The notes beneath the pieces were generated by a model, which saw only the letters and a list, made by a program, of their open reading frames with translations, did not search any database and had not been told where the DNA came from. Shown here piece after piece: positions 1 through 64,000 of a stretch of DNA of 64,000 nt. The stretch covers positions 7,177-71,176 of the forward strand of contig UZAN01039671.1 of NCBI GenBank assembly GCA_900618425.1. Reading direction: 5' to 3'. This stretch comes from Echinostoma caproni (Eukaryota; Platyhelminthes; Trematoda; Plagiorchiida; Echinostomatidae). Made by a program: the position numbers and the translations under genes. The first letter of the stretch is position 1; each line of letters starts with the position of its first letter.

Positions 1-115
1 ATACCACGCCTAACCTGTCTGGGCATTATGTGGTTTGCAACTCCAAGTCTCGGGGAATAGGTTGCCGGGTACCGTCACTGAACAGGTCCTCGTGACTATG
101 GGGTTCACCCAGTCT
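1..115. repeat. SINE tail fragment
   Basis: The motif around 30-55 (TTTGCAACTCCAAGTCTCGG) recurs in near-identical form at 21108-21130, where it lies downstream of a tRNA-like head. This copy is therefore probably the 3' part of the same tRNA-derived SINE, cut by the left window edge. No coding potential was recognised. Confidence 0.5.
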
Positions 116-339
116 GCTGGTCAACACACTTAGATGTGTAATAAAAAAACAGCTGACAGTCACGAAACACATCAGAGTGAGGTACTAAGGTGGAGCATTC
201 GAGGTGTCCACAAAATATTAATCTTTTTCTAGAGAATAAAAACGTGGACATTGTTTCAAATATTGCCACCACCGCGAAATTCAGAAATCAAAACGCCCGG
301 CCCATTGTGAAGTTTCAGACAGAGAACGGTTTTCATGAT

Positions 340-540
340 TTCAGTGGTTTTGAAAACATTTGAATGTGATGGAAATCGTTGTGGTGACCGACAAAGAGCC
401 ATGGAAAGCTGTTCCGTCTTGTTTGGGACTCTTCAGCAGTGCGTAATTTTTCAGTGTCTCTGTCAGGACTCGGACAGCGAACAATTGGGTAAGGACTTCA
501 AACCCTTACCCTTAAGACACGCGATCGATGATAATCATCG
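340..540 (+). repeat. Interspersed repeat copy (pair with 45740-45960)
   Basis: The segment containing GTGACCGACAAAGA at 382-397 and TTGTTTGGGACT at 419-431 recurs at 45780-45840 in the same order, followed in both by related GC-richer sequence. A short trace may also be present near 56230. It is an interspersed repeat whose class I do not recognise. The open frame across it is a by-product of the repeat. Confidence 0.5.
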
Positions 541-2210
541 TCTAACGTTTTGAAAATAATCTAATTAACTATATAACGGGACAGTTGAATACGACAGGAG
601 GTTTCTGAGAAGCTGCTATTCACGGAAAGTATAGCAATATGTCCAGCGTTCTCCAGCTGGTAGGTTCAGTTAATTCGGATTCAAATTCGCTTCACAGACT
701 GGGATATAATAATAATCAAGTCATTTGTGTGGCCTGTTGAAATGAATACGATCGTTATTCGTACGATCAATAACCGATAACATAGGTGAACGAAATTGGA
801 CCGTTCATTTGGTTTGCTTTCAGTCAAACAAAACGCATACAAGTTGCTTTATTCTAACCAAGTTCCAATCATTGACCGACTGACCCTGATGAAACACAGA
901 CGCACAAATGACCTTTGAAAGACTGAGTTGCGATGCTTTTACCAATTCCAATCAATTTATTTTTATTGGCTTACTCCAGTTGGTGCACCAAAGTACAAAT
1001 CGATCGATCAGGCAGCAAACGGATCGATATCAAGTGCGTCAGTGCCACAAGACAAATAGCTTCCAGCCATATCTAGTCACAATTACTATTTTTATTGACA
1101 TTACTATCATAGACACGTCCAATCAAATTGTTCGGGTAGCGAGTGAGACAAAAAAAAAATAAATTGATTTAATCAATAACAAACTGACCGGAAAACCATT
1201 ATTGTTACATTCACCAGCATAACAAAAGAAAAATGAATAAAACGTAATTTTTTTAAAGATGAACGAGACTACTGTATTATCCCATTTAATTACCCCTGTG
1301 ATTATTTTGATTTTATACGTGAATGGAAAATGATTAATATTCGTTATTGGAATAATCGAGAAAACAGATACGGGAAAGCTAATTTGTGACTGGCTCCCTC
1401 TCCGTTAATAATGTAGTGCTTCTTTTCGCATAAAACGTTCGCTTTCTGGATCGGTGGTGAGGAACAGGGAGCAAAGATAAATAATACTGAATCGAAATAT
1501 CCTCTGTTTCGTTTGAGATATCACATGAGTCGATCCTCGCAGATTGATCGACCAGGCTCTTTTACGGACCAACATCCACAGCAACAATATACATATAAAT
1601 ACACAGTATATGAAAATTCATGGCATATGTGAACACACTGTGGGACCAATTGTTTCGAGTAAATCGGAGGTTAACAAATTTGATAACAATAACGTGGTGA
1701 ACTATAAATGTTGATTCTGAACACACACTACTGTGCCTAGTATTTGACACCTAACTTAACTTTCTTCCAGTTGCCCAAATATAGACCGCTTACAAATCTG
1801 AAAAGCGTTGACTGTATTCAGGATGTATAAGGTCATAATCGTAGTAGTGGTATTCTGTAGCGGTTAGGGCAACAATGCACAAACACCAAGCCCCAAGTGG
1901 TTTAACACACCGCCTAAATTAATCGAACTGCTTGTATTCAATCAATACAGTTGAGACGTGCAAGTAACAAGCCGTGATCGCGGTGGTTTTTCTCACACTG
2001 CTGTCTCTCATTCTTCATGCTTTGTGAATTTTGGTCTGGATCACTATCGTGTGGACGCGTTGATATAATTTCAGCCATGTCCCCAATAATTTATCCAGTC
2101 TCTGAAGACAAGTCACGTCAAAAAAGGGCTTTAATTCGTCCCACGAGGGATGAACATTCAGCTACCACACAATCACTCCTCTGTGAAAATTGCATTGTAA
2201 AAAACGGATG
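541..2210. other. 5' flank without recognised gene
   Basis: AT-rich sequence with scattered stops in all frames. Short open frames near 908-1162 and 1405-1750 show no domain, signal peptide or splice context that I recognise. Nothing else is supported here. Confidence 0.5.
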
Positions 2211-2219
2211 ATAACACGC

Positions 2220-4870
2220 TGCATATACGAACAAGTAAGGGAAATGTAGCAAAGATTTTGTCTAAGGGTCCCAATGACAAGTTTGGCGTCAGCAAGAAAC
2301 CTTGCCACATACGGTATTACAGAAGACGTGTGTTGTGGAGCATGCTGCAATAGGCTTATACTTGAGGCGAGTGCTAGATGTAGAGATACATTGACTAAAA
2401 TGAGGGTACAGTGGGTGAGATGGGTCAAGTAGTATTCTGTTTGAATGTTTCTGACAAGCCCTAAACTGCTATGAAATAATAAACTGCAAAACATGCTCAC
2501 GATATGAGCCGCTGTATCGGTATACGTGTTTGATGGATCTACGTATGAGTTTGAAGTCTTTCATAAAAAGACCCGGAAATATAACATGGGATGCATAAAA
2601 CCAGTCGGGAAGGATACAAGAGAAGATAAAGCGCTTTATTAGTTGGGGTAGATAACATTTTCAAACAAGTAATGTATAAAGTGAGTTTTCTGACTTTGCG
2701 AAACGTGTCGATGACGCGAGGAGACTAAGTAAGATTGCGGGAAATGGTGACTCCCAGATATTTGACGGAACGTACTGTGGAAACTTGTTCAACAGTGATA
2801 ATGACATACTGACACGAGTTCATCACATCAGTGTATTGGACGCTCTTAAGCAAAGAAAATAAGACATCATTACACTTGGAAGGATTCATTCTAAGATTGT
2901 GTTATGAAGACCAGTCGGTGAGCAGTGAAATATTCTGCATAAGTTTAGGGTTCACGGAGGAATTTGAAAACTTCATGCTGTGCACAACTTCATCGACATA
3001 CCTAATGAGCAAACAATCATCAAAAACAGGCATTGAAGAAATATAAGTTGTGAACAAGAAGGAAGAGAGAATAGTGCCTTGAAGAACTCCTTGAGTGGAG
3101 GGAAAAAGTGAAGAGTTATGATCCTTATATTTGGTAAACTGTGATCGATGGGTGAAATAATTACTTAACAGATTGGTAAGCTCCAGCTGAATGCCTTTCT
3201 CAGCGAGAGTGTGAAGAAGTTTGAATCTATCAACACAATTAAGGGCATCACTATAGTCAAAAAAACATACACGAACAGCTTTACGCTTCCTGTCCAAAGG
3301 AATGAAAAACATGGGGACAAAGGAATGCCAACGCATCACTGGTTGACATGCAACTGCAGTAGGCAAATTGATTGGGATCATGTGCATTCAGTTGCGACAT
3401 CTACGGTAAAATATTTTCCAGAACTTTCAAACCAACAGAATTGCAAGCGATTGGCCAATATGTGGACGGTTCTTACTGGGTACTGGCGTGATGGAAGCCA
3501 CTATCCAGCAGTCCGGAATGGAAAGCTGAGTAAAACGCAAGTTGATTGGGTAGATAAAAACAGGGGAAACTGAAACTGAACACTCATTGAGCACTACATG
3601 TGGCAGTCCCTTAGGACCGCATGCTTTATCAGACTTCAGATTGATGAAGGTTTTGAATACTTGTTTGATCAGCAATTAAATTACCAACATCAGGAACAGG
3701 GATGACTGCTGTGAATAGAATAGGGATGTCGGTTTCACCATTGCTGAATTTGCGATTGAGATCGTCTACATGGGCAGCTAGAAGATTCTCTGTCATTTTG
3801 AGATCGCAGCACTGAAACAACAATTTCCATGTATCACGACAATTCCTGTTTGACAGCACTGTATGCACATAAACGACGTCTAATCTCTGCAGTTGCTCCT
3901 TGACTGCTTTTGAATGGTCATTCAACAGAGTATTATTTCGCTTTAAAGGCTTGTTCTCTCTTCCGACGTAATCATTTAAGTGTAGGTGAAGGAGAACGGT
4001 ACATACAACGTCTCCCACGAGCAGTACGTATCATAACAGAACTTTAAATATTCATTCAGATTACCACAAAATATAGATGGGCCATTATGTACAAATAAAG
4101 AGGAATCCGTCTAATCTAAAATATCTCCTAGTCTGGCGAGATTTTCGGATTGACATTGGCACCGAAGAAGATGACGATCTCGTCACCGAGTGTAAAACTG
4201 ATGATTGGATCTACTGTATATCGTGGTAGAGAGTTTCAGTGTTGCATAATCAGAGGTGCCAATAGGGGAACAGCTGCGCAAGTTAAATAAATTCAGGTTG
4301 TTGACGAACCGCAGATCAACACAGGCCTTGAGTCTGGTCAGAAAGTTAATAACGTTCTGTATTCCAAGGGTAATCAAAATCGTGACATCAAACGTATTGA
4401 AACCACCACACACGATGCAAAGGGAGCAGTCTACGTAATTTGGTAAAGCGGTGGAAAAATTATCTGTGAATTCAATAAAACGATCAGTGGAACAAGAAGA
4501 AGAATTGTAAATCTCACCAAAAATAATGTTTTGGTAGTTGCTGAGTTGTTCGGGTCTGCATTTGTACAGTGAAGTACTCATAAGAATAGTAGAATACATG
4601 AAAACTCGTTTGTCTGATTTGCACCAATTGTAATTTATGTACATGGTAACAACACTGCCTCGTTTATGAACCGGAACGGATCGGTCAACTCAGCAGATAG
4701 GAAAATTGTCGATTTTTCCCACGTCATCATCAGTTTCATTGTGAAGCCAGCTCTCCTAAAACATTAAGATTTCAACCTTTGAATATTCACGCGTCCTTGT
4801 CAGATCTATAACTTCTGCCATAATACCAAGCAGGGAGCGCACACTTCCACTGATGACTGCTGGGATATAG
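2220..4870 (-). mobile_element. Degenerate CR1/Jockey-like LINE with endonuclease and reverse transcriptase
   Basis: Read on the minus strand, an apurinic-type endonuclease comes first. It has an ESWLH motif near 4735-4760, a GGFN motif near 4400 and a terminal GTSDYATL near 4250 (family: GTSDH). A linker follows (3629-4018), then the reverse transcriptase. That shows KACGPKGLP near 3605-3635, FFDYSDALN near 3240-3275, TQGVLQGTILSSFLF near 3055-3105 and RYVDEVV near 2985-3005. The YxDD catalytic pair is altered to VDE, and several frameshifts and stops interrupt the frames, so the copy is dead. The sequence below 2900 is probably the C-terminal part but is poorly recognisable. The clade call rests on motif style only. 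Confidence 0.82.
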
Positions 4871-5429
4871 GTGTCTGAAACTGATGATTTACGTGGTGCA
4901 ACCTGCCATCCGTCTCGATGGTTTCTGGGACATCTTTTAAGATTTCCGGAAATTCTTCTCTTTCTGTAACGAAATGATTTGGCAAAGTAGGTAAAATCCA
5001 GTGACCGGATGTTTGAAGTTGCTTTATGAAAACGGCAGAATATTTCACAGAATTTAGAATGACCAAAGTCGCACAGCGTTACTACGGCAACAAAGGATGT
5101 ATACCCAAAACAAATACAGTAAATAGCGATCGTGTAGTTCCGAGTCCGACGATGTAACGGAACGCGCGGCCAATTTCAAAGGTCCCGCCTGCCGTGTTGT
5201 GCTATAAAATGGGCCATTCATTTAAGTTCAATTAGAAACGCCCATTTAAGAATCCGTGATTTGAAAACTGGGTGAATCGAATTTCATGTGCTTATTGTGA
5301 TAATCACTGAAGCTTCAACCGTACGCGCTGTTCATAATGTTTCAGAGACAATTGTGTGATTCCTTGCAACGGATTTCCATGGTATCAAAAATGCTATCGG
5401 AGAATCTAACTTTAAAAAAAACCCAATGA

Positions 5430-7000
5430 TTTCAGTCATGGAAGCTAAATTGCCTCCGGAGAATTATAGCAGTTTGATTTTGCAAAAGATTGGGATCAGC
5501 CGCCACCGTGCCACAACCAAATGATTTGGCTACACTCAGATCAGTGTAGGACAACGTACGTCACTACAGCGAATTTCTTCTTGATGTGCAACGCGCCCGA
5601 GCCCCAATGAACCAACGTTTAACGAATAACCAGCCAAGGAACTGGTCGACGGAATGACTACACGCCGTCGATTGTGTCAAGTCAATGCTCGGATACATTT
5701 CGACCCGGTACTTGATATCATCGCGGCAAATGATGCTTCGTACAGTGGAGTTCAAGCAGTCATCTCTAACTACTTTCCTGATGTACTACACAAGTATGTT
5801 TTACATGCCTCCAAATCGTTAATTGTAGCAGCGCGCAACTACAGTCAAATTCAAAAAGGCCAGTCCTTCAACTTTGGCGATAAGGGGTTTCATAAGTTGC
5901 TCCACCGTCAAAATTTCATACTCATCATAGACCACAAGCCTCTGATAGCAATTTTTGGCTCCAAAAGGGCATTCCAGTCTATACGAATAAGTGCTTTCAA
6001 AGTTGGACACTCATCCTTCTGAGCAACGATTTTGAGATCCGCTATCAGTCACCACGTCCTTTGGTCAACCAGATGCCCTGTTCCCTAAGAGAGACATGAT
6101 TCCACAGACGCTAAAGAAAAGTGCTCTAGCATGTTCACACCGGACAGCCTGGAATAGACCGCAGTATATAGCTTGTCATTAGTCATGTCTATTGACCGTT
6201 TATAGATGAAGCAAACTGGAAGGACTCGCAAAAGGCTTTCGTCAACACGCCTTTTCGTCCAAGATGACAGTAAAAGTCTGACTTTCCAGTTGGCCGGTTT
6301 CTGACGTATGCTGGTACCGTATTCACGTTGAAAGGACCAATAGACGATGGTTCTTGACTTTCCACTAATGGTGTTTTGAGCAACTGGCATAAGATCTTCT
6401 TGATGGACAACCCTACGTCAACCTCGAAAATTGCGAACCTTCGCCAACGTTTCGTTCTTTTGGTGTATCGGAAACCCCAGTCAACGATAACGGCACTTCA
6501 CGACAATTAGGGATTTCTGCAAACAGAACAGTATTAATCACATTCACGCCACACTTTTTCATCCTCAATCAAACGGCCACGTGTATAGGCTTGTAGATAA
6601 TTTCAAGTGGGTACTGCGGAAGGCGCAAAGGGAGGCAGAAACCACAGAAGTGATGGAAAGTTATCTGTTTGTATATCGGTACACTGCGAATCCGAACACA
6701 GCCAAAAAAGTTTCCCCAGCAGAGGCATTGATAAACAGAAGGCTTCGAATGTCGTTTGATCTGTTGCGCCCAACCACCTACACAACGGAAAAGAACTGGA
6801 ATATATAAGAACGATTTAATCGGAGACAAGGAGTATTTCAACGTTCGTCTTGTCAATATAGAAGAGACGGCTCTCGCTGGGTGACAGGTAGAATTATGCC
6901 AGGACGAAAAGCTGTATTGTATGAGATACAAGCGCAGTCCAAAGTCTCCTTGCGTCACGTAAATCAGTTAAGGCCAACGAAATACCACGAATAAAGTCCA
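5430..7000 (+). mobile_element. Ty3/gypsy LTR retrotransposon pol remnant
   Basis: A capsid-like start near 5439 is followed by a rearranged pol. The frame from 5654 to 6022 carries a Ty3/gypsy RNase H domain: DIIAANDASYSGVQAVIS near 5715-5770, then RNYSQIQKG, DHKPLIAIFGS near 5930-5965. Between about 6520 and 6995 is the end of an integrase, with FHPQSNGH near 6560-6580, then YRYTANPN, SPAEALINRR and DLLRP near 6760. A chromo-like or tail segment ends near 6990. The RT and protease segments are missing and stops separate the pieces, so the element is inactive. No LTRs were found. Confidence 0.85.
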
Positions 7001-7009
7001 GAACTATCC

Positions 7010-8690
7010 ATCAACGTGTTATTGGAATTATTCAGTCTGCCGAGGTCGTCACAAGCAAGTTAAATCCAAAAAATGCCAAACTCCAAATCATCAAGTTTAT
7101 CAAGTTGACGTACAAGTAGAAAACAGACGCAAACCACAAAACTGTAAGTCAACCCGAAAATGAGAATTGTAAGCCTAATCTTCACCCTACAATTTTCACA
7201 GCTTGCGTTTGAAATGGATTTGGACCAAGTGCCACCTTGTGAATATGTCGATATTTTCTCCAGGATACCAGATATGTGGGTGTCAAAGGAACAGACAGAG
7301 TACGATGATGTGAGTTGTGCATGTCCTCTTTCGCCAGCCACGTAACCCCCATTCCGAAAAAATGTGTGAACAGTGATCAACTCCATGTATCCCGCACCTT
7401 GCTTTCTTAATCAATCGAAGTTTTGGGTGACACTATCAATAAAGGCTTGCACTATTTTGCAACTTTCTCTTAACTGGGATCATTGGGATCAGCATCACGA
7501 GACCAAGTTTAGAAAATAGTTTGGCAAGACACAACAATGCACTTTGCTGCAAATCCAAAGTGCTTAACATGACGAGAAGATCGGTTGAGTTGATCCGCCT
7601 ACCCTTGATACATTCCCTCTCAGAAATCACATGATTAAGCACAAACAAGTGATATTTCTAATTTCGAATCAATCACTTTACCCAGGCCTCCATTTTGTTC
7701 GTCCCATTGAATCTTCCCACTGGGACGACGTAAAATGACTGCCAAATCTGTATCCTATCTTACCATAAATCATATTCCACATTTTGTGGCATTGTCAACC
7801 GCAGCGCATTGCATGGATCCGGCTGTGTGCTAAGTCGGTTGTTTTAATCCTTTGGCTACACCCATGTTCGGACTTGCGAAGTTAAGATTGATTGATTGGA
7901 CTGAGTCCAATGGATTTCTCAATTTTGCGATTCACCCAATGAGAGGAAATAAAATCGTGTTGTCACTCATTCACTAACAACTTTGAGCCCAAACCAGCAT
8001 TCATTCAGGTTCTTGAGAAAATGTCAGATATCTGTCCAACCATGTGGAAAAGTCGTTTGTGCAAATTGAAACAACAAAGTTGGTACCGTATGCATCTGGT
8101 TAGTGATTATTTGCATTACCAGTTAGACTGTAATCTACCACATATTTCATTATTTTCGATAGGCATCGTTCATTCAACTTTGGTGTTAATTTAAGGTTTA
8201 GCAAACAGCTCGAGTATATGTTACTTCCAGAATCTGCTATTCGCTTTTTTTTAAACCTTTCAAAAAGGCCATTTTTGTTGTACGCTAAACTTCTTTTTAT
8301 CCGGAGCTATTGGGAGTGAGAAGCCATCTAGCGATGCTACACCCGAATGTAGCATGGAATTGGAGTTCCAGGTTTCTGACAGAGAAAAATCTATTTCTCT
8401 TAAAGTCAATAATTTAATTTGGTATGTGCTCCTAATGACAACCTTTCTCTCCTTGGAGTTGTCCCGGGGATTCAGTGAGAAATTCCCAGGTATAAATTGC
8501 TTCAATATTTGATCCTAGCTATTGTTCCGTTGTATGTTTACAAGTTGTACACTATTCACAATTGAACCACCGTTAATAGAGACACACATTGGGCCACTTT
8601 TTTCCTTAAGAACCACTACCTGGTACAAATACAAGTATCTTTCAGTGAATTTTCATTCAGCCTGATCATGGGAACACTTGCTGAAAGAAT
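7010..8690. other. 5' flank without recognised gene
   Basis: Mixed unique sequence with short open frames on both strands, none longer than about 110 codons and none with motifs I recognise. It could hold distal regulatory sequence for the gene starting at 9283, but nothing specific is visible. Confidence 0.4.
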
Positions 8691-8694
8691 ACTA

Positions 8695-8915
8695 ATCACC
8701 GACCGTTAGGGGCCGACGGTCCGGGTTACTTCAAACCTCTGCATATAGCTCTTCGTCCAACACCAGAGACCCCCATCCGGGTCTCTGGGTTAAAGTGACC
8801 CATCTGGTACTGCCGGGTTTGGCGGTGGTGGTGGCCCGATCCGAACGTTCCCAAATTATCACTCCGGAGGACGAGTGTTCGGATCCCACCACTACTGCCT
8901 AACTTTCCCCATTTG
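8695..8915 (-). repeat. tRNA-like/SINE-type interspersed repeat
   Basis: GC-rich against its surroundings. Read on the minus strand it carries a B-box-like stretch (GGATCCGAACACT at 8876-8888 on the reverse strand), and the motif GGTGGTGGTGG lies at 8822-8832. Similar B-box-like blocks occur at 11649-11726 and 47505-47585. It is interpreted as a decayed tRNA-derived repeat. Confidence 0.45.
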
Positions 8916-9012
8916 TGTGTTGTGTGGCAGCCCTTTGGTTGGTCGCTTACCTCTTCCTGAAAATTATATCTTGTGTAAAAAATATCAAAAAATACTTTGA
9001 AAGCGAAGGCCT

Positions 9013-9121
9013 GCACTCACGCACGCATACACACGCACACATGCCAATAGTGTACAAAGAGACCGTGTCTGTGTATGCGCGTGCGCTGTTTCTGTGCGTG
9101 CGTGCGTGCGTGCGAGTGTGC
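9013..9121. repeat. Alternating CA/GC and GT/GC inverted repeat upstream of exon 1
   Basis: A CACGCA-type tract at 9013-9042 is followed about 50 bases later by GTGCGTGCGTG-type sequence at 9092-9121, largely complementary to it. The pair could form a hairpin, and the alternating purine-pyrimidine runs can adopt Z-DNA. It ends about 160 bases before the ATG of the micro-exon gene, so it falls in the likely promoter or 5' UTR. Confidence 0.6.
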
Positions 9122-9142
9122 TTTCTATCAGCCTGACTGCAT

Positions 9143-9164
9143 TGACGTAGTGAACAGCCAATCC
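9143..9164 (+). promoter_or_regulatory. Possible core promoter elements (CRE-like and CCAAT)
   Basis: TGACGTA at 9143-9149 resembles a CREB/ATF half-site. GCCAATCC at 9157-9164 matches a CCAAT box, about 120 bases upstream of the ATG at 9283. No convincing TATA box is seen. These are short motif matches only, and the transcription start is unknown. Confidence 0.25.
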
Positions 9165-9282
9165 ACAACAGTCTAACTACCATCCATTGCACGTTTCTTT
9201 GAACCAGACACCTAGACCCGGTCCGTTTCATCGTTCACGAGCATTCGGATCGCGTTTGTTTCCGTCACACCGATAGGAAACA

Positions 9283-9337
9283 ATGCGGTTGGAAGCGATT
9301 TTATGGATTACACTGTGTGCGGCCTATTGTGATGCAA
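9283..9337 (+). CDS. MEG exon 1: signal peptide
   Basis: Eighteen codons plus one base: MRLEAILWITLCAAYCDA, then A before the donor GTAAGT. A basic residue at position 2, a hydrophobic core (AILWITLCAA) and small residues at the end make a typical cleavable signal peptide. The context AAACAATG has A at -3. The exon ends in phase 1, which fixes the frame for every later exon. The following intron (about 6.2 kb) holds a LINE fragment, two tRNA-like repeats and a diverged 1.9 kb repeat. An extra exon could be hidden in it (see 11323). Confidence 0.82.
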
Positions 9338-10289
9338 GTAAGTCCAACTGCGAAGCAATCAGTCGACCAGCTTGATCTATTTTGGGGGTGCGAATAAAAC
9401 TTTCGGGGCAACTGGTAGTGATGATGTATTCAGAGGACTGTTTTGAAAATACAACTCATTTCATTTTATGTACTGAGAAGTCATTTATCCACTGTCATGA
9501 ATCAATGTGTCCACTTGACACGAAACCGGCGCAGCGGTGTTTTCTTCACAGACTGTACAAATTGTCCCGAGTGTAAACTAAGAACTGTTCTCCATGTTCA
9601 TTTCATCGTTCAACTTGAACGGGGGGGGGTGGGATGGAAGGGGGACGTATATGTCACAGTTCGACAGAGGGATTAGAACAGATAAAAGGACCTGAACGAT
9701 CTCTAATGTTCTAACGTTTAGATTTGTTTGAAGGAAGCGACCATATACCATTATGCTTCCCAACCATTCACTTTATATTAAGAAACAATTATTGCAAATA
9801 TTGCTCGACTCCATGAGTATTAAACTTTTAATTATCGTAGTAACAAGTACAGAAAATATGTTAATCCATTTATTCTCTGTATCGATTACACTTCCTAGCA
9901 TGAATAATCTCAATAACTGGTGTGTTTGTCATAATCAAGACAACAACAGTTAATTGTTCCCTCGGACTGAAAATAACGTGTACCACTTATTTTCTGAGTT
10001 GAGTTCAAGAATCTTGAGAAATACTTTGTACTGTAATAAAACAATAGTGTATTAAATTCTATGTGTTTGTGAAATAAGTTCAATTTTCGATCCGTTTCAT
10101 CGTACACTTCAATAACATAAAACGAACTTCGCTGATCGCTGAAAAATTCATAATGCATACAAGCTTATTGAGAAGTTATAGAGAGGATAGAGATTAGGTC
10201 TGTTTCGGGAGACCCGGGGAAAAAAGGAACATTCACGGCGAACCGAGAATCCACAGTTCAACTGTGCATGTACACATTTTCAAGAATTC

Positions 10290-10990
10290 TGGTCTAAAAC
10301 GAAGTGACAGCATGATCGCCACTGCTGTCGGTTTGCTGACCTAGCCTTCGGTATCTCCAACCATCTAGTTTCGGGATCTTTTGAGCACCAACCCGGAAGA
10401 CGAAAGATACTTACTCCACCTAAACGCTCTGTGCTTTTATTCATGCTTCCTCTCAACCTAGTCGGCTGGCCTCCAGGTAGCTTGATGTAGTCTGCAGCGG
10501 CCACTGACAATACAACGAGAAGCGGAAGGCGACCTTTAGGTGTAGGAAAAACGTGTCCTAACCAATGTAGCTTATTGAGCTGAATTTGATATCCTAGTGA
10601 CTTGTTTTTATGTAACAAACCCGTTCACTTCATACCCCCCGCCAGCGACCAAACTGCAGAAGCATTGGTTGTAGACAATTTCCAGGCAACAAATGTCTTC
10701 TATCTGCAAATGCAAGGTCGCACAACCGTAAGGCAGAAATAGTCGTACAGGAGTGCAGTGTACGCTACGCTTTAGTGAAACGTCACTTCGTTGCCACAGG
10801 CGTTTCAGGCCTATGTACGCTGCTCGAGCTTTGGAAATGCGGACAGTCATCTCCTTTGATGCGCTTCCATCGTTGGTCACGCGGCTAATCAGGCAAGCGA
10901 GTTCATCAGCGTGCTCTGTTTCGCACAGCGTTTCTCCAGCTGCCCGTTCAATACCAACATTTTGGAAACCACCTAGTGCGTCCACCAGTA
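10290..10990 (-). mobile_element. LINE (RTE/CR1-type) reverse transcriptase C-terminal fragment
   Basis: Two overlapping minus-strand frames continue one another. The first (10608-10985) reads DGSASKEMTVRISKARAAY and then LFLPYGCATL. The second (10280-10618) reads LHWLGHVFPTP, GGQPTRL and QQWRSCC. These are the conserved tail motifs of trematode LINE pol proteins (ISKARAAF..LW..., LLYGCETW, WLGHVLRM, RWRSCCQ). The frame break near 10610 shows that it is a dead fragment. It lies antisense in intron 1. Related fragments lie at 29600, 38020 and 57975. Confidence 0.85.
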
Positions 10991-11322
10991 TTTTGGTTAT
11001 TAAGAAAATTGAATAGAAAAGACGATTTCATAGCGTGCAATGTAAATTGTTGATCCTGGCTTCCCTCAGTTATTTTCAAATAAACGAAGATTGAAACGTG
11101 TTCAATCTCATGGGCCCCTCATGTATATCCGAGATGTGAATCTCTGGACCACATGCTCGAGGCTATATTTATTATCACGAATATTAGAGCTATTACTGAT
11201 TGCTCGATTACTCAGTGGTTTACGGCAGTTGCTGAATAGAGAAGATATGTCCCATATAAATAGTTTATCCGGTAATTCAGACATATTTTCCAGTTTTTGT
11301 CATCTTACTCGGTACCTCGTAG

Positions 11323-11370
11323 GTCAGAGTGCAACATTCTGTGAGCGTATGAAGGAAGTTGCAATGTTCC
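11323..11370 (+). CDS. Candidate MEG exon (48 nt, alternative 18 nt)
   Basis: The acceptor CTCGTAG follows a T-rich tract. Two donors keep phase 1-1: GTGAGC after 11340 (18 nt) and GTAAGA after 11370 (48 nt). The 48-nt version reads QSATFCERMKEVAMF with no stop and ends in C, which joins exon 2 as CAG. A longer chance open frame covers the same region, so the absence of stops is weak evidence. Confidence 0.3.
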
Positions 11371-11648
11371 GTAAGAACTGGACAAATAGAATACATTGCA
11401 CTCGATCATAATTAGCTGAAGCATTCAGTTGACGTAATCTATTCCAAACTGTCCCCTAATATTTTCCATTCAAGGTCTAATCTGTGAGTTTCGAAGTATC
11501 ATGTTCCCGTCTAATCGGTTGCCGTGGTTTTACATAAATCAGTCAAAATTGAGTTATATATATTTTTATTTTACTTCCTTTTATTGGATACACAACGATA
11601 AAATTGTTAGGAACAGGGAAGGGGCCAATCAAAGGGCTGCCACGGGGA

Positions 11649-11726
11649 AAGTGGTGGTGGTGGGATTCGAACACACGTCCCTTGAGGTGATAATGTGGTG
11701 GCATTACCACTTGGTCACCACCGCCC
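11649..11726 (-). repeat. tRNA-derived SINE head
   Basis: On the minus strand an A-box-like TGACCAAGTGGTAATGCC is followed about 35 bases later by the B box GTGTTCGAATCCCAC. The acceptor stem does not pair properly, so it is a tRNA-like repeat and not a functional tRNA. A close relative lies at 47505-47585. Confidence 0.6.
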
Positions 11727-11854
11727 AAATTTTAATCATCTAATCTACTCATGTGTTTCTAGGACAGGTCAGTTCAAATTATAATCTGACTGCCCTCTAG
11801 TACGGGCAACATTTGCGATTCTGATGGCTACGTATGGATGAAGGGAATGCTAAC

Positions 11855-11925
11855 TCCGGCCCCCGGAAGTCGAACCCGTGCCACCTGGGTCAAAGCCAGA
11901 AATCCTAACCGCTAGACCAGGTGTG
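11855..11925 (-). repeat. tRNA-Glu-like pseudogene or SINE head
   Basis: The minus strand reads TGGTCTAGCGGTTAGGATT, then a 7-nt loop CTTTGAC closed by TCTGG/CCAGG, then GGGTTCGACTTCC. The body matches metazoan tRNA-Glu well. The loop would give anticodon TTG in place of TTC, and the acceptor stem is largely unpaired. I read it as a tRNA-Glu-derived pseudogene. Confidence 0.5.
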
Positions 11926-11939
11926 AAGAATATTGCCAA

Positions 11940-13280
11940 TCGATAACAATTGAACGTGGTGATTCATAGTTCTCTGGAGGGATTAATTTTAAGGGTGTAA
12001 TGAGTAAAAAGCACGGGAAAAATTTGCATGATTGCTTATGTCAATCAAATGAACATCCTTAAGCAGCAGGGACTCTAATCGAGTGCTCCATGAATGACAT
12101 AGAACAATACAGTAGTACGCATTCATTTGTAGAATCTTTTTGTCAGTAAAGAGAGACGTATTGAATTGCAGATTGTGAACAAACACATTTCAACTGCTTT
12201 TGGTTCCAAATCGTCTTTCGTGATTCTATGATACAATGCATTTATCAAAGACGCTTTCAAAAGCACGGCAATTAATTTGGAATTAATTTATTCATCTAAC
12301 CGATGCATTTGGTGCGCAAAGATTTCCACTTACAGTGAACTACTACAATGTTCAAGGGGCCTAAATTAGTATATTGAAGGAAACCTCTGTGTATGTGGGA
12401 TTTTGTTTTGTGCAATCTGTGAATGCATTCGTTACAATCAATAAAACTGAGCTCTTGTTTCTCTGTTGTAATTTCTGAAGAGTAGAACGGAGAAGCTACC
12501 TGGGGACAGTCATATACCATTGGTCTGTAAGACGGATGCACTCGTTTCGTAAAACGAGGCAATTTACATGTCGCAATGAAAAGGATCGATGCCAGAGCAG
12601 AAGTGAATGGAAAAATAAATACTGTTATAGTTTTGACCGGGTGACGGAATTTTAATGTTTACGGGCAAACTATAACCTGTGGAACAAAAGGTTTTGCTCC
12701 GCATTACTGCGGTTTCATTGATTTCAGTGTTTGCTGTTATCATAAATTTGTATAATCCTCATTGTATGATGAATTATTGCATACCCAGTACGGGGAAACC
12801 GCGTTTAATCTTATCTGCCGGTGCTGCATCGTCAGCTAACCAGAGGTTTCTCTATTTTTTTTATATTTTCCCTTCTTTGACAGTCTCGCCATGCTTTCCA
12901 CGTATGTTGTACCTTCAGTTCAACCATGAATCGGCAAAGTTTAGCAGATAATTTGGTTTCCCACATATCGATGTATTATTTTAGAAAAAAAGCAGGTATA
13001 GAATAATTCCATCCTCGATCTTCTCTCTGATGTGAATTCACAAAAAGTATTGCAAAAGAAGTCTAAATAAAATTGAAATACGTCTAAAAATTACTTCAAG
13101 CAATCCAACATTTTGATTATTATTCGACGTTCTTAGAAATCCGAGTATTGTCATTCAACACGTCAGAGCAATCTCGATTATTGCCAGTAAAATAAATTGC
13201 AATTTGTATCATTTGTTTCACAAACAGAACACAAAAATCAAATACATTTCAAATGGGCAACCGGAGAACTGAAATATTAG
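11940..13280. other. Intron 1 interior, nothing recognised
   Basis: AT-rich sequence with short open frames only. No repeat family, RNA gene or splice pair meeting the exon criteria was identified. Confidence 0.4.
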
Positions 13281-15195
13281 TAATTTTCTAGTATGCAGGT
13301 GCTGACCAAACTAGTGCAGCATCACCCTTATTTCGGAAATCCATTTCAGCTTGCAGATAAGTGCCTATGAACAAAGTGTATATATTCTGGACTTTTTCTC
13401 CAACATCTATGTTCTCAGTTCTTTTCCGTCACCGTTTGAATTTGCGCGACCTTTAATGTCGCGATAAAATTTGTAGTAAATCGAAAGTTACAGCTGTGAT
13501 TTAGAAAATAGTTTAGGCAAAGCAGCATGGGAGCTCATTCTTTTCAAAAGATGATTCCTGTTCCATGAGCGCTTGTCAAGTTGAGGACACTTATTCTAAA
13601 TTTCTGATCTCTTTTCATTCAATGAACAGTAAATAAGTAACTCAATGAAAATGTTTTCACTTAAATAAAATGATAAGTTATTTGGCTACAAATTACTCAT
13701 GCATTATCTACAGGACTGGAAGAACTGAATACATAGTCCGGGAAACACCAAGTTGATCATCGAAGGTTGACCTTGAGGTGTGCGGCTCGTTGAATAAACG
13801 TCCTGTAATGTCATCATACTCAAGCCGGATGAAAATTTCAAAATGTTTTGTCATACAATTGAAACCGAGAGGCAACTTAAACGAGACTCGCGAAAATCCG
13901 ATGGCTCCATTGGTGTCTTGTGAAAGCGCTCCGATTTGAACATAAGTCCAATTCGTTGCATGTTCAACGAAATGTCTCCATCAAAATATAAACCGATAGG
14001 GATAAAACCGGCTATATCAAAGTAAGATGATGGTTGTATTTGATCGCAGCAGCGAGGAGTTGCACAAAACCAATCTGCAGGATGATCCGGGCCGATTAAC
14101 CACTTCCCCCACGATTTCGTTCTGAAAATGGTGGAGCAATTTAAAATACAGCTGAGACCACGAGACATAAAGCCGTTATTGAATGCCCAACAAAGCATAG
14201 GTCGAATTGATTTTACCAAAAAATTCAAATCGCGTCACCCGCTTTTTGGCAATGGGTTTATCTCACTGGTGACCAACGAGTAATTCAGCGTATTCTAAAA
14301 GCTGATCTACCGAGCTAGTTTTCTAATGAATTTCTTTTTACCTGCCAAAAGAAGTCAATATTTGTCCTACCCAACGAGTTGGAATGGAAGTGTTTATTTA
14401 GCGCATTGTTGTTTGTCTCCTGCATACGCCAATGTGGACATAACGAAATTTCCTGCACTGATAAAGGAGGTTTTTGATAACTGTCACTCCCAAAATGCAT
14501 TCCCGGAAGTCATATTTTTCACATATGGAGTTTAGTATATCAGCTAGCTCAAGGTTGGTGGTAGAAAACGGTTAGACCTACATAAAGATTATTTTTGCAC
14601 ATTTATGCTGTTTCTCGAGTGGTCAAGTTCAATGTCAAATTCGTTCCATTACCACGCAGCAGCTGGGATTTTAATTTAATCAATAACTTTTCCCTCTATC
14701 AGAAACAGGAATAAGTTAGCTACGTTGCTATTGGTTGTCAGTGGTAAGGGTAAGCAGTGTATTAGAGGAAACTTGCAAATTCTGTTTGGCAGTCAACTTG
14801 GATGATTCCATGATAAAGCAACTGCCTCCAGTGCTCAAAAATGAAGGAGGACAAATAGAACATGAACGAGTTGAAAGTACAATAACTATATCAGGCCAAT
14901 GAGTCATTTTCATAAACATATTTTAGTTACGTTTTCTAGAGTGACTTTGTTATTTCACAACTGATGCACCAACCACCATTGTAAAAATCAAGGAATCGTA
15001 CATTTTATTGGCATATGGCTAACAGAAGTAATGATATATATGGGGATTTTATTAGATATGTTGCGTCTGATGGGGAGCACTAGCAGATCAATCAATCCCC
15101 CGTGAATGAAGCTGGAAGAACAAAGCATTTAGAGGACTAAATGTGATGAAAATCAGGATGTTGCACGAGTTTAGTCAATAACTTTATATGTTTTA
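13281..15195 (+). repeat. Diverged about 1.9 kb repeat, copy 1
   Basis: Aligns in the same orientation with 54056-55950 over nearly its full length. Shared anchors include CATCACCCT near 13322/54101, TAAGATGATGGTTG near 14022/54801, CTGCCTCCAGTGCTCAAAAA near 14822/55580 and ATGTGATGAAAATCAGGATG near 15140/55890. Open frames on both strands look alike between copies but are broken by frameshifts and stops (for example the minus-strand frame 13851-14228). I therefore read it as a transposon or segmental duplicate of unknown class. Confidence 0.75.
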
Positions 15196-15565
15196 AATGT
15201 AGTCAAATGTAACGCTATATCGTTTCGCTGCACATGTTCATAAACGAGCAGTTATTCGGTATACCACTCAATCACATTTATTATACTAACCTATTCCACC
15301 AGATACAGCCTATTGAATGATAGTCATCATAACCCTGTCGGTTATGATGCGCTTGGTAACAAACAACGATACCCGTGTGAAACTCACAGGTTTCCTTCTG
15401 TTCCGATAGAGGAAACCTCTATGAGCGACATTTGCATCTATTTTGCATACAATTACGGTGTCAATCTTCATTGGTAACTGCAAACTATAATTAATTTAAA
15501 CTGTTAGCTGAGTACCATTAAACCTTATTTCAAGTGCACTAATACTGACATTTTCAACCTTGCAG

Positions 15566-15592
15566 AGATGCCTGCAAATTCAAATGTAGCGC
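15566..15592 (+). CDS. MEG exon 2 (27 nt)
   Basis: The acceptor TTTTCAACCTTGCAG precedes the exon and the donor GTAAGT follows it. Phase 1-1: A from exon 1 plus AG gives Lys, then MPANSNVA, ending in C. A cryptic acceptor two bases further in (AG at 15566-15567) would break the frame, so 15566 is the chosen start. Confidence 0.75.
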
Positions 15593-17239
15593 GTAAGTAT
15601 GGTCATTTAAAACGAAAATTTTATATTGCATTCAGCCTGTTTTTACTTAGCCAACGAGAGTAGTCAATATATAGTAAAACCGCTCAGTCAACCCAGATAC
15701 CCATAACAATTTGCGTCTTCCTTCATGTTACGGAAAACTCCAACCCGACCTGATATGAATGAAACATCGGTTGTACCCGTACACATAGACGTTTCCTGAC
15801 ACTTGAAAGAGGTCTGTGAAACCCTCGAGAAAAGATAAACTGTTACTTTTCTGGACTAGCACATTGAACAAGAATAGAGGTTAGCTGGTATAAAGAAAGA
15901 CACAAGAGCTTCCCGTGCATTCTAATCATAACGATACAGACGATTCAGTCGGAATCGAAAGATATATTCGTAAACTGTAGAATAGTAGAAACAAGCAAGA
16001 GAAATTGCAATGGATTCCAACAATAGTTTGCTATTTTTATTCAGTAATGAGCTTACTCTGTGCTCAATCTTTAGGAACATCAAGTATTACTTGATGGTAT
16101 ATGTTGGTAAAACTCTTTACAGGATAAGACTCGAATCCATGCATCAGGACGCACGAGTGTCTGTCATTATGGCGTTGCCTAATTCGCCTTAGTCGAAATA
16201 AAGTGTACATTGCAATCTCGCTCAAACTGAAGTCGCTGGGTTGAAACATCTGATTTGAGTAAACTTGTAGCCGCTTTGTTGAAAGCAGTTAATCAAACTG
16301 GAACTTTGAGCAGCAGATCGAGATGTTAAACGAGGTAGATTCTTCATGGACTTTTTTATAAACAAACGAGGGAAGTGATCGATAACTGTTATTCTGTCCA
16401 GGGAGTAACAGTCACTTTTCCGCTGTTAACATGATAGTTATTCTGAAAGATCGATATGTATCGAAGTTATGCCACATCTAAAGCTTAACCAAATCCGAAT
16501 CACTACCACAACTGATCTTTTTTCATCAACTTATTTTTCAACGACCATCGTTTTACGTTCATGTGCAACAAACTTTGAAGTCTTGGATGGATCGTACGTA
16601 TCTAGATACTCATACCAGTCTTACTGCCTCTGTTAGCCAAATGTGTTCGGGTAAACGTGCAAGTGTTGGGAAAAGAGGATCTGTCTCGCAGATTGCGTAC
16701 TCGTCTGCTGATCTCCAGCTTCATTAACGAACTGTCACATGGAACACACCAAAAGTGCACACAGGGTGCGCCAATGCATTTCGAAAGGGTTGGTTAAGTC
16801 TGTGGTTGTTACACGGTTCATTTGTAGTCATTTGCTATGAAAAACCTTTCTAACTAAGACAAACAATTCACACTTAATTCACTACCCACTGTTACGCAAG
16901 CAAAACGGTAAACGTATGACAAGTGGCAAACGGCAGATTGTTCGATCACATGCCAGTATTCTGTGTGCCCAATAGTTTTTGATGCCATCTATCCCATTGC
17001 CGCTGATTTGTCATTGATCTGTTGTTTTGGCAATCGTCTCACGACTCGGATCAAGCGGATTGATGTACTAGAAAGTTCACGCCATTCTTTACACTCATGA
17101 GCAAGATCGATTCGAGTGTTTCATTGGGTCGGAGTTGGGTGTCTTGGGCTTTGTCCGATCACCCTTCCCTCGCATCTCGCGAAATGCTCTTATACTACAG
17201 AATGCCTTAAACGGCCTGTGAGAGAAGGTCCTAGTCACT

Positions 17240-17570
17240 GACTTCCAGTGATGGAGGTGTTTTCTCATCAAACTGAAAGGACGAAAAACCACGATCCAGG
17301 GTTATTACCGGCTTGGTGAACCCGTGGCACTTTATAAAATAACCCTGATAACAAACCAACCAAAAGGAGCTGTACGAACCACACATACTCAACTCCTCAC
17401 GGTTAAGACAGTGGTGTCCGACTAGATTAGGCATCGAGGTGAATTGAACACCTTGGACATTTAACCCCGTCCAAAAGGTGTATGAGTCGATGAAGTAAAA
17501 TTCAGACATCCAATGAGCTACGGTTCTCTCCCTCCACTCCGCTGCCTTGCGAAACAGGCTGTAATTAGCA
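17240..17570 (-). repeat. Unknown interspersed repeat, copy A (minus)
   Basis: The reverse complement resembles 42200-42390: a CTTTTGGACGG-like block, then TCCAAGGTG, then a TTCGTACA-like block near GTTCGTACAGCTCC. The same family appears at 50640-51220 in the + orientation. The long minus-strand open frame 17231-17737 lies inside it and is not taken as a gene. Confidence 0.55.
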
Positions 17571-18309
17571 CAAGGCTCTGGTTGTGAATTCCCAAAATAA
17601 AATTCATCTGTCTGGAAACCTGTCAGTTTTCTGCCGGCATGCAAATAATAAATCTCCTGTATTTTTATAAATATTGCTGAACCTTGAGTTACTGGGCCCA
17701 CAATCGAGATTTGGATGTTCGCTAAAAACACATGCACATGTATGCTCCATTTTCCGGTGGTTCGCTTCTTTCCATTCTAATACGGCACGTCTTAGTTTGA
17801 TAGATTTTTCAGTTAATCAGAAAATATTTTCAATGAACGTTACACGGGAGAATAAGTAGAGAAAATAACCTAGTGAATCATGACAGAAATACAAATGAAT
17901 TCATTTATTCAGTGAACGAGTAATCTGATTATAGTTTCTTGGAATCTCGGACCACACGGGTTTGCCTTGTTTATGTTTCGATACAATAAGTTGCGCATTG
18001 TTACTTTTCTGGCTGCCCACACGGGAACAAATTTCTTTCAGTCAATTGATCTGAAACAGTGATGCATGTCAGATTATTGATGGTTCTAATTTGATCTGAT
18101 CGATCACATAAATGTCTGTAAATTTTTAGCTATTTTTCTACTTCAATTTATAATGAGGTCTGTTGATTTGACCTGTCTAGTCCTCATACTTCATCGTTAC
18201 ACACAGTCCCTGCAGTCAACCACACAATCCAAAGACCTAGACTCTAGTTTTGCTCCTATTAAAGCTCATCATTAGTGCATATCTACCGTCTCATCCGTGC
18301 TTTTAACAT

Positions 18310-18365
18310 CGGACCCATTGTATGAAAGCGGTATCTGTTACCACTGGGCTAACCAGCTCATACCA
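18310..18365 (-). repeat. tRNA-like SINE fragment
   Basis: The minus strand reads GAGCTGGTTAGCCCAGTGGT, the same A-box block seen at 18488-18508 on the + strand (GAGCTGGTTGACACAGTGGT). The two copies lie about 130 bases apart in opposite orientation. Only the head is recognisable here. Confidence 0.45.
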
Positions 18366-18483
18366 GGACTGAACCACGTCGTCAATTTATACTTGTTCAG
18401 ATACTATCTTCAGTGACAGTCAATCAGTTAAGTTGACTCAATGTCAACAAAGAGAAACACAGTTAACTGTCTCTTAACTGGAA

Positions 18484-18640
18484 TCGAGCTGGTTGACACA
18501 GTGGTAACACACAAGACTTCTATATGATAGGTTTTGAATTCAAAACTCAAATGGGACAGTGAATGTACACTACTGATGAGCGCTTATATGAACGAAACCG
18601 GTGTCTAGTGCTTCCGAGTGTATGGTTGGTTGGAAAAACT
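18484..18640 (+). mobile_element. tRNA-derived SINE
   Basis: An A-box-like GAGCTGGTTGACACAGTGGT is followed by a degenerate B box GTTTTGAATTCAAAACT near 18529. A body then contains the GGTGTCTAGTGCTTCC motif near 18600, which resembles the CTGTCCAGTGCTT tail motif of other SINEs in this window (27200, 36155, 56885). Confidence 0.55.
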
Positions 18641-18824
18641 GAGAATTGTGCATGAAGGTGATGTCTGAAGGTCGATCAGTTCAATTCAATCTCATTTATT
18701 CCACACTACTGCTCACGAGTAACTGTGAGTCAAATGTGAGTGTAATGAACTCCTAAAAATAAGTCACAGCTGTGCATAACATTTTTTTCATCCCATCGAC
18801 TATTATTTCTCGTTTCTGTTTTAG

Positions 18825-18851
18825 TTCCGCCTTCCATTTATCTATGCAACG
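18825..18851 (+). CDS. MEG exon 3 (27 nt)
   Basis: Strong acceptor CGTTTCTGTTTTAG and donor G/GTAAGC. Phase 1-1: C plus TT gives Leu, then PPSIYLCN, ending in G. It adds a Pro pair and one Cys. The preceding intron is about 3.2 kb. Confidence 0.82.
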
Positions 18852-20751
18852 GTAAGCTGAGCACAAGCAAATAAACCATTGTTTCAGGAACTGTCAGAAA
18901 AATGTGTTAAACATGATAAAATTCGTGACACTAAATATTTTGCATCGTTTACGTTTTTTATTGAGATAAAAACCCCGTCATTACTTTCGGAGAAAATAAT
19001 GACATTTGCAAATTTTCATTATCGCACCTCCGATAATCACATGGCATAAGTCTGGAACCTTCTGGAAAATATTCCTACAAATCTGCCTGTTGACATTTAC
19101 TCCAAGTTACTCAGGATCGTCATTCCAAAAGACAGTCTCGTTGCGGCCACCATGTTTTGTCCCGGTTACGTATGCTACGCATCGTCTTTGATTCTTATCT
19201 TATCTCATCGAGTGATGCCCTTCATCTCTTCCACTTTTACTTGTGCATATTCCCAAACATTGTCTATGCTTTCACGTGAAACGATCTGTTTCCGATTTCG
19301 CAAAGTCCGCATGAACCAAATTGACACCCGTTTCTGGCACGGAAACCACTAGTCCTGTAATTATGACTGCGTTTATCTAAAAACTCATTCCCGGAAACTC
19401 GCTCTTTCAAATGTTGCCGTGGTTTTTCGTAGATTGCGGATCCGGTTTAGCTTGCACTCGCGTGCTCCACAAAGACCTGTGAAAATCGTTAGATCATTCG
19501 CATCCAGTGACTTCAACTATCTATCAAACAACGGTATTCATATCTTTTTGTTCCTTTAATCAATAAATCTTATTCCCATCTTTTGATAAGGTTTGCACCG
19601 GATTACAGTGTTTTTGATACATGCAACCGGCCTGAAGTCAGAAGATCACAGGGTGCGAATATTTACGTGCACTGATGAGGTACCAAGTCAAGGAGTGATA
19701 TCGGAATTGAACAGAAAAGTAGGAGCAAAACCAGTATGAAATGACAGAGGCAATTTTTTGAGGAAAACGCTCTCGCGGTAATTGGAAGCAAAATGCAAGA
19801 ACACATAATGAGAAAGGAATTTGAAAGGTGTAGATAACCCATGAAGGACATGAGCTAGCGTGAGACTGTCATTGACTCACACGGAAGCCACACAAATGGT
19901 CAATAGCACAAATCCTCCAGTATCGAGGATGTTGCGGTAAATAAGAGACGCTGATGAACAAAGTCAGCGTTTGTCAACTTTCAGGGGAAAAGGACAAGCA
20001 GGCCGCTGATGCCAAGAATTGCGACACTGAACGAGTGACTGAACGAGTCAAGTGTAAGCATCTGTTAGTGTTGGAAACATGCACGAGACAGGAATGATGT
20101 CAGGAAAGTGAGTGAGATTAATGGAATAGTATGTGTGGGGTAGCCAGTAAACAGAAACCCGGGCATTAGTGATTGAGTGGATTTGAGGACAATACTGTGT
20201 CACGCGGGCAAACGGGATTTCAACCAATCTGCACAGACCAATAATGGTTCTATACACTCAAGCATAGAACCGAACCGTGTGTTTCCGATCCTCTTTTCTC
20301 TGATTCCATCCTACAGTTTTCTTCATGTCTATATGACTTGCCTCATTTTTATACATCATGTCTGTCTATTTCACATTCCATGGGTAATGGGTAATCTGTC
20401 GTCACAATGAGCGATTTGGAAGAACTAATGAGAAATTGGTTCACAATTTTCTAATTGACTACAGAAATAAAACGCACTTGATCTAGAGTTTAGGGATATT
20501 GCCGAAAAAAACGAATCAACCTGCAAACGTTTCAATCGAACTTTTGAGAAGGGAATTTGCTACTTTGGGGGTCGCCAAGTCGCTGGCTAAAAATGAGATA
20601 GGTGATTAGTGCATTTGTTATACAAAACGCTTGCTCTCCCAAGTCAGTTGTATTTGAAAACTTTTTTTTCCCACTTATTAATTCCATGACAGTCAAGTCC
20701 ACATTTTAAGTAGACCTAAGCCCATGAGGAGTACAAATGTTCTAATTTCAG

Positions 20752-20778
20752 CGGCCCACTGCTATGAACCTAAAACAA
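20752..20778 (+). CDS. MEG exon 4 (27 nt)
   Basis: Acceptor TGTTCTAATTTCAG and donor A/GTGAGG. Phase 1-1: G plus CG gives Ala, then AHCYEPKT, ending in A. Same length and phase as exons 2 and 3, with one Cys. Confidence 0.78.
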
Positions 20779-20974
20779 GTGAGGAAGGAATTTTATAGAT
20801 TGCGCCTTGCTGATCCAGAACCATAAGCCTACTGTACAGAGTTTTAGACGCATCATCTGTGAACCAAATAGAAGTAGCTGCAGTGCAATGTATTTGCGAA
20901 TAGAAAAGATCACAATGTAGTAATTGACGTCCCCTGGTCCAGGAAGAGAGAAACAAACGATTAGAACCAACGGT

Positions 20975-21195
20975 CACTGTAACTGGCGTGCTTTGCACCC
21001 TACGGTTCGAGGTTCGAGCCCCGCCACGGTCACTCAACTTTGATGGTAAGCAGCCTTTGGGGTCATCCGGTTCAATATCACATCTAATCTAGTGCGACCT
21101 TATGTGATTTGCCACTCCAAGTCCTGGGGCTAAGTTAGCAGTTTCCATCCTTTGAATGTAAGCTGAAACTCTCGATGTTGGTAGTTGACGTTGGG
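20975..21195 (+). mobile_element. tRNA-derived SINE
   Basis: The tRNA-like head carries the B box GGTTCGAGCCCC near 21011-21022. The tail (TTTGCCACTCCAAGTCCTGG near 21111) is shared with the left edge of the window. It contains strong-looking GTAAGC sites at 21046 and 21158 that do not pair with an in-frame acceptor. Confidence 0.6.
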
Positions 21196-22072
21196 ATAAG
21201 TACCATGTAACTCAAGAAAAAATAACTTAAAATAGGACTAGATCATGAATGGCAAATTTGCTCAAAGAGTGATGGTACGAAACGGCTATTCAAACCAAGA
21301 AATGGTTATCACTACATGTGTGAAACTGCATTGGTAGGCGACTAAACTGAGATGACAGATAACATTGCATAGTATTCGTGATTAATGCTGTTTATCCCTC
21401 AGTAGCTTTGTCGATACATACCTGCGAACAGTATTGATTAGCGTTTGAATACTTATTTCGTTGCGGTTTTCTTTTTTTAAACCCATGTTTGCATTCAACA
21501 TACGTAAATGATGTGATAATTGTTGTATTGGTTTGTTACACCTTTCGATCACTGAATGTTTGTGTGCAGAACTAGGCCCCGTTCTTAAAGTAGAAAACTA
21601 TCCACTCTCCATAGATTAGCAAATGTGCGAGCTAGGAGGGAAATAAACATCAGTCACAAAAGTTGTTTCAACCAATAAATGTAGACAAAGAGAATACGAA
21701 TGTAATCTACGTAAATCAAATACAGTTCACACCCTCGCGGAACATAATGTCAGTCTCTGCTACCGCTCAGCTCCTAAGAAAATACACGAACAGCCTTGAA
21801 AAGAAAACAAAAATTCCAGAAAGATTCTGTCGTCAGGGATTCGTTTCTAGGCAAAAATAGTATGACTGCGCTCAGGTTTATCTAATAATCCCCACGAATG
21901 TAACAGCCATTACAAGTCAACTGAAAACGACCGGATTGATAACATCAGGTTCTAGTTTTCCATCGATTAGGACGTCACACACTAAACGTTTATGAGTGCT
22001 GTGACTGCTTGATTAGGATGGTCGCTTTCAACATTATTCCTGTCCATCCACCAATTCATCATTTCATTTCAG

Positions 22073-22093
22073 ATATTCCAAGTTGCTCTGGAG
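22073..22093 (+). CDS. MEG exon 5 (21 nt)
   Basis: Acceptor CATTTCATTTCAG and donor G/GTAAGT are near consensus. Phase 1-1: A plus AT gives Asn, then IPSCSG, ending in G. One Cys. Confidence 0.82.
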
Positions 22094-22529
22094 GTAAGTG
22101 ATATGCCTGTGAGGTTGTCATTCCAAACGAAGAATATCAGCTTTATTTGAATTATTGCAAATCTATTTGAAGTATAATGTTCTTTTGAAATGTTTAGTAG
22201 CATTGATACAATACAGGTAAAACAATAATGCCAACGCTAATCTGCATGAAAAGAACCTGAACTGTTTCGGTCACGTCCGTGGTTGAAAAATGGGTGAATA
22301 AAACAATGCTGTTTGTTTTCACTAACTTACCCGGTAGGAAAAGACGTTCGGTGGGAACAGAAACTCGTGCACAGTTTGAAGAAACAATATATATTATTCT
22401 CAATTCCGGCCGTTCTGGATCAATATTTCAGTCTTATTCTATTGAATAGATAAGGAACACAGAATTTTCCGTTTTTTTCCGCGAATTTCTTTGCGTTATA
22501 CATGATTATATTGAACTGATTCCTTTTAG

Positions 22530-22577
22530 ATTTAGGGCTGCCTCAATTGGACAATCTTCCAACTTGCTCGAACAGCA
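22530..22577 (+). CDS. Candidate MEG exon (48 nt)
   Basis: Textbook acceptor (branch-like CTGAT, then TCCTTTTAG). Phase 1-1 reads LGLPQLDNLPTCSNS with no stop, ending in A before GTATAA. The donor is weak. The Cys/Asn/Ser composition fits the gene, and it would join its neighbours in frame (GAT upstream, AGC downstream). Confidence 0.42.
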
Positions 22578-22737
22578 GTATAACATCAACTATAATGACC
22601 AAAGTGATTTTACGTTACTCACGGCTATCTGCACAAGTTCTCCCATTTTCACGGTATTTTGGGAAATTTACCAAATGATCTCTATCCGTTCATGTCTTCT
22701 TCATTTGTCTCGAGTACATGTTACATTGCTAGCCTAG

Positions 22738-22752
22738 GTGCTTGTGCCATTG
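22738..22752 (+). CDS. Candidate MEG exon (15 nt)
   Basis: GTGCTTGTGCCATTG sits between CTAG and GTAAGC, phase 1-1, coding ACAI after a split codon. The donor lies at the edge of an inverted repeat (22751-22830), so the match may come from the repeat. Confidence 0.33.
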
Positions 22753-22830
22753 GTAAGCAGTCGAATTAACTTTATTGCTTATTTATATTTATATATATAT
22801 AGGCAATAAAGTGAATTCGACTGTTAACCA
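22751..22830. repeat. Inverted repeat (hairpin, MITE-like)
   Basis: Arms of about 28 bases at 22751-22778 and 22803-22830 are complementary with few mismatches (core CAGTCGAATT / AATTCGACTG). An AT-rich loop of about 24 bases separates them. It could be a short foldback element or a solo hairpin. Confidence 0.6.
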
Positions 22831-23539
22831 GTGAGATATATATAATGAGACTGTCAACGCGCAACTCGCTGATCAAGGCCACACTCACTCTGTTCGACGA
22901 AATGCAGGAGTCGAAGCGCATGGCGATGGGTTTCCGGTCGGAACATCTTACGACACAGAGACTGCCATAAAGAATAGACGTGTTTGTTTGCTTCCTAAGA
23001 CGCTATTGATTATTGTTAACCGCCTTAGCAAAGATCTGTAGTTGGTGTGACTTACTCGCCTTTCTATCGTGCTCGGCATGTTAACCGGTCAACAATAGAC
23101 GAACGTCGGTTTTGAGTTATCTGTTCACGGCGGTTCAGAGCATGGTTCAGTGTTTACGAAAGGCGTCGTGCTGGGTGGCAATACACCAAACATGTTCTTC
23201 ACTCAATACCTCACGACATTTATCAGGCTTCCAGCGGTATCGGAATCAGGATGGAACTGGCAGCTGTCCGCTATTTTATTAACCCCTATCATCAGAAGTA
23301 GATACAATTCCTTAAGACGTTTTAGATAAAACTTTCAACACAAAGCAGTGTGATAAAATCAGTGACCTAATAATGCTCATACAGATGTGTGAGCATTCCA
23401 TTTAAAACTATATACGTAGTTTTATGGAATAAAACTTTCCCTTTTAATAGTGACTGGAACGTCTCCCATTCCAACACGTTTGTTCTCTCAGTGTGACTTT
23501 CTCTCTTCCCTCTCTCTCGGTTTCACCGAATGTTTCTAG

Positions 23540-23557
23540 GCGGTTGGAACGAGGGAT
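23540..23557 (+). CDS. MEG exon 6 (18 nt)
   Basis: GCGGTTGGAACGAGGGAT between TGTTTCTAG and GTAAGT. Phase 1-1: G plus GC gives Gly, then GWNEG, ending in T. The acceptor is preceded by a long CT-rich tract (23495-23525). Confidence 0.75.
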
Positions 23558-23989
23558 GTAAGTATTGAATGACCTTTCTCGTTTAAACAGAATTCGACAA
23601 ACGTGCTGTCATTGGATAGTGCATGAGTTAATTTTACCTAACCTGTACTGAAATTGTTGTTTATTTGACTGTTAATAATTCTATCAACAAATGTAAATAA
23701 GCTAGATTACATAGAATATTCAAGGGACGTATTTTAGAACACGGTAGCATCGAACAAAGGAAAAGAAAAACCACGTCTAACCATCGAATCCTGCGCGTTC
23801 ACTTCCGAGGCTTCAAGGGTCTATTGAAAAAATGAAACAGTTTAATTTACCCCCTATGACAGACAAATTGAGTTGCCCAACCTGAATACCTTGAGAAAAC
23901 GAATCGGTGAGTAAACAATTGTTTTCGGATATTCCTTGTCATGTGCTTACTTATCATATAATGGAAAACATTACAGATGCCGTACGGTA

Positions 23990-24330
23990 AGGCGCGATGG
24001 TTAAGTCAGAGGAAAGCCGGATGTGTCTCAAGCTCAATCGTGGGTGCATCCAGTCGACACCGGGCACAAGATCGAACCGGAGAAAGCTTTCGATGTTGTT
24101 CATCGCATTCCACTAAGGCGATCGAGTGAGGCCCGAACCTGGACACTAGCGATGGTCGAGGCGATCGCCATTGTCATTGTGAATAACTAGACAACGCTTC
24201 CAGAGTGAGGGAACACCCGATTTTAAAATTGAATATCTGGTTATTACACATGTGAAAAGTGCCAGCCAATCAGATACATGCCCCAGTGACAGTGCCATGC
24301 ATACAAACCAGCCTTCAAAGTGTCTCATTC
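23990..24330 (+). repeat. Possible tRNA-like interspersed repeat
   Basis: A GC-richer island beginning GGCGCGATGGTTAAGTCAGA (an A-box-like opening) and containing ACAAGATCGAACC near 24068. Its family is not recognised and the boundaries are guesses. Confidence 0.3.
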
Positions 24331-24511
24331 AGTAACAAAGTTGTTGTCTTTCTACCTAGCATAAGCCGCCTATTTTAGCTAAATTGGTAAAGCAGGCTGT
24401 TGGCGCACAGACTAAGATAATCTCACAAAGTAACTGCCAGCTTCCATTCAAAAACCTAAAGCTTTCCACATAATTCTACCGAGGGCTTGTGATCGTTTTG
24501 TGATACACGTA

Positions 24512-24562
24512 TACAGATATATATATATATAGATATATATATACATTTATACATATATATAT
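24512..24562. repeat. (TA)n-rich microsatellite
   Basis: Interrupted TA repeats within intron 6. Confidence 0.8.
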
Positions 24563-25612
24563 ATCGGTGGAGTATCAACAATTCCGCCGGAAGTATGACT
24601 GTTACCAGTTGAAACAGTTGGTGAAATGAGTGCTTGATTTCCGGACTACCTGAATGATGCGTTTTCACGAAAAAGCTTGATTGAAAAATGCCTGCAATAA
24701 GTGTGACGGAATCGGTGATTGCTTTATCTTAATTACACAGCACGTCTTCCAGCACCATAAGAGGTTCAACGAGACAACAACTGAGATATTTCGGTCGATT
24801 AATTTCGTTCAAAAGCAACCGCGTGAAGAACTACATACATCAAAATAAAAAACCCAAAGTAAAGGGCCCTCGAATGTGCTTGTTTTAGCCAGTGGTCCTT
24901 CCCACTCCCACGAGCAGTAATTGGTTAATCTGGCTGTCAGATATTGTGATTTAGAACGGGGAGAGGCGGAGGATCATCGGATGGTGAGTAATTTGACAAA
25001 CTGGTTTTCGGGTGATCGGGGGTTATGCAGGCCAATTCCCAACGAGATTCTCCAATTGGTGTGAATAAGTGACCTTAAACACGATGGAGACGTCAAACTG
25101 CTTCATTCCCACTCACTGTATGATCAAGTTTAACGGGTTATGAGACGATGGCACTTGCAAGGGTGACATTGCCGTTCTTTAGGCTATACTACGTTCCTCA
25201 ATTCTTCTACGGACAGAAACTAGAATTTGTATAATTAGTAGTGGAACAAGGTGCTTGCTAACAGGTGCGCATCGAGCTAAACGAACAATAGCAAACAGAA
25301 TCAACAATAGCAATTGATATGGAGAAAACTAATGGAGATATGGTGGATGAGAAGGTTAGTCAATAAAGTCGTGAAGAGACAGGGCGNGCTCAGAGTCAGT
25401 AAATTGTGGACGCGGTTCGTTGAGGTCATTATGGGTGACACCATTCAGGGCATCGTGTTGCTTCGAATTTGCCGGCGGTGTGTGTATGTGCAACCGGATA
25501 GAAGCAATGTTATGATAATCCTTTTAACTTAAGAAAATAATGTTTTCAAAAACGTAAGCTCCCCACACGACCCCAGAATTTCGATAGGACAAACCGAGTC
25601 GACTTTTGACAG

Positions 25613-25627
25613 ATCCGCCAGGAATAG
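25613..25627 (+). CDS. Candidate MEG exon (15 nt)
   Basis: ATCCGCCAGGAATAG between TTTTGACAG and GTAAAA, phase 1-1, coding PPGI after a split codon. It is only 81 nt from the better exon at 25709, so at most one of the two may be real or they may be used alternatively. Confidence 0.3.
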   Translation: MRQE

Positions 25628-25708
25628 GTAAAATAAGAAAATTACTTGTTCCATTGGCTCAATTTATGACCCAAAATACTTCATTCTTCTATTTTCATGC
25701 ACATCAAG

Positions 25709-25726
25709 ATAATCAGTATGGTAATC
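25709..25726 (+). CDS. MEG exon 7 (18 nt)
   Basis: ATAATCAGTATGGTAATC after a long pyrimidine tract (TTCATTCTTCTATTTTCATG, then CATCAAG) and before GTGAGT. Phase 1-1: T plus AT gives Tyr, then NQYGN, ending in C. Confidence 0.6.
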
Positions 25727-27084
25727 GTGAGTTTTACACTGTATTTAAATCCCAAACAAATCCTACTCAGATTTTTACTCACGGGAGTATTGCATGTTAG
25801 ACGGAAACATTGAAGCAGTACGAGATACAGATCAAGTAGTCTCCCGATACGAGTACATCGTTTAATCTTCCTCAATCAACACGTAATGCAGCGTGCGACC
25901 AAAACAACCTTTTCCGCCGTAACCGAGCTTTGCAACATCAACATCAGTAGAAAATGAAATGCTTCAACTTACGTTCACCTTAGACTACGTTTTGATCGGA
26001 CTCGGCTACTGCGGTACTACTAACTTTGTGCGTCGAGAATGGAAGATCACGGGTTGTGGTGGGTTATTTTTCGAATATTATCATTATCTTCGATGTCTTC
26101 GGTAGATATACTATGGTGCAGTCGCTGTTTAAACCGTACAGACAGAAGAAGATGGGAAACAATTCTGGGATAAAAAAGCAATCAAATCCCCTAGTCGTAG
26201 TAAAGAGCACTTCGACCACCTGGTAATTCTGGATCATGTTGTAGTTAGTCATAGCAACAACGTAACCCAGAGCCAAATTCAGATAAAATGAAACAAATAT
26301 GGATCACTAGGAAACTTCTTCATTTTTGGGGGGACTCACATGAAGTGTCCGATATGTCACTGGGAGGACTTCAAACGCGTGTATTTGCCTAGTGAGTACA
26401 AATTCATCCTTTGGGTTACACACACGATCTACGGTCGGATCTAAGGTTGTATTGATAAACTTTTGTCTCGTTTTAATCACAGACGATCTGAAGTTCGTCT
26501 GTTACCATTTCGTTTACAATGAACACACATTGTTTGTCTTAGAATCTCAACTCACAGACTCATATTTGGTCTCAAGTCCTTTGTGATCTTCTTCACACCG
26601 AATTATTTCTCACCAAAGGCTTGTCCACATGTGGGATATAAAATACATATCCATTGGGTGAGATCTAAATAACAAGTACACTGCACAAGCCAATCGCCTA
26701 AGATAATACGTTCGTTGGAATACGTATTGTAGCGCATCCGTAATGAGTATTACCTATCACCCGGAGTTAATTATCACCGCCCTTGATGTTATATCCAAGA
26801 CAATAATGGTCCACTCTACATTGCACACACATTCTATATTACCATTGACTCACGCTACTTGAATCATCCAAATAGAGGACTAAATGTTCCGAATCAGGTG
26901 ATTCCCAAAAGATCAGTAGTGATACTGGAAATAAACAGAGCAGGCACTCGCCATATCTTCATTTATGTGGGCCCCAACCAACCGGATCGAATAAGAAAAC
27001 TATAAAGGGCTGTAGAGGACCAATCCAAACCAACTGAATTAACCATCTATTGAGCCATTCACACAAAGCGATAACCGTCGACTG

Positions 27085-27235
27085 CGTAGCACAAGGGCAA
27101 GGGTTTGAAGTCCCGACCCGACTGATCACGGTTCGAGTCCTGACAGGGACACAAAAGTATGCACTGCGGACAGGGTCCTAAACCGGACGAAACAGCTGTC
27201 CAGTATTCTTAGTCGGTTATCCCGAATATTTGCAC
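27085..27235 (+). mobile_element. tRNA-derived SINE
   Basis: B-box-like GGTTCGAGTCCTGACAGG near 27131, followed by a body with CAGCTGTCCAGTATTC near 27191. The same body motif occurs at 36155 and 56885. Confidence 0.55.
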
Positions 27236-27761
27236 TGTAAAGATCCATCCAAACTTTTCACTTGTCCTCGGGTATTAGGGGGCACCTTAAATCGCGGAGC
27301 ATGATTTACACTGAATCCAAACTGAGTAGGTCTAAAACCAAAAGATTGGTAATCATTTTAGCCAGTCCTTGTGATGTAAATCACCTGTATAAGACGTCTC
27401 AAGTTTCATCCAGTCGTTGGATACGGTGGATGCTTAGCAATTATGAACAACGCATACCAATCAATCAATGTTTTTAATCAAATGCTTTTTGGAAAACAAA
27501 ACTGATTTTAAACAAGTCAAAATCTAAAATTAATGAAAGTTAGATATCCGTGATATACGTTGGTAGATTTTTCATTATGAAGTATGAGAAATTTCTTAAA
27601 ATCTTACTTATTGTCTGATAATGTTTAAAATTTTCACCTAGATTTGAAAATTTTGAAATTTTGTTCTAAAGCTTTAGAGATTGTTTTTAAAATAAATCAA
27701 AGTAATGACGGAATAAGTGTAATCCGTTAATAGATGCAAATATTGATTAATTACTTTGCAG

Positions 27762-27773
27762 CTTGCCAACAGC
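27762..27773 (+). CDS. MEG exon 8 (12 nt), Pro-Cys-Gln-Gln unit
   Basis: CTTGCCAACAGC between ATTACTTTGCAG and GTAAGC. With C from exon 7 it encodes Pro-Cys-Gln-Gln, ending in C. It is first of a run of 12-nt exons and differs from exon 9 at only two positions, which points to duplication. Confidence 0.8.
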
Positions 27774-28436
27774 GTAAGCAGTAACAAAAATAGTCGAATA
27801 ACATTACTTGGTCTCCACCAATTTCTTTTTTCCACCAAATTGAGCGGTAATTGTAGACGCAAACCGTATTTAGAGCACAGGTATGAGCATAATCGCTTTT
27901 CCAACTAAAATACTCCGGAGGGGACATATATATGTTAAAATCTGTTTGTTAGTAAACAAGAACCGGTATTGCAAGCTCGTTTCTTATCCAAATCTCTCCC
28001 TGCTGTTATGCCTTATTTGGACAACGATGTAACTGTCAAGAATTTGGTTTTGTGTCTCGAATCAAGTCCATATGCTCGGAGAACGTCGTTTCATAAGAAT
28101 GAGACAAAATGAAAAGGGATTGAGGTCAATGAGGAAAAATGTAACTACGTGGACAGTGGGTTTTGGGGGAGGCGATCAAAGTGGATTCCTTACAAAGCGA
28201 AAAATTAGTAGTTGAAAATATTCACAAGTTGAGCATCATTGAAACAGTCGTGCGTGTTGAGGACTTCAAGCAAAGTGAACTGATTTGATATTGAACATAT
28301 TAAACAAATCGCTACAGAGTGAAACAACTCGCTTGTAAAATATTGATTTAGCCCCTTTTGGTTTTTCAAANAATTTGTAAAGCTTTATCAGCCTAACGAA
28401 ATTGTGACTTTGCCTTCATCGTTCGTTACCTGACAG

Positions 28437-28448
28437 CCTGCCAACAAC
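28437..28448 (+). CDS. MEG exon 9 (12 nt), Pro-Cys-Gln-Gln unit
   Basis: CCTGCCAACAAC between GTTACCTGACAG and GTGAGT. C plus CC gives Pro, then CQQ, ending in C. Near-identical to exon 8. The intron between them is 663 nt. Confidence 0.8.
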
Positions 28449-29459
28449 GTGAGTATCAGTTTGAATGGGTTATGTTTGAATAGGTCCCTGACATTAAGTT
28501 TCAGAAAGAAGAAATGGGTTTTAGCATGGCCATATTTGTACCTACAGTGTTCTCGGAAGTTCAATTTGCATGCCAAACGTAGATTCGCCATACAGTTAAT
28601 TGTATCACTCCACATCACAAAAAATTGTCGTCCAGATGCAGTTCACATGTTTATCACCAGCGCTTACAGTACGAATTAAATAACCATTAAGAAGCTATTC
28701 GTCAAGCCAATCGAATACTAGTCGGAGCAGCCAGTGGATAGTTCCGTACTCAATCTCGTGATCCTTGTGTCGCACTGGAAGCAAGCATTTTGGAACGAAA
28801 GGACTTTACATTGGTCTTACCCCTACTACAAGCATACCGACCAGCCAAACGATTGATTTTGATGAATCCTAGGAAAAGAACCAAATTTTCCAGTGGCACC
28901 CATAGACAATTTCATAAATGTGTAGCGCAAACCCCCTATATCAAGTGATTTTTTCTATCCCTATTACGCGAACGTACGCGTTCATTGCACAGTACAAGTT
29001 GCCTGTGGACCGCCGTCAAATGACTCTTCTGAATACGTATTTGTAAAGTCAGCTAAATAAAATTAACTCGTAACGTGTGTTGGTGTCCTCCACTCCACCC
29101 GCCCAGTATAAAAAAATGGAGCTTACATCCATGAACGAGACACACCGTACCAGCTTGTTCCTACCATCAATACACGTGAACGTATCACGTAACTTCATTT
29201 ACCAGACTGGAAAGGAAAAGGGTTGTATGAATGCAAACCGCGAATACAACCCGTACATCTGAAAACCAATGAATATAAAGTGTACGTTGTACCCATTAAC
29301 TGCATCGTGTTCGTCAACCCAATCAAGGACTTCTTTAGTAATGCAGTTCAAGTCCCTTGTCACAATTACCGTGAAAATCACTCCGTGCTAATTAACAGCA
29401 CGAAATCAGACAACTTTTGTTATCGGTACGACTTGTCTATTTCTCCTCACTCCGCACAG

Positions 29460-29471
29460 CTTGCAGTCATC
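29460..29471 (+). CDS. MEG exon 10 (12 nt), Pro-Cys-Ser-His unit
   Basis: CTTGCAGTCATC between CTCACTCCGCACAG and GTAAGT. C plus CT gives Pro, then CSH, ending in C. Third consecutive Pro-Cys-x-x unit. Confidence 0.75.
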
Positions 29472-29599
29472 GTAAGTATTATGACCGGGGATTCGAGTCT
29501 TATCTTGTGCACTGATCATGAATGTTTTCAAGCATTTTTCCTGTGTCCCGACGGGAGAACAACAGGAGTGTGTTTTCGAAAATGTGAATCGAACTGTTA

Positions 29600-29775
29600 A
29601 ATGCGGTAGACCGCACCGCGCCTTATTTGCAGTGGCCCTTGCAGACTGGAAAACGTTACATGGAGGCCAGCAGATAAAGCGGAGCGGAAGCAAGAAGCAA
29701 TGCAAAGAGCAATTAATTCGAATGCGTACCTCTCGTCTTCCGGACTGGTGTCTTGGTTAGTTGGAGACACGGAAT
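29600..29775 (+). mobile_element. LINE pol C-terminal fragment
   Basis: The + strand matches the family seen antisense at 10320-10500: a GGCCAGCAGATAAAGCGG block near 29664, then TCTCGTCTTCCGGACTGGTG near 29732 (product motif SRLPDWCL). It is a short decayed piece in intron 10. Confidence 0.65.
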
Positions 29776-29962
29776 GTCATGGATGCGAAACGACAGCACT
29801 GACGATCTTGCTGTCGCTTCTTATCACACTAGAATGCTTGAAATAGTTTTTATGCACAATTGGACTGTGTACTCTGTGTGCTGACCATGGAGGTTCACCA
29901 TTTCCTCTCTTCCTCAAAAAGGCTCACTCCCTACTCTCCTTACACACTTCTCAGTTACCTAG

Positions 29963-30106
29963 CATGCATTATGAGTCTGCTAAGCTTGCTTCACTGTATT
30001 ACGCTGTATGATGACGTCACGGAGGATGACTTTGGTGATGATAGAGATGATGACTCCGGTGTTGATGATTACAATGAATCTGATGATTGCCATGATGACA
30101 ATAATG
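29963..30106 (+). CDS. Candidate acidic MEG exon (144 nt) or GAT-repeat ORF
   Basis: Phase 1-1 frame between CTAG (after a CT-rich tract) and GTTAGA. The second half is a GAT-rich tract coding DDDSGVDDYNESDDCHDD, about 30 residues dominated by Asp. It is far longer than other exons and the donor is weak. It may instead be a (GATGAT) low-complexity repeat with a chance frame, or part of a separate short ORF (29860-30111). Confidence 0.28.
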
Positions 30107-30392
30107 GTTAGACAATTTTAAACATTTAATTCCCATGAATCTAACGTAGAATGATAAAACGTTCTTTTTTATTGTCCAGTTAACATGTGGTCAAATAAAC
30201 CGGTGTTTGTATTTTCGCTGACCCGCCTTACTTGTAATTGAAACGTAAAATAATTACTAAAACCCTTGGCTTCATAAAATCTAAAGCAATTTAGTCTCTC
30301 ATCAGTGCTCGTATGCTTTAATGCAGTAGGTAAACAACCACGTATTTCTCAAGGTTCAGTTTGTTTATTATGTAATTGTTTTTTTGATACAG

Positions 30393-30425
30393 ATGCATCT
30401 AGTGACTTCGTAAATCTATGTGATT
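30393..30425 (+). CDS. MEG exon 11 (33 nt)
   Basis: The acceptor TGTTTTTTTGATACAG is excellent and the donor GTAAGG is good. Phase 1-1: C plus AT gives His, then ASSDFVNLCD, ending in T. It interrupts the 12-nt series and contains one Cys. Confidence 0.75.
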
Positions 30426-30780
30426 GTAAGGATTGCAAGTACCGTATTCGTAACTGATTTGCTTCTGGTAAATCATGAGTTACTTGTTGTGGTTCGTTAG
30501 ATATTAGAGCGGATGCGTGGATCTAAAGACATGTCGTTGTGTTTGCTCTGTCCGGCGGCAATTCTGGTTTGATAAATATAAGTACCTTATACAGTATCAT
30601 AAAAGCTCGGTAAAAACATTTTCAGTAAATCAGTCAATGGGCTGAATGCATAAATAAAATCCAGAATACCCATTATCAGGCAATAAACCTTTTGAAACAA
30701 TCGAAGGTAACACAAAACGAAATTACTTTTGATTCGATCAATATCCGCTGATTTCCACAAATTGTATATTTTTTCCATAG

Positions 30781-30792
30781 CAGCACCGCAAC
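30781..30792 (+). CDS. MEG exon 12 (12 nt)
   Basis: CAGCACCGCAAC between TATTTTTTCCATAG and GTAAGT. T plus CA gives Ser, then APQ, ending in C. A second AG at 30782-30783 could give a 9-nt version that also keeps the frame (NAGNAG-like acceptor). Confidence 0.75.
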
Positions 30793-31505
30793 GTAAGTTC
30801 ACTTTGAAAAAAATCCACTGATCTCCATTGCGTTTGTAACATTTAGACACTGATTTCCATTGGATCCTACGACTGTAAAATTACATGTGCACACGGGGAG
30901 AAAAAAAGTGTCCGACTGCGCTCTCAATGACTTCGCCTCTCTATCCCTAACTACTAACTCGTTTGTCACCTGCTTCGGCCGTCTCTCACAATGTGATATG
31001 CCACTGGAATTTCGTGACGTTTTCCACTTTCTATTACTTCTTCCTTTGCCGGTACTTTATGACTGAAGATGTTGCGCACAAGAAGACAAGAACAATCAGA
31101 ACTACAAACTGGAAGGGATTTACCACATGATTTATTTATTTATTACTTTACTATTTACCATGTATTTAAGTGTTATTATCAATTACCACTGAAAATTATT
31201 TGTTATGAACGACCGCATGCCACGTGATGGTGATGAACGCAGATTCATGCTGTTGCCGTTGATGAATTAAAATCGATAAATTAGGGAATAGGAAAAACAT
31301 GGCTTAGAATCCGATATAACGGTTGCGTTTCCCGCAGAACTGCGGCGGTCATCATACAAAAGACATATTTGAGAGAATTATAAACATGTGAGATGCGTTT
31401 GAACAACAAAAGCCTTACGCCACTTTAAGATTGGCTATCGACCATATTTTCACTAGTATAGAGCAAATATAGTGCTTCCTGTAATTGAGGATATCTAAAT
31501 ACAAG

Positions 31506-31532
31506 AACCTAGAAAACTATTGTCCCCAGCAG
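31506..31532 (+). CDS. Candidate MEG exon (27 nt)
   Basis: Strong donor CAG/GTAAGT. The acceptor ATACAAG is moderate. Phase 1-1 reads PRKLLSPA with no stop, ending in G. The next exon would follow after only 89 nt. An alternative acceptor CCCCAG at 31529 would leave a 3-nt exon (CAG), also frame-neutral. Confidence 0.48.
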
Positions 31533-31621
31533 GTAAGTAGTTTACGAGTTACGGAGAACCCGATATACAAGATCGATTCTTAACAAGGCGATTGATCATT
31601 CGAAATTATCTTCACTTTCAG

Positions 31622-31633
31622 CCTGCGATAATG
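31622..31633 (+). CDS. MEG exon 13 (12 nt), Pro-Cys-Asp-Asn unit
   Basis: CCTGCGATAATG between ATCTTCACTTTCAG and GTAAGC. C plus CC gives Pro (or Ala after the candidate exon at 31506), then CDN, ending in G. Confidence 0.8.
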
Positions 31634-31814
31634 GTAAGCAATATATGTTTGTGTTTTGACACGTTATGTAACCAATGCAATTTTCTTACGGTGGATTTGC
31701 GATATTTGTCTGAGAATAGTTGAAGGATAACTGTAAGACGATATTTCACATCTATTGTTCAACATGCTGTTTGACAGATTCGAACTTCGTATTTCGATTG
31801 TGTTAAGTTCAGTT

Positions 31815-31990
31815 GTATCGGTGGGATTCGAACCCACGCACGGACGCTGCCTACACTTTTGTACAGCGTATGCTCTACGGGCTGAGCTATGAGGCCACGC
31901 CAATAGCACTGATCTTTTCACATTCGAATTAATCATCTAACTAACAGAGGCATATGACATCCACCAGTTATCGTGTAATTTCGATCACTG
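31815..31990 (-). mobile_element. tRNA-derived SINE (ACA-loop family), minus copy
   Basis: The minus strand shows GGCCTCATAGCTCAGCC, a loop GTACAAA and the T arm GTGGGTTCGAATCCCAC, so A and B boxes are clear. The acceptor stem is broken at its 3' side. The flank on the other side (TGATCTTTTCACATTCGAAT) is shared with 56455-56475. Same family as the inverted pair at 56361-56694. Confidence 0.75.
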
Positions 31991-32191
31991 TTCACAAACT
32001 AATTACACATGTATTGTTTTTGTTGTTGCCTATAGAGCTCCCGGTAGAACGAACGCTTTATGAGCATTCCGTATATCCTCCATACACCTGATGTATCCCA
32101 ATTTAGTGACCAAAATAAATAGGAAAGATCTTTATTTATCACAGAGAATTCTTTAATGCAGTCTATCTGTTTTTGTGTATACACGCTGAAG

Positions 32192-32192
<1 letters not shown>

Positions 32193-32240
<48 letters not shown>
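32193..32240. repeat. (AT)n microsatellite
   Basis: A near-pure AT run of about 48 bases ending at an unresolved base (32241). It suggests an assembly join or a collapsed repeat. Confidence 0.9.
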
Positions 32241-33760
32241 NTTATGCCCCAGTTTCGTTATTTTCAGTGTGCAACATAGTCCAACTACGCGATAGGGAAC
32301 ACTCGTGTTGTTTGTACTCAAACAGATATTTGCACAATCAACGACGAATGCAAATCTACCCAATTATCTAAATTTAGTACGAAATTCAAGCGTGAGACAA
32401 TACTTGAAAAACACTAATATCGTATGAGTTACATGAACTATCCAATCGAACGTTGAGTTGTAGCTATTCACTAAAAACCTAAAATCTGTATTGAAATATT
32501 AGACTACTTTTAGTCAACAGCAAACAATTAAATACGGAAAAATGATGTTAGCAAAGACAAGACGAAGGTGAAGAAGAATCATGAAGAACCATGAATAGTT
32601 TATCCCTACAGATCGGACGGACAATGTGCCAAACTATGACAGAGACGACGAACAGATTAGAGAGTCTAGATAAGGGGCTTGTTTAAATGCATCGTAGTAC
32701 GAGGATATCAAAGATTTGTATTGTTTCCTGACACTGACGTTTCGGGTATGATTCCAGTTTCTTCAATGGAGTACCTTTGCTCAGAAAACGTATTGAGCTA
32801 TAAATAGGTGCACATTACTTTCCGACGTGATCAAGGGTGAAAAAATCAATATACAGAAACGAAGTCAAAAAAGTGCCGCAAAATCTTAAACCGTAATTGA
32901 TTATTCTTATCCCGGTGTCTGATTCTGAGAACCCTGAGACAACTTATGTGCACAGATCCCGGGTTCATGGTTTTCAAACCCTTATGCCAGGTCTGAGTTT
33001 GATCACTGTTGGCTTTTTTCACCCACTACCTGCTTCAGCAAATAGCACGCACCTTGGCGAGTTACCTGGTGATATAACCAACAGATGCCCCAAACGAATT
33101 AGTCTGTAAAGTTAGACGGATGGCTCCCGTGGGTTTTGGCGGATGCTTAGAACTTTGCGACTAACCCCAGCATGACTTATCCGGTTTCCCCAACAGACTC
33201 AAAAACTGCAACGTGGACAATAATGTTCCAAATCATGTGAGAATGTGCCAGGTGACAAATGAATAATATGATGATATTCACGAGGCACATGACTGGTAAA
33301 CTGTTGATAAGGTACACTGACTGCAACAACGGATATCCATTGAATTACTTTTGTCTCAAACATCATAGTAAAAGTTTTATTGAAATGATTAACAATTTAC
33401 CAATTTTGTGCAAAAAAACACTTTTATCACCCGTTTCACCAAGGTCAGTTCTTCAACGGGACACAATTTATTCGGCAAAATATTCATTTTTACACTGGTT
33501 TTGCCCGGCATTTCTCCAAAATTAGAGGAGCTCCTGCATTTATCAAAACTAGTAAACAAAACTGGTCATCAGCCGTTCATAATCAGTCAAAACGGTCAGG
33601 TTTCTGTTGCACCAAGTTGTATGTCTCTAGAGCTAGAGCTTTCTCCTAGTTGTTTTTATCTTGTGTTGAATATTATGAAACGGAAACATGTAACAGTTTA
33701 AAACATTGTCAATTTGTCAACCTGTGAAAAAAATATTTCGCTGATTTGAATTGATTTTAG

Positions 33761-33772
33761 TTTGCACCCAAC
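33761..33772 (+). CDS. MEG exon 14 (12 nt), Cys-Thr-Gln unit
   Basis: TTTGCACCCAAC between GAATTGATTTTAG and GTAAGC. G plus TT gives Val, then CTQ, ending in C. It shares the TGC-x-x-C plan of the 12-nt series. Confidence 0.78.
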
Positions 33773-34251
33773 GTAAGCATTCCACGTGCGATTGAACTTC
33801 TATTCTATCGAAGCATAAAAAACCTACTCAGTATCGATTATCACTATCTATCTACATCAATTCAATTTATGTGAAAAATGAATTGTGAATACGAGTGTCA
33901 CGTTTATGGTTAACCGATATGGCTATGATAAACCTCGGTGAAGTCAAGCCATACATCCATCGTGAATGACAAAACATTATTTAATTTAACATGCGTATCA
34001 ATCGAGCGGGAACTAGATAAGTATGAAACTGATATAGTATTTTAACATGAGTGTAACATTTTCATCTGTGAGAACAATGAACGATGAGCTATCGTTGGTT
34101 TCATGCTCGATTGTTTCGGTGAGCAGTACGGCAACTATGAAAAGCGTCAAACGCTGTCTTTGCTTCATTTTGCTAGTCCAGTATTGGCATCCGCAAACGT
34201 TCAGTAAAGCAGGTATTGACGGGCGTTCAGGCTTCACAAAATGCAAAAAGG

Positions 34252-34457
34252 NNNNNNNNNNNNNNNNNNNNNNNNNNNNNNNNNNNNNNNNNNNNNNNNN
34301 NNNNNNNNNNNNNNNNNNNNNNNNNNNNNNNNNNNNNNNNNNNNNNNNNNNNNNNNNNNNNNNNNNNNNNNNNNNNNNNNNNNNNNNNNNNNNNNNNNNN
34401 NNNNNNNNNNNNNNNNNNNNNNNNNNNNNNNNNNNNNNNNNNNNNNNNNNNNNNNNN
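34252..34457. other. Assembly gap (206 N)
   Basis: Run of N inside the intron between the exons at 33761 and 34893. A micro-exon could be hidden here. Confidence 0.99.
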
Positions 34458-34892
34458 CTATGTGTGAATCCATTGACTGAGATTCTCATTGTTTCAGCGA
34501 TTATTCGTTGAATGACGAGAAGACTTAGCTTCCAGTAATATTTTCAGCTGTTCTCAACTGGGCTAATCCGTGTTCTTGACATCTGCTTATCAGTATTCCT
34601 AATTACTCCGCTTTTGTTGCAGAAATATAAACCCTTTTTCATTGTGTTGATCATTCAAAAAATTGTGTACAACAATGCTGCTATGCTCTTTCTATAAACA
34701 ACGCAAAACGGTTGATGAAAGTTTTAAGCGCCGCACTTTGTTCTTCAAAACAGTTTCTGTTTGTTCGTTGTGAAGTATGATTTTCAAAATACATCTAAAG
34801 CTTAGTTCAGTTTCAGTTACTCGAGTATTGACCAAACCGTGTGATTGTTCTCCCTTTATTTCGACCAAATAAATTCCATTGCCTAATTTTAG

Positions 34893-34904
34893 CATGGAAC
34901 ATTT
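34893..34904 (+). CDS. MEG exon 15 (12 nt), Pro-Trp-Asn-Ile unit
   Basis: CATGGAACATTT between TGCCTAATTTTAG and GTAAGT. C plus CA gives Pro, then WNI, ending in T. Related to exon 17 (Pro-Trp-Asn-Cys). Confidence 0.75.
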
Positions 34905-35019
34905 GTAAGTACAAAATCTGGTTCTGCTACCGATCACGGTGCCAATCAAAGAAGCAACTCAAGTCGCATAGAATAGTCTTCAATATACAATGTTCACCTA
35001 GGGAATATTTCAGTAGCCT

Positions 35020-36030
35020 TGGTTTCCTTCCCGAAGAACAAAGCTCTGCCAGGTTTCGGCGCAATGGTCTTCAGCTAGCGGCAAAACCTCGCTCATTTAA
35101 AAATAGTGGCCATAAATTAACCGTTGTGTATATTTATCTACGAACGAATTCACAAGTAACTTGTGCTTCTTATTTGGTTAAATTTAACCCCAGCACTTTG
35201 GCGAATAACAAATCAATACAAGAAAAATGATATGCACTAGTTGCAGTAAAGTACTGATAACAGAGTAATAGTAGTAGTGAGTAGACGTATTTATTGGTCT
35301 GTCAGATGCGTATAAATCATGCAACTAGACTAAATCGCGTTCGCGATTCCGAAATATATTGTAATCTTGCAGACTGAACACAAGTTGCGCACAGTTCGTC
35401 GGCATTCCGCTCATCCTGTGCACAATTTACGATGGACAACAAGGCGTCTATCTTACTGCGTTGAGGATTATTACCACCCCACTGGACTGTAAAACGGAAT
35501 ACTGACGAACGGAATGCTAAAACCTGTCAACTTCAAACTGTGAATGGATGTACGCGGGGCCTTTGGTTACTTCTACGCAGTAAAAAAATAAGTGTTTGGA
35601 AGAAGTGAACCCGGTCACAAGCAGACGCAATCCGTCTATACAACGAAATGAATTGTGGTAATTCAGTAGCTTTTGGCGCTGCCACTGGTAGGCTAGAGAG
35701 TCGCAAGTCCAAAAATTCAAACTGTCCAACATATCACAAATAAACGGCATATGTTTATGATTGTGAATTTAACACTATCCGATGGTTACAGATGTAAGAT
35801 GCATGATGCAAATTAACGATAGTCAGTAGAAAAAGATTGACTGAGTGAGTTAAATAGGAGAACAAGAAACAAATTTTCTTGAGAGTAATACGGAGTTTGA
35901 TTTGTTTTAATGATGATGAATTCGTTGTGTAAATGAGGCGTGAGCTGAAAAACTAGGAAGCACCGGACAGCTGTTTCTACCCGAACCGATGGGTTTGACT
36001 ATATAGTGTATATTGAAAACAAGAAACGTT
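35020..36030. other. Intron interior with one weak repeat
   Basis: A block near 35605-35625 (GTGAACCCGGTCACAAGCAG) resembles 40028-40048 (GTGAATCCGGTCGCCAGTAG), so a decayed repeat is shared by the two introns. Nothing else was recognised. Confidence 0.4.
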
Positions 36031-36035
36031 TTGAT

Positions 36036-36200
36036 CAGCTGCCCGGTTGCCGAAAGGGTAGTATGCTTGCGTTCTACCTGTATGGTCCCGGGTTCAATCC
36101 CCAGTTGGGCCGATGAATTCGTGCTTTGCTGATGAGACCAAACCAGGTCAAAAAGGGCTGTCCAGTGCTTCCCAGCTTTTCAGCTCACGTCCCATGTACA
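36036..36200 (+). mobile_element. tRNA-derived SINE
   Basis: A tRNA-like head with an A-box-like GGTTGCCGAAAGGGTAGTAT and the B box GGGTTCAATCCCC near 36091. Body with GGGCTGTCCAGTGCTTCCCA near 36155 and an inverted-looking 3' region. Inserted in the sense orientation in the intron after exon 15. Confidence 0.65.
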
Positions 36201-36631
36201 CGACGAATTCATCATATGAAAAGGGTTTCACTGATGGTCACGTGGTGAACCGGTGTCACATTATTAGATGAGTGTAATTATGATAGAAATAAAACATTAG
36301 GTTCCTTATAATCCCTAGGAATCTAGCAGATTTATCCAACTAACCCATGCTCACTGGGTATAAAATATTTATAGAAACACCACTACTCAGTGGGCAATTA
36401 CTTGTACTATTTGCTTGATTCAACCCAATCACCAAAGGTTTGACACACAGATATTTATCGAAGAATAAGAGAGCAGCTTAACTTTTTCTTCATAAATGCA
36501 GCTTGTCTTTAGATTATCTCACTATTTTTTCCGGGTAAATACTGAAGGCTACCCGGGTCAAACGTCTAAGTTATCTCAAAGACCGTTCCTTCCGTGTTTC
36601 TTTATTCATGCATTTCACGTTCTGTCTTTAG

Positions 36632-36643
36632 CTTGTTCCCAAC
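36632..36643 (+). CDS. MEG exon 16 (12 nt), Ser-Cys-Ser-Gln unit
   Basis: CTTGTTCCCAAC between GTTCTGTCTTTAG and GTAAGT. T plus CT gives Ser, then CSQ, ending in C. Close in sequence to exon 14. Confidence 0.78.
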
Positions 36644-37292
36644 GTAAGTGGATCCCCGTAAGACTCGTAATAGCCCGGTTGATGCGACCGTTTATTTTAG
36701 TCCCAGATTCGAAACCCTGATCGAATGTGATTGGAAACTGTTGATTGTATGGTTGAATACTCTGTTCAGTTGATTTGGAGGGAGTGAGAGTAATTAATAC
36801 AAGTGGTTCTCACAGAATCACTCAGCGAGTAACCGCAATGCCATGAAATACGGATTGCTAAAATAAAGCGGTTTGCAACTTTAGTTGAAGAAACAGATTA
36901 CGATGAATGTCATCGGTCTAGATTCGCTTATCACCTTTGGAAATGGCATAAGTGTCAAGGACGAGAACACAATCTCACTACAGCTATCAAATCGGACACG
37001 TAGGAATGATGCATTGTTTGAGTGAATATACCGCCACCAAATTCGGAACAGAACGATATCAATCAGCATATGAAAGCGCGAACTTTGAGATCATTCAATC
37101 GGATATCAGTACTAAATGAAAGGTGACAAAAAATGAGACAGTATGACAGTTGATTTGTATGTTATTAAAACGTAAAATACCAAAGCGACCTTTAGCGATT
37201 TGAACCACAAACAAGGATCTTGTATTTAACTGCTGAAAATGAACACTTTGAAGTTCACAGCTATTCTTATGCGTTTCTTTTTTTAAATACAG

Positions 37293-37304
37293 CGTGGAAT
37301 TGTC
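37293..37304 (+). CDS. MEG exon 17 (12 nt), Pro-Trp-Asn-Cys unit
   Basis: CGTGGAATTGTC between TTTTTTTAAATACAG and GTAAGT. C plus CG gives Pro, then WNC, ending in C. The intron before it is 649 nt. Confidence 0.78.
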
Positions 37305-37905
37305 GTAAGTTGGTCATATGCATTGATGCAGCAAAACTGGGAGATAAGGTTTCTCGCAGGAGGAAGAAAACTACCAGAGAATAAGAAATGAAAAAAATAG
37401 CAACCATATAAAATTAAATGAGATAATCTACTATAGTATGATGCAAACAAAATATGTTCACTTCATTCTACTTGGAAAATTTGACCTCGTTGAATTTTTA
37501 CCCAATTGAAGTTGAAAAAGCGCAAAAACTCTCATGCAAAATGGAATAATTAGCAACTGTTAAATAGAAAACCGGACAAAAACTTCAATCGATAAATTAG
37601 TTAGTTGCTTGATATTGCCGTGGCTCATGACCGTTCATAGGAGGAATCAGGAGTTTTAAGACGCGGACGGTTCCTTTGGTGTGAAGCTTCATCAACAACG
37701 AGACCACGGTAAATGACTAGATAAACTGAAAATCGTGAGCAGAAACAAAGTCCACCGGATCGTAATTCAGAGTCCACTATAGATTTATTTGATGAGGATT
37801 TTTATGTGACCGACAGGCATTAAACAAATCATTACCAGTACTGTCGTCATCATCATCATCGTACAGCGAGATACAATGAAGTGAGTTTTGCTAATCGCTG
37901 ACAAG

Positions 37906-37926
37906 CACTCAATGTACAAATAGTAA
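37906..37926 (+). CDS. Candidate MEG exon (21 nt)
   Basis: Phase 1-1 frame LNVQIV after a split codon, between GCTGACAAG and GTGAGG. The acceptor is weak and purine-rich just upstream. A better donor (GTAAGT at 37923) would break the frame. Confidence 0.25.
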
Positions 37927-38019
37927 GTGAGGAAAATCCTAGATAGATAGGGTTTGTGTTTATTTGTAGGAAGCCCAAGAACGTGAAACTTTCATATCAA
38001 CACAATTATTGCACAATTT

Positions 38020-38640
38020 ATCTATGCGTACACACCGTTTCAAACATTCTGGTCAGATGAGAAATGACAACAAGAACGCCACTTCCGTCCATTAGATGAC
38101 ATACCCTTCTGTATCTCCAACCAACCAGTTACAGAGTCTTTCGGATTGCAACCTGGAGTACGGGAGACGCCAACTATACGCGATCGTTCAGTGCATTTTT
38201 TTCACGCCTCGTTTGCACGTCGTTTGTTGATATCCGTTTGGTTTCCTCCAACCCGCAAACGTAACTGTGCGTGAGAGACGGTGCGGTAGACGATAGCTGA
38301 GCATGACCAACACATGTCCTAACCAGGGAATCCTGCTCATCTGTGAAAACAAATCATTAGCAAATTTGCAAAGGCCTACCTCTGAGTTGCTTACGCGCCT
38401 GATCGATCCAACTCATGCCGAATTGCGTAAACATCGGTTGTCGAATACTTTTAGACGGGGAATATCTCCTGTGCTAATCAGTGCGTTTTCTAATATCTCG
38501 TCTACTAGGAAATTGAATAAGAATGACAAAACAGAGCACCCTTGACGATCCGAATAGGCTTACAGAATGCTGTGGCATTTCTTTCCGCATCAGTGCTTAC
38601 ATTGGGGATTCATTTTCCGTTGACTATGTGTTCGACGCAG
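38020..38640 (-). mobile_element. LINE pol fragment with internal deletion
   Basis: The minus strand reads GCSVLSFLFNFLVDEILENAL near 38463-38545 (the family's GCxLSPxLFN motif), then directly KVFDNRCLRNSA near 38415-38450 and SRIPWLGHVL near 38310-38340. In intact relatives these blocks are far apart, so the YxDD region is deleted. It lies antisense in the intron after exon 17. Confidence 0.78.
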
Positions 38641-38779
38641 TTGGAGGACTTGACTCAGGGTGCAGGTTTGATCACTGCAACCGCTCGTCGGTCAAAATCC
38701 TGCTTGTTAATCAAGAATATACATCTCCTTTAATGGTGTCAGGCGACAAGGTGTCACAGAAGTTAGATAATCGGAGTTA

Positions 38780-39880
38780 AACTTACCCCCGGGGGGTTGC
38801 ATAGATGTTGCGTGAACTATTGTACAAAATCCCAACAATTAATGAATCATCCCCAGATAAAGGGTTACGCTTCTCGACCAGATGCTGCTAGTTGACGAAA
38901 ATCACCAACCAGCTTAGAAAGAGTGAAAGAAGCTTGTTTACCGATTGAGTATACCTTCTTCCTACTAATTCTGTAAGAGATTCACATGTTACCACCCACA
39001 GCAATCGCCAGAACAACCGCGCAAGCACCAAGCCAATCGAATCGTTCACTAAAATATTTCGCCCAGTGAGCAATTCGTTGTTCTTTATAGCGGATACTCT
39101 GCCCACACTTATCACAAAACGTTTCACTGACTTGTATGCGCCCTGCGTATCAAATAAAACAGTCTTTGAATATTACCTAATGCAGAAGCTATTTCTATTC
39201 CATTTGCTAATCTGATTCACCAGTTTTCACGATCTTTCCTCGGGTTTTTCTTGAGCTGTCGTTGCAAACGTCCCCAGTTTACATGTTCATCCTGCCATCT
39301 TTCGATTTCGTTCCATCAAGATTAGTGACTCTCGAGAAATTCATTGGCTTTGATGAAACTCCGGCAAGGATCCTCAAAATAAATGTTTTTCGCGATGAGT
39401 TGATCAGTCCTTTCAATTATAACAGCTATTGTTTATTATAATGAATCCTATTGGCATAGGATCCATTCTTGTAAGAAATACCTTCTGTAAAACATGAGGG
39501 TTGGGCTCAGAATCCATGGTATCCTATTATTTCTTCAGTATCCTGTTAGCCGAATGTTTTATTGCACGCACAAATTTCTGTGAAAAACATCAGACGGAGA
39601 AACCACAGCCGCGTAAAAAGGAATTGTTGATGCCAGAAAACCGCAAACTTTAGCCACTGTAATTGGATTGTTGAACCACATAAGTCCCCAGTACGTTGGA
39701 TGCGGTACTGCGTCCGATGAGAGCGAACCTGTCTACCATCAAAGTTAGGAATCCCTGTTGCAGAAATTCATCTGTAACTGGGACATAATTTGCTTGACTA
39801 GTTGCTTATCATCAACCACTGATTGCTGGAAAATCGTTAATACCTTACATCCAATTATTACTTGACCTCCGTGAACCTTC
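38780..39880. other. Intron interior, nothing recognised
   Basis: No repeat or splice pair meeting the criteria was found. Short open frames only. Confidence 0.4.
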
Positions 39881-39882
39881 AG

Positions 39883-39894
39883 CACAAAACAAAG
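39883..39894 (+). CDS. MEG exon 18 (12 nt), Pro-Gln-Asn-Lys unit
   Basis: CACAAAACAAAG between CCGTGAACCTTCAG and GTTAGT. C plus CA gives Pro, then QNK, ending in G. The donor is less canonical than in neighbouring exons. Confidence 0.55.
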
Positions 39895-40581
39895 GTTAGT
39901 GAAAAATGTTTTTCGTGCATCATTTACAATTTCTTTTTTTCACGAGATACGGCCGCTCGTGCCGTTTGAAAACCAAAAATAGGAAACGAGATAAAATATA
40001 TGAATATGCTTCAGAGATTGCAGATAGTGAATCCGGTCGCCAGTAGACGTGCAATGACATTATATCGAAAGCGATTATGTATAAACACGTATTGGGAGTC
40101 ATATGAGCCAAGCCATGAAATATTGTTCAAAATAGTTGTTCTAAAAAAACAAAATAAAAGAAAATAGCCTAGAAGACCAGATCGATGAAAAGAACGGTAA
40201 ATATTGAATAGGAGCAGATACAACCCGAAACCCATATCAGTATGGATAGTGTGCTTAAGCCTTCCATGACAGTCAAGTAGCATGAATTCTGGCACTAACT
40301 GGTGCCACTCAGTGTGTGAAGTTTAAGCCCAGTAGGGAAACACGAATAACGGTACACGGCGCGACAAATGTGTAGCCTACCGTGTCAAAACTATCGTGAA
40401 TGATTGTGCCTTACTCAGTGCAACCAACATTTGACAATCTATGTGGTACACCGTGACATGAAACACCAGGGAAATTCTAATGTTTGATATGATTATATAT
40501 CCACCCAACAAGAACCACACCTCACATTGAAAAAAATGTAACTGTACACTTGTCTATATACACCTGTCTGATTCTTTACAG

Positions 40582-40593
40582 TATTACCACTGA
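40582..40593 (+). CDS. MEG exon 19 (12 nt)
   Basis: TATTACCACTGA between TGATTCTTTACAG and GTAAGT. G plus TA gives Val, then LPL, ending in A. In another frame it contains TGA, but not in phase 1. Confidence 0.72.
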   Translation, partial: YYH

Positions 40594-40812
40594 GTAAGTA
40601 ATTACTTGCAAAAATTCACCTTATTTATTAGCAATTGATTTGCGTACCAGTAACAATGAAATGGGAATTAGAAATCAGTATCTGTAACTCAAATCTATGA
40701 CAAGAAGTAAGGTGATTTCCTGTTCAATTATGCAACCATCATTTGCGACTGTACTAAACTCGAGCATGATAGAGTCAATTCTCAATTTTCTCTGAAACCT
40801 ATTTTATCCTAG

Positions 40813-40824
40813 CTGGCAATCCAC
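40813..40824 (+). CDS. MEG exon 20 (12 nt)
   Basis: CTGGCAATCCAC between TATTTTATCCTAG and GTGAGT. A plus CT gives Thr, then GNP, ending in C. The intron before it is only 219 nt, the shortest among the well-supported exons. Confidence 0.75.
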
Positions 40825-42039
40825 GTGAGTGTAAAAGTTGGAATCACAACCACATTCCGTCCAATGAGCAATTTAATGACTTTAATTAGCCCAACATTAG
40901 GGGTGAGGGGCGGGAAGTGGGATCAATAAAAAAAAACATTTCGTGAGCGCTAAAGCTGTGAGTAGGATTAAGCAATATCGTCCTCATCGAAGCACGCGAA
41001 TCTAAGAGTCAAGCTTCTATTCAACCATGTAGACCTAATATTGACCATAGTTTGACTCAAGTGCTATATTAAATGAGACTAAGAAAAAACGTTTATTCAT
41101 TGAAAATCGATTTTTCTTTGTTTTGAGAATAAAAAAACTGGAAAAATGCAATTTGAACTCGTTGCTCAATGTTTTTGCAGAAACAGATTGCTTTGTAAAG
41201 CAAAAGAGAGTGACTATTGAGATCCATTTACCGAGTACAACTGGTTTCTTCCCTTTTCTGAAATCTGATTTGAACAGCACCGTAATAAGGAATTTTTTTG
41301 AAAATTTACCCTTGAAATAACTTCGTCTCTGCGTGCTCATTAAAATGCGTGTGGGAGTAACTAGAATCACTTGAACCGGTAAACTAAAGTTAACGTGAGC
41401 AATGGCCTGAGATTAGAGCGTTCATGTAGTGCTTTACGATGCTCAAATAAGTAGTCTGCGTGTGTGGATAGAGAGGCGAATTTCATCAAGCCCGTGAGAT
41501 ACTAACAATTTGTTTCCGTTTTAATCCAATGACACCGTTAAAGTAAACGTTGATGGACAAAATCTCTGCATAAGATCATACGCTATTCACTGTTAAACTT
41601 CCTTGTTGGAAAAATCGTTTATTTCATTTTAATGGATGTGACTAAGTTCCTCTCATAGATTTTCATCTCGGAAGTACTCTTGAGTAGTGGTCCAGGTTGC
41701 TTTTTGTCACAATAATGTACAAGGTAATCAGTGATGATACAAATACCTAATTCACATTCTTATATATAAAGATATATATCAATTGAGATCAAATCACTTC
41801 CTCTGGGCGAACACCATAATGGCAGATACATATCTAAACGTGGGAATACTCTTACGATCAGAACCGATGAGAAGCACTCAGACTCAACTGAGCATCGAAA
41901 GATGAAAATATATCCAACAAATTGAAAATGTACGACTATTCTGAAACAGGGCTTCACGTTATATATAGCATATTTAAATATATTTTCACACACGTCTGAA
42001 TCCAGACTATGCCAAACAAATGATTGTACAATGATGATA

Positions 42040-42600
42040 TTTATGAAAAAGAAAAACTTCCATGGTTTCCATGTGGGCGGAATACTGCCAGACCGCCCAG
42101 GACAAAGCAGGTGAATTTTCTTGAGGAATACACAACCGGAGCTTTCGGCTAGCCAAAGGTTGGCCCATGTGGCAGTGGGGCGGTGTGCGAAAACCACAAT
42201 CCATTGGGGGCTCAGTGTCCAGTTCATCGGATCATTCACCCTCTTGGACGGTGGGCATAACATCCAAGGTGCTTCACACACCTCCATGCCCAATCGAGCC
42301 GGTGACCACGACCGCCACAATCGGGAAGGTGTGTGTCGTTCGTACACCTCTTCTTCGTTTGGAATCACGGTTTTGATCGACTTCCCTAGGTGAACTACCA
42401 GTGGTTTACCAGTCGGGTTACAGCCTCGGATGTCGGCTTTTCGATCTCTCACTTTGGTGGGACAACACCCTCGCCATGATAACTTAGTGAGAATGTCTTC
42501 TTCTGAAGATGCTATTTGAGACGCTCGGTAGTATGGAAACATTTTGCGAGGTGCAAAAGAGAGCCACCTCACTTGAAAACGGTTCCACCAAACCACACTT
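42040..42600 (+). repeat. Unknown interspersed repeat, copy B (plus)
   Basis: Shares ordered blocks with 50640-51220: CACTTTGGTGGGACAACACC near 42451 against a CACTTTAGTGGTAACACC block near 51118, and a CTACCAGTGGT block near 42397 and 51062. It also matches the reverse complement of 17240-17570. The 313-codon minus-strand frame 41760-42701 runs antisense through it and is probably incidental. Confidence 0.6.
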
Positions 42601-42887
42601 CCTATTGTTATCGCCTGGCATTTTGCTTCTCTCTTTATATCAGTGATTCCAACAGATGACTGATGAAGTTGGCCTAATTGTGTCGCAGCGAACGAGATCA
42701 TCGTGTCTTATCGGACTAGTAGGAAAGTAGCGGGAAAACCCGAGTAAAGAGAACAAATGGTGACAAAACTGTCCAGTTGTACCATCAAATAAATAAAACG
42801 CTTGTAAGACCAAAAGTAACTGCATACACACACTCTCACTCTGTGTTTTGAGGAATTTTTCGCTTTAACTTCGGATGAAGTGTTTAG

Positions 42888-42920
42888 CTTTTGCAAATGC
42901 GAGAATGGGAAGCCTTCCAG
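42888..42920 (+). CDS. MEG exon 21 (33 nt)
   Basis: Acceptor GAAGTGTTTAG and donor CAG/GTGAAA. Phase 1-1: C plus CT gives Pro, then FANARMGSLP, ending in G. An overlapping alternative uses AG at 42919-42920 as acceptor and the GTACGT at 42948 as donor (27 nt, also phase 1-1). Both keep the frame, and I prefer the first on composition only. Confidence 0.5.
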
Positions 42921-43524
42921 GTGAAATGATCCATTCTACGGAGGTACGTACGTAATTGATCACCGATAGAGATACTCTTGAAGATTTTTCGTTCATTTTA
43001 TATTGCAAACATACCATAACTCCTGTTGTAAAAATGCATGATAACTTTATAGATTAATTTCCAATCAAGTGTTTGGGTTCATTCCTATCATAAAAGACAG
43101 AGTATTGCAATCGAGAAACTCCTGTCAAATTTGGAAAATCATTTCGTTTTATCGCAATAAAATACTATTTGAAAATATGATAATCGACGTCATTGCTATA
43201 GAAAGAATTAAGAAACATGTGAAAAAATGGAAAACGAAACAGATAAACAGTCCCGAATCAGAAATTGTTCGCGATGAATAAAAATACATTACTGACTATT
43301 TCCGAGAATACCACAGTTTATGAAAAAAGTATTCATCTCTATGTGATTCACCCAATGTATCTGCCGGAACCTTGTTTCCCGTTCAATTGCAAATCGCGCT
43401 GCGAATCAATCTTTGCCCGTCAGGAAACTGGAAGTTGTGTCCACTATGTAGTTCTACCGAAATAAGCATGAATTACACCGGTATTCGTTGTTAGGTATTT
43501 CGGTCTAGGCTGATCAATAATTAG

Positions 43525-43551
43525 TTATTGGAACACAGATCGTTGGCAAGA
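43525..43551 (+). CDS. Candidate MEG exon (27 nt)
   Basis: Phase 1-1 frame IGTQIVGK between CAATAATTAG and GTAGGT, with a branch-like CTGAT upstream. The pyrimidine tract is poor and there is no Cys or Pro, so support is modest. Confidence 0.33.
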
Positions 43552-45091
43552 GTAGGTTTCTGAGGCTTCATTCTGAAGCTATTACCGTCACATTTAAGAA
43601 AGAAAATAAGCGGGAGAAGACGTGCTTCCATCAAGCATTCTAGGTTAACTATTGATAATAAACCAGTGAGGAAGTGACTCAGTTTACCCTAGTTCTCTTT
43701 TCTCGATTATGCCTGGATAGACTGTCACCCATGCTCATCTACCAATTAAAGTCTACCTATGCTGAAAGTTAATATAAAACGAAGATCTAAATCCACGGAC
43801 GGGACATCGACCACTTTAGCTTAGTTCGACTACTGCAACTGGGTGTCCGTTCAACACTAATTAAACTTTCACCATCATTTCTGGGGTACCACAAAACCTC
43901 TATATCAGCTCTGTGGTAATCATCATTCGCTTGTTGAAACCGGAGTTGTATACATAAAAGAGGGCTGCTTTAAACATTTAAACTTTCCTGATCTTAAGTG
44001 AACAAAACCACCGATTGCGAAGTTTAATTTACCTGTTTATGTCCGAGCAAGAGTATTCAGGACAAACTTGGCCACCCCAACCCGTTTCTAATCTTGAATC
44101 CACCTCGAGCATTTGACCCAGACATATCACACGTCAGTTATTCTCGTACATGTATTGGCTGAGGATAAATATGCTACCCTAAGATTAGCGTTCTGATTAG
44201 AATAATAAAGCTTATCTTGCAAATTGGTATTGCTTAATTCTCATTTAATGATCAGTGGTATTTGGTATTGAGTTTGTGATTCAATCTAGAGCCATTTATA
44301 CCACAATGAACATAGTCAGATTTCAGTCCAATAATCGGTGTTTGTTCATACATGTATTGTAACACCTAGTCATTGGGTGATAAACAAGTTTGACAGAGAG
44401 ACAAGTGCCGAATACGACGATGGCTGTGACCAAGACTCCGTAGAGTATGTCTTCCTGCTGGAATTGATTTTAAATTGGGGTCATTCAGACCGCTATGTCT
44501 GATACTTGCTGCTTGTATGGAGTACTTTACAGACGCTCTCTATCAGTCGGAAATCAATTATTTACTTGTTTTATATAAAGTGAGACGCCTCGAAACAGAC
44601 TGTCTTATACGTTGGTTTTCCCTAATTTCGTAGTCTATAAATAATAAGTACCAGAGTTCTTTCGTCGTTCCTCTGCGTGGGTCTGAACACGTCAATAATG
44701 GTTTGCAATAAGCATAGTTTATATTTGTGCTTGAGGAATTCACATTCAAGTCAAGTCAAGTATTTGCTTTGTGTAATTTTGTTCAACAATCTGTGTCATC
44801 GGTCGTTTCTAATAAGTGTTTCGGTGGACTAATCAACTTCCAGTAACATGGTATTCTGGTCATTAAATTACAACAATTGATCGATAGCACACCTGTTATA
44901 TTATTGCCAGAGGTCGACGGTATAGAGTTCAACAACCCAACGAGCACTCACAGGTGCTCTTTACTTTGATCTGCCGCAGTTCACACAGCATTACCAAATA
45001 ATTTCATAAAGGTAGTGCGAAAAATGCATGCCACGCAAATACTGATTTTCATTCGTCTCATTGCGTTTTGTCTTGCGATAATTTTTTACAG

Positions 45092-45121
45092 CACTATGCT
45101 GTCCACCGCCTTGCACACATA
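45092..45121 (+). CDS. MEG exon 22 (30 nt), Cys-Cys-Pro-Pro-Pro
   Basis: The acceptor ATAATTTTTTACAG is strong, as is the donor A/GTGAGT. Phase 1-1: G plus CA gives Ala, then LCCPPPCTH, ending in A. Three cysteines around a triple Pro fit the rest of the product. Confidence 0.82.
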
Positions 45122-45739
45122 GTGAGTATTAATATCTGTCAGCTTTCCCTCTGTTGGTACTATCCTGTTCAAAATTATTACCCTGTCTGATGTTTGTGAT
45201 CCAACAATGTGCGCCAACAACGCGGGCCTAATCCGATAGAAGGCACCTATACGTCATAAAGCATTGCGTCAAACTTTTTTCGTTTCATAATTTCATCAGA
45301 AATGTTTACGTTTCGGAAATAAATCAATCGATTAAAAAATGAAACGAGCTGAAATGTTAAATTACTTATGGTTATCAGATATATTCAATCTCTTCTGAAA
45401 AATGTTAATGGGACCAGCAACATAATGTAAAGAGAATTGACATTGACTATCAATTTTCCGTGCTCTCATTCAGTTTTCTACAAATCAACTGCATCAGAAT
45501 GTTATAAGAAGGATACCATATATGAACATTTGTATAATTATATGACTTTAAACGGAAAGAAGTTATTTGGAGATGAATGACAAAGGATGTGGGGCTTATG
45601 GTTACAAAAATTCGTAAAAAGAGAATGGTAGAAAGGAAACAGTTATGTAAGTTAAAAAGATTATTGTCGCAGGAGATAGAGAGTTAAAAATTTGAAATAG
45701 ATACAACTAGGGATGAATTGGAACGGATCTAGAAAGGTA

Positions 45740-45960
45740 ACGAAGTGGAAAATTGGCCCCATTCCAATGGAATTATTTGTGATGACCGACAAAGACCACA
45801 GGACAGCTGTTGCGTTTTGTTTGGGACTTGTCAGCAGTGTGTGTGTACCTTCTGTTTCCCTGTTAGAACTCGAACTGCGAACATTCGGATCGGAATTTGG
45901 AACCCTTAGCTCTGAGTGGCACGGTCGATTGTCATCACCTTGCGCGAATGGCTGAATCAA
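45740..45960 (+). repeat. Interspersed repeat copy (pair with 340-540)
   Basis: Shares GTGATGACCGACAAAGA near 45780 and TTGTTTGGGACTTGTCAGCA near 45818 with the left-edge copy. The 80-99 codon frames across it are by-products. Confidence 0.5.
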
Positions 45961-47048
45961 TTTTAGATAACCAAGTTTGGATCAGCATATTCCGTTGTTC
46001 AGAGGTACCGGGCACTCCTGGTGATCTGTGACGTGGGTTGTATTCCTTGAGATACCGGTAATTTTTCCAGGATGAAATGTATTTATTTGCGATGGAAACC
46101 CACTAAGAGTGCATGGTGACTCTGAACAGTCGGATAGGCTAATTCAAACTTGATACTTGATGCAGCCGAATAGGTCAAAACGAGTAACGTAATATGGAAT
46201 TGAGTAAGATGAAGTGCCACAGAAGAGGTAGAGCAACGGCTAATATGAGGCAGAAGAAAGGAGGAAATATGACCAACAATTACCACGGGAACAGCAAATG
46301 CATCACAACGGCCTTTTGCACGCATAGATCAGGCTTAATACGGTTAACGAACACGGTTTTGGCAAACCTACATATTGTCGAGCTTATAAATGTGAGGATA
46401 ACAACAAGAGCTTTGAGTTTCTTAGTACCAATATCCCGTATCCGACAGATGCCGTATTGCGTAACCAGTTTCGACTCTCTTCCCTCCGCGAGTAAATGGT
46501 TTTAACTTGCATAGTTGTTTCTATGCTGGCATCCTTTTTTCCGAATCGTTTTACCCATTAGCTCTACCTCATCGTTTGCTCACGTCCAAATGACTCAAGT
46601 AATGACTCAACAACTCATTTTTTTCCACCTGAACCCATGGAATTAAACAAAGGTTCATAACTTGTTCTCGTCTTATAACATCACGAATTGTGGATATATT
46701 CGAATGATCCGGAACCTCTGAACACCTCATTCACTTGATGAAACGCATTTCAAGGCAAACTGTGATACACCGTACGGATTTGTATCAAAAGATGTAAACA
46801 CACTAAAAAATCTTCGCCACATAAACCAAGACAAATTGATAACTACAGTGTTCCTAAAAGAAATATGTACATCGGCTAGTTCCTGTTTCGCAGAAATAAT
46901 TGCGGTTAATCACGAAGAATCGTCTTCAGTACTCTGGACCGGTGTCATTTGATCTGCCCAGAATGATCACAAACTATTTAAATTCTTTCACGGCAGTCGA
47001 TAAATGGTTCTTGTTTTTCACATGTTCTTATATTCCCACATGTTTGAG

Positions 47049-47096
47049 GTGCCCCAACAAACTGCCCGTGCACGTGTTCACCAAATTGTCATCACC
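47049..47096 (+). CDS. MEG exon 23 (48 nt), Cys-rich
   Basis: The acceptor follows a pyrimidine-rich stretch (TTGTTTTTCACATGTTCTTA, then CACATGTTTGAG). The donor is C/GTGAGT. Phase 1-1: A plus GT gives Ser, then APTNCPCTCSPNCHH, ending in C. Four cysteines in fifteen residues make this the most Cys-dense exon of the gene. Confidence 0.78.
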
Positions 47097-47504
47097 GTGA
47101 GTTTAATTTTTGTTTGTGATTTGATGCTTTGATATTCATTTCGAGTGTTTAACATTTACATTTCTTGCATTGTGTTTTCCCACGCGGTGCACCAGTGGGC
47201 TACAACATGTGAATGTTCTAGACTCTAGCGATACTCTTACATTTGAGAGAGGAGTTAGCACAGTATTCTGTCATTAGTAATAGCGGTGACCAGATTCACG
47301 CACAGATTTGTCAACCTTTTCACAGTAGAAAACCGAACCGCGCGTTGCACATTTTAGCCAGTAACTGTAACATTCAGTTGTTTCCGGTTCATAGTAGCAT
47401 TTTGGTTACGGGGCTAAATATTCTTTTTCATTTTTTTTAATTTTACGCCGTTCAGGGAAGGAGAAGCGGCCAATCAAGGGGCTGCCATGCAACACACAAT
47501 TGGG

Positions 47505-47585
47505 TAGTTAAGCAGTTGTGGTGGGATTCGAACACACTTTCCCGAGGTGGTAATTTGGTGACGTTACCACCGTTCCACCAAGGGT
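47505..47585 (-). repeat. tRNA-derived SINE head
   Basis: The minus strand carries the B box GTGTTCGAATCCCACCAC and an A-box-like block ending GGTAACG. Closely related to 11649-11726. Confidence 0.55.
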
Positions 47586-48027
47586 ATGCATAAGCTTCAA
47601 AATGGAAACTAGAGGAGATTAATAAAATTAAAATAAATATTAATAAACAACCAAAAAGCTTCCAATTATTTGATGAACAGTGAAGATCCCGTGTAATGGA
47701 AACACGATGCACTTTGGAAGCACCTTTGCAGTAAATTTATTATCTGTTCCATAGGGTATACATAACAAACTGTTGTCCGGATGAAACAAACTAATTGTGG
47801 CGTTTTAGTTTTCCCCAAACTCTGGGTCTCTAACCGATGGTTTTACGATTCGAGCTGATTAGGTAAATCGTACCTCGCAAAATGCCTCGAAATCATTTCT
47901 TTGAATTTCAACTTCAAACGTATCTGATGCAATAAAATTGTCTGAATCCTCCAAATTTTTGATAAAACTTTATTCAGGAATATGTTCATCGTTTTCAATA
48001 AAAATGTACCTAACATTTTGTCTACAG

Positions 48028-48054
48028 CATCACCGGACTTGTCCGTTTTTCGAG
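48028..48054 (+). CDS. MEG exon 24 (27 nt)
   Basis: Acceptor CATTTTGTCTACAG and donor G/GTAGGT. Phase 1-1: C plus CA gives Pro, then SPDLSVFR, ending in G. No Cys. Confidence 0.78.
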
Positions 48055-48994
48055 GTAGGTTGATCGCCGAATTTGCTCACTAATCCGTGGAATCTCTATT
48101 GGGTAATCAGTCCAGAAATCCGCTGTTATTGAGCTTATCTTCGGGTTTGTAAAGAGTAATAGGCCCCAACTATAAGCGCATAGTCGTCCGCTTGAAATAT
48201 CGCTACATGGTTGGCAAACAAATGATTAGCACCTGGTCTTCCTCTTGAGAGCGTTACATAGAAAAAGTCATCGGTGTACTGTTTCAGACTCGTCCGGTTG
48301 AAGTACATTACTCACGTTTCACTCGACAGATAACATCAATAAAATCATTTTCATCTCAAAGAAGTTACACACCTAAAAGCTGATGTTTTGCAGTAAAATT
48401 AGATGGGTTACGTTTGTTTCCCAGATTTTGGAATTCACGATTATACCACTGATTCCTATTCACGGTCTACAGTCAAAGAACCAAGCAGAACCTCGTAAGA
48501 CAGACGTAATCCAATTGGAATCAATGTGTTGGGCTAACCGACCAAAACTAATCTCTCAATCAGGTGTTTGTTTAGCAATCTAACAGTGATAATAAACGAT
48601 ATATCAGTGCCATTCCTTCAGTCACTGAATGAAGGTACTCAGGCACAATAAAGGTCCTGAAGCGTTATCCGCACAATATCAAAGTTGTATCTACAAAATA
48701 CAAACGAACGTGTATGTCAATGGAGAGTTGTTTTCGAATGTTGCAGACTAAGGCACGCGCGCGTTTTTTGATTCACAACAATGTATCACAACACAAACAT
48801 TCGTTTGATTTAGAATGCATATCTCTGTTACATAATACAAAATAGTTAAGTGAACACGGAATCGCCACATGTCTATAAAACAAAAGAGTATCGGATACTG
48901 TGAATTCATATGTGTAATTATTTACAAATAGATGTTTTTATATCAAATTGTTCGTATTCTATTATGACATTAATTTACTCCGTCCACTTACGTG

Positions 48995-49480
48995 GTTACC
49001 GGGACGATGCCGGACAGATGTAGACCTCATTTTGCTGACAATGCAGGGGCTTTCGGTGCTTGATTGCTACGGCCTCTGCTAATCTCAACAATCGTCCATT
49101 CGAGGTCGTGTAAAGAAGCCCAAAAGACGTTCCGTGGTCGGCTTGGTGACCATGCTGCAAAAGATGGCGAGCAACTGAGTATGCAGGTGTTCTGTGCGGC
49201 TGGCTTGATCGGCTGGTTGTTTGTGTAGTCCTCAATCTGATACGTTCGCGTTTGACCCATGCTGGTATATGTTCTGCCACTCGGTTGCACACCTGCCTCA
49301 ATGTTCTGCCCACGTAAACGGATGTGCAAAAACATTGAAATTCATAGATGACGTGTGATTTGGTGGACATATGGAGTAGTGATTTCACCAAGGGCATCCA
49401 AATCTGGGTTTTGGTGAAGTGATTGACCAGATTTGCAGAAAACTGTCTGAAGATGGCACATATTTTGCGGAAAATCCGGT
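48995..49480 (-). mobile_element. Penelope-like element, GIY-YIG endonuclease fragment
   Basis: The minus-strand frame (48996-49502) reads HVIYEFQCFCTSVYVGRT near 49315-49375, then RQVCNRVAEHIPAW, then ARHLLQHGHQADH near 49130-49175 and ending IKHRKPLHCQQNE. This order (C..VYVGRT.R..R..EH, SxxxHLxxxGH, IKxxxPxLCxQ) is the GIY-YIG domain of Penelope-like retroelements. The RT part is absent, so it is a 3' fragment. Confidence 0.8.
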
Positions 49481-49752
49481 CACTCAATTCAACACAACCC
49501 AAATTTTGAAGCCTTTTGTGAAATCACCACTCTCTCTCTGTCCACCAAATCCTACGTAATATATAAATTAAATCGTGCTCCATTATAGTGTTGTATGCAT
49601 TAGGTTTATTTTAGGAAATAATTGCTTTAAATTGATATTTAATTGTATATGTGGAATTCCTCGAATTTCTTAGATGCATAATACAAATGAATGTTAGTAT
49701 TTGATTGGTGCAACTCGTCTTCCCATTCCAAAATATCAACTTTCGGTTTAAG

Positions 49753-49782
49753 GGAATAATGGCTGGGAAAAAGCCAATCTAA
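49753..49782 (+). CDS. MEG exon 25 (30 nt)
   Basis: Acceptor TATCAACTTTCGGTTTAAG and donor A/GTAAGT. Phase 1-1: G plus GG gives Gly, then NNGWEKANL, ending in A. The Gly-Trp dipeptide recalls exon 6 (GGWNEG). Confidence 0.7.
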   Translation, partial: GIMAGKKPI

Positions 49783-50499
49783 GTAAGTGATTTTGATAAC
49801 GTTTTACTACGGATGGATTGAGACAACTGTCTAACGTTCTGTCGTGCACCCAATGAGTTTTATTGTTGCTTTGTCTTATGGTAAAACAGAAATTCTGACG
49901 CAAAATTCACTTTGTTTGAATGATCAATATTGCCAACAGATGTCTCCGTTTTCTCGTGGATTTTACACTCTGTAAACCAGTGGAAAATCATTTTCTTATG
50001 ATTCTGGACTTTCTTCTCGCCGTCTCGGTAATTCTAAGGCAACAACAGGGTCTACTTTGTTTGAAATTGACGGCAAATTCCTCGAAATTACCAAAACAAA
50101 CCTAATGAGAATGGGTCAATCAAACTAAATCCACTTTGAACTTTATGTGATGCACTACGAGTTTCACTAGTCCGTCGAATTCCCCGCAGACACTCAATCA
50201 GAAAGCTTTTGTAAAGGGGACCTCATCCCGCCAGTGCTGAACAAAACCTCGCGAACAAAGTTTGAGACAAATACACAATTGCTTAGCGTTATCTTGCCAA
50301 ATAAGTCGAATTTCCTAAGCATCACTGCTCCTATCATATCATTAAGGTGAATAGCCTTGATTCAGCGTTTCCAAGTCTCTCGGTGATGAATGGCGATTTG
50401 TCATAAAGGCTGATCAATTTAAGAGTTAACCACTCCTTCCGTCTCTTGTGGTTATCAGTCGAGTGATTTGACAGAAGTAATTACTGCTATAACTATCAC

Positions 50500-51240
50500 T
50501 ACTACCACTAGCACTGCCAATGCTAGAGATGCTAATGCTTGTCCTATCCTCATTATCACCCAAATTACCATTACTAATGACAATACTAACGTGAATACTC
50601 ACTTGATGCCAATCACAAGGCGGTATTTCCTACGTTTACTATGTTTGCACACCGGTCATGATGTCCGTTGTTCTGTTCCACTTCGAACATTATGTTCGTC
50701 TGATAATCAGCTGTTGCATGCAACTGGAGCTGTTTTGAAGCTACACATTAATCGGATCATTGAGCTTGGATCTTGGATGCGTGTTTCCGAGAGGCAACAC
50801 ACATCAATCTCTAGACTTTCGAGCGTACAAGCCGGTGACTGGGGGGGGACGGCAGTTCATACGCCTTTCGGATGGGGCCAACTATCCAGAGTACCCGGAT
50901 TGGCCTTGAGCCTCGCACTTGCCGGTGAGCATCACGGTGGTCAACTCCAAAGATGAACTTTGGAGACCGGTTCGGTTGCGCCGAAGATTCGTGCCACTAT
51001 GAGCTTTTTACGCCAGGTGTGGGTGGTTTGGAATCAGGGTTTAGCCAACCCCCATAGACTGACTACCAGTGGTCAGTCAACTCGGTGGATAGCGCCGGGC
51101 GTTCGTCGTTGCCCTCCCACTTTAGTGGTAACACCTCTGCCACGAGAAGCTATTTGAGGCGCTTGGTCCGTTGGGAGCATTTCTAGAGGATTTTGGTACG
51201 AATGGCCATTTCGGGGCCCGATACACCAACTCCCGACCAT
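50500..51240 (+). repeat. Unknown interspersed repeat, copy C (plus), with ACT-rich start
   Basis: The start (50480-50600) is a degenerate ACT/ATT triplet tract. From about 50640 it matches the family at 42040-42600 (see that entry). The 162-codon frame 50468-50956 is the translation of this repeat and is not considered a gene. Confidence 0.55.
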
Positions 51241-52260
51241 AATGAGTCATTTGGTGGCTTGACGATACACACCGCTAAAAAAACATTCTGATTCAAAAGA
51301 GGATCGTCAGAAAAACAAAGATCTCTTAGAAATAAAATATGCCTTACCCACTGATTTCAGGAAAACTAGATTTTTTCCGGCACACTCAACCGTCTGCACT
51401 AGATTTAAAACGGAATTGGAAATACCTTCCATTCCCGTGGGATTATTCAATAGTTAGATGAGTTAGTTTTAAGACAATGATTCGTGTAAACGTAATTTGT
51501 GTATGAGTATCCAGGGGAATCAATCCATTATTTTTACTTTAGGAAATTTCAACTTATGTGCAACAAATTCGTATGGTGCATTTGATCGTGGAAGATGATA
51601 AAGTCCACGACTGGTACTAATGGATTATTGAAATCTGTCTGAAAAATTCTTGCGAAATCGTTATCATTGTTTTTTACCCAATTCTAGTGAGAACTTGAAT
51701 AATCTACTTTAGTCCATTTCCGTTTCATGGCATGCTGAGATACTGTCCGTTTTGTGCTTAGAGAAGCGTTCATGAAAAATAGGATCGGGGCTAGCAGGAT
51801 GAAATTCACAAGAACTAAGTAACTAGGGAAATATGACAATAACCTTGCAGATCTAACTGTATGTCCTAGGTGTCTACTAACTTTTCGCTGATTTATCGTC
51901 TAATATAACAGTTGATTTGTTAAGAAATCACATTTCTGCAAACAGTAATTGCCCAAGTAAAATAACTACATAACTATAGACAGATGGCATGGCAGCAGGT
52001 AGTCCACATAGTAACAGCAATTTCAAGCTCACCTCAGACGTGAACGGCAGTTTGACTGTTACAGGTAATCTCAAGTCGGGTGTAAAAATGTTAGCCCATT
52101 CAGAACTTCTTAGGTAGTATAAAGTAGAAAACTTCGACTTCACACTCTTGATGGATATATGCATTACGGACGATTAAATTGGACTGATTGGGTGTAATGT
52201 GGACTGCGGTAACCCAAATCCAACACATGGAGTGTCCAATAGCTACATTTTTCCGCCTTC
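51241..52260. other. Intron interior, nothing recognised
   Basis: AT-rich sequence. No repeat or splice pair meeting the exon criteria was found. Confidence 0.4.
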
Positions 52261-52270
52261 TTATTCACAG

Positions 52271-52297
52271 CTCAATGTAACGGCCCATGTGATCAAT
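52271..52297 (+). CDS. MEG exon 26 (27 nt), paired Cys
   Basis: One of the best-supported exons: acceptor TTTTTCCGCCTTCTTATTCACAG shortened here to its last bases CTTATTCACAG, donor GTGAGT. Phase 1-1: A plus CT gives Thr, then QCNGPCDQ, ending in T. Two cysteines four positions apart. Confidence 0.85.
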
Positions 52298-52972
52298 GTG
52301 AGTGTGGTTATCAATTTTGAGTTTTTCATGGTAAAATTTAACAGGAACATAACAAGAAAATACAGGTGTTTCTTTCGGTCAGTTGTCAGCAAACCACATC
52401 TTGCATTTAGATGATTCCACCAAATCGATAGCAATAATTCTTCAAATCTATGGTAAAGTAAATGGCATAGCTATCTGAAATCTGACCAGCCTTCATGTGT
52501 TCAAGTCTCACGTTGGCTCATCATTCACAAATCTTCCGTCAAACTCGGAATTTTCGAGAAGGAACCGATTCAACGAACTCGAGCTCTAATCAAAAATGAA
52601 AACAATCGGAATAACTAATCAAAAAATTCGTTTCACAAAAATTGATTTGAATATCTTCTTTTTGGCGATTTTGTGCACTGATGAAGTTCACAAAATTTAC
52701 AGGAACGTATTATGTCTTTCACATTCATTTCCTTCCTCTGATTTACGAATCACAACGCATTTATGAATCCGAACATCTGACCGGGGGGGGGAGTAAATAT
52801 TTGATCCCATAGCATCGGATTTTCTGTGTATTATTGAATATCAATGATGTGAAATACGTCTGAGGGAATGAATACAATCATTAGGAGTAAAATTTTGAGT
52901 TGTTGTTGCAATAATATTATGTAATCATGAATCCTGTTATAATAGAGAATTGCTTACTATTTTCAATAACAG

Positions 52973-52999
52973 CTTGTCAAGTACAATCATGCATTCCTG
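52973..52999 (+). CDS. MEG exon 27 (27 nt), paired Cys
   Basis: Acceptor TTTTCAATAACAG and donor G/GTACGT. Phase 1-1: T plus CT gives Ser, then CQVQSCIP, ending in G. An internal GTACAA at 52981 is out of phase as a donor. The intron before it is 675 nt and the one after it about 5.9 kb. Confidence 0.8.
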
Positions 53000-53029
53000 G
53001 TACGTACACCCTAGTGTTTGATACGGTTA

Positions 53030-54050
53030 TTTTAACTAACTACATTATATATATATATTCGCAGATCGGGGCTTGAGATAGCAACCAAAGAGATACCAAA
53101 TATGTCACTTCTCGTTAAATCATTCAGCACACATTTGAGCTGTTTACCAGAACTGCTACAGTTTGTTAGTTCATTTGGCTCGTCAACCACAACTTAGAAA
53201 AGCATGCCATAAAATCGATTTATCAGTTTTTTACAAATCCAGGGCTCTCCTGTGGGCTTGGATACACATATGAGATCACAAATGTCAGGCTTCGCTTCAC
53301 GTTACATTCAATTCACCATTGACTCCCTAGTGGTAATTTGGGATAATGAATTTGCAAGAATGAATCATAAGTCTAATCCTTCCCGATTGCATGGTTGGCT
53401 CAATGGATTGAGGATCAGGCGAAAATATGAGTCCACGGATGCTGACATGCATCTGAGAGTTCAATGTGACCTGTTCGGAACTGTAAAACGAACACCACGC
53501 ATGGGCTTTCTGTTCTCCTCTGTTGAACCATTCACCGAACTAGTATTCCCGTGCGAATCAATTGAAATTTCTCAACCAGAAGCGCCTTGCACTAAGCTAT
53601 AATACTCACAAAACGCCGTCAGAACCCTGATGAAAAGAAGTATCATTTTCTCTCTCGTTTTTTCACAAGATCAATATAAAAATAGCAAATGCTTCTACTT
53701 TGATACTGAGGTATATACTTATGTTTTCTCTCTTTGGCCTTGACAATCGATCAAGCTATCAGCGGAAAACAAGTCTTTTTGTTAAAAGCGGCAAATTATT
53801 CAGGTCGCAAGACAAGAATATTGATTGACAGGAGTTTGTTTCTGTGTTTAGGCTCATACAAATGATAAAAGTTAAATGCAAACTGTGTATTGACGAAAAC
53901 GATACTGATGTGCATTGAACGCTTCGGTAGTGGTTTCATAATCAATTGTTTGCATGTTGGTATTGATAAACGAGAAATAAATGCCCGTCACCTGCCTGAA
54001 TCAAAAGAATGGAAGATCAAATGGAAGGTTATTGAAAAAAGCTGCAGCAA
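53030..54050. other. Intron interior, nothing recognised
   Basis: A short TA microsatellite at 53044-53060. A 116-codon + frame at 53252-53602 begins with GTG and has no recognised domain. An excellent acceptor at 53669 pairs only with out-of-phase donors. Confidence 0.4.
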
Positions 54051-54055
54051 TAACA

Positions 54056-55950
54056 TTATACGTTAAGTAATATACAGGTATTGATCAAACTCGTGTAACA
54101 TCACCCTCATCTTGGAAATACATTTCAGTCTCCAATATAATACTTCTATATTGTTGGCTATGGCTAAAGTATATTTATTCGTGATTTTATCGCCCACTTC
54201 TTAGTTCTCTTCTATCGTCGTTTGAATTATCGTGACCTTGAGCGTTGCGATGCAATTTGTAGTAGATCGAAAGTTACAAATCAGATTTGAAAAGCAGTTT
54301 AGGCGAATCAGCGTGGCAGTTCATTCTTTTTAAAAGATGATTTCTGTTCCATTACAGTGTTCATTAAGTTGAGCACACTTATTCTTAAATTCCTTGTCTC
54401 TTTTAATTCAGTTCACATTAAATAATTAAGGTAATGAAAGTATTTCAACTTAGCTAAAGTGATCAGTTAACTGGCTACAAAATACCCAGGTAATATCTAC
54501 AATAGGGAAAGAACTAAAAACGTATTCCAAGAAAATACCAGTTTATCTTTGAAAAAGTACCTTGACGTGTGCGGCTCGTTGAGTTACTACCATATCCAAA
54601 CCGGATGAAAGAGTTGAAAGTTTTTGTCATATAATGGAAGTCTAGGGACCTCTTAATCAAGAGGCACATATATCCGATGATTCCGTTGGCGTCTTGTGGA
54701 AGTGCTTTCGTGTGAACATGAATCCAATTTGTTGCACATTCAACGAAATTTCTCCATGAAAACAAAAAAACCGAGAGGGAGAAAATGGGCTAGATCAAAG
54801 TAAGATGATGGTTGCATTTGATCGCAGCGGAGAAGAGTTCCACAAAACCTATCTGCAGGATAGTCCAGGCTGATTAATCGTTTTTCCCTCACGTTTTCTT
54901 TTGGAAAATGATGGTGCAATTTAAAGTGCAGATGAGGCTACCTAATATAAAGCAACAACCATCAAATCATGGTGCGTAATGATTTTACCAACAAATGCAG
55001 ATAGCGCCATCCGTCAATCAGTCAAAGGGCTCATCTCACTGGTGGTCAAACGGTAATTCAGTATATGGAGAAAGCTGATTTACTGAACTAGTTTGCTAAT
55101 AAAAAATAAAGAAGTACACATTCATCCCTGACGAACTAAGACGGAAGTAAATACTGAATGATTTTGTATTGATCTCCTGTACGCACCAGGCTGGATATCG
55201 CAAAATGTTTTTGCATTGCTGAGGGAGTTTGTCCGTAACTGCTGCTCTTCAACTGCATTCAAGGAAGGTATATTTTTCAGAGATGAAGACTGGTATATCA
55301 TCGCGCTTGGAGTTTGTGGCAAAAAACTGTTAGACCTAATCCATTGTTAATTTTTCACACTTATCCAGTCCCTAGAGGGGTGAAGTTCAACGTCAAATTC
55401 ATTTAAATACCGCGCAGCACCTGAGATTTTAATTTGATCAAAAACGTTCTACTGTATCAGAAACAGGGATGTCAGTTGTCTCGAAATTGGTCGTCAATGA
55501 TTAGTGTGTGTGTGTGTGTATTACAGTAAACTGGTGAATTCTATTTAGCAGTGAACTAAGTGGATTGCATGCTAAAGTTACTGCCTCCAGTGCTCAAAAA
55601 TGGAGAAGAGCTAATGGAACATGAACGAGATGAAAGTGCAATACCTATACGAAGTCTACGGGTCATTTCAATTAAAACACTTTCTAGTTACGTTTTCTAC
55701 TGTTAGTTTGTTATTTTACATTCGATGCACCAGCAACCATCGTCCAAATCGCGAAATCGTGCATTTTACTGGCATTCAGCTCATAGCAGCAAATACATAA
55801 GTGGGTATTATATCAGATATGTTCCGATTGGTGTGAGTGAATATTACATTCAATCCCGTGCACGAGGCTGAAATAACGAAGCATTGTGAGGAACGAATGT
55901 GATGAAAATCAGGATGTTTCACGAGTTTCGTTAATAGCTGTATGTTTTGC
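54056..55950 (+). repeat. Diverged about 1.9 kb repeat, copy 2
   Basis: Direct-orientation partner of 13281-15195 (shared anchors given there). A (GT)n run at 55501-55518 interrupts it. Frames are more broken here than in copy 1. Confidence 0.75.
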
Positions 55951-55957
55951 ATATTAT

Positions 55958-56002
55958 ATGTATGCATATATATAAATATATAGATATATATATATATATA
56001 GA
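55958..56002. repeat. (TA)n-rich microsatellite
   Basis: Interrupted TATA repeats at the end of the 1.9 kb repeat copy. Confidence 0.8.
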
Positions 56003-56360
56003 TCTGTTTGCAGACGTTTTATCATCATCATCCATCAAAGAGCGGCCAATAGATAATAACAACCAGGAAATTTGATCGATGGAAAGCAAACACTACCATT
56101 CAAATTTAGAGTATCAAGTTGGATTATCCCATTCGATTGTTGAGAAGCACCAGGCACTCGTAATGGTCTTGGGTGTGTGTCACTCCTTAGAAGCACGTTA
56201 AATACCCTCTAGTTGAATGCACTAAAATTCGATGGAAATACTTGTGATAACCGGCAAATACATATATATGTGCATATATCCCTAGTTTTTAGACCAGAAT
56301 GTGTGACAAATAAATAATGGTACAATAATTTTTGTATGTCGCTTGTGAAAAGATCAGTAA

Positions 56361-56694
56361 CCTCGGTGGAATTGGAACCCACATATGGACGACGCCTACG
56401 CTTTGCCTACGCGAAGGCTTTACAGGCTGAGCTACGAGGCCACACCGATAGTACTGATCTTTTCACATTCGAATTTACCCATCCAATTTACAGAGGCATA
56501 TGGCATCCACCAGTTAGCATGTAAGCTGACTGCCCCGACAGGTTTCCCTTAGAATTCGCCGGAGTCCCCTGAATGAGCTTCTTCGAATGTGAAAATATCA
56601 GTGCTATCGGTGTGGCCTCGAAGCTCAGCTGGTAGAGCGTGCGCGTACAAAGCGTGGGCGGCGTTCATGCGTGGGTTCGAATCCCACCGAGGCC
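56361..56694. mobile_element. Inverted pair of tRNA-derived SINE heads (ACA-loop family)
   Basis: A minus-strand tRNA-like unit (about 56361-56443) and a plus-strand unit (56614-56694) face each other. The complementary flanks (TGATCTTTTCACATTCGAAT at 56455 and its complement near 56582-56601) extend the foldback. Both belong to the family at 31815. Confidence 0.75.
56614..56694 (+). repeat. tRNA-like sequence with intact acceptor and T arms
   Basis: The acceptor stem GGCCTCG/CGAGGCC pairs perfectly (56614-56620 with 56688-56694). The T arm GTGGG/CCCAC encloses TTCGAAT. The D arm is GCTC/GAGC. The anticodon stem TGCGC/GCGTG has two wobble pairs, with the loop GTACAAA giving anticodon ACA. 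The variable region is about 14 nt, longer than usual. I read it as a well-preserved SINE head, not as a working tRNA-Cys. Confidence 0.6.
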
Positions 56695-56784
56695 TCTGAA
56701 CGTTGTACAATCTCGACATACAAACTTCAAATCTGCCAAACAACAATTTGAACAATAATCTATATAAAAGAACGTTCCACGATC

Positions 56785-56915
56785 GACCGTGTGGCTCAGA
56801 AGTAAGGCTCTGAAGCCCAGCCGGAAGGTTTGCGATTCGAGTCCTGACAGAGACTGTCGTAGGGCTTCCAAACAGAAAGAAATAGCTGTCTAGTACTCCA
56901 TTTAGGCTATCACAA
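56785..56915 (+). mobile_element. tRNA-derived SINE
   Basis: A-box-like GTGTGGCTCAGAAGTAAGGC, B box GATTCGAGTCCTGACAG near 56834, then a body with ATAGCTGTCTAGTACTCC near 56882. Related to 27085-27235. Confidence 0.6.
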
Positions 56916-57149
56916 ACATTTCTATTGCATTTAAACAATCAACAAATGAGCAGAAGGGTACTTGAATTCATTGACCAAGGTGTGAACAAGTTAAGTAATT
57001 TATGGTGCGCAGAAAATTCGTTCATTTTACTAATTTTCTGATTGACTCCGTCTAAGATTGAAAAATCGATTTCACTCAGCCACGCTTTACACCATAGTAC
57101 AAAGCTTAGGAAGCACCTGATAGCTGTTACCTACTTATGAGGAATTATC

Positions 57150-57300
57150 TGCAGTGAATAATCACTGGATGCACTGGGATTCGAACACAGTGATGATGGC
57201 CTAGCAACGTGATAAATGAATCCAATAAGCATTCTGGAGTGACTCTCAGGACCTTGTGATTGCATGAATCAAGCCCCGGTTGATCACGGCAATTGAGTGC
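57150..57300 (-). repeat. tRNA-like repeat fragment
   Basis: A B-box-like GGGATTCGAACACAG at 57177 reads on the minus strand, with a degenerate A-box region near 57205. It is preceded on the + strand by an AGGAAGCACCTGATAGCTGT tail near 57108. Confidence 0.4.
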
Positions 57301-57974
57301 GTAGTGAAACTCAATGTAATCACCCACCCGGGATGTATTCGGAGGACAATGTATACATATAGGTAGGAAGTAGCACTTGAATCAGCCGGCACTAGTCTGT
57401 ATAGCTTTAACTCATACGAGGTGTTCAAAATCCTGAATTATAGAATCTAGAATAACTGGGCATTCTCAATCAGACCCTGGGGATTCCCGAAGAATATTGG
57501 TTGATTTAAAAAAAACATAAGAAGCAGGAAAATATCTTCGAGACATTTGAATATGAATGACCGATCTTGATGAATTGTACCACTCTGGGTGAAAATTCAG
57601 TCGGAAAACAAGAAGTGAAACCACGTGGGAGAAAACAAAGCTCTTTTAATACATAGAATTTGAATATTGCTCTTTACCTTTGGTGAAAGCAGAGGAGGAT
57701 TTAGCTGGACAGAAAAAATACCCACCGTCAGATGACCTTGATCGCGAGCACTCTTTGTGTCATAGTAAAGCAGCATTGAGGCTGAAACAAACAAAGCACT
57801 TTATGTAGTCCATTTTTAGTTTTGAGTAAATTTGCCTTGACCCTTAAATCTTTTTCATCCATATCGATAGTTCAGTGGTGAAAAATATCATTTTATACAG
57901 GTTTTCCCTGTCCTCACGAATCTGACTCAAATAGTCGTTAATTTCTCTTCAATTTTCTGAACTGTCGTTTGGTA

Positions 57975-58345
57975 ACCACACTGTGGAAGTGGCCGAACGC
58001 GTTTTCCACCTCGGGACTTGCATAAGGGTTGGCGGAGGTGAAGTTCAGGAGACCTCTCAACGTATGATTAAGACCAGGTTAGCGTTGGCTAATCTATGAC
58101 ATCTCTGGCGTTGGCATGACTTGTCCCTTCCGGTGAAAGAAAGTGTGTTGTGCAACAGTTTGCCCTATAATGCTGTACAGCCTTGAAACTTGTTCTCTCA
58201 GAACAGATTGTGTCTAACAACCATCCGTCTTTGACAACCATTTTTTGCCTAGCATGGTCCGGGTATGATGGGAGAATAGCGATGAGGTCAGACGACGTAT
58301 GTAGAAGTCAGATAGTCTTTCAGTGAGGTGGCTCATTTACTTCCT
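57975..58345 (+). mobile_element. LINE pol C-terminal fragment
   Basis: The + strand reads VAERVFHLGTCI near 57990-58025, then SQRMIKTRLALANL near 58055-58095 and a LWRWHDLSLPVK-like block near 58100-58135. These are the same tail motifs as the fragment at 10290-10990. Stops and frameshifts show decay. Sense orientation in the 5.9 kb intron. Confidence 0.75.
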
Positions 58346-58936
58346 ACTGATGCCTGAACAATATCTAACATATTATGCACTATTTACAGACATTGTTATA
58401 GACCGAAATAAAAACCGCGAAGTGAACAGCCTATGACTTCGCGTAAACGGTTGAAGCGGTTGTTGATTCGGTTTCCCGGCACTTAGGCTGCGTCCCCAAA
58501 GATTCAGCTTGTCTTTGGCAAGAGACACTGCGAGATATAACAACTAAAGGATGTCTGTGGCTTGAATGTACACTCCTTTCTGTTTGGAATCCCGGAATTA
58601 AAATACAACGGTAAAAACTGTCTAGTGACCAAGTAAACAATGTTGTTATTCCCGTAATTGACAGTTTTTGTTCTCTCTCTTTCATTTTGTTTCTGTAATT
58701 TTTCTCAACCCGTGGCGCTGTTGACGCCGTAACGGAAAACACAAGTATTACATATTCCTATATTTATTCTAAAAATAATCATTTTGACGGCACTGGAGCC
58801 AGGGTGAAGAAGTCCATCGGCAAAATATACCTGTTTCAACATTGGATACAAAGTTCAAAACTAAACATTTTTAGACTTACAATGCTGGGCGATGATAAAC
58901 TTCTGAATAACAATTAAAAATTTATTCAATCAACAG

Positions 58937-58963
58937 CGTTTAGCGAATACACAAACGGACCAC
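58937..58963 (+). CDS. MEG exon 28 (27 nt)
   Basis: Acceptor AATTTATTCAATCAACAG and donor C/GTAAGT. Phase 1-1: G plus CG gives Ala, then FSEYTNGP, ending in C. Confidence 0.75.
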
Positions 58964-59627
58964 GTAAGTTCTTTTCTTATGCAACTATTGCATCACAAAT
59001 GGGTTAAGTAGTTTGAACAGGATAAAAAAAGTCGGTGTTTAATTTGCCTGACGAAATAAAACGCAGTCAACCATACATGACACAACTCAAAGTGATTGAA
59101 CTCACTCACGAAAGCAAGGTGTTGATTTTGTTGTATGAGTTTACGTGATGCGTTGCGGTCAAACATTTCCTATTTCATCCGATTAGTCAAAGCTTTCGTC
59201 AGAAATTTCATTGATTTCCAAATGCAAAGTAGTGACAGAATTTGTGTAAGATGGCAAAACGGACACAAACATGGCGGAAATGCGTCGTGTTTCATTTTAA
59301 CTAAAGCTCATCACAGTCTTTCTCTGAAATGATAAGCTACCGCATTTATTCTGGAAAGTTATATCAAGGTCAGTTTTTTTTATTCGTGCTGGGAACACGC
59401 TGGGAACAATTTATCATCAGTATCAGGGACTGAAACGCATGTGATTCACTTCCGTGGCATTTGGTTCACCATCATTTAGTTTCATTACAAATATAAACCT
59501 TACTTCCTGTGGCGTTAATTTCGGAGTCGGGAAAATCTGTTCAACTTTCAAGTAGTCCACCCAAGAAATCTGTTGTTTTAAAAAAATGTCTTGGAACCGA
59601 ATTGGTGATTTTTCAATCGTGGTTCAG

Positions 59628-59672
59628 TTTTACGTGTTCAGCAAAACAACACACACACACACGGTATTTCAG
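59628..59672 (+). CDS. MEG exon 29 (45 nt)
   Basis: Very strong donor CAG/GTGAGT and good acceptor TTTTTCAATCGTGGTTCAG. Phase 1-1: C plus TT gives Leu, then LRVQQNNTHTHGIS, ending in G. It includes a short CA microsatellite that encodes Thr-His, so it could be a chance frame. Confidence 0.5.
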
Positions 59673-59679
59673 GTGAGTC

Positions 59680-61320
59680 ACGCAAACACCGCTGACACAT
59701 AGAACCCTCTTCGTTCGACCGGCATAGATTACAGCAGTAGAGGCAAAACAAAATCTATGATGTGAAAAATACTTCTCGTGCAAAACTTCGCACTTCCAGA
59801 TACTCGAGAAATAGTGCACTGCGGATGTGGAAGTTCAATACGCTTAATATCGAAATCGTTTGCATCGACATAGGCTGATCCCGCCACTTTATTTCAAATT
59901 AGAACTGTAAGGAAGTTAATAATCTTATAGGATGGATAAAAAACGAACATAATTTTTTTTAATTTAGTTGTATGTACCATGGCTCCTTGTTGTTGGAACA
60001 ACATAGAAACACATGGGCTCTCCGAAATCACATCGTGAATGAGTTTATTTGACGTTCAGATTTAGGAGTGATTGACCCTTGTCGGAGATAGTATCTGGAA
60101 CGACCACAACACGGTGAACAGTGAAAAGCCGGGCCCCAGCTGCGTTGGTTTCTTGATCGCGAAACATGAAAATGTTTTTGCATTCCCAAACTAGACGATC
60201 AAAAATCTGGCTTTTACTCTTTCTCTCTCCTTAATTCTTCGATTTCTTATGGGTGGCAAATACCTAGCGTCACATAAAAGGGGTCTCGGGATTTTGATGG
60301 TCAGACCGAACACGGATAAATTGTATCCCGCAATCAGCAATATTTCAATGCTACTTTGAGTGTTGTTTTACATGTACGCCAGCTTCTATCCTTGATGACT
60401 TCATTGTTGGGCAGTTTTTGGCAGTCGTTTATTATTTCCTATGCGCATTAGTACCTGTTCGCAAATGTTAGGAAGCACGCTATTTGGTCGTGTTTAATTG
60501 AACGATAGGTGAGCATTGTTTTTATTTTTAGGGGATGTTTTGTCTGTTCTCCAAGCTTAACAATCTGTTTCCAATCATTACATTACCAGCCCAGTTGATA
60601 TTGTCAGTGCTTGGGAAGTGGACGATTTAAGAGTGTGTTCCAGTGCCGCTAAGTATTCCGTATTTGTGGTTTTTATGAGATTGAAGTGTTAAGTCTTTTA
60701 ATGCCGATTCCTATGTCATCCTCTATGATCAGGTTGTTGGAGAGAATGCGGATCCGATTTTCTTTTTTATATCGGTTCGCAGATGATTATCCGACGTGCG
60801 AGGTCTTCTTGACAGAGCCAGTTTTGTGCATTCCTTTGATATTTTTGTCACCTCGATTGCCACAGTCACAGACAATAACGATTTCACCTGGACTGGGAGT
60901 GAATAAATTGCGAAGCACGGTGAACAGCCAAAATTGAGTTCAGTTTATCCGAGCTGCGAAAACCGGTTTTGAGTGCTTTTGAATATAATGTTAGGGCGGG
61001 AAACGCGATCGATTGTTTGGATGCCATACAACACAGAGATTATAAGGAAAGTAGGGCACTGGTTATGAGACTCGAACAAATAATGAAAATCTTATGATCA
61101 TAATCGCTCGAGCAGCACTGTAATAAACCAAGCATGATCTGAACTATGCTCAACCAATTTCAATGTTGCTGAATAATCACTTGTGCCATGCACACCGGTT
61201 ATTATTGATTTCTTTATTCGGTTGAACCAATGACTTTCAGATTCGAATTATCACGTATTTTGATCACTTTTGCAATCATATCACTAATGCGTCACTGGTT
61301 TTTTTTAATTTTTCCTGTTA
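59680..61320. other. Intron interior, nothing recognised
   Basis: No repeat family identified. Two strong acceptors or donors (GTGAGC at 60507, TTTTTAG at 60533) lack an in-phase partner without stops. Confidence 0.4.
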
Positions 61321-61324
61321 TCAG

Positions 61325-61351
61325 CCAGCTCTGGATGTTCGTCTTGCTCAG
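61325..61351 (+). CDS. MEG exon 30 (27 nt), paired Cys
   Basis: Acceptor TTTTTCCTGTTATCAG and donor G/GTAGGT. Phase 1-1: G plus CC gives Ala, then SSGCSSCS, ending in G. Cys-x-x-Cys spacing. Confidence 0.82.
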
Positions 61352-62007
61352 GTAGGTTTTGTGTCTTCGTCTTCTCCTGCTTCATCAACAGGTGCTCTCT
61401 CTCTGACTTTTAGATCTCAGGATCAAACTGTATTTTTTTAACTTTATGACCAGGAGTAACATATTCACAGTTAATTCAGAGTCTTTTTTGAGTATCCTTA
61501 TGCAATCAATAATATTTATTATAACTGATAACACGGTAGACTTCATCTGCACGTGAATTTAACCGTTTTCCCGGTAAACCATAAACTCTGGAGGTATCAA
61601 GTTCCAGGTCGTTCTCGCTGGAGTAGCTTACAATGCACACAGAGTTCCTAACACCGAACAAGGCGGTAGACAACCACAATTGATGAACTGCAAGTGGAAC
61701 GAAAGTTAGGCTTGATTGATTGGATTCAATAACTACCATGAGTGAATACGACATTTGAAGAAGTGAATAACGCAGTTACTGCAAAGTAAACTTTACAGGC
61801 TTGTTATGAAAAATATAATTTATAATACTGTGCGGTCGTTTGCAATCACATCGAAGAATCTGACATAATGATAATCAGCTAATGTAGTTATTATATGGTG
61901 AGATTGGAAAAAAGGAACGAATGCACCGTCCAGTTGTCCTTTGACTAGGCCTGAATGTGCTTTAATTTGCATTTGTTCGATACTTTAATTGATTTTGTCC
62001 TCTTCAG

Positions 62008-62019
62008 CGTGCCATGGGG
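62008..62019 (+). CDS. MEG exon 31 (12 nt), Ala-Cys-His-Gly unit
   Basis: CGTGCCATGGGG between TTTTGTCCTCTTCAG and GTACGT. G plus CG gives Ala, then CHG, ending in G. A 12-nt exon outside the main array, with the same x-Cys-x-x plan. Confidence 0.75.
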
Positions 62020-62513
62020 GTACGTTCTAACTACATGTTTTTCTGTATCCGATGCATAGCATTCACGTTAAACAACGCAGGTCATTCATTTTCCATTTCT
62101 CTGAAGCTAATTAGTAAATTACCATTTACCAGAAATCTAACTAACTCTGAATTTCTACAATGTTCAATAAACTGAATTGACTGCTTATGGAGAGAAGGCA
62201 AACCGTTTGTACCAGACCAAGCATCAATAGTTTTGCGTAGAGCTTTGTACACAAGTGATTAAACAATTGAAATATGTGTCCAACTGTCAGCCACAAAACG
62301 CAACCTATATTTATCAATCAAGTACGTAAGCCGACTTGAGAGGTTGACCACGTATAGTTGATTAGTTAATTCAGTGCGATTTGAAATACGTGATGCGATT
62401 GCCTGAGTTTAACTAACCCAACTGATAAAAAGTAGGCAATAAGACGTACTGAACGATCAGATTCATTGCTCAGCAACTGATGAGTTGTGCATATTCACTT
62501 TTGTTCCTTCTAG

Positions 62514-62540
62514 GTTGCAGCGCATGCACAAGTAGTTCAC
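62514..62540 (+). CDS. MEG exon 32 (27 nt), paired Cys
   Basis: Acceptor CTTTTGTTCCTTCTAG and donor C/GTACGT. Phase 1-1: G plus GT gives Gly, then CSACTSSS, ending in C. Similar in composition to exon 30. Confidence 0.82.
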
Positions 62541-63870
62541 GTACGTTAAAGTATAATAATCAAAAGCTTATTCTCAATACGCACGTTAGAAGCTGGTAAT
62601 TTATACTTGGAGATGATTTGGATCTCTAGTATGTGACTTTCGTAGATAACTTGGTAATCGATCAATGAACAACTTCCAACTTAGATATGCCTGGTTAACT
62701 TCGTGGTATGCTTTATATTTTAACTCACCTATCAAAGAAACGACAATTTAAAAGGGGGAAGTATTACGGTACTACTACTCGCAAGTAGTAAGAAACCAAA
62801 TCGAACCAAATGTCAACCGATCAAAGCGATACAGTGAATGTCATGGGCTGGATAAACCCCGGAATTTTCCTTAAGGAAGAAAACGCACAAATCTACTACT
62901 ATTTTTACGAAATAAATATGTCTTTGTATGGAGATATGTTTTCGAAAAGCGCACTTGAGTTGCTTAGTATACCAGGTTCCTGTTTCGCACAGATCAACCA
63001 AAAAAACCTAGTGCAATGATCATTTCGAGACAAAGATTGATCTGTTCGGAAGAAACCTTGCTAACGTCAGCTATATATACGAGTTGAACAATGTATCCAC
63101 GTATATACTTTTGAGTTCAAAATACTTCACCTATTTTAAGTTGTCGTGGCTCAGAGGTCTATATCCCCTGTCAGTTACATCTTGACAGAAAACAGGCTCC
63201 CGCGGAACCGGTCAAATTAGACATACCAGTCGACAGTTACCTAAAACACCTGGTTGTGAAACGGACTTGCCACAGTGATCCGGAGGGCATTAATGAAGTG
63301 TCTGATCAAAAGTGAATCATTTTGTAGCGGTCATCTTACGTCATCTACGGAAACTAAAGCACCGGCCTAACCAAAGCAATAGCCATTCAGATCAACAACT
63401 CCGCATTGTACACAGTCTGACTCTATTCACACTTTGAAATGGCCATTGCCATTCGATGTGACACAAGCGCATTTGGTTTAAATCCCCAGGAAAAATTGGA
63501 ATACTTTAGTCATACAAAGATTCAACTCAACTGAGCACAACTTATTGACAACACCGTCTACTCCATTTGAAGAGTCAATCCTGACTGCTGTTGTTACTTT
63601 GCGATCGCATAAGAATGTATACGCCTCAGAATGAATTATCGAATAGAAATCGTATGAAGTCTTTTTAAGGGAGTACAGATACCAGATGAATAAAATAAAA
63701 AGAAAAGTATCACGTCTGAATCCGAATAACGGAATGAAACTGTACCGGTTTGGCCCTGAACGATAGATAAGCTGAACAGAGTTGGTGAATAAATATGCGC
63801 TGAATGTCACGTTTTATGCCTAACCCGTACGTGGATCATCAGCATACTATCTCCTTCTTTACTCTTTTAG

Positions 63871-63897
63871 AGTATTGCGGAGGTTCTGGCCGCTCAG
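63871..63897 (+). CDS. MEG exon 33 (27 nt), last in window
   Basis: The acceptor CTCCTTCTTTACTCTTTTAG and donor CAG/GTAAGC are near perfect. Phase 1-1: C plus AG gives Gln, then YCGGSGRS, ending in G. The frame is still open, so the gene continues past 64000. Confidence 0.85.
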
Positions 63898-64000
63898 GTA
63901 AGCGGTTTTCTTTAAATTCAAAATGATCTGATTTATACTGAAATTCTTTCACACTTATCTGTGAACTGAACTATTCCTTCCAAAACAAAAGCAACTTCAG

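What the first reader, a model, noticed from the sequence alone, without database searches (positions are those of the whole stretch)
9283..64000. A giant micro-exon gene: at least 33 exons, about 757 coding nt over more than 54 kb
Directly seen: a signal-peptide exon ending in phase 1, then a series of AG-exon-GT units of 12-48 nt, every one a multiple of three and open in the single phase set by exon 1. Known: micro-exon genes with this plan exist in schistosomes and other parasitic flatworms. Unusual here is the number of exons, the dominance of 12-nt exons and the size of the introns. ORF-based annotation would call this region empty.
Basis: partly seen in the sequence, partly recalled or inferred. 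Interest (0 to 1): 0.97.

Follow-up and report, generated by a model that had tools for sequence, protein, structure and literature searches.

The report
Giant fluke micro-exon gene, partly seen
A parasite-flatworm-like genome carries what looks like one very large gene whose secreted, cysteine-rich protein is written in dozens of tiny exons, mostly 12 or 27 letters long and spread over more than 80,000 bases, a kind of gene that ordinary annotation misses.

Summary
From window 9283 onward the plus strand has an excess of short symmetric AG-exon-GT units that the minus strand lacks. Two lengths, 12 and 27 nt, carry it (8 and 10 units at a fixed splice score; 100 shuffles gave at most 3 and 4). 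Read in the phase set by the 55-nt signal-peptide exon, well-scoring units have no stops and are Cys-rich; the other phases are not. I list 27 exons in the window (574 nt), not 33, some with weak sites. The gene does not end there: the next 34 kb of the contig repeat the pattern (21/4/4 units of length mod 3 = 0/1/2 with an untrained score). A working list is 45 exons over 83.7 kb; the 3' end was not found. The 426.5 Mb assembly is probably a trematode's, on one eggshell-domain hit. Motif searches found no second such array. Best reading: a micro-exon gene (MEG), a known flatworm kind, unusually large and built on 12- and 27-nt Cys modules. No transcripts were available: splicing, variants and function are inferred.

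The parts
9283..9337 (+). First coding exon, 55 nt, signal-peptide-like, donor gtaagt, ends after codon base 1
   Evidence: the only phase-1 first-exon-like unit in the window by the criteria; one match in the assembly for a 201-base query around it
12884..12901 (+). Possible extra exon, 18 nt (not in core list)
   Evidence: score 14.0 untrained, 14.1 trained
15566..15592 (+). Micro-exon, 27 nt
18825..18851 (+). Micro-exon, 27 nt
19985..20053 (+). Possible exon, 69 nt (not in core list)
20752..20778 (+). Micro-exon, 27 nt
22073..22093 (+). Micro-exon, 21 nt
   Evidence: score 19.4
22738..22752 (+). Micro-exon, 15 nt (medium support; chosen with residues in view)
23540..23557 (+). Micro-exon, 18 nt
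25217..25264 (+). Possible exon, 48 nt (not in core list)
27762..27773 (+). Micro-exon, 12 nt, Cys at codon 1 (untrained score 10.4)
28437..28448 (+). Micro-exon, 12 nt, Cys at codon 1
29460..29471 (+). Micro-exon, 12 nt, Cys at codon 1
30393..30425 (+). Micro-exon, 33 nt (medium support; chosen with residues in view)
30781..30792 (+). Micro-exon, 12 nt
31622..31633 (+). Micro-exon, 12 nt, Cys at codon 1
33761..33772 (+). Micro-exon, 12 nt, Cys at codon 1 (weak by untrained score 6.4, 15.5 by trained score)
   Evidence: raised by the trained matrix before it was used for training
34893..34904 (+). Micro-exon, 12 nt (untrained 8.7, trained 18.2)
   Evidence: raised by the trained matrix before it was used for training
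36632..36643 (+). Micro-exon, 12 nt, Cys at codon 1
37293..37304 (+). Micro-exon, 12 nt (untrained score 10.5)
40813..40824 (+). Micro-exon, 12 nt
45092..45121 (+). Micro-exon, 30 nt, three Cys (chosen with residues in view)
48028..48054 (+). Micro-exon, 27 nt
52271..52297 (+). Micro-exon, 27 nt
52973..52999 (+). Micro-exon, 27 nt (medium support)
58937..58963 (+). Micro-exon, 27 nt (medium support)
61325..61351 (+). Micro-exon, 27 nt
62008..62019 (+). Micro-exon, 12 nt, Cys at codon 1
62514..62540 (+). Micro-exon, 27 nt
63871..63897 (+). Micro-exon, 27 nt; last listed one in the window; the series continues to at least contig position 100203 (contig = window + 7176)

Best explanation
This is one large micro-exon gene, most probably of a trematode (fluke). 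Shown by sequence statistics: after a signal-peptide-like exon come dozens of short exons (12-42 nt in my list), each a multiple of three, each entered after the first base of a codon, with canonical splice sites and introns of 0.3-6.2 kb. Inferred: the primary transcript of more than 84 kb is spliced into a small mRNA for a secreted protein rich in Cys, Ser, Pro and Gly. Because almost any listed exon can be left out without changing frame or making a stop, alternative splicing probably yields many variants. Most 12-nt exons add one four-residue Cys module, so skipping them would change the number of evenly spaced cysteines (C-x-x-x-C spacing). The product is most likely a gland or surface secretion at the host interface, as for known flatworm MEG proteins; a disulphide-linked structural secretion is the main alternative role.
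For: Excess of symmetric short units on one strand only, beyond shuffles. Untrained score at thr 13: 22/4/5 in the window part and 21/4/4 downstream, against 6/6/10 on the minus strand and 11/6/10 and 11/6/13 on the strands of control stretches from other contigs (10 of 12 stretches with letters, 68.7 kb). Blind phase and Cys test. Blind 12-nt test: 6 of 10 plus-strand units at thr 12 have Cys at codon 1, minus strand 0 units; p = 2.3e-07 at 2/61 and 8.3e-06 at the contig's own rate of 20/331. Out-of-sample continuation: trained score thr 13, 13/0/1 downstream; length 27 thirteen times at thr 11, minus strand once. 0 stops at the 44 adjacent junctions and 18 among 990 ordered exon pairs. 12-nt exons resemble each other (5.52 of 12 positions against 3.14, sd 0.21; part of this comes from splice scores that read the exon ends). 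TES domain over its cut-off in the assembly.
Against: No RNA evidence at all. The 3' end was not found. Weak sites: by the untrained score 8 of 26 window exons are below 13 and 4 below 11; downstream 7 of 18 and 4 of 18. Several seeds were chosen with residues in view, and trained counts inside the window are circular. Downstream the Cys signal is weaker: 13 Cys of 148 residues and 2 stops in phase 1, against 5 of 169 (9 stops) and 8 of 148 (8 stops); the listed exons from about contig 84964 on are Cys-poor and could belong to another gene. The trained matrix also finds minus-strand units downstream (4/0/5 at thr 13), and 27-nt units occur in the control stretches (3 on the plus strand at trained thr 13). 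At the laxer untrained thr 11 the control stretches are 27/14/24 and 22/18/22, so symmetric units are not rare as such. Introns show no similarity between units, so exon duplication is not demonstrated. The clade rests on one domain hit in a Gly/His/Lys-rich frame; the control genomes that names are all bacteria and archaea, so '0 of 14 controls' does not discriminate between animals. The first 7,176 bases of the contig read N.
Confidence: 0.82

Rival explanations
1. Two or more micro-exon genes in tandem, the first starting at 9283 and a later one contributing the downstream 27-nt exons.
For: The 5', middle and 3' parts differ in commonest exon length (27, 12, 27 nt) and in Cys content; a weak second phase-1 first-exon-like unit lies at contig 100381-100462.
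Against: All listed exons share one phase; between contig 16514 and 100380 no other phase-1 first-exon-like unit was found by the criteria, which are simple and could miss one; 12-nt Cys exons recur at window 62008 and contig 76383 among the 27-nt exons.
Confidence: 0.2
2. The series is chance: AG-n-GT units are common and a reader can always pick symmetric open ones.
For: Individual weak units are expected by chance: 11 to 14 pairs in each asymmetric class at thr 11 in the window; two candidates were repeat copies.
Against: Strand, length, phase and composition tests and the downstream repeat of the pattern.
Confidence: 0.03
3. A pseudogenised or unexpressed remnant of a micro-exon gene.
For: No expression data; repeats lie in the introns; 3' end not found.
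Against: 0 stops in the 147 phase-1 residues inside the 26 window exons (not blind) and 0 in 118 in the blind set; 15 of 44 donors are GTAAGT and 8 GTGAGT.
Confidence: 0.08
4. A real gene of this structure whose product is a constant structural secretion (for example of cyst wall, eggshell or gland), all exons always included, rather than a generator of variants.
For: 39 Cys, 36 Ser, 27 Pro of 290 residues inside exons suit a cross-linked secretion; no splicing data exist.
Against: Frame-neutral exons throughout, as in schistosome MEGs for which protein variants from alternative splicing are reported (PMC5825161, PMC4350168, PMC8293314, passages).
Confidence: 0.3

Closest known systems
Schistosoma mansoni micro-exon genes (MEGs)
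   Same: Signal-peptide exon, series of very short symmetric exons with long introns, secreted product, transposable elements enriched around the genes.
   Different: Reported S. mansoni MEGs have 10 to 20 very short exons, mostly 15 nt, introns up to almost 5 kb; head-enriched MEGs encode proteins averaging about 10 kDa. Here 45 predicted exons, mostly 12 and 27 nt, over 83.7 kb on one contig, Cys-rich. Sequence homology was not tested.
Tapeworm MEGs (Echinococcus multilocularis, Hymenolepis microstoma)
   Same: Structural class as defined in PMC7653826; one Hymenolepis family has a conserved stretch beginning MRL and containing ACPKQCP, i.e. C-x-x-x-C spacing.
   Different: Resemblance of start and spacing only; homology not tested.
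Aphid bicycle and megacycle genes
   Same: Putative secreted effectors from many micro-exons; almost all internal bicycle exons start at codon position 2, as here; megacycle has more than 100 micro-exons, in one species 118 exons over about 100 kb (PMC9168663, passages).
   Different: Insects; no homology claimed or tested. A likely convergent architecture.

Membership tests
Flatworm micro-exon gene (structural class) | At least 7 exons, micro-exons (<70 nt, divisible by 3) at least half, run of at least 4 (PMC7653826) | tested here: met
   Predicted exons only: 26 of 27 core window exons are symmetric and at most 33 nt, in one series; not verified by RNA
Flatworm micro-exon gene (structural class) | Signal peptide mostly or wholly in the 5' exon (PMC4671649) | tested here: met
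   9283-9337, hydrophobic core 7 of 9 by a simple rule of mine; no dedicated signal-peptide predictor was available
Flatworm micro-exon gene (structural class) | Long 3' terminal exon with stop | tested here: inconclusive
   One search lists 76 candidate terminal exons, no chance expectation was computed and none stands out; the contig ends at 105,304
Flatworm micro-exon gene (structural class) | Protein variants by exon skipping | not testable with these tools
   Frame allows it (18 stop junctions in 990 ordered pairs); no transcripts held
Flatworm micro-exon gene (structural class) | Parasitic flatworm genome | tested here: inconclusive
   PF08034 (TES) once over its cut-off, 30.4 against 24 bits, in a Gly/His/Lys-rich frame; COX1 not found in the assembly; hammerhead ribozymes on the contig. 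Probable, not proven
A named S. mansoni MEG family | Sequence homology of product | not tested
   No MEG sequences were fetched and the joined product was not built
Aphid bicycle/megacycle | Aphid genome and bicycle-type sequence motif | not tested
   Only architecture was compared, from passages; the motif spacing was not among the passages seen

The most novel reading that the evidence does not exclude
A single-copy 'mega-MEG': one fluke gene of 45 or more micro-exons that makes a disulphide ladder of variable length, each 12-nt Cys exon being one C-x-x-x module that can be skipped without breaking the spacing, so that exon choice sets the number of modules. It would be the flatworm counterpart of the aphid megacycle gene, an independently evolved giant micro-exon gene for secretions into a host.
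Probability: 0.3. Interest if true: 0.75.

Novelty: new variant of a known kind. Interest (0 to 1): 0.6.

Why it matters
A 2021 review still described micro-exon genes as seemingly restricted to schistosomes (PMC8293314, passage), while a 2020 genome paper counts them in tapeworms (PMC7653826, passage). A gene of this size would show how much coding sequence gene finders can miss in such genomes, and its two favoured exon lengths make a clean test of how 12-nt exons are recognised and whether these worms use exon choice to vary secreted proteins.

Tried and rejected
Chance as explanation of the whole series: rejected by strand, length, phase and downstream tests. Exon candidates 56494 and 31948: rejected, inside repeat copies. 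Recent duplication of exon plus intron: no intron similarity between units beyond overlaps of neighbouring flanks, the repeat pair and one 17-base match. 27-nt exons as one homologous family: mean pair identity 8.19 of 27 over 21 units against 6.93 in controls (sd 0.18), but the best single pairs (16 of 27) lie within what control samples reach (mean maximum 13.9, maximum 24), so only a group-wise resemblance. Upstream TGC motif: 17 of 44 against a control fraction of 0.31, no clear excess; branch-point-like CTRAY at -60 to -15: 11 of 44 against 0.15, weak. Terminal exon: not resolved. Two transposon-like ORFs searched among predicted proteins for species hints: no hits; one also against PDB, no hits. 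Pfam on 8 ORFs of the window: reverse-transcriptase-type matches in 2 (one below its curated cut-off), nothing in 6. COX1: not in the assembly. A glutathione transferase search to place the species more exactly did not complete. In one search the untrained score used a background that counted N, which made its thresholds laxer; the counts used are those.

Literature: listings for MEGs in other flukes, for tapeworm and bird-schistosome MEGs and one uninformative listing (whose six papers do not hold the term micro-exon genes) showed no title or abstract reporting such a gene in a non-schistosome fluke. Only open-licence papers are held, one search showed 15 of 2,635 papers, and I saw passages of eight papers (one section whole), no whole text; DeMarco 2010 was not held.
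Full report
What was claimed.

Is it there? Exon 1 (9283-9337) is a 55-nt open unit with an initial Met, a hydrophobic core and a gtaagt donor, ending after the first base of a codon; 15566-15592 follows in frame. I then scored acceptor-donor pairs with a hand-set metazoan splice matrix (recalled, not fitted to this genome). In 9338-64000, for lengths 6-36 and sum >= 11, the plus strand has 38/14/11 pairs with length mod 3 = 0/1/2 and the minus strand 14/11/14. Two lengths make the excess: 12 nt (8 units) and 27 nt (10 units) at acceptor >= 5, donor >= 4.5, sum >= 11.5, while the other lengths of 6-60 average 0.9 and the minus strand has 0 and 2. In 100 dinucleotide shuffles the maxima were 3, 4 and, for any length, 5.

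Is the frame meaningful? For non-overlapping units chosen by score only (thr 13, 9-36 nt), the 20 symmetric plus-strand units hold 17 Cys in 118 residues and no stop in phase 1; in the other phases 2 Cys of 138 with 3 stops and 3 of 118 with 9 stops. There are only 4 and 3 asymmetric units, and the minus strand has 4, 6 and 4; its 4 symmetric units have 3 Cys of 34 and 1 stop in phase 1. At thr 11 the test gives 22 Cys of 218 and 2 stops in phase 1 for 35 symmetric units, so some of those are chance. Taking 12-nt units of the contig by score, 6 of 10 at thr 12 have Cys as first whole codon and the minus strand has no unit; over all 331 plus-strand AG-N12-GT units whatever their score it is 20. 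The chance of 6 of 10 is 2.3e-07 at 2/61 and 8.3e-06 at 20/331.

How many exons? A matrix trained on 23 seeds (several picked with residues in view) raised three further units, 33761, 34893 and 58937. My core list is exon 1 plus 26 internal exons, 574 nt: eleven of 12 nt, ten of 27 nt, five others. By the untrained score 18 of the 26 reach 13 and 22 reach 11. So 33 is not supported item by item; 12884, 19985, 25217, 39883 and 40582 among others remain possible. 56494 and 31948 fall in repeat copies and are rejected.

Outside the window. The window is contig C728:7177-71176 of a 426,516,399-base assembly in 12,689 contigs; the contig is 105,304 bases long and its first 7,176 bases read N. The 34 kb downstream, never used for training, give 13/0/1 plus-strand pairs of at most 36 nt at trained thr 13 (minus 4/0/5), length 27 thirteen times at thr 11 (minus once), and 21/4/4 with the untrained score at thr 13. 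The same untrained score gives 22/4/5 in the window part, 6/6/10 on the minus strand over 88 kb, and 11/6/10 and 11/6/13 on the two strands of control stretches of other contigs (120 kb, of which 68.7 kb are not N and two stretches are wholly N); at thr 11 the controls give 27/14/24 and 22/18/22. The Cys signal downstream is weaker: 13 of 148 residues with 2 stops in phase 1, against 5 of 169 with 9 stops and 8 of 148 with 8 stops, over 21 symmetric units. I list 18 downstream exons, 483 nt, of which 11 reach 13 and 14 reach 11 by the untrained score. Together 45 exons span 83,745 bases, introns 345-6,228 with median about 1.26 kb. The 3' end was not found among 76 candidates.

One gene or more? 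All listed exons share one phase. In the contig, the only other phase-1 first-exon-like unit by my simple rule is at 100381-100462, beyond the last listed exon. None of the 44 adjacent junctions makes a stop, and of all 990 ordered exon pairs 18 do, so nearly any subset keeps the frame. A tandem of two genes cannot be excluded without cDNA.

Is it unique in this genome? A pattern drawn from the 12-nt Cys exons occurs 8 times in the assembly (the reversed-pattern control 14 times); 3 of the 8 lie within 1.7 kb here and the other five on five other contigs. A 27-nt pattern shared by 61325 and contig 72297 and 74596 has those 3 exact matches and no other exact one (50 with up to 2 mismatches, control 55). 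These patterns were taken from the gene, so its own hits are by construction; the news is the absence of a second cluster, in an assembly part of which reads N. A 201-base query around exon 1 has one match. More diverged relatives would escape these searches.

Whose genome? A TES (trematode eggshell synthesis) domain passes its Pfam cut-off once, 30.4 against 24 bits, in a Gly/His/Lys-rich frame. None of 14 control genomes has it, but the controls that names are bacteria and archaea, so this does not discriminate between animals; that TES is confined to trematodes is recalled from its name. Type I hammerhead ribozymes recur on the contig, which I recall from fluke retroelements but also from other animals. 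The GC content of about 40 percent is above what I recall for Schistosoma. The species was not determined.

How it probably works. Shown: architecture, phase, composition. Inferred: a long transcript is spliced into a short mRNA for a secreted Cys-rich protein. Each 12-nt exon contributes three whole codons and shares one junction codon; with Cys as first whole codon in 8 of 12 listed 12-nt exons, neighbouring such exons place cysteines four residues apart. Skipping one would remove one module and keep the spacing. In schistosomes such exons are reported as the means of making protein variants exposed to the host (PMC5825161, PMC4350168, PMC8293314, passages), and one MEG protein, MEG-8.2, is reported to lyse host cells (PMC12998952, abstract and summary passages). 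Whether anything alike happens here needs RNA and protein work.

What is known. S. mansoni MEGs: 10 to 20 very short exons, mostly 15 nt, introns to almost 5 kb (PMC10526429). Tapeworm MEGs and the structural definition: PMC7653826. The aphid megacycle gene, more than 100 micro-exons, 118 exons over about 100 kb in one species (PMC9168663), shows that a giant micro-exon gene for secretions has arisen elsewhere; almost all internal bicycle exons too start at codon position 2. The present gene is therefore best called a new and extreme variant of a known kind, not a new kind.

Noticed in passing
window 398-441 (-); L004 4214-4258 (-) and 4441-4485 (+); L005 6660-6704 (+): Type I hammerhead ribozymes above the Rfam gathering score, possibly in retroelement copies.
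   Followed up: no
window 56331-56757 and 31753-31978: A dispersed repeat of about 80 percent identity overlapping a tRNA-Cys-like unit at 56614-56696; it carries splice-like sites that mimic a 27-nt exon.
   Followed up: partly
window 13289-15194 and 54068-55948: Two copies of a 1.9 kb repeat at 72 percent identity between listed exons.
   Followed up: no
window 2902-3387 (-) and 5654-6022 (+): Reverse-transcriptase-like (below the Pfam cut-off) and RT RNase H (above it) fragments upstream of the gene.
   Followed up: partly
contig 100381-100462 (window coordinate 93205-93286, beyond the window): A second weak signal-peptide-like first exon with a phase-1 donor just past the last listed exon; possible start of a neighbouring gene.
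   Followed up: no
contig 1-7176: The whole stretch before the window reads N, so the 5' neighbourhood could not be inspected.
   Followed up: no
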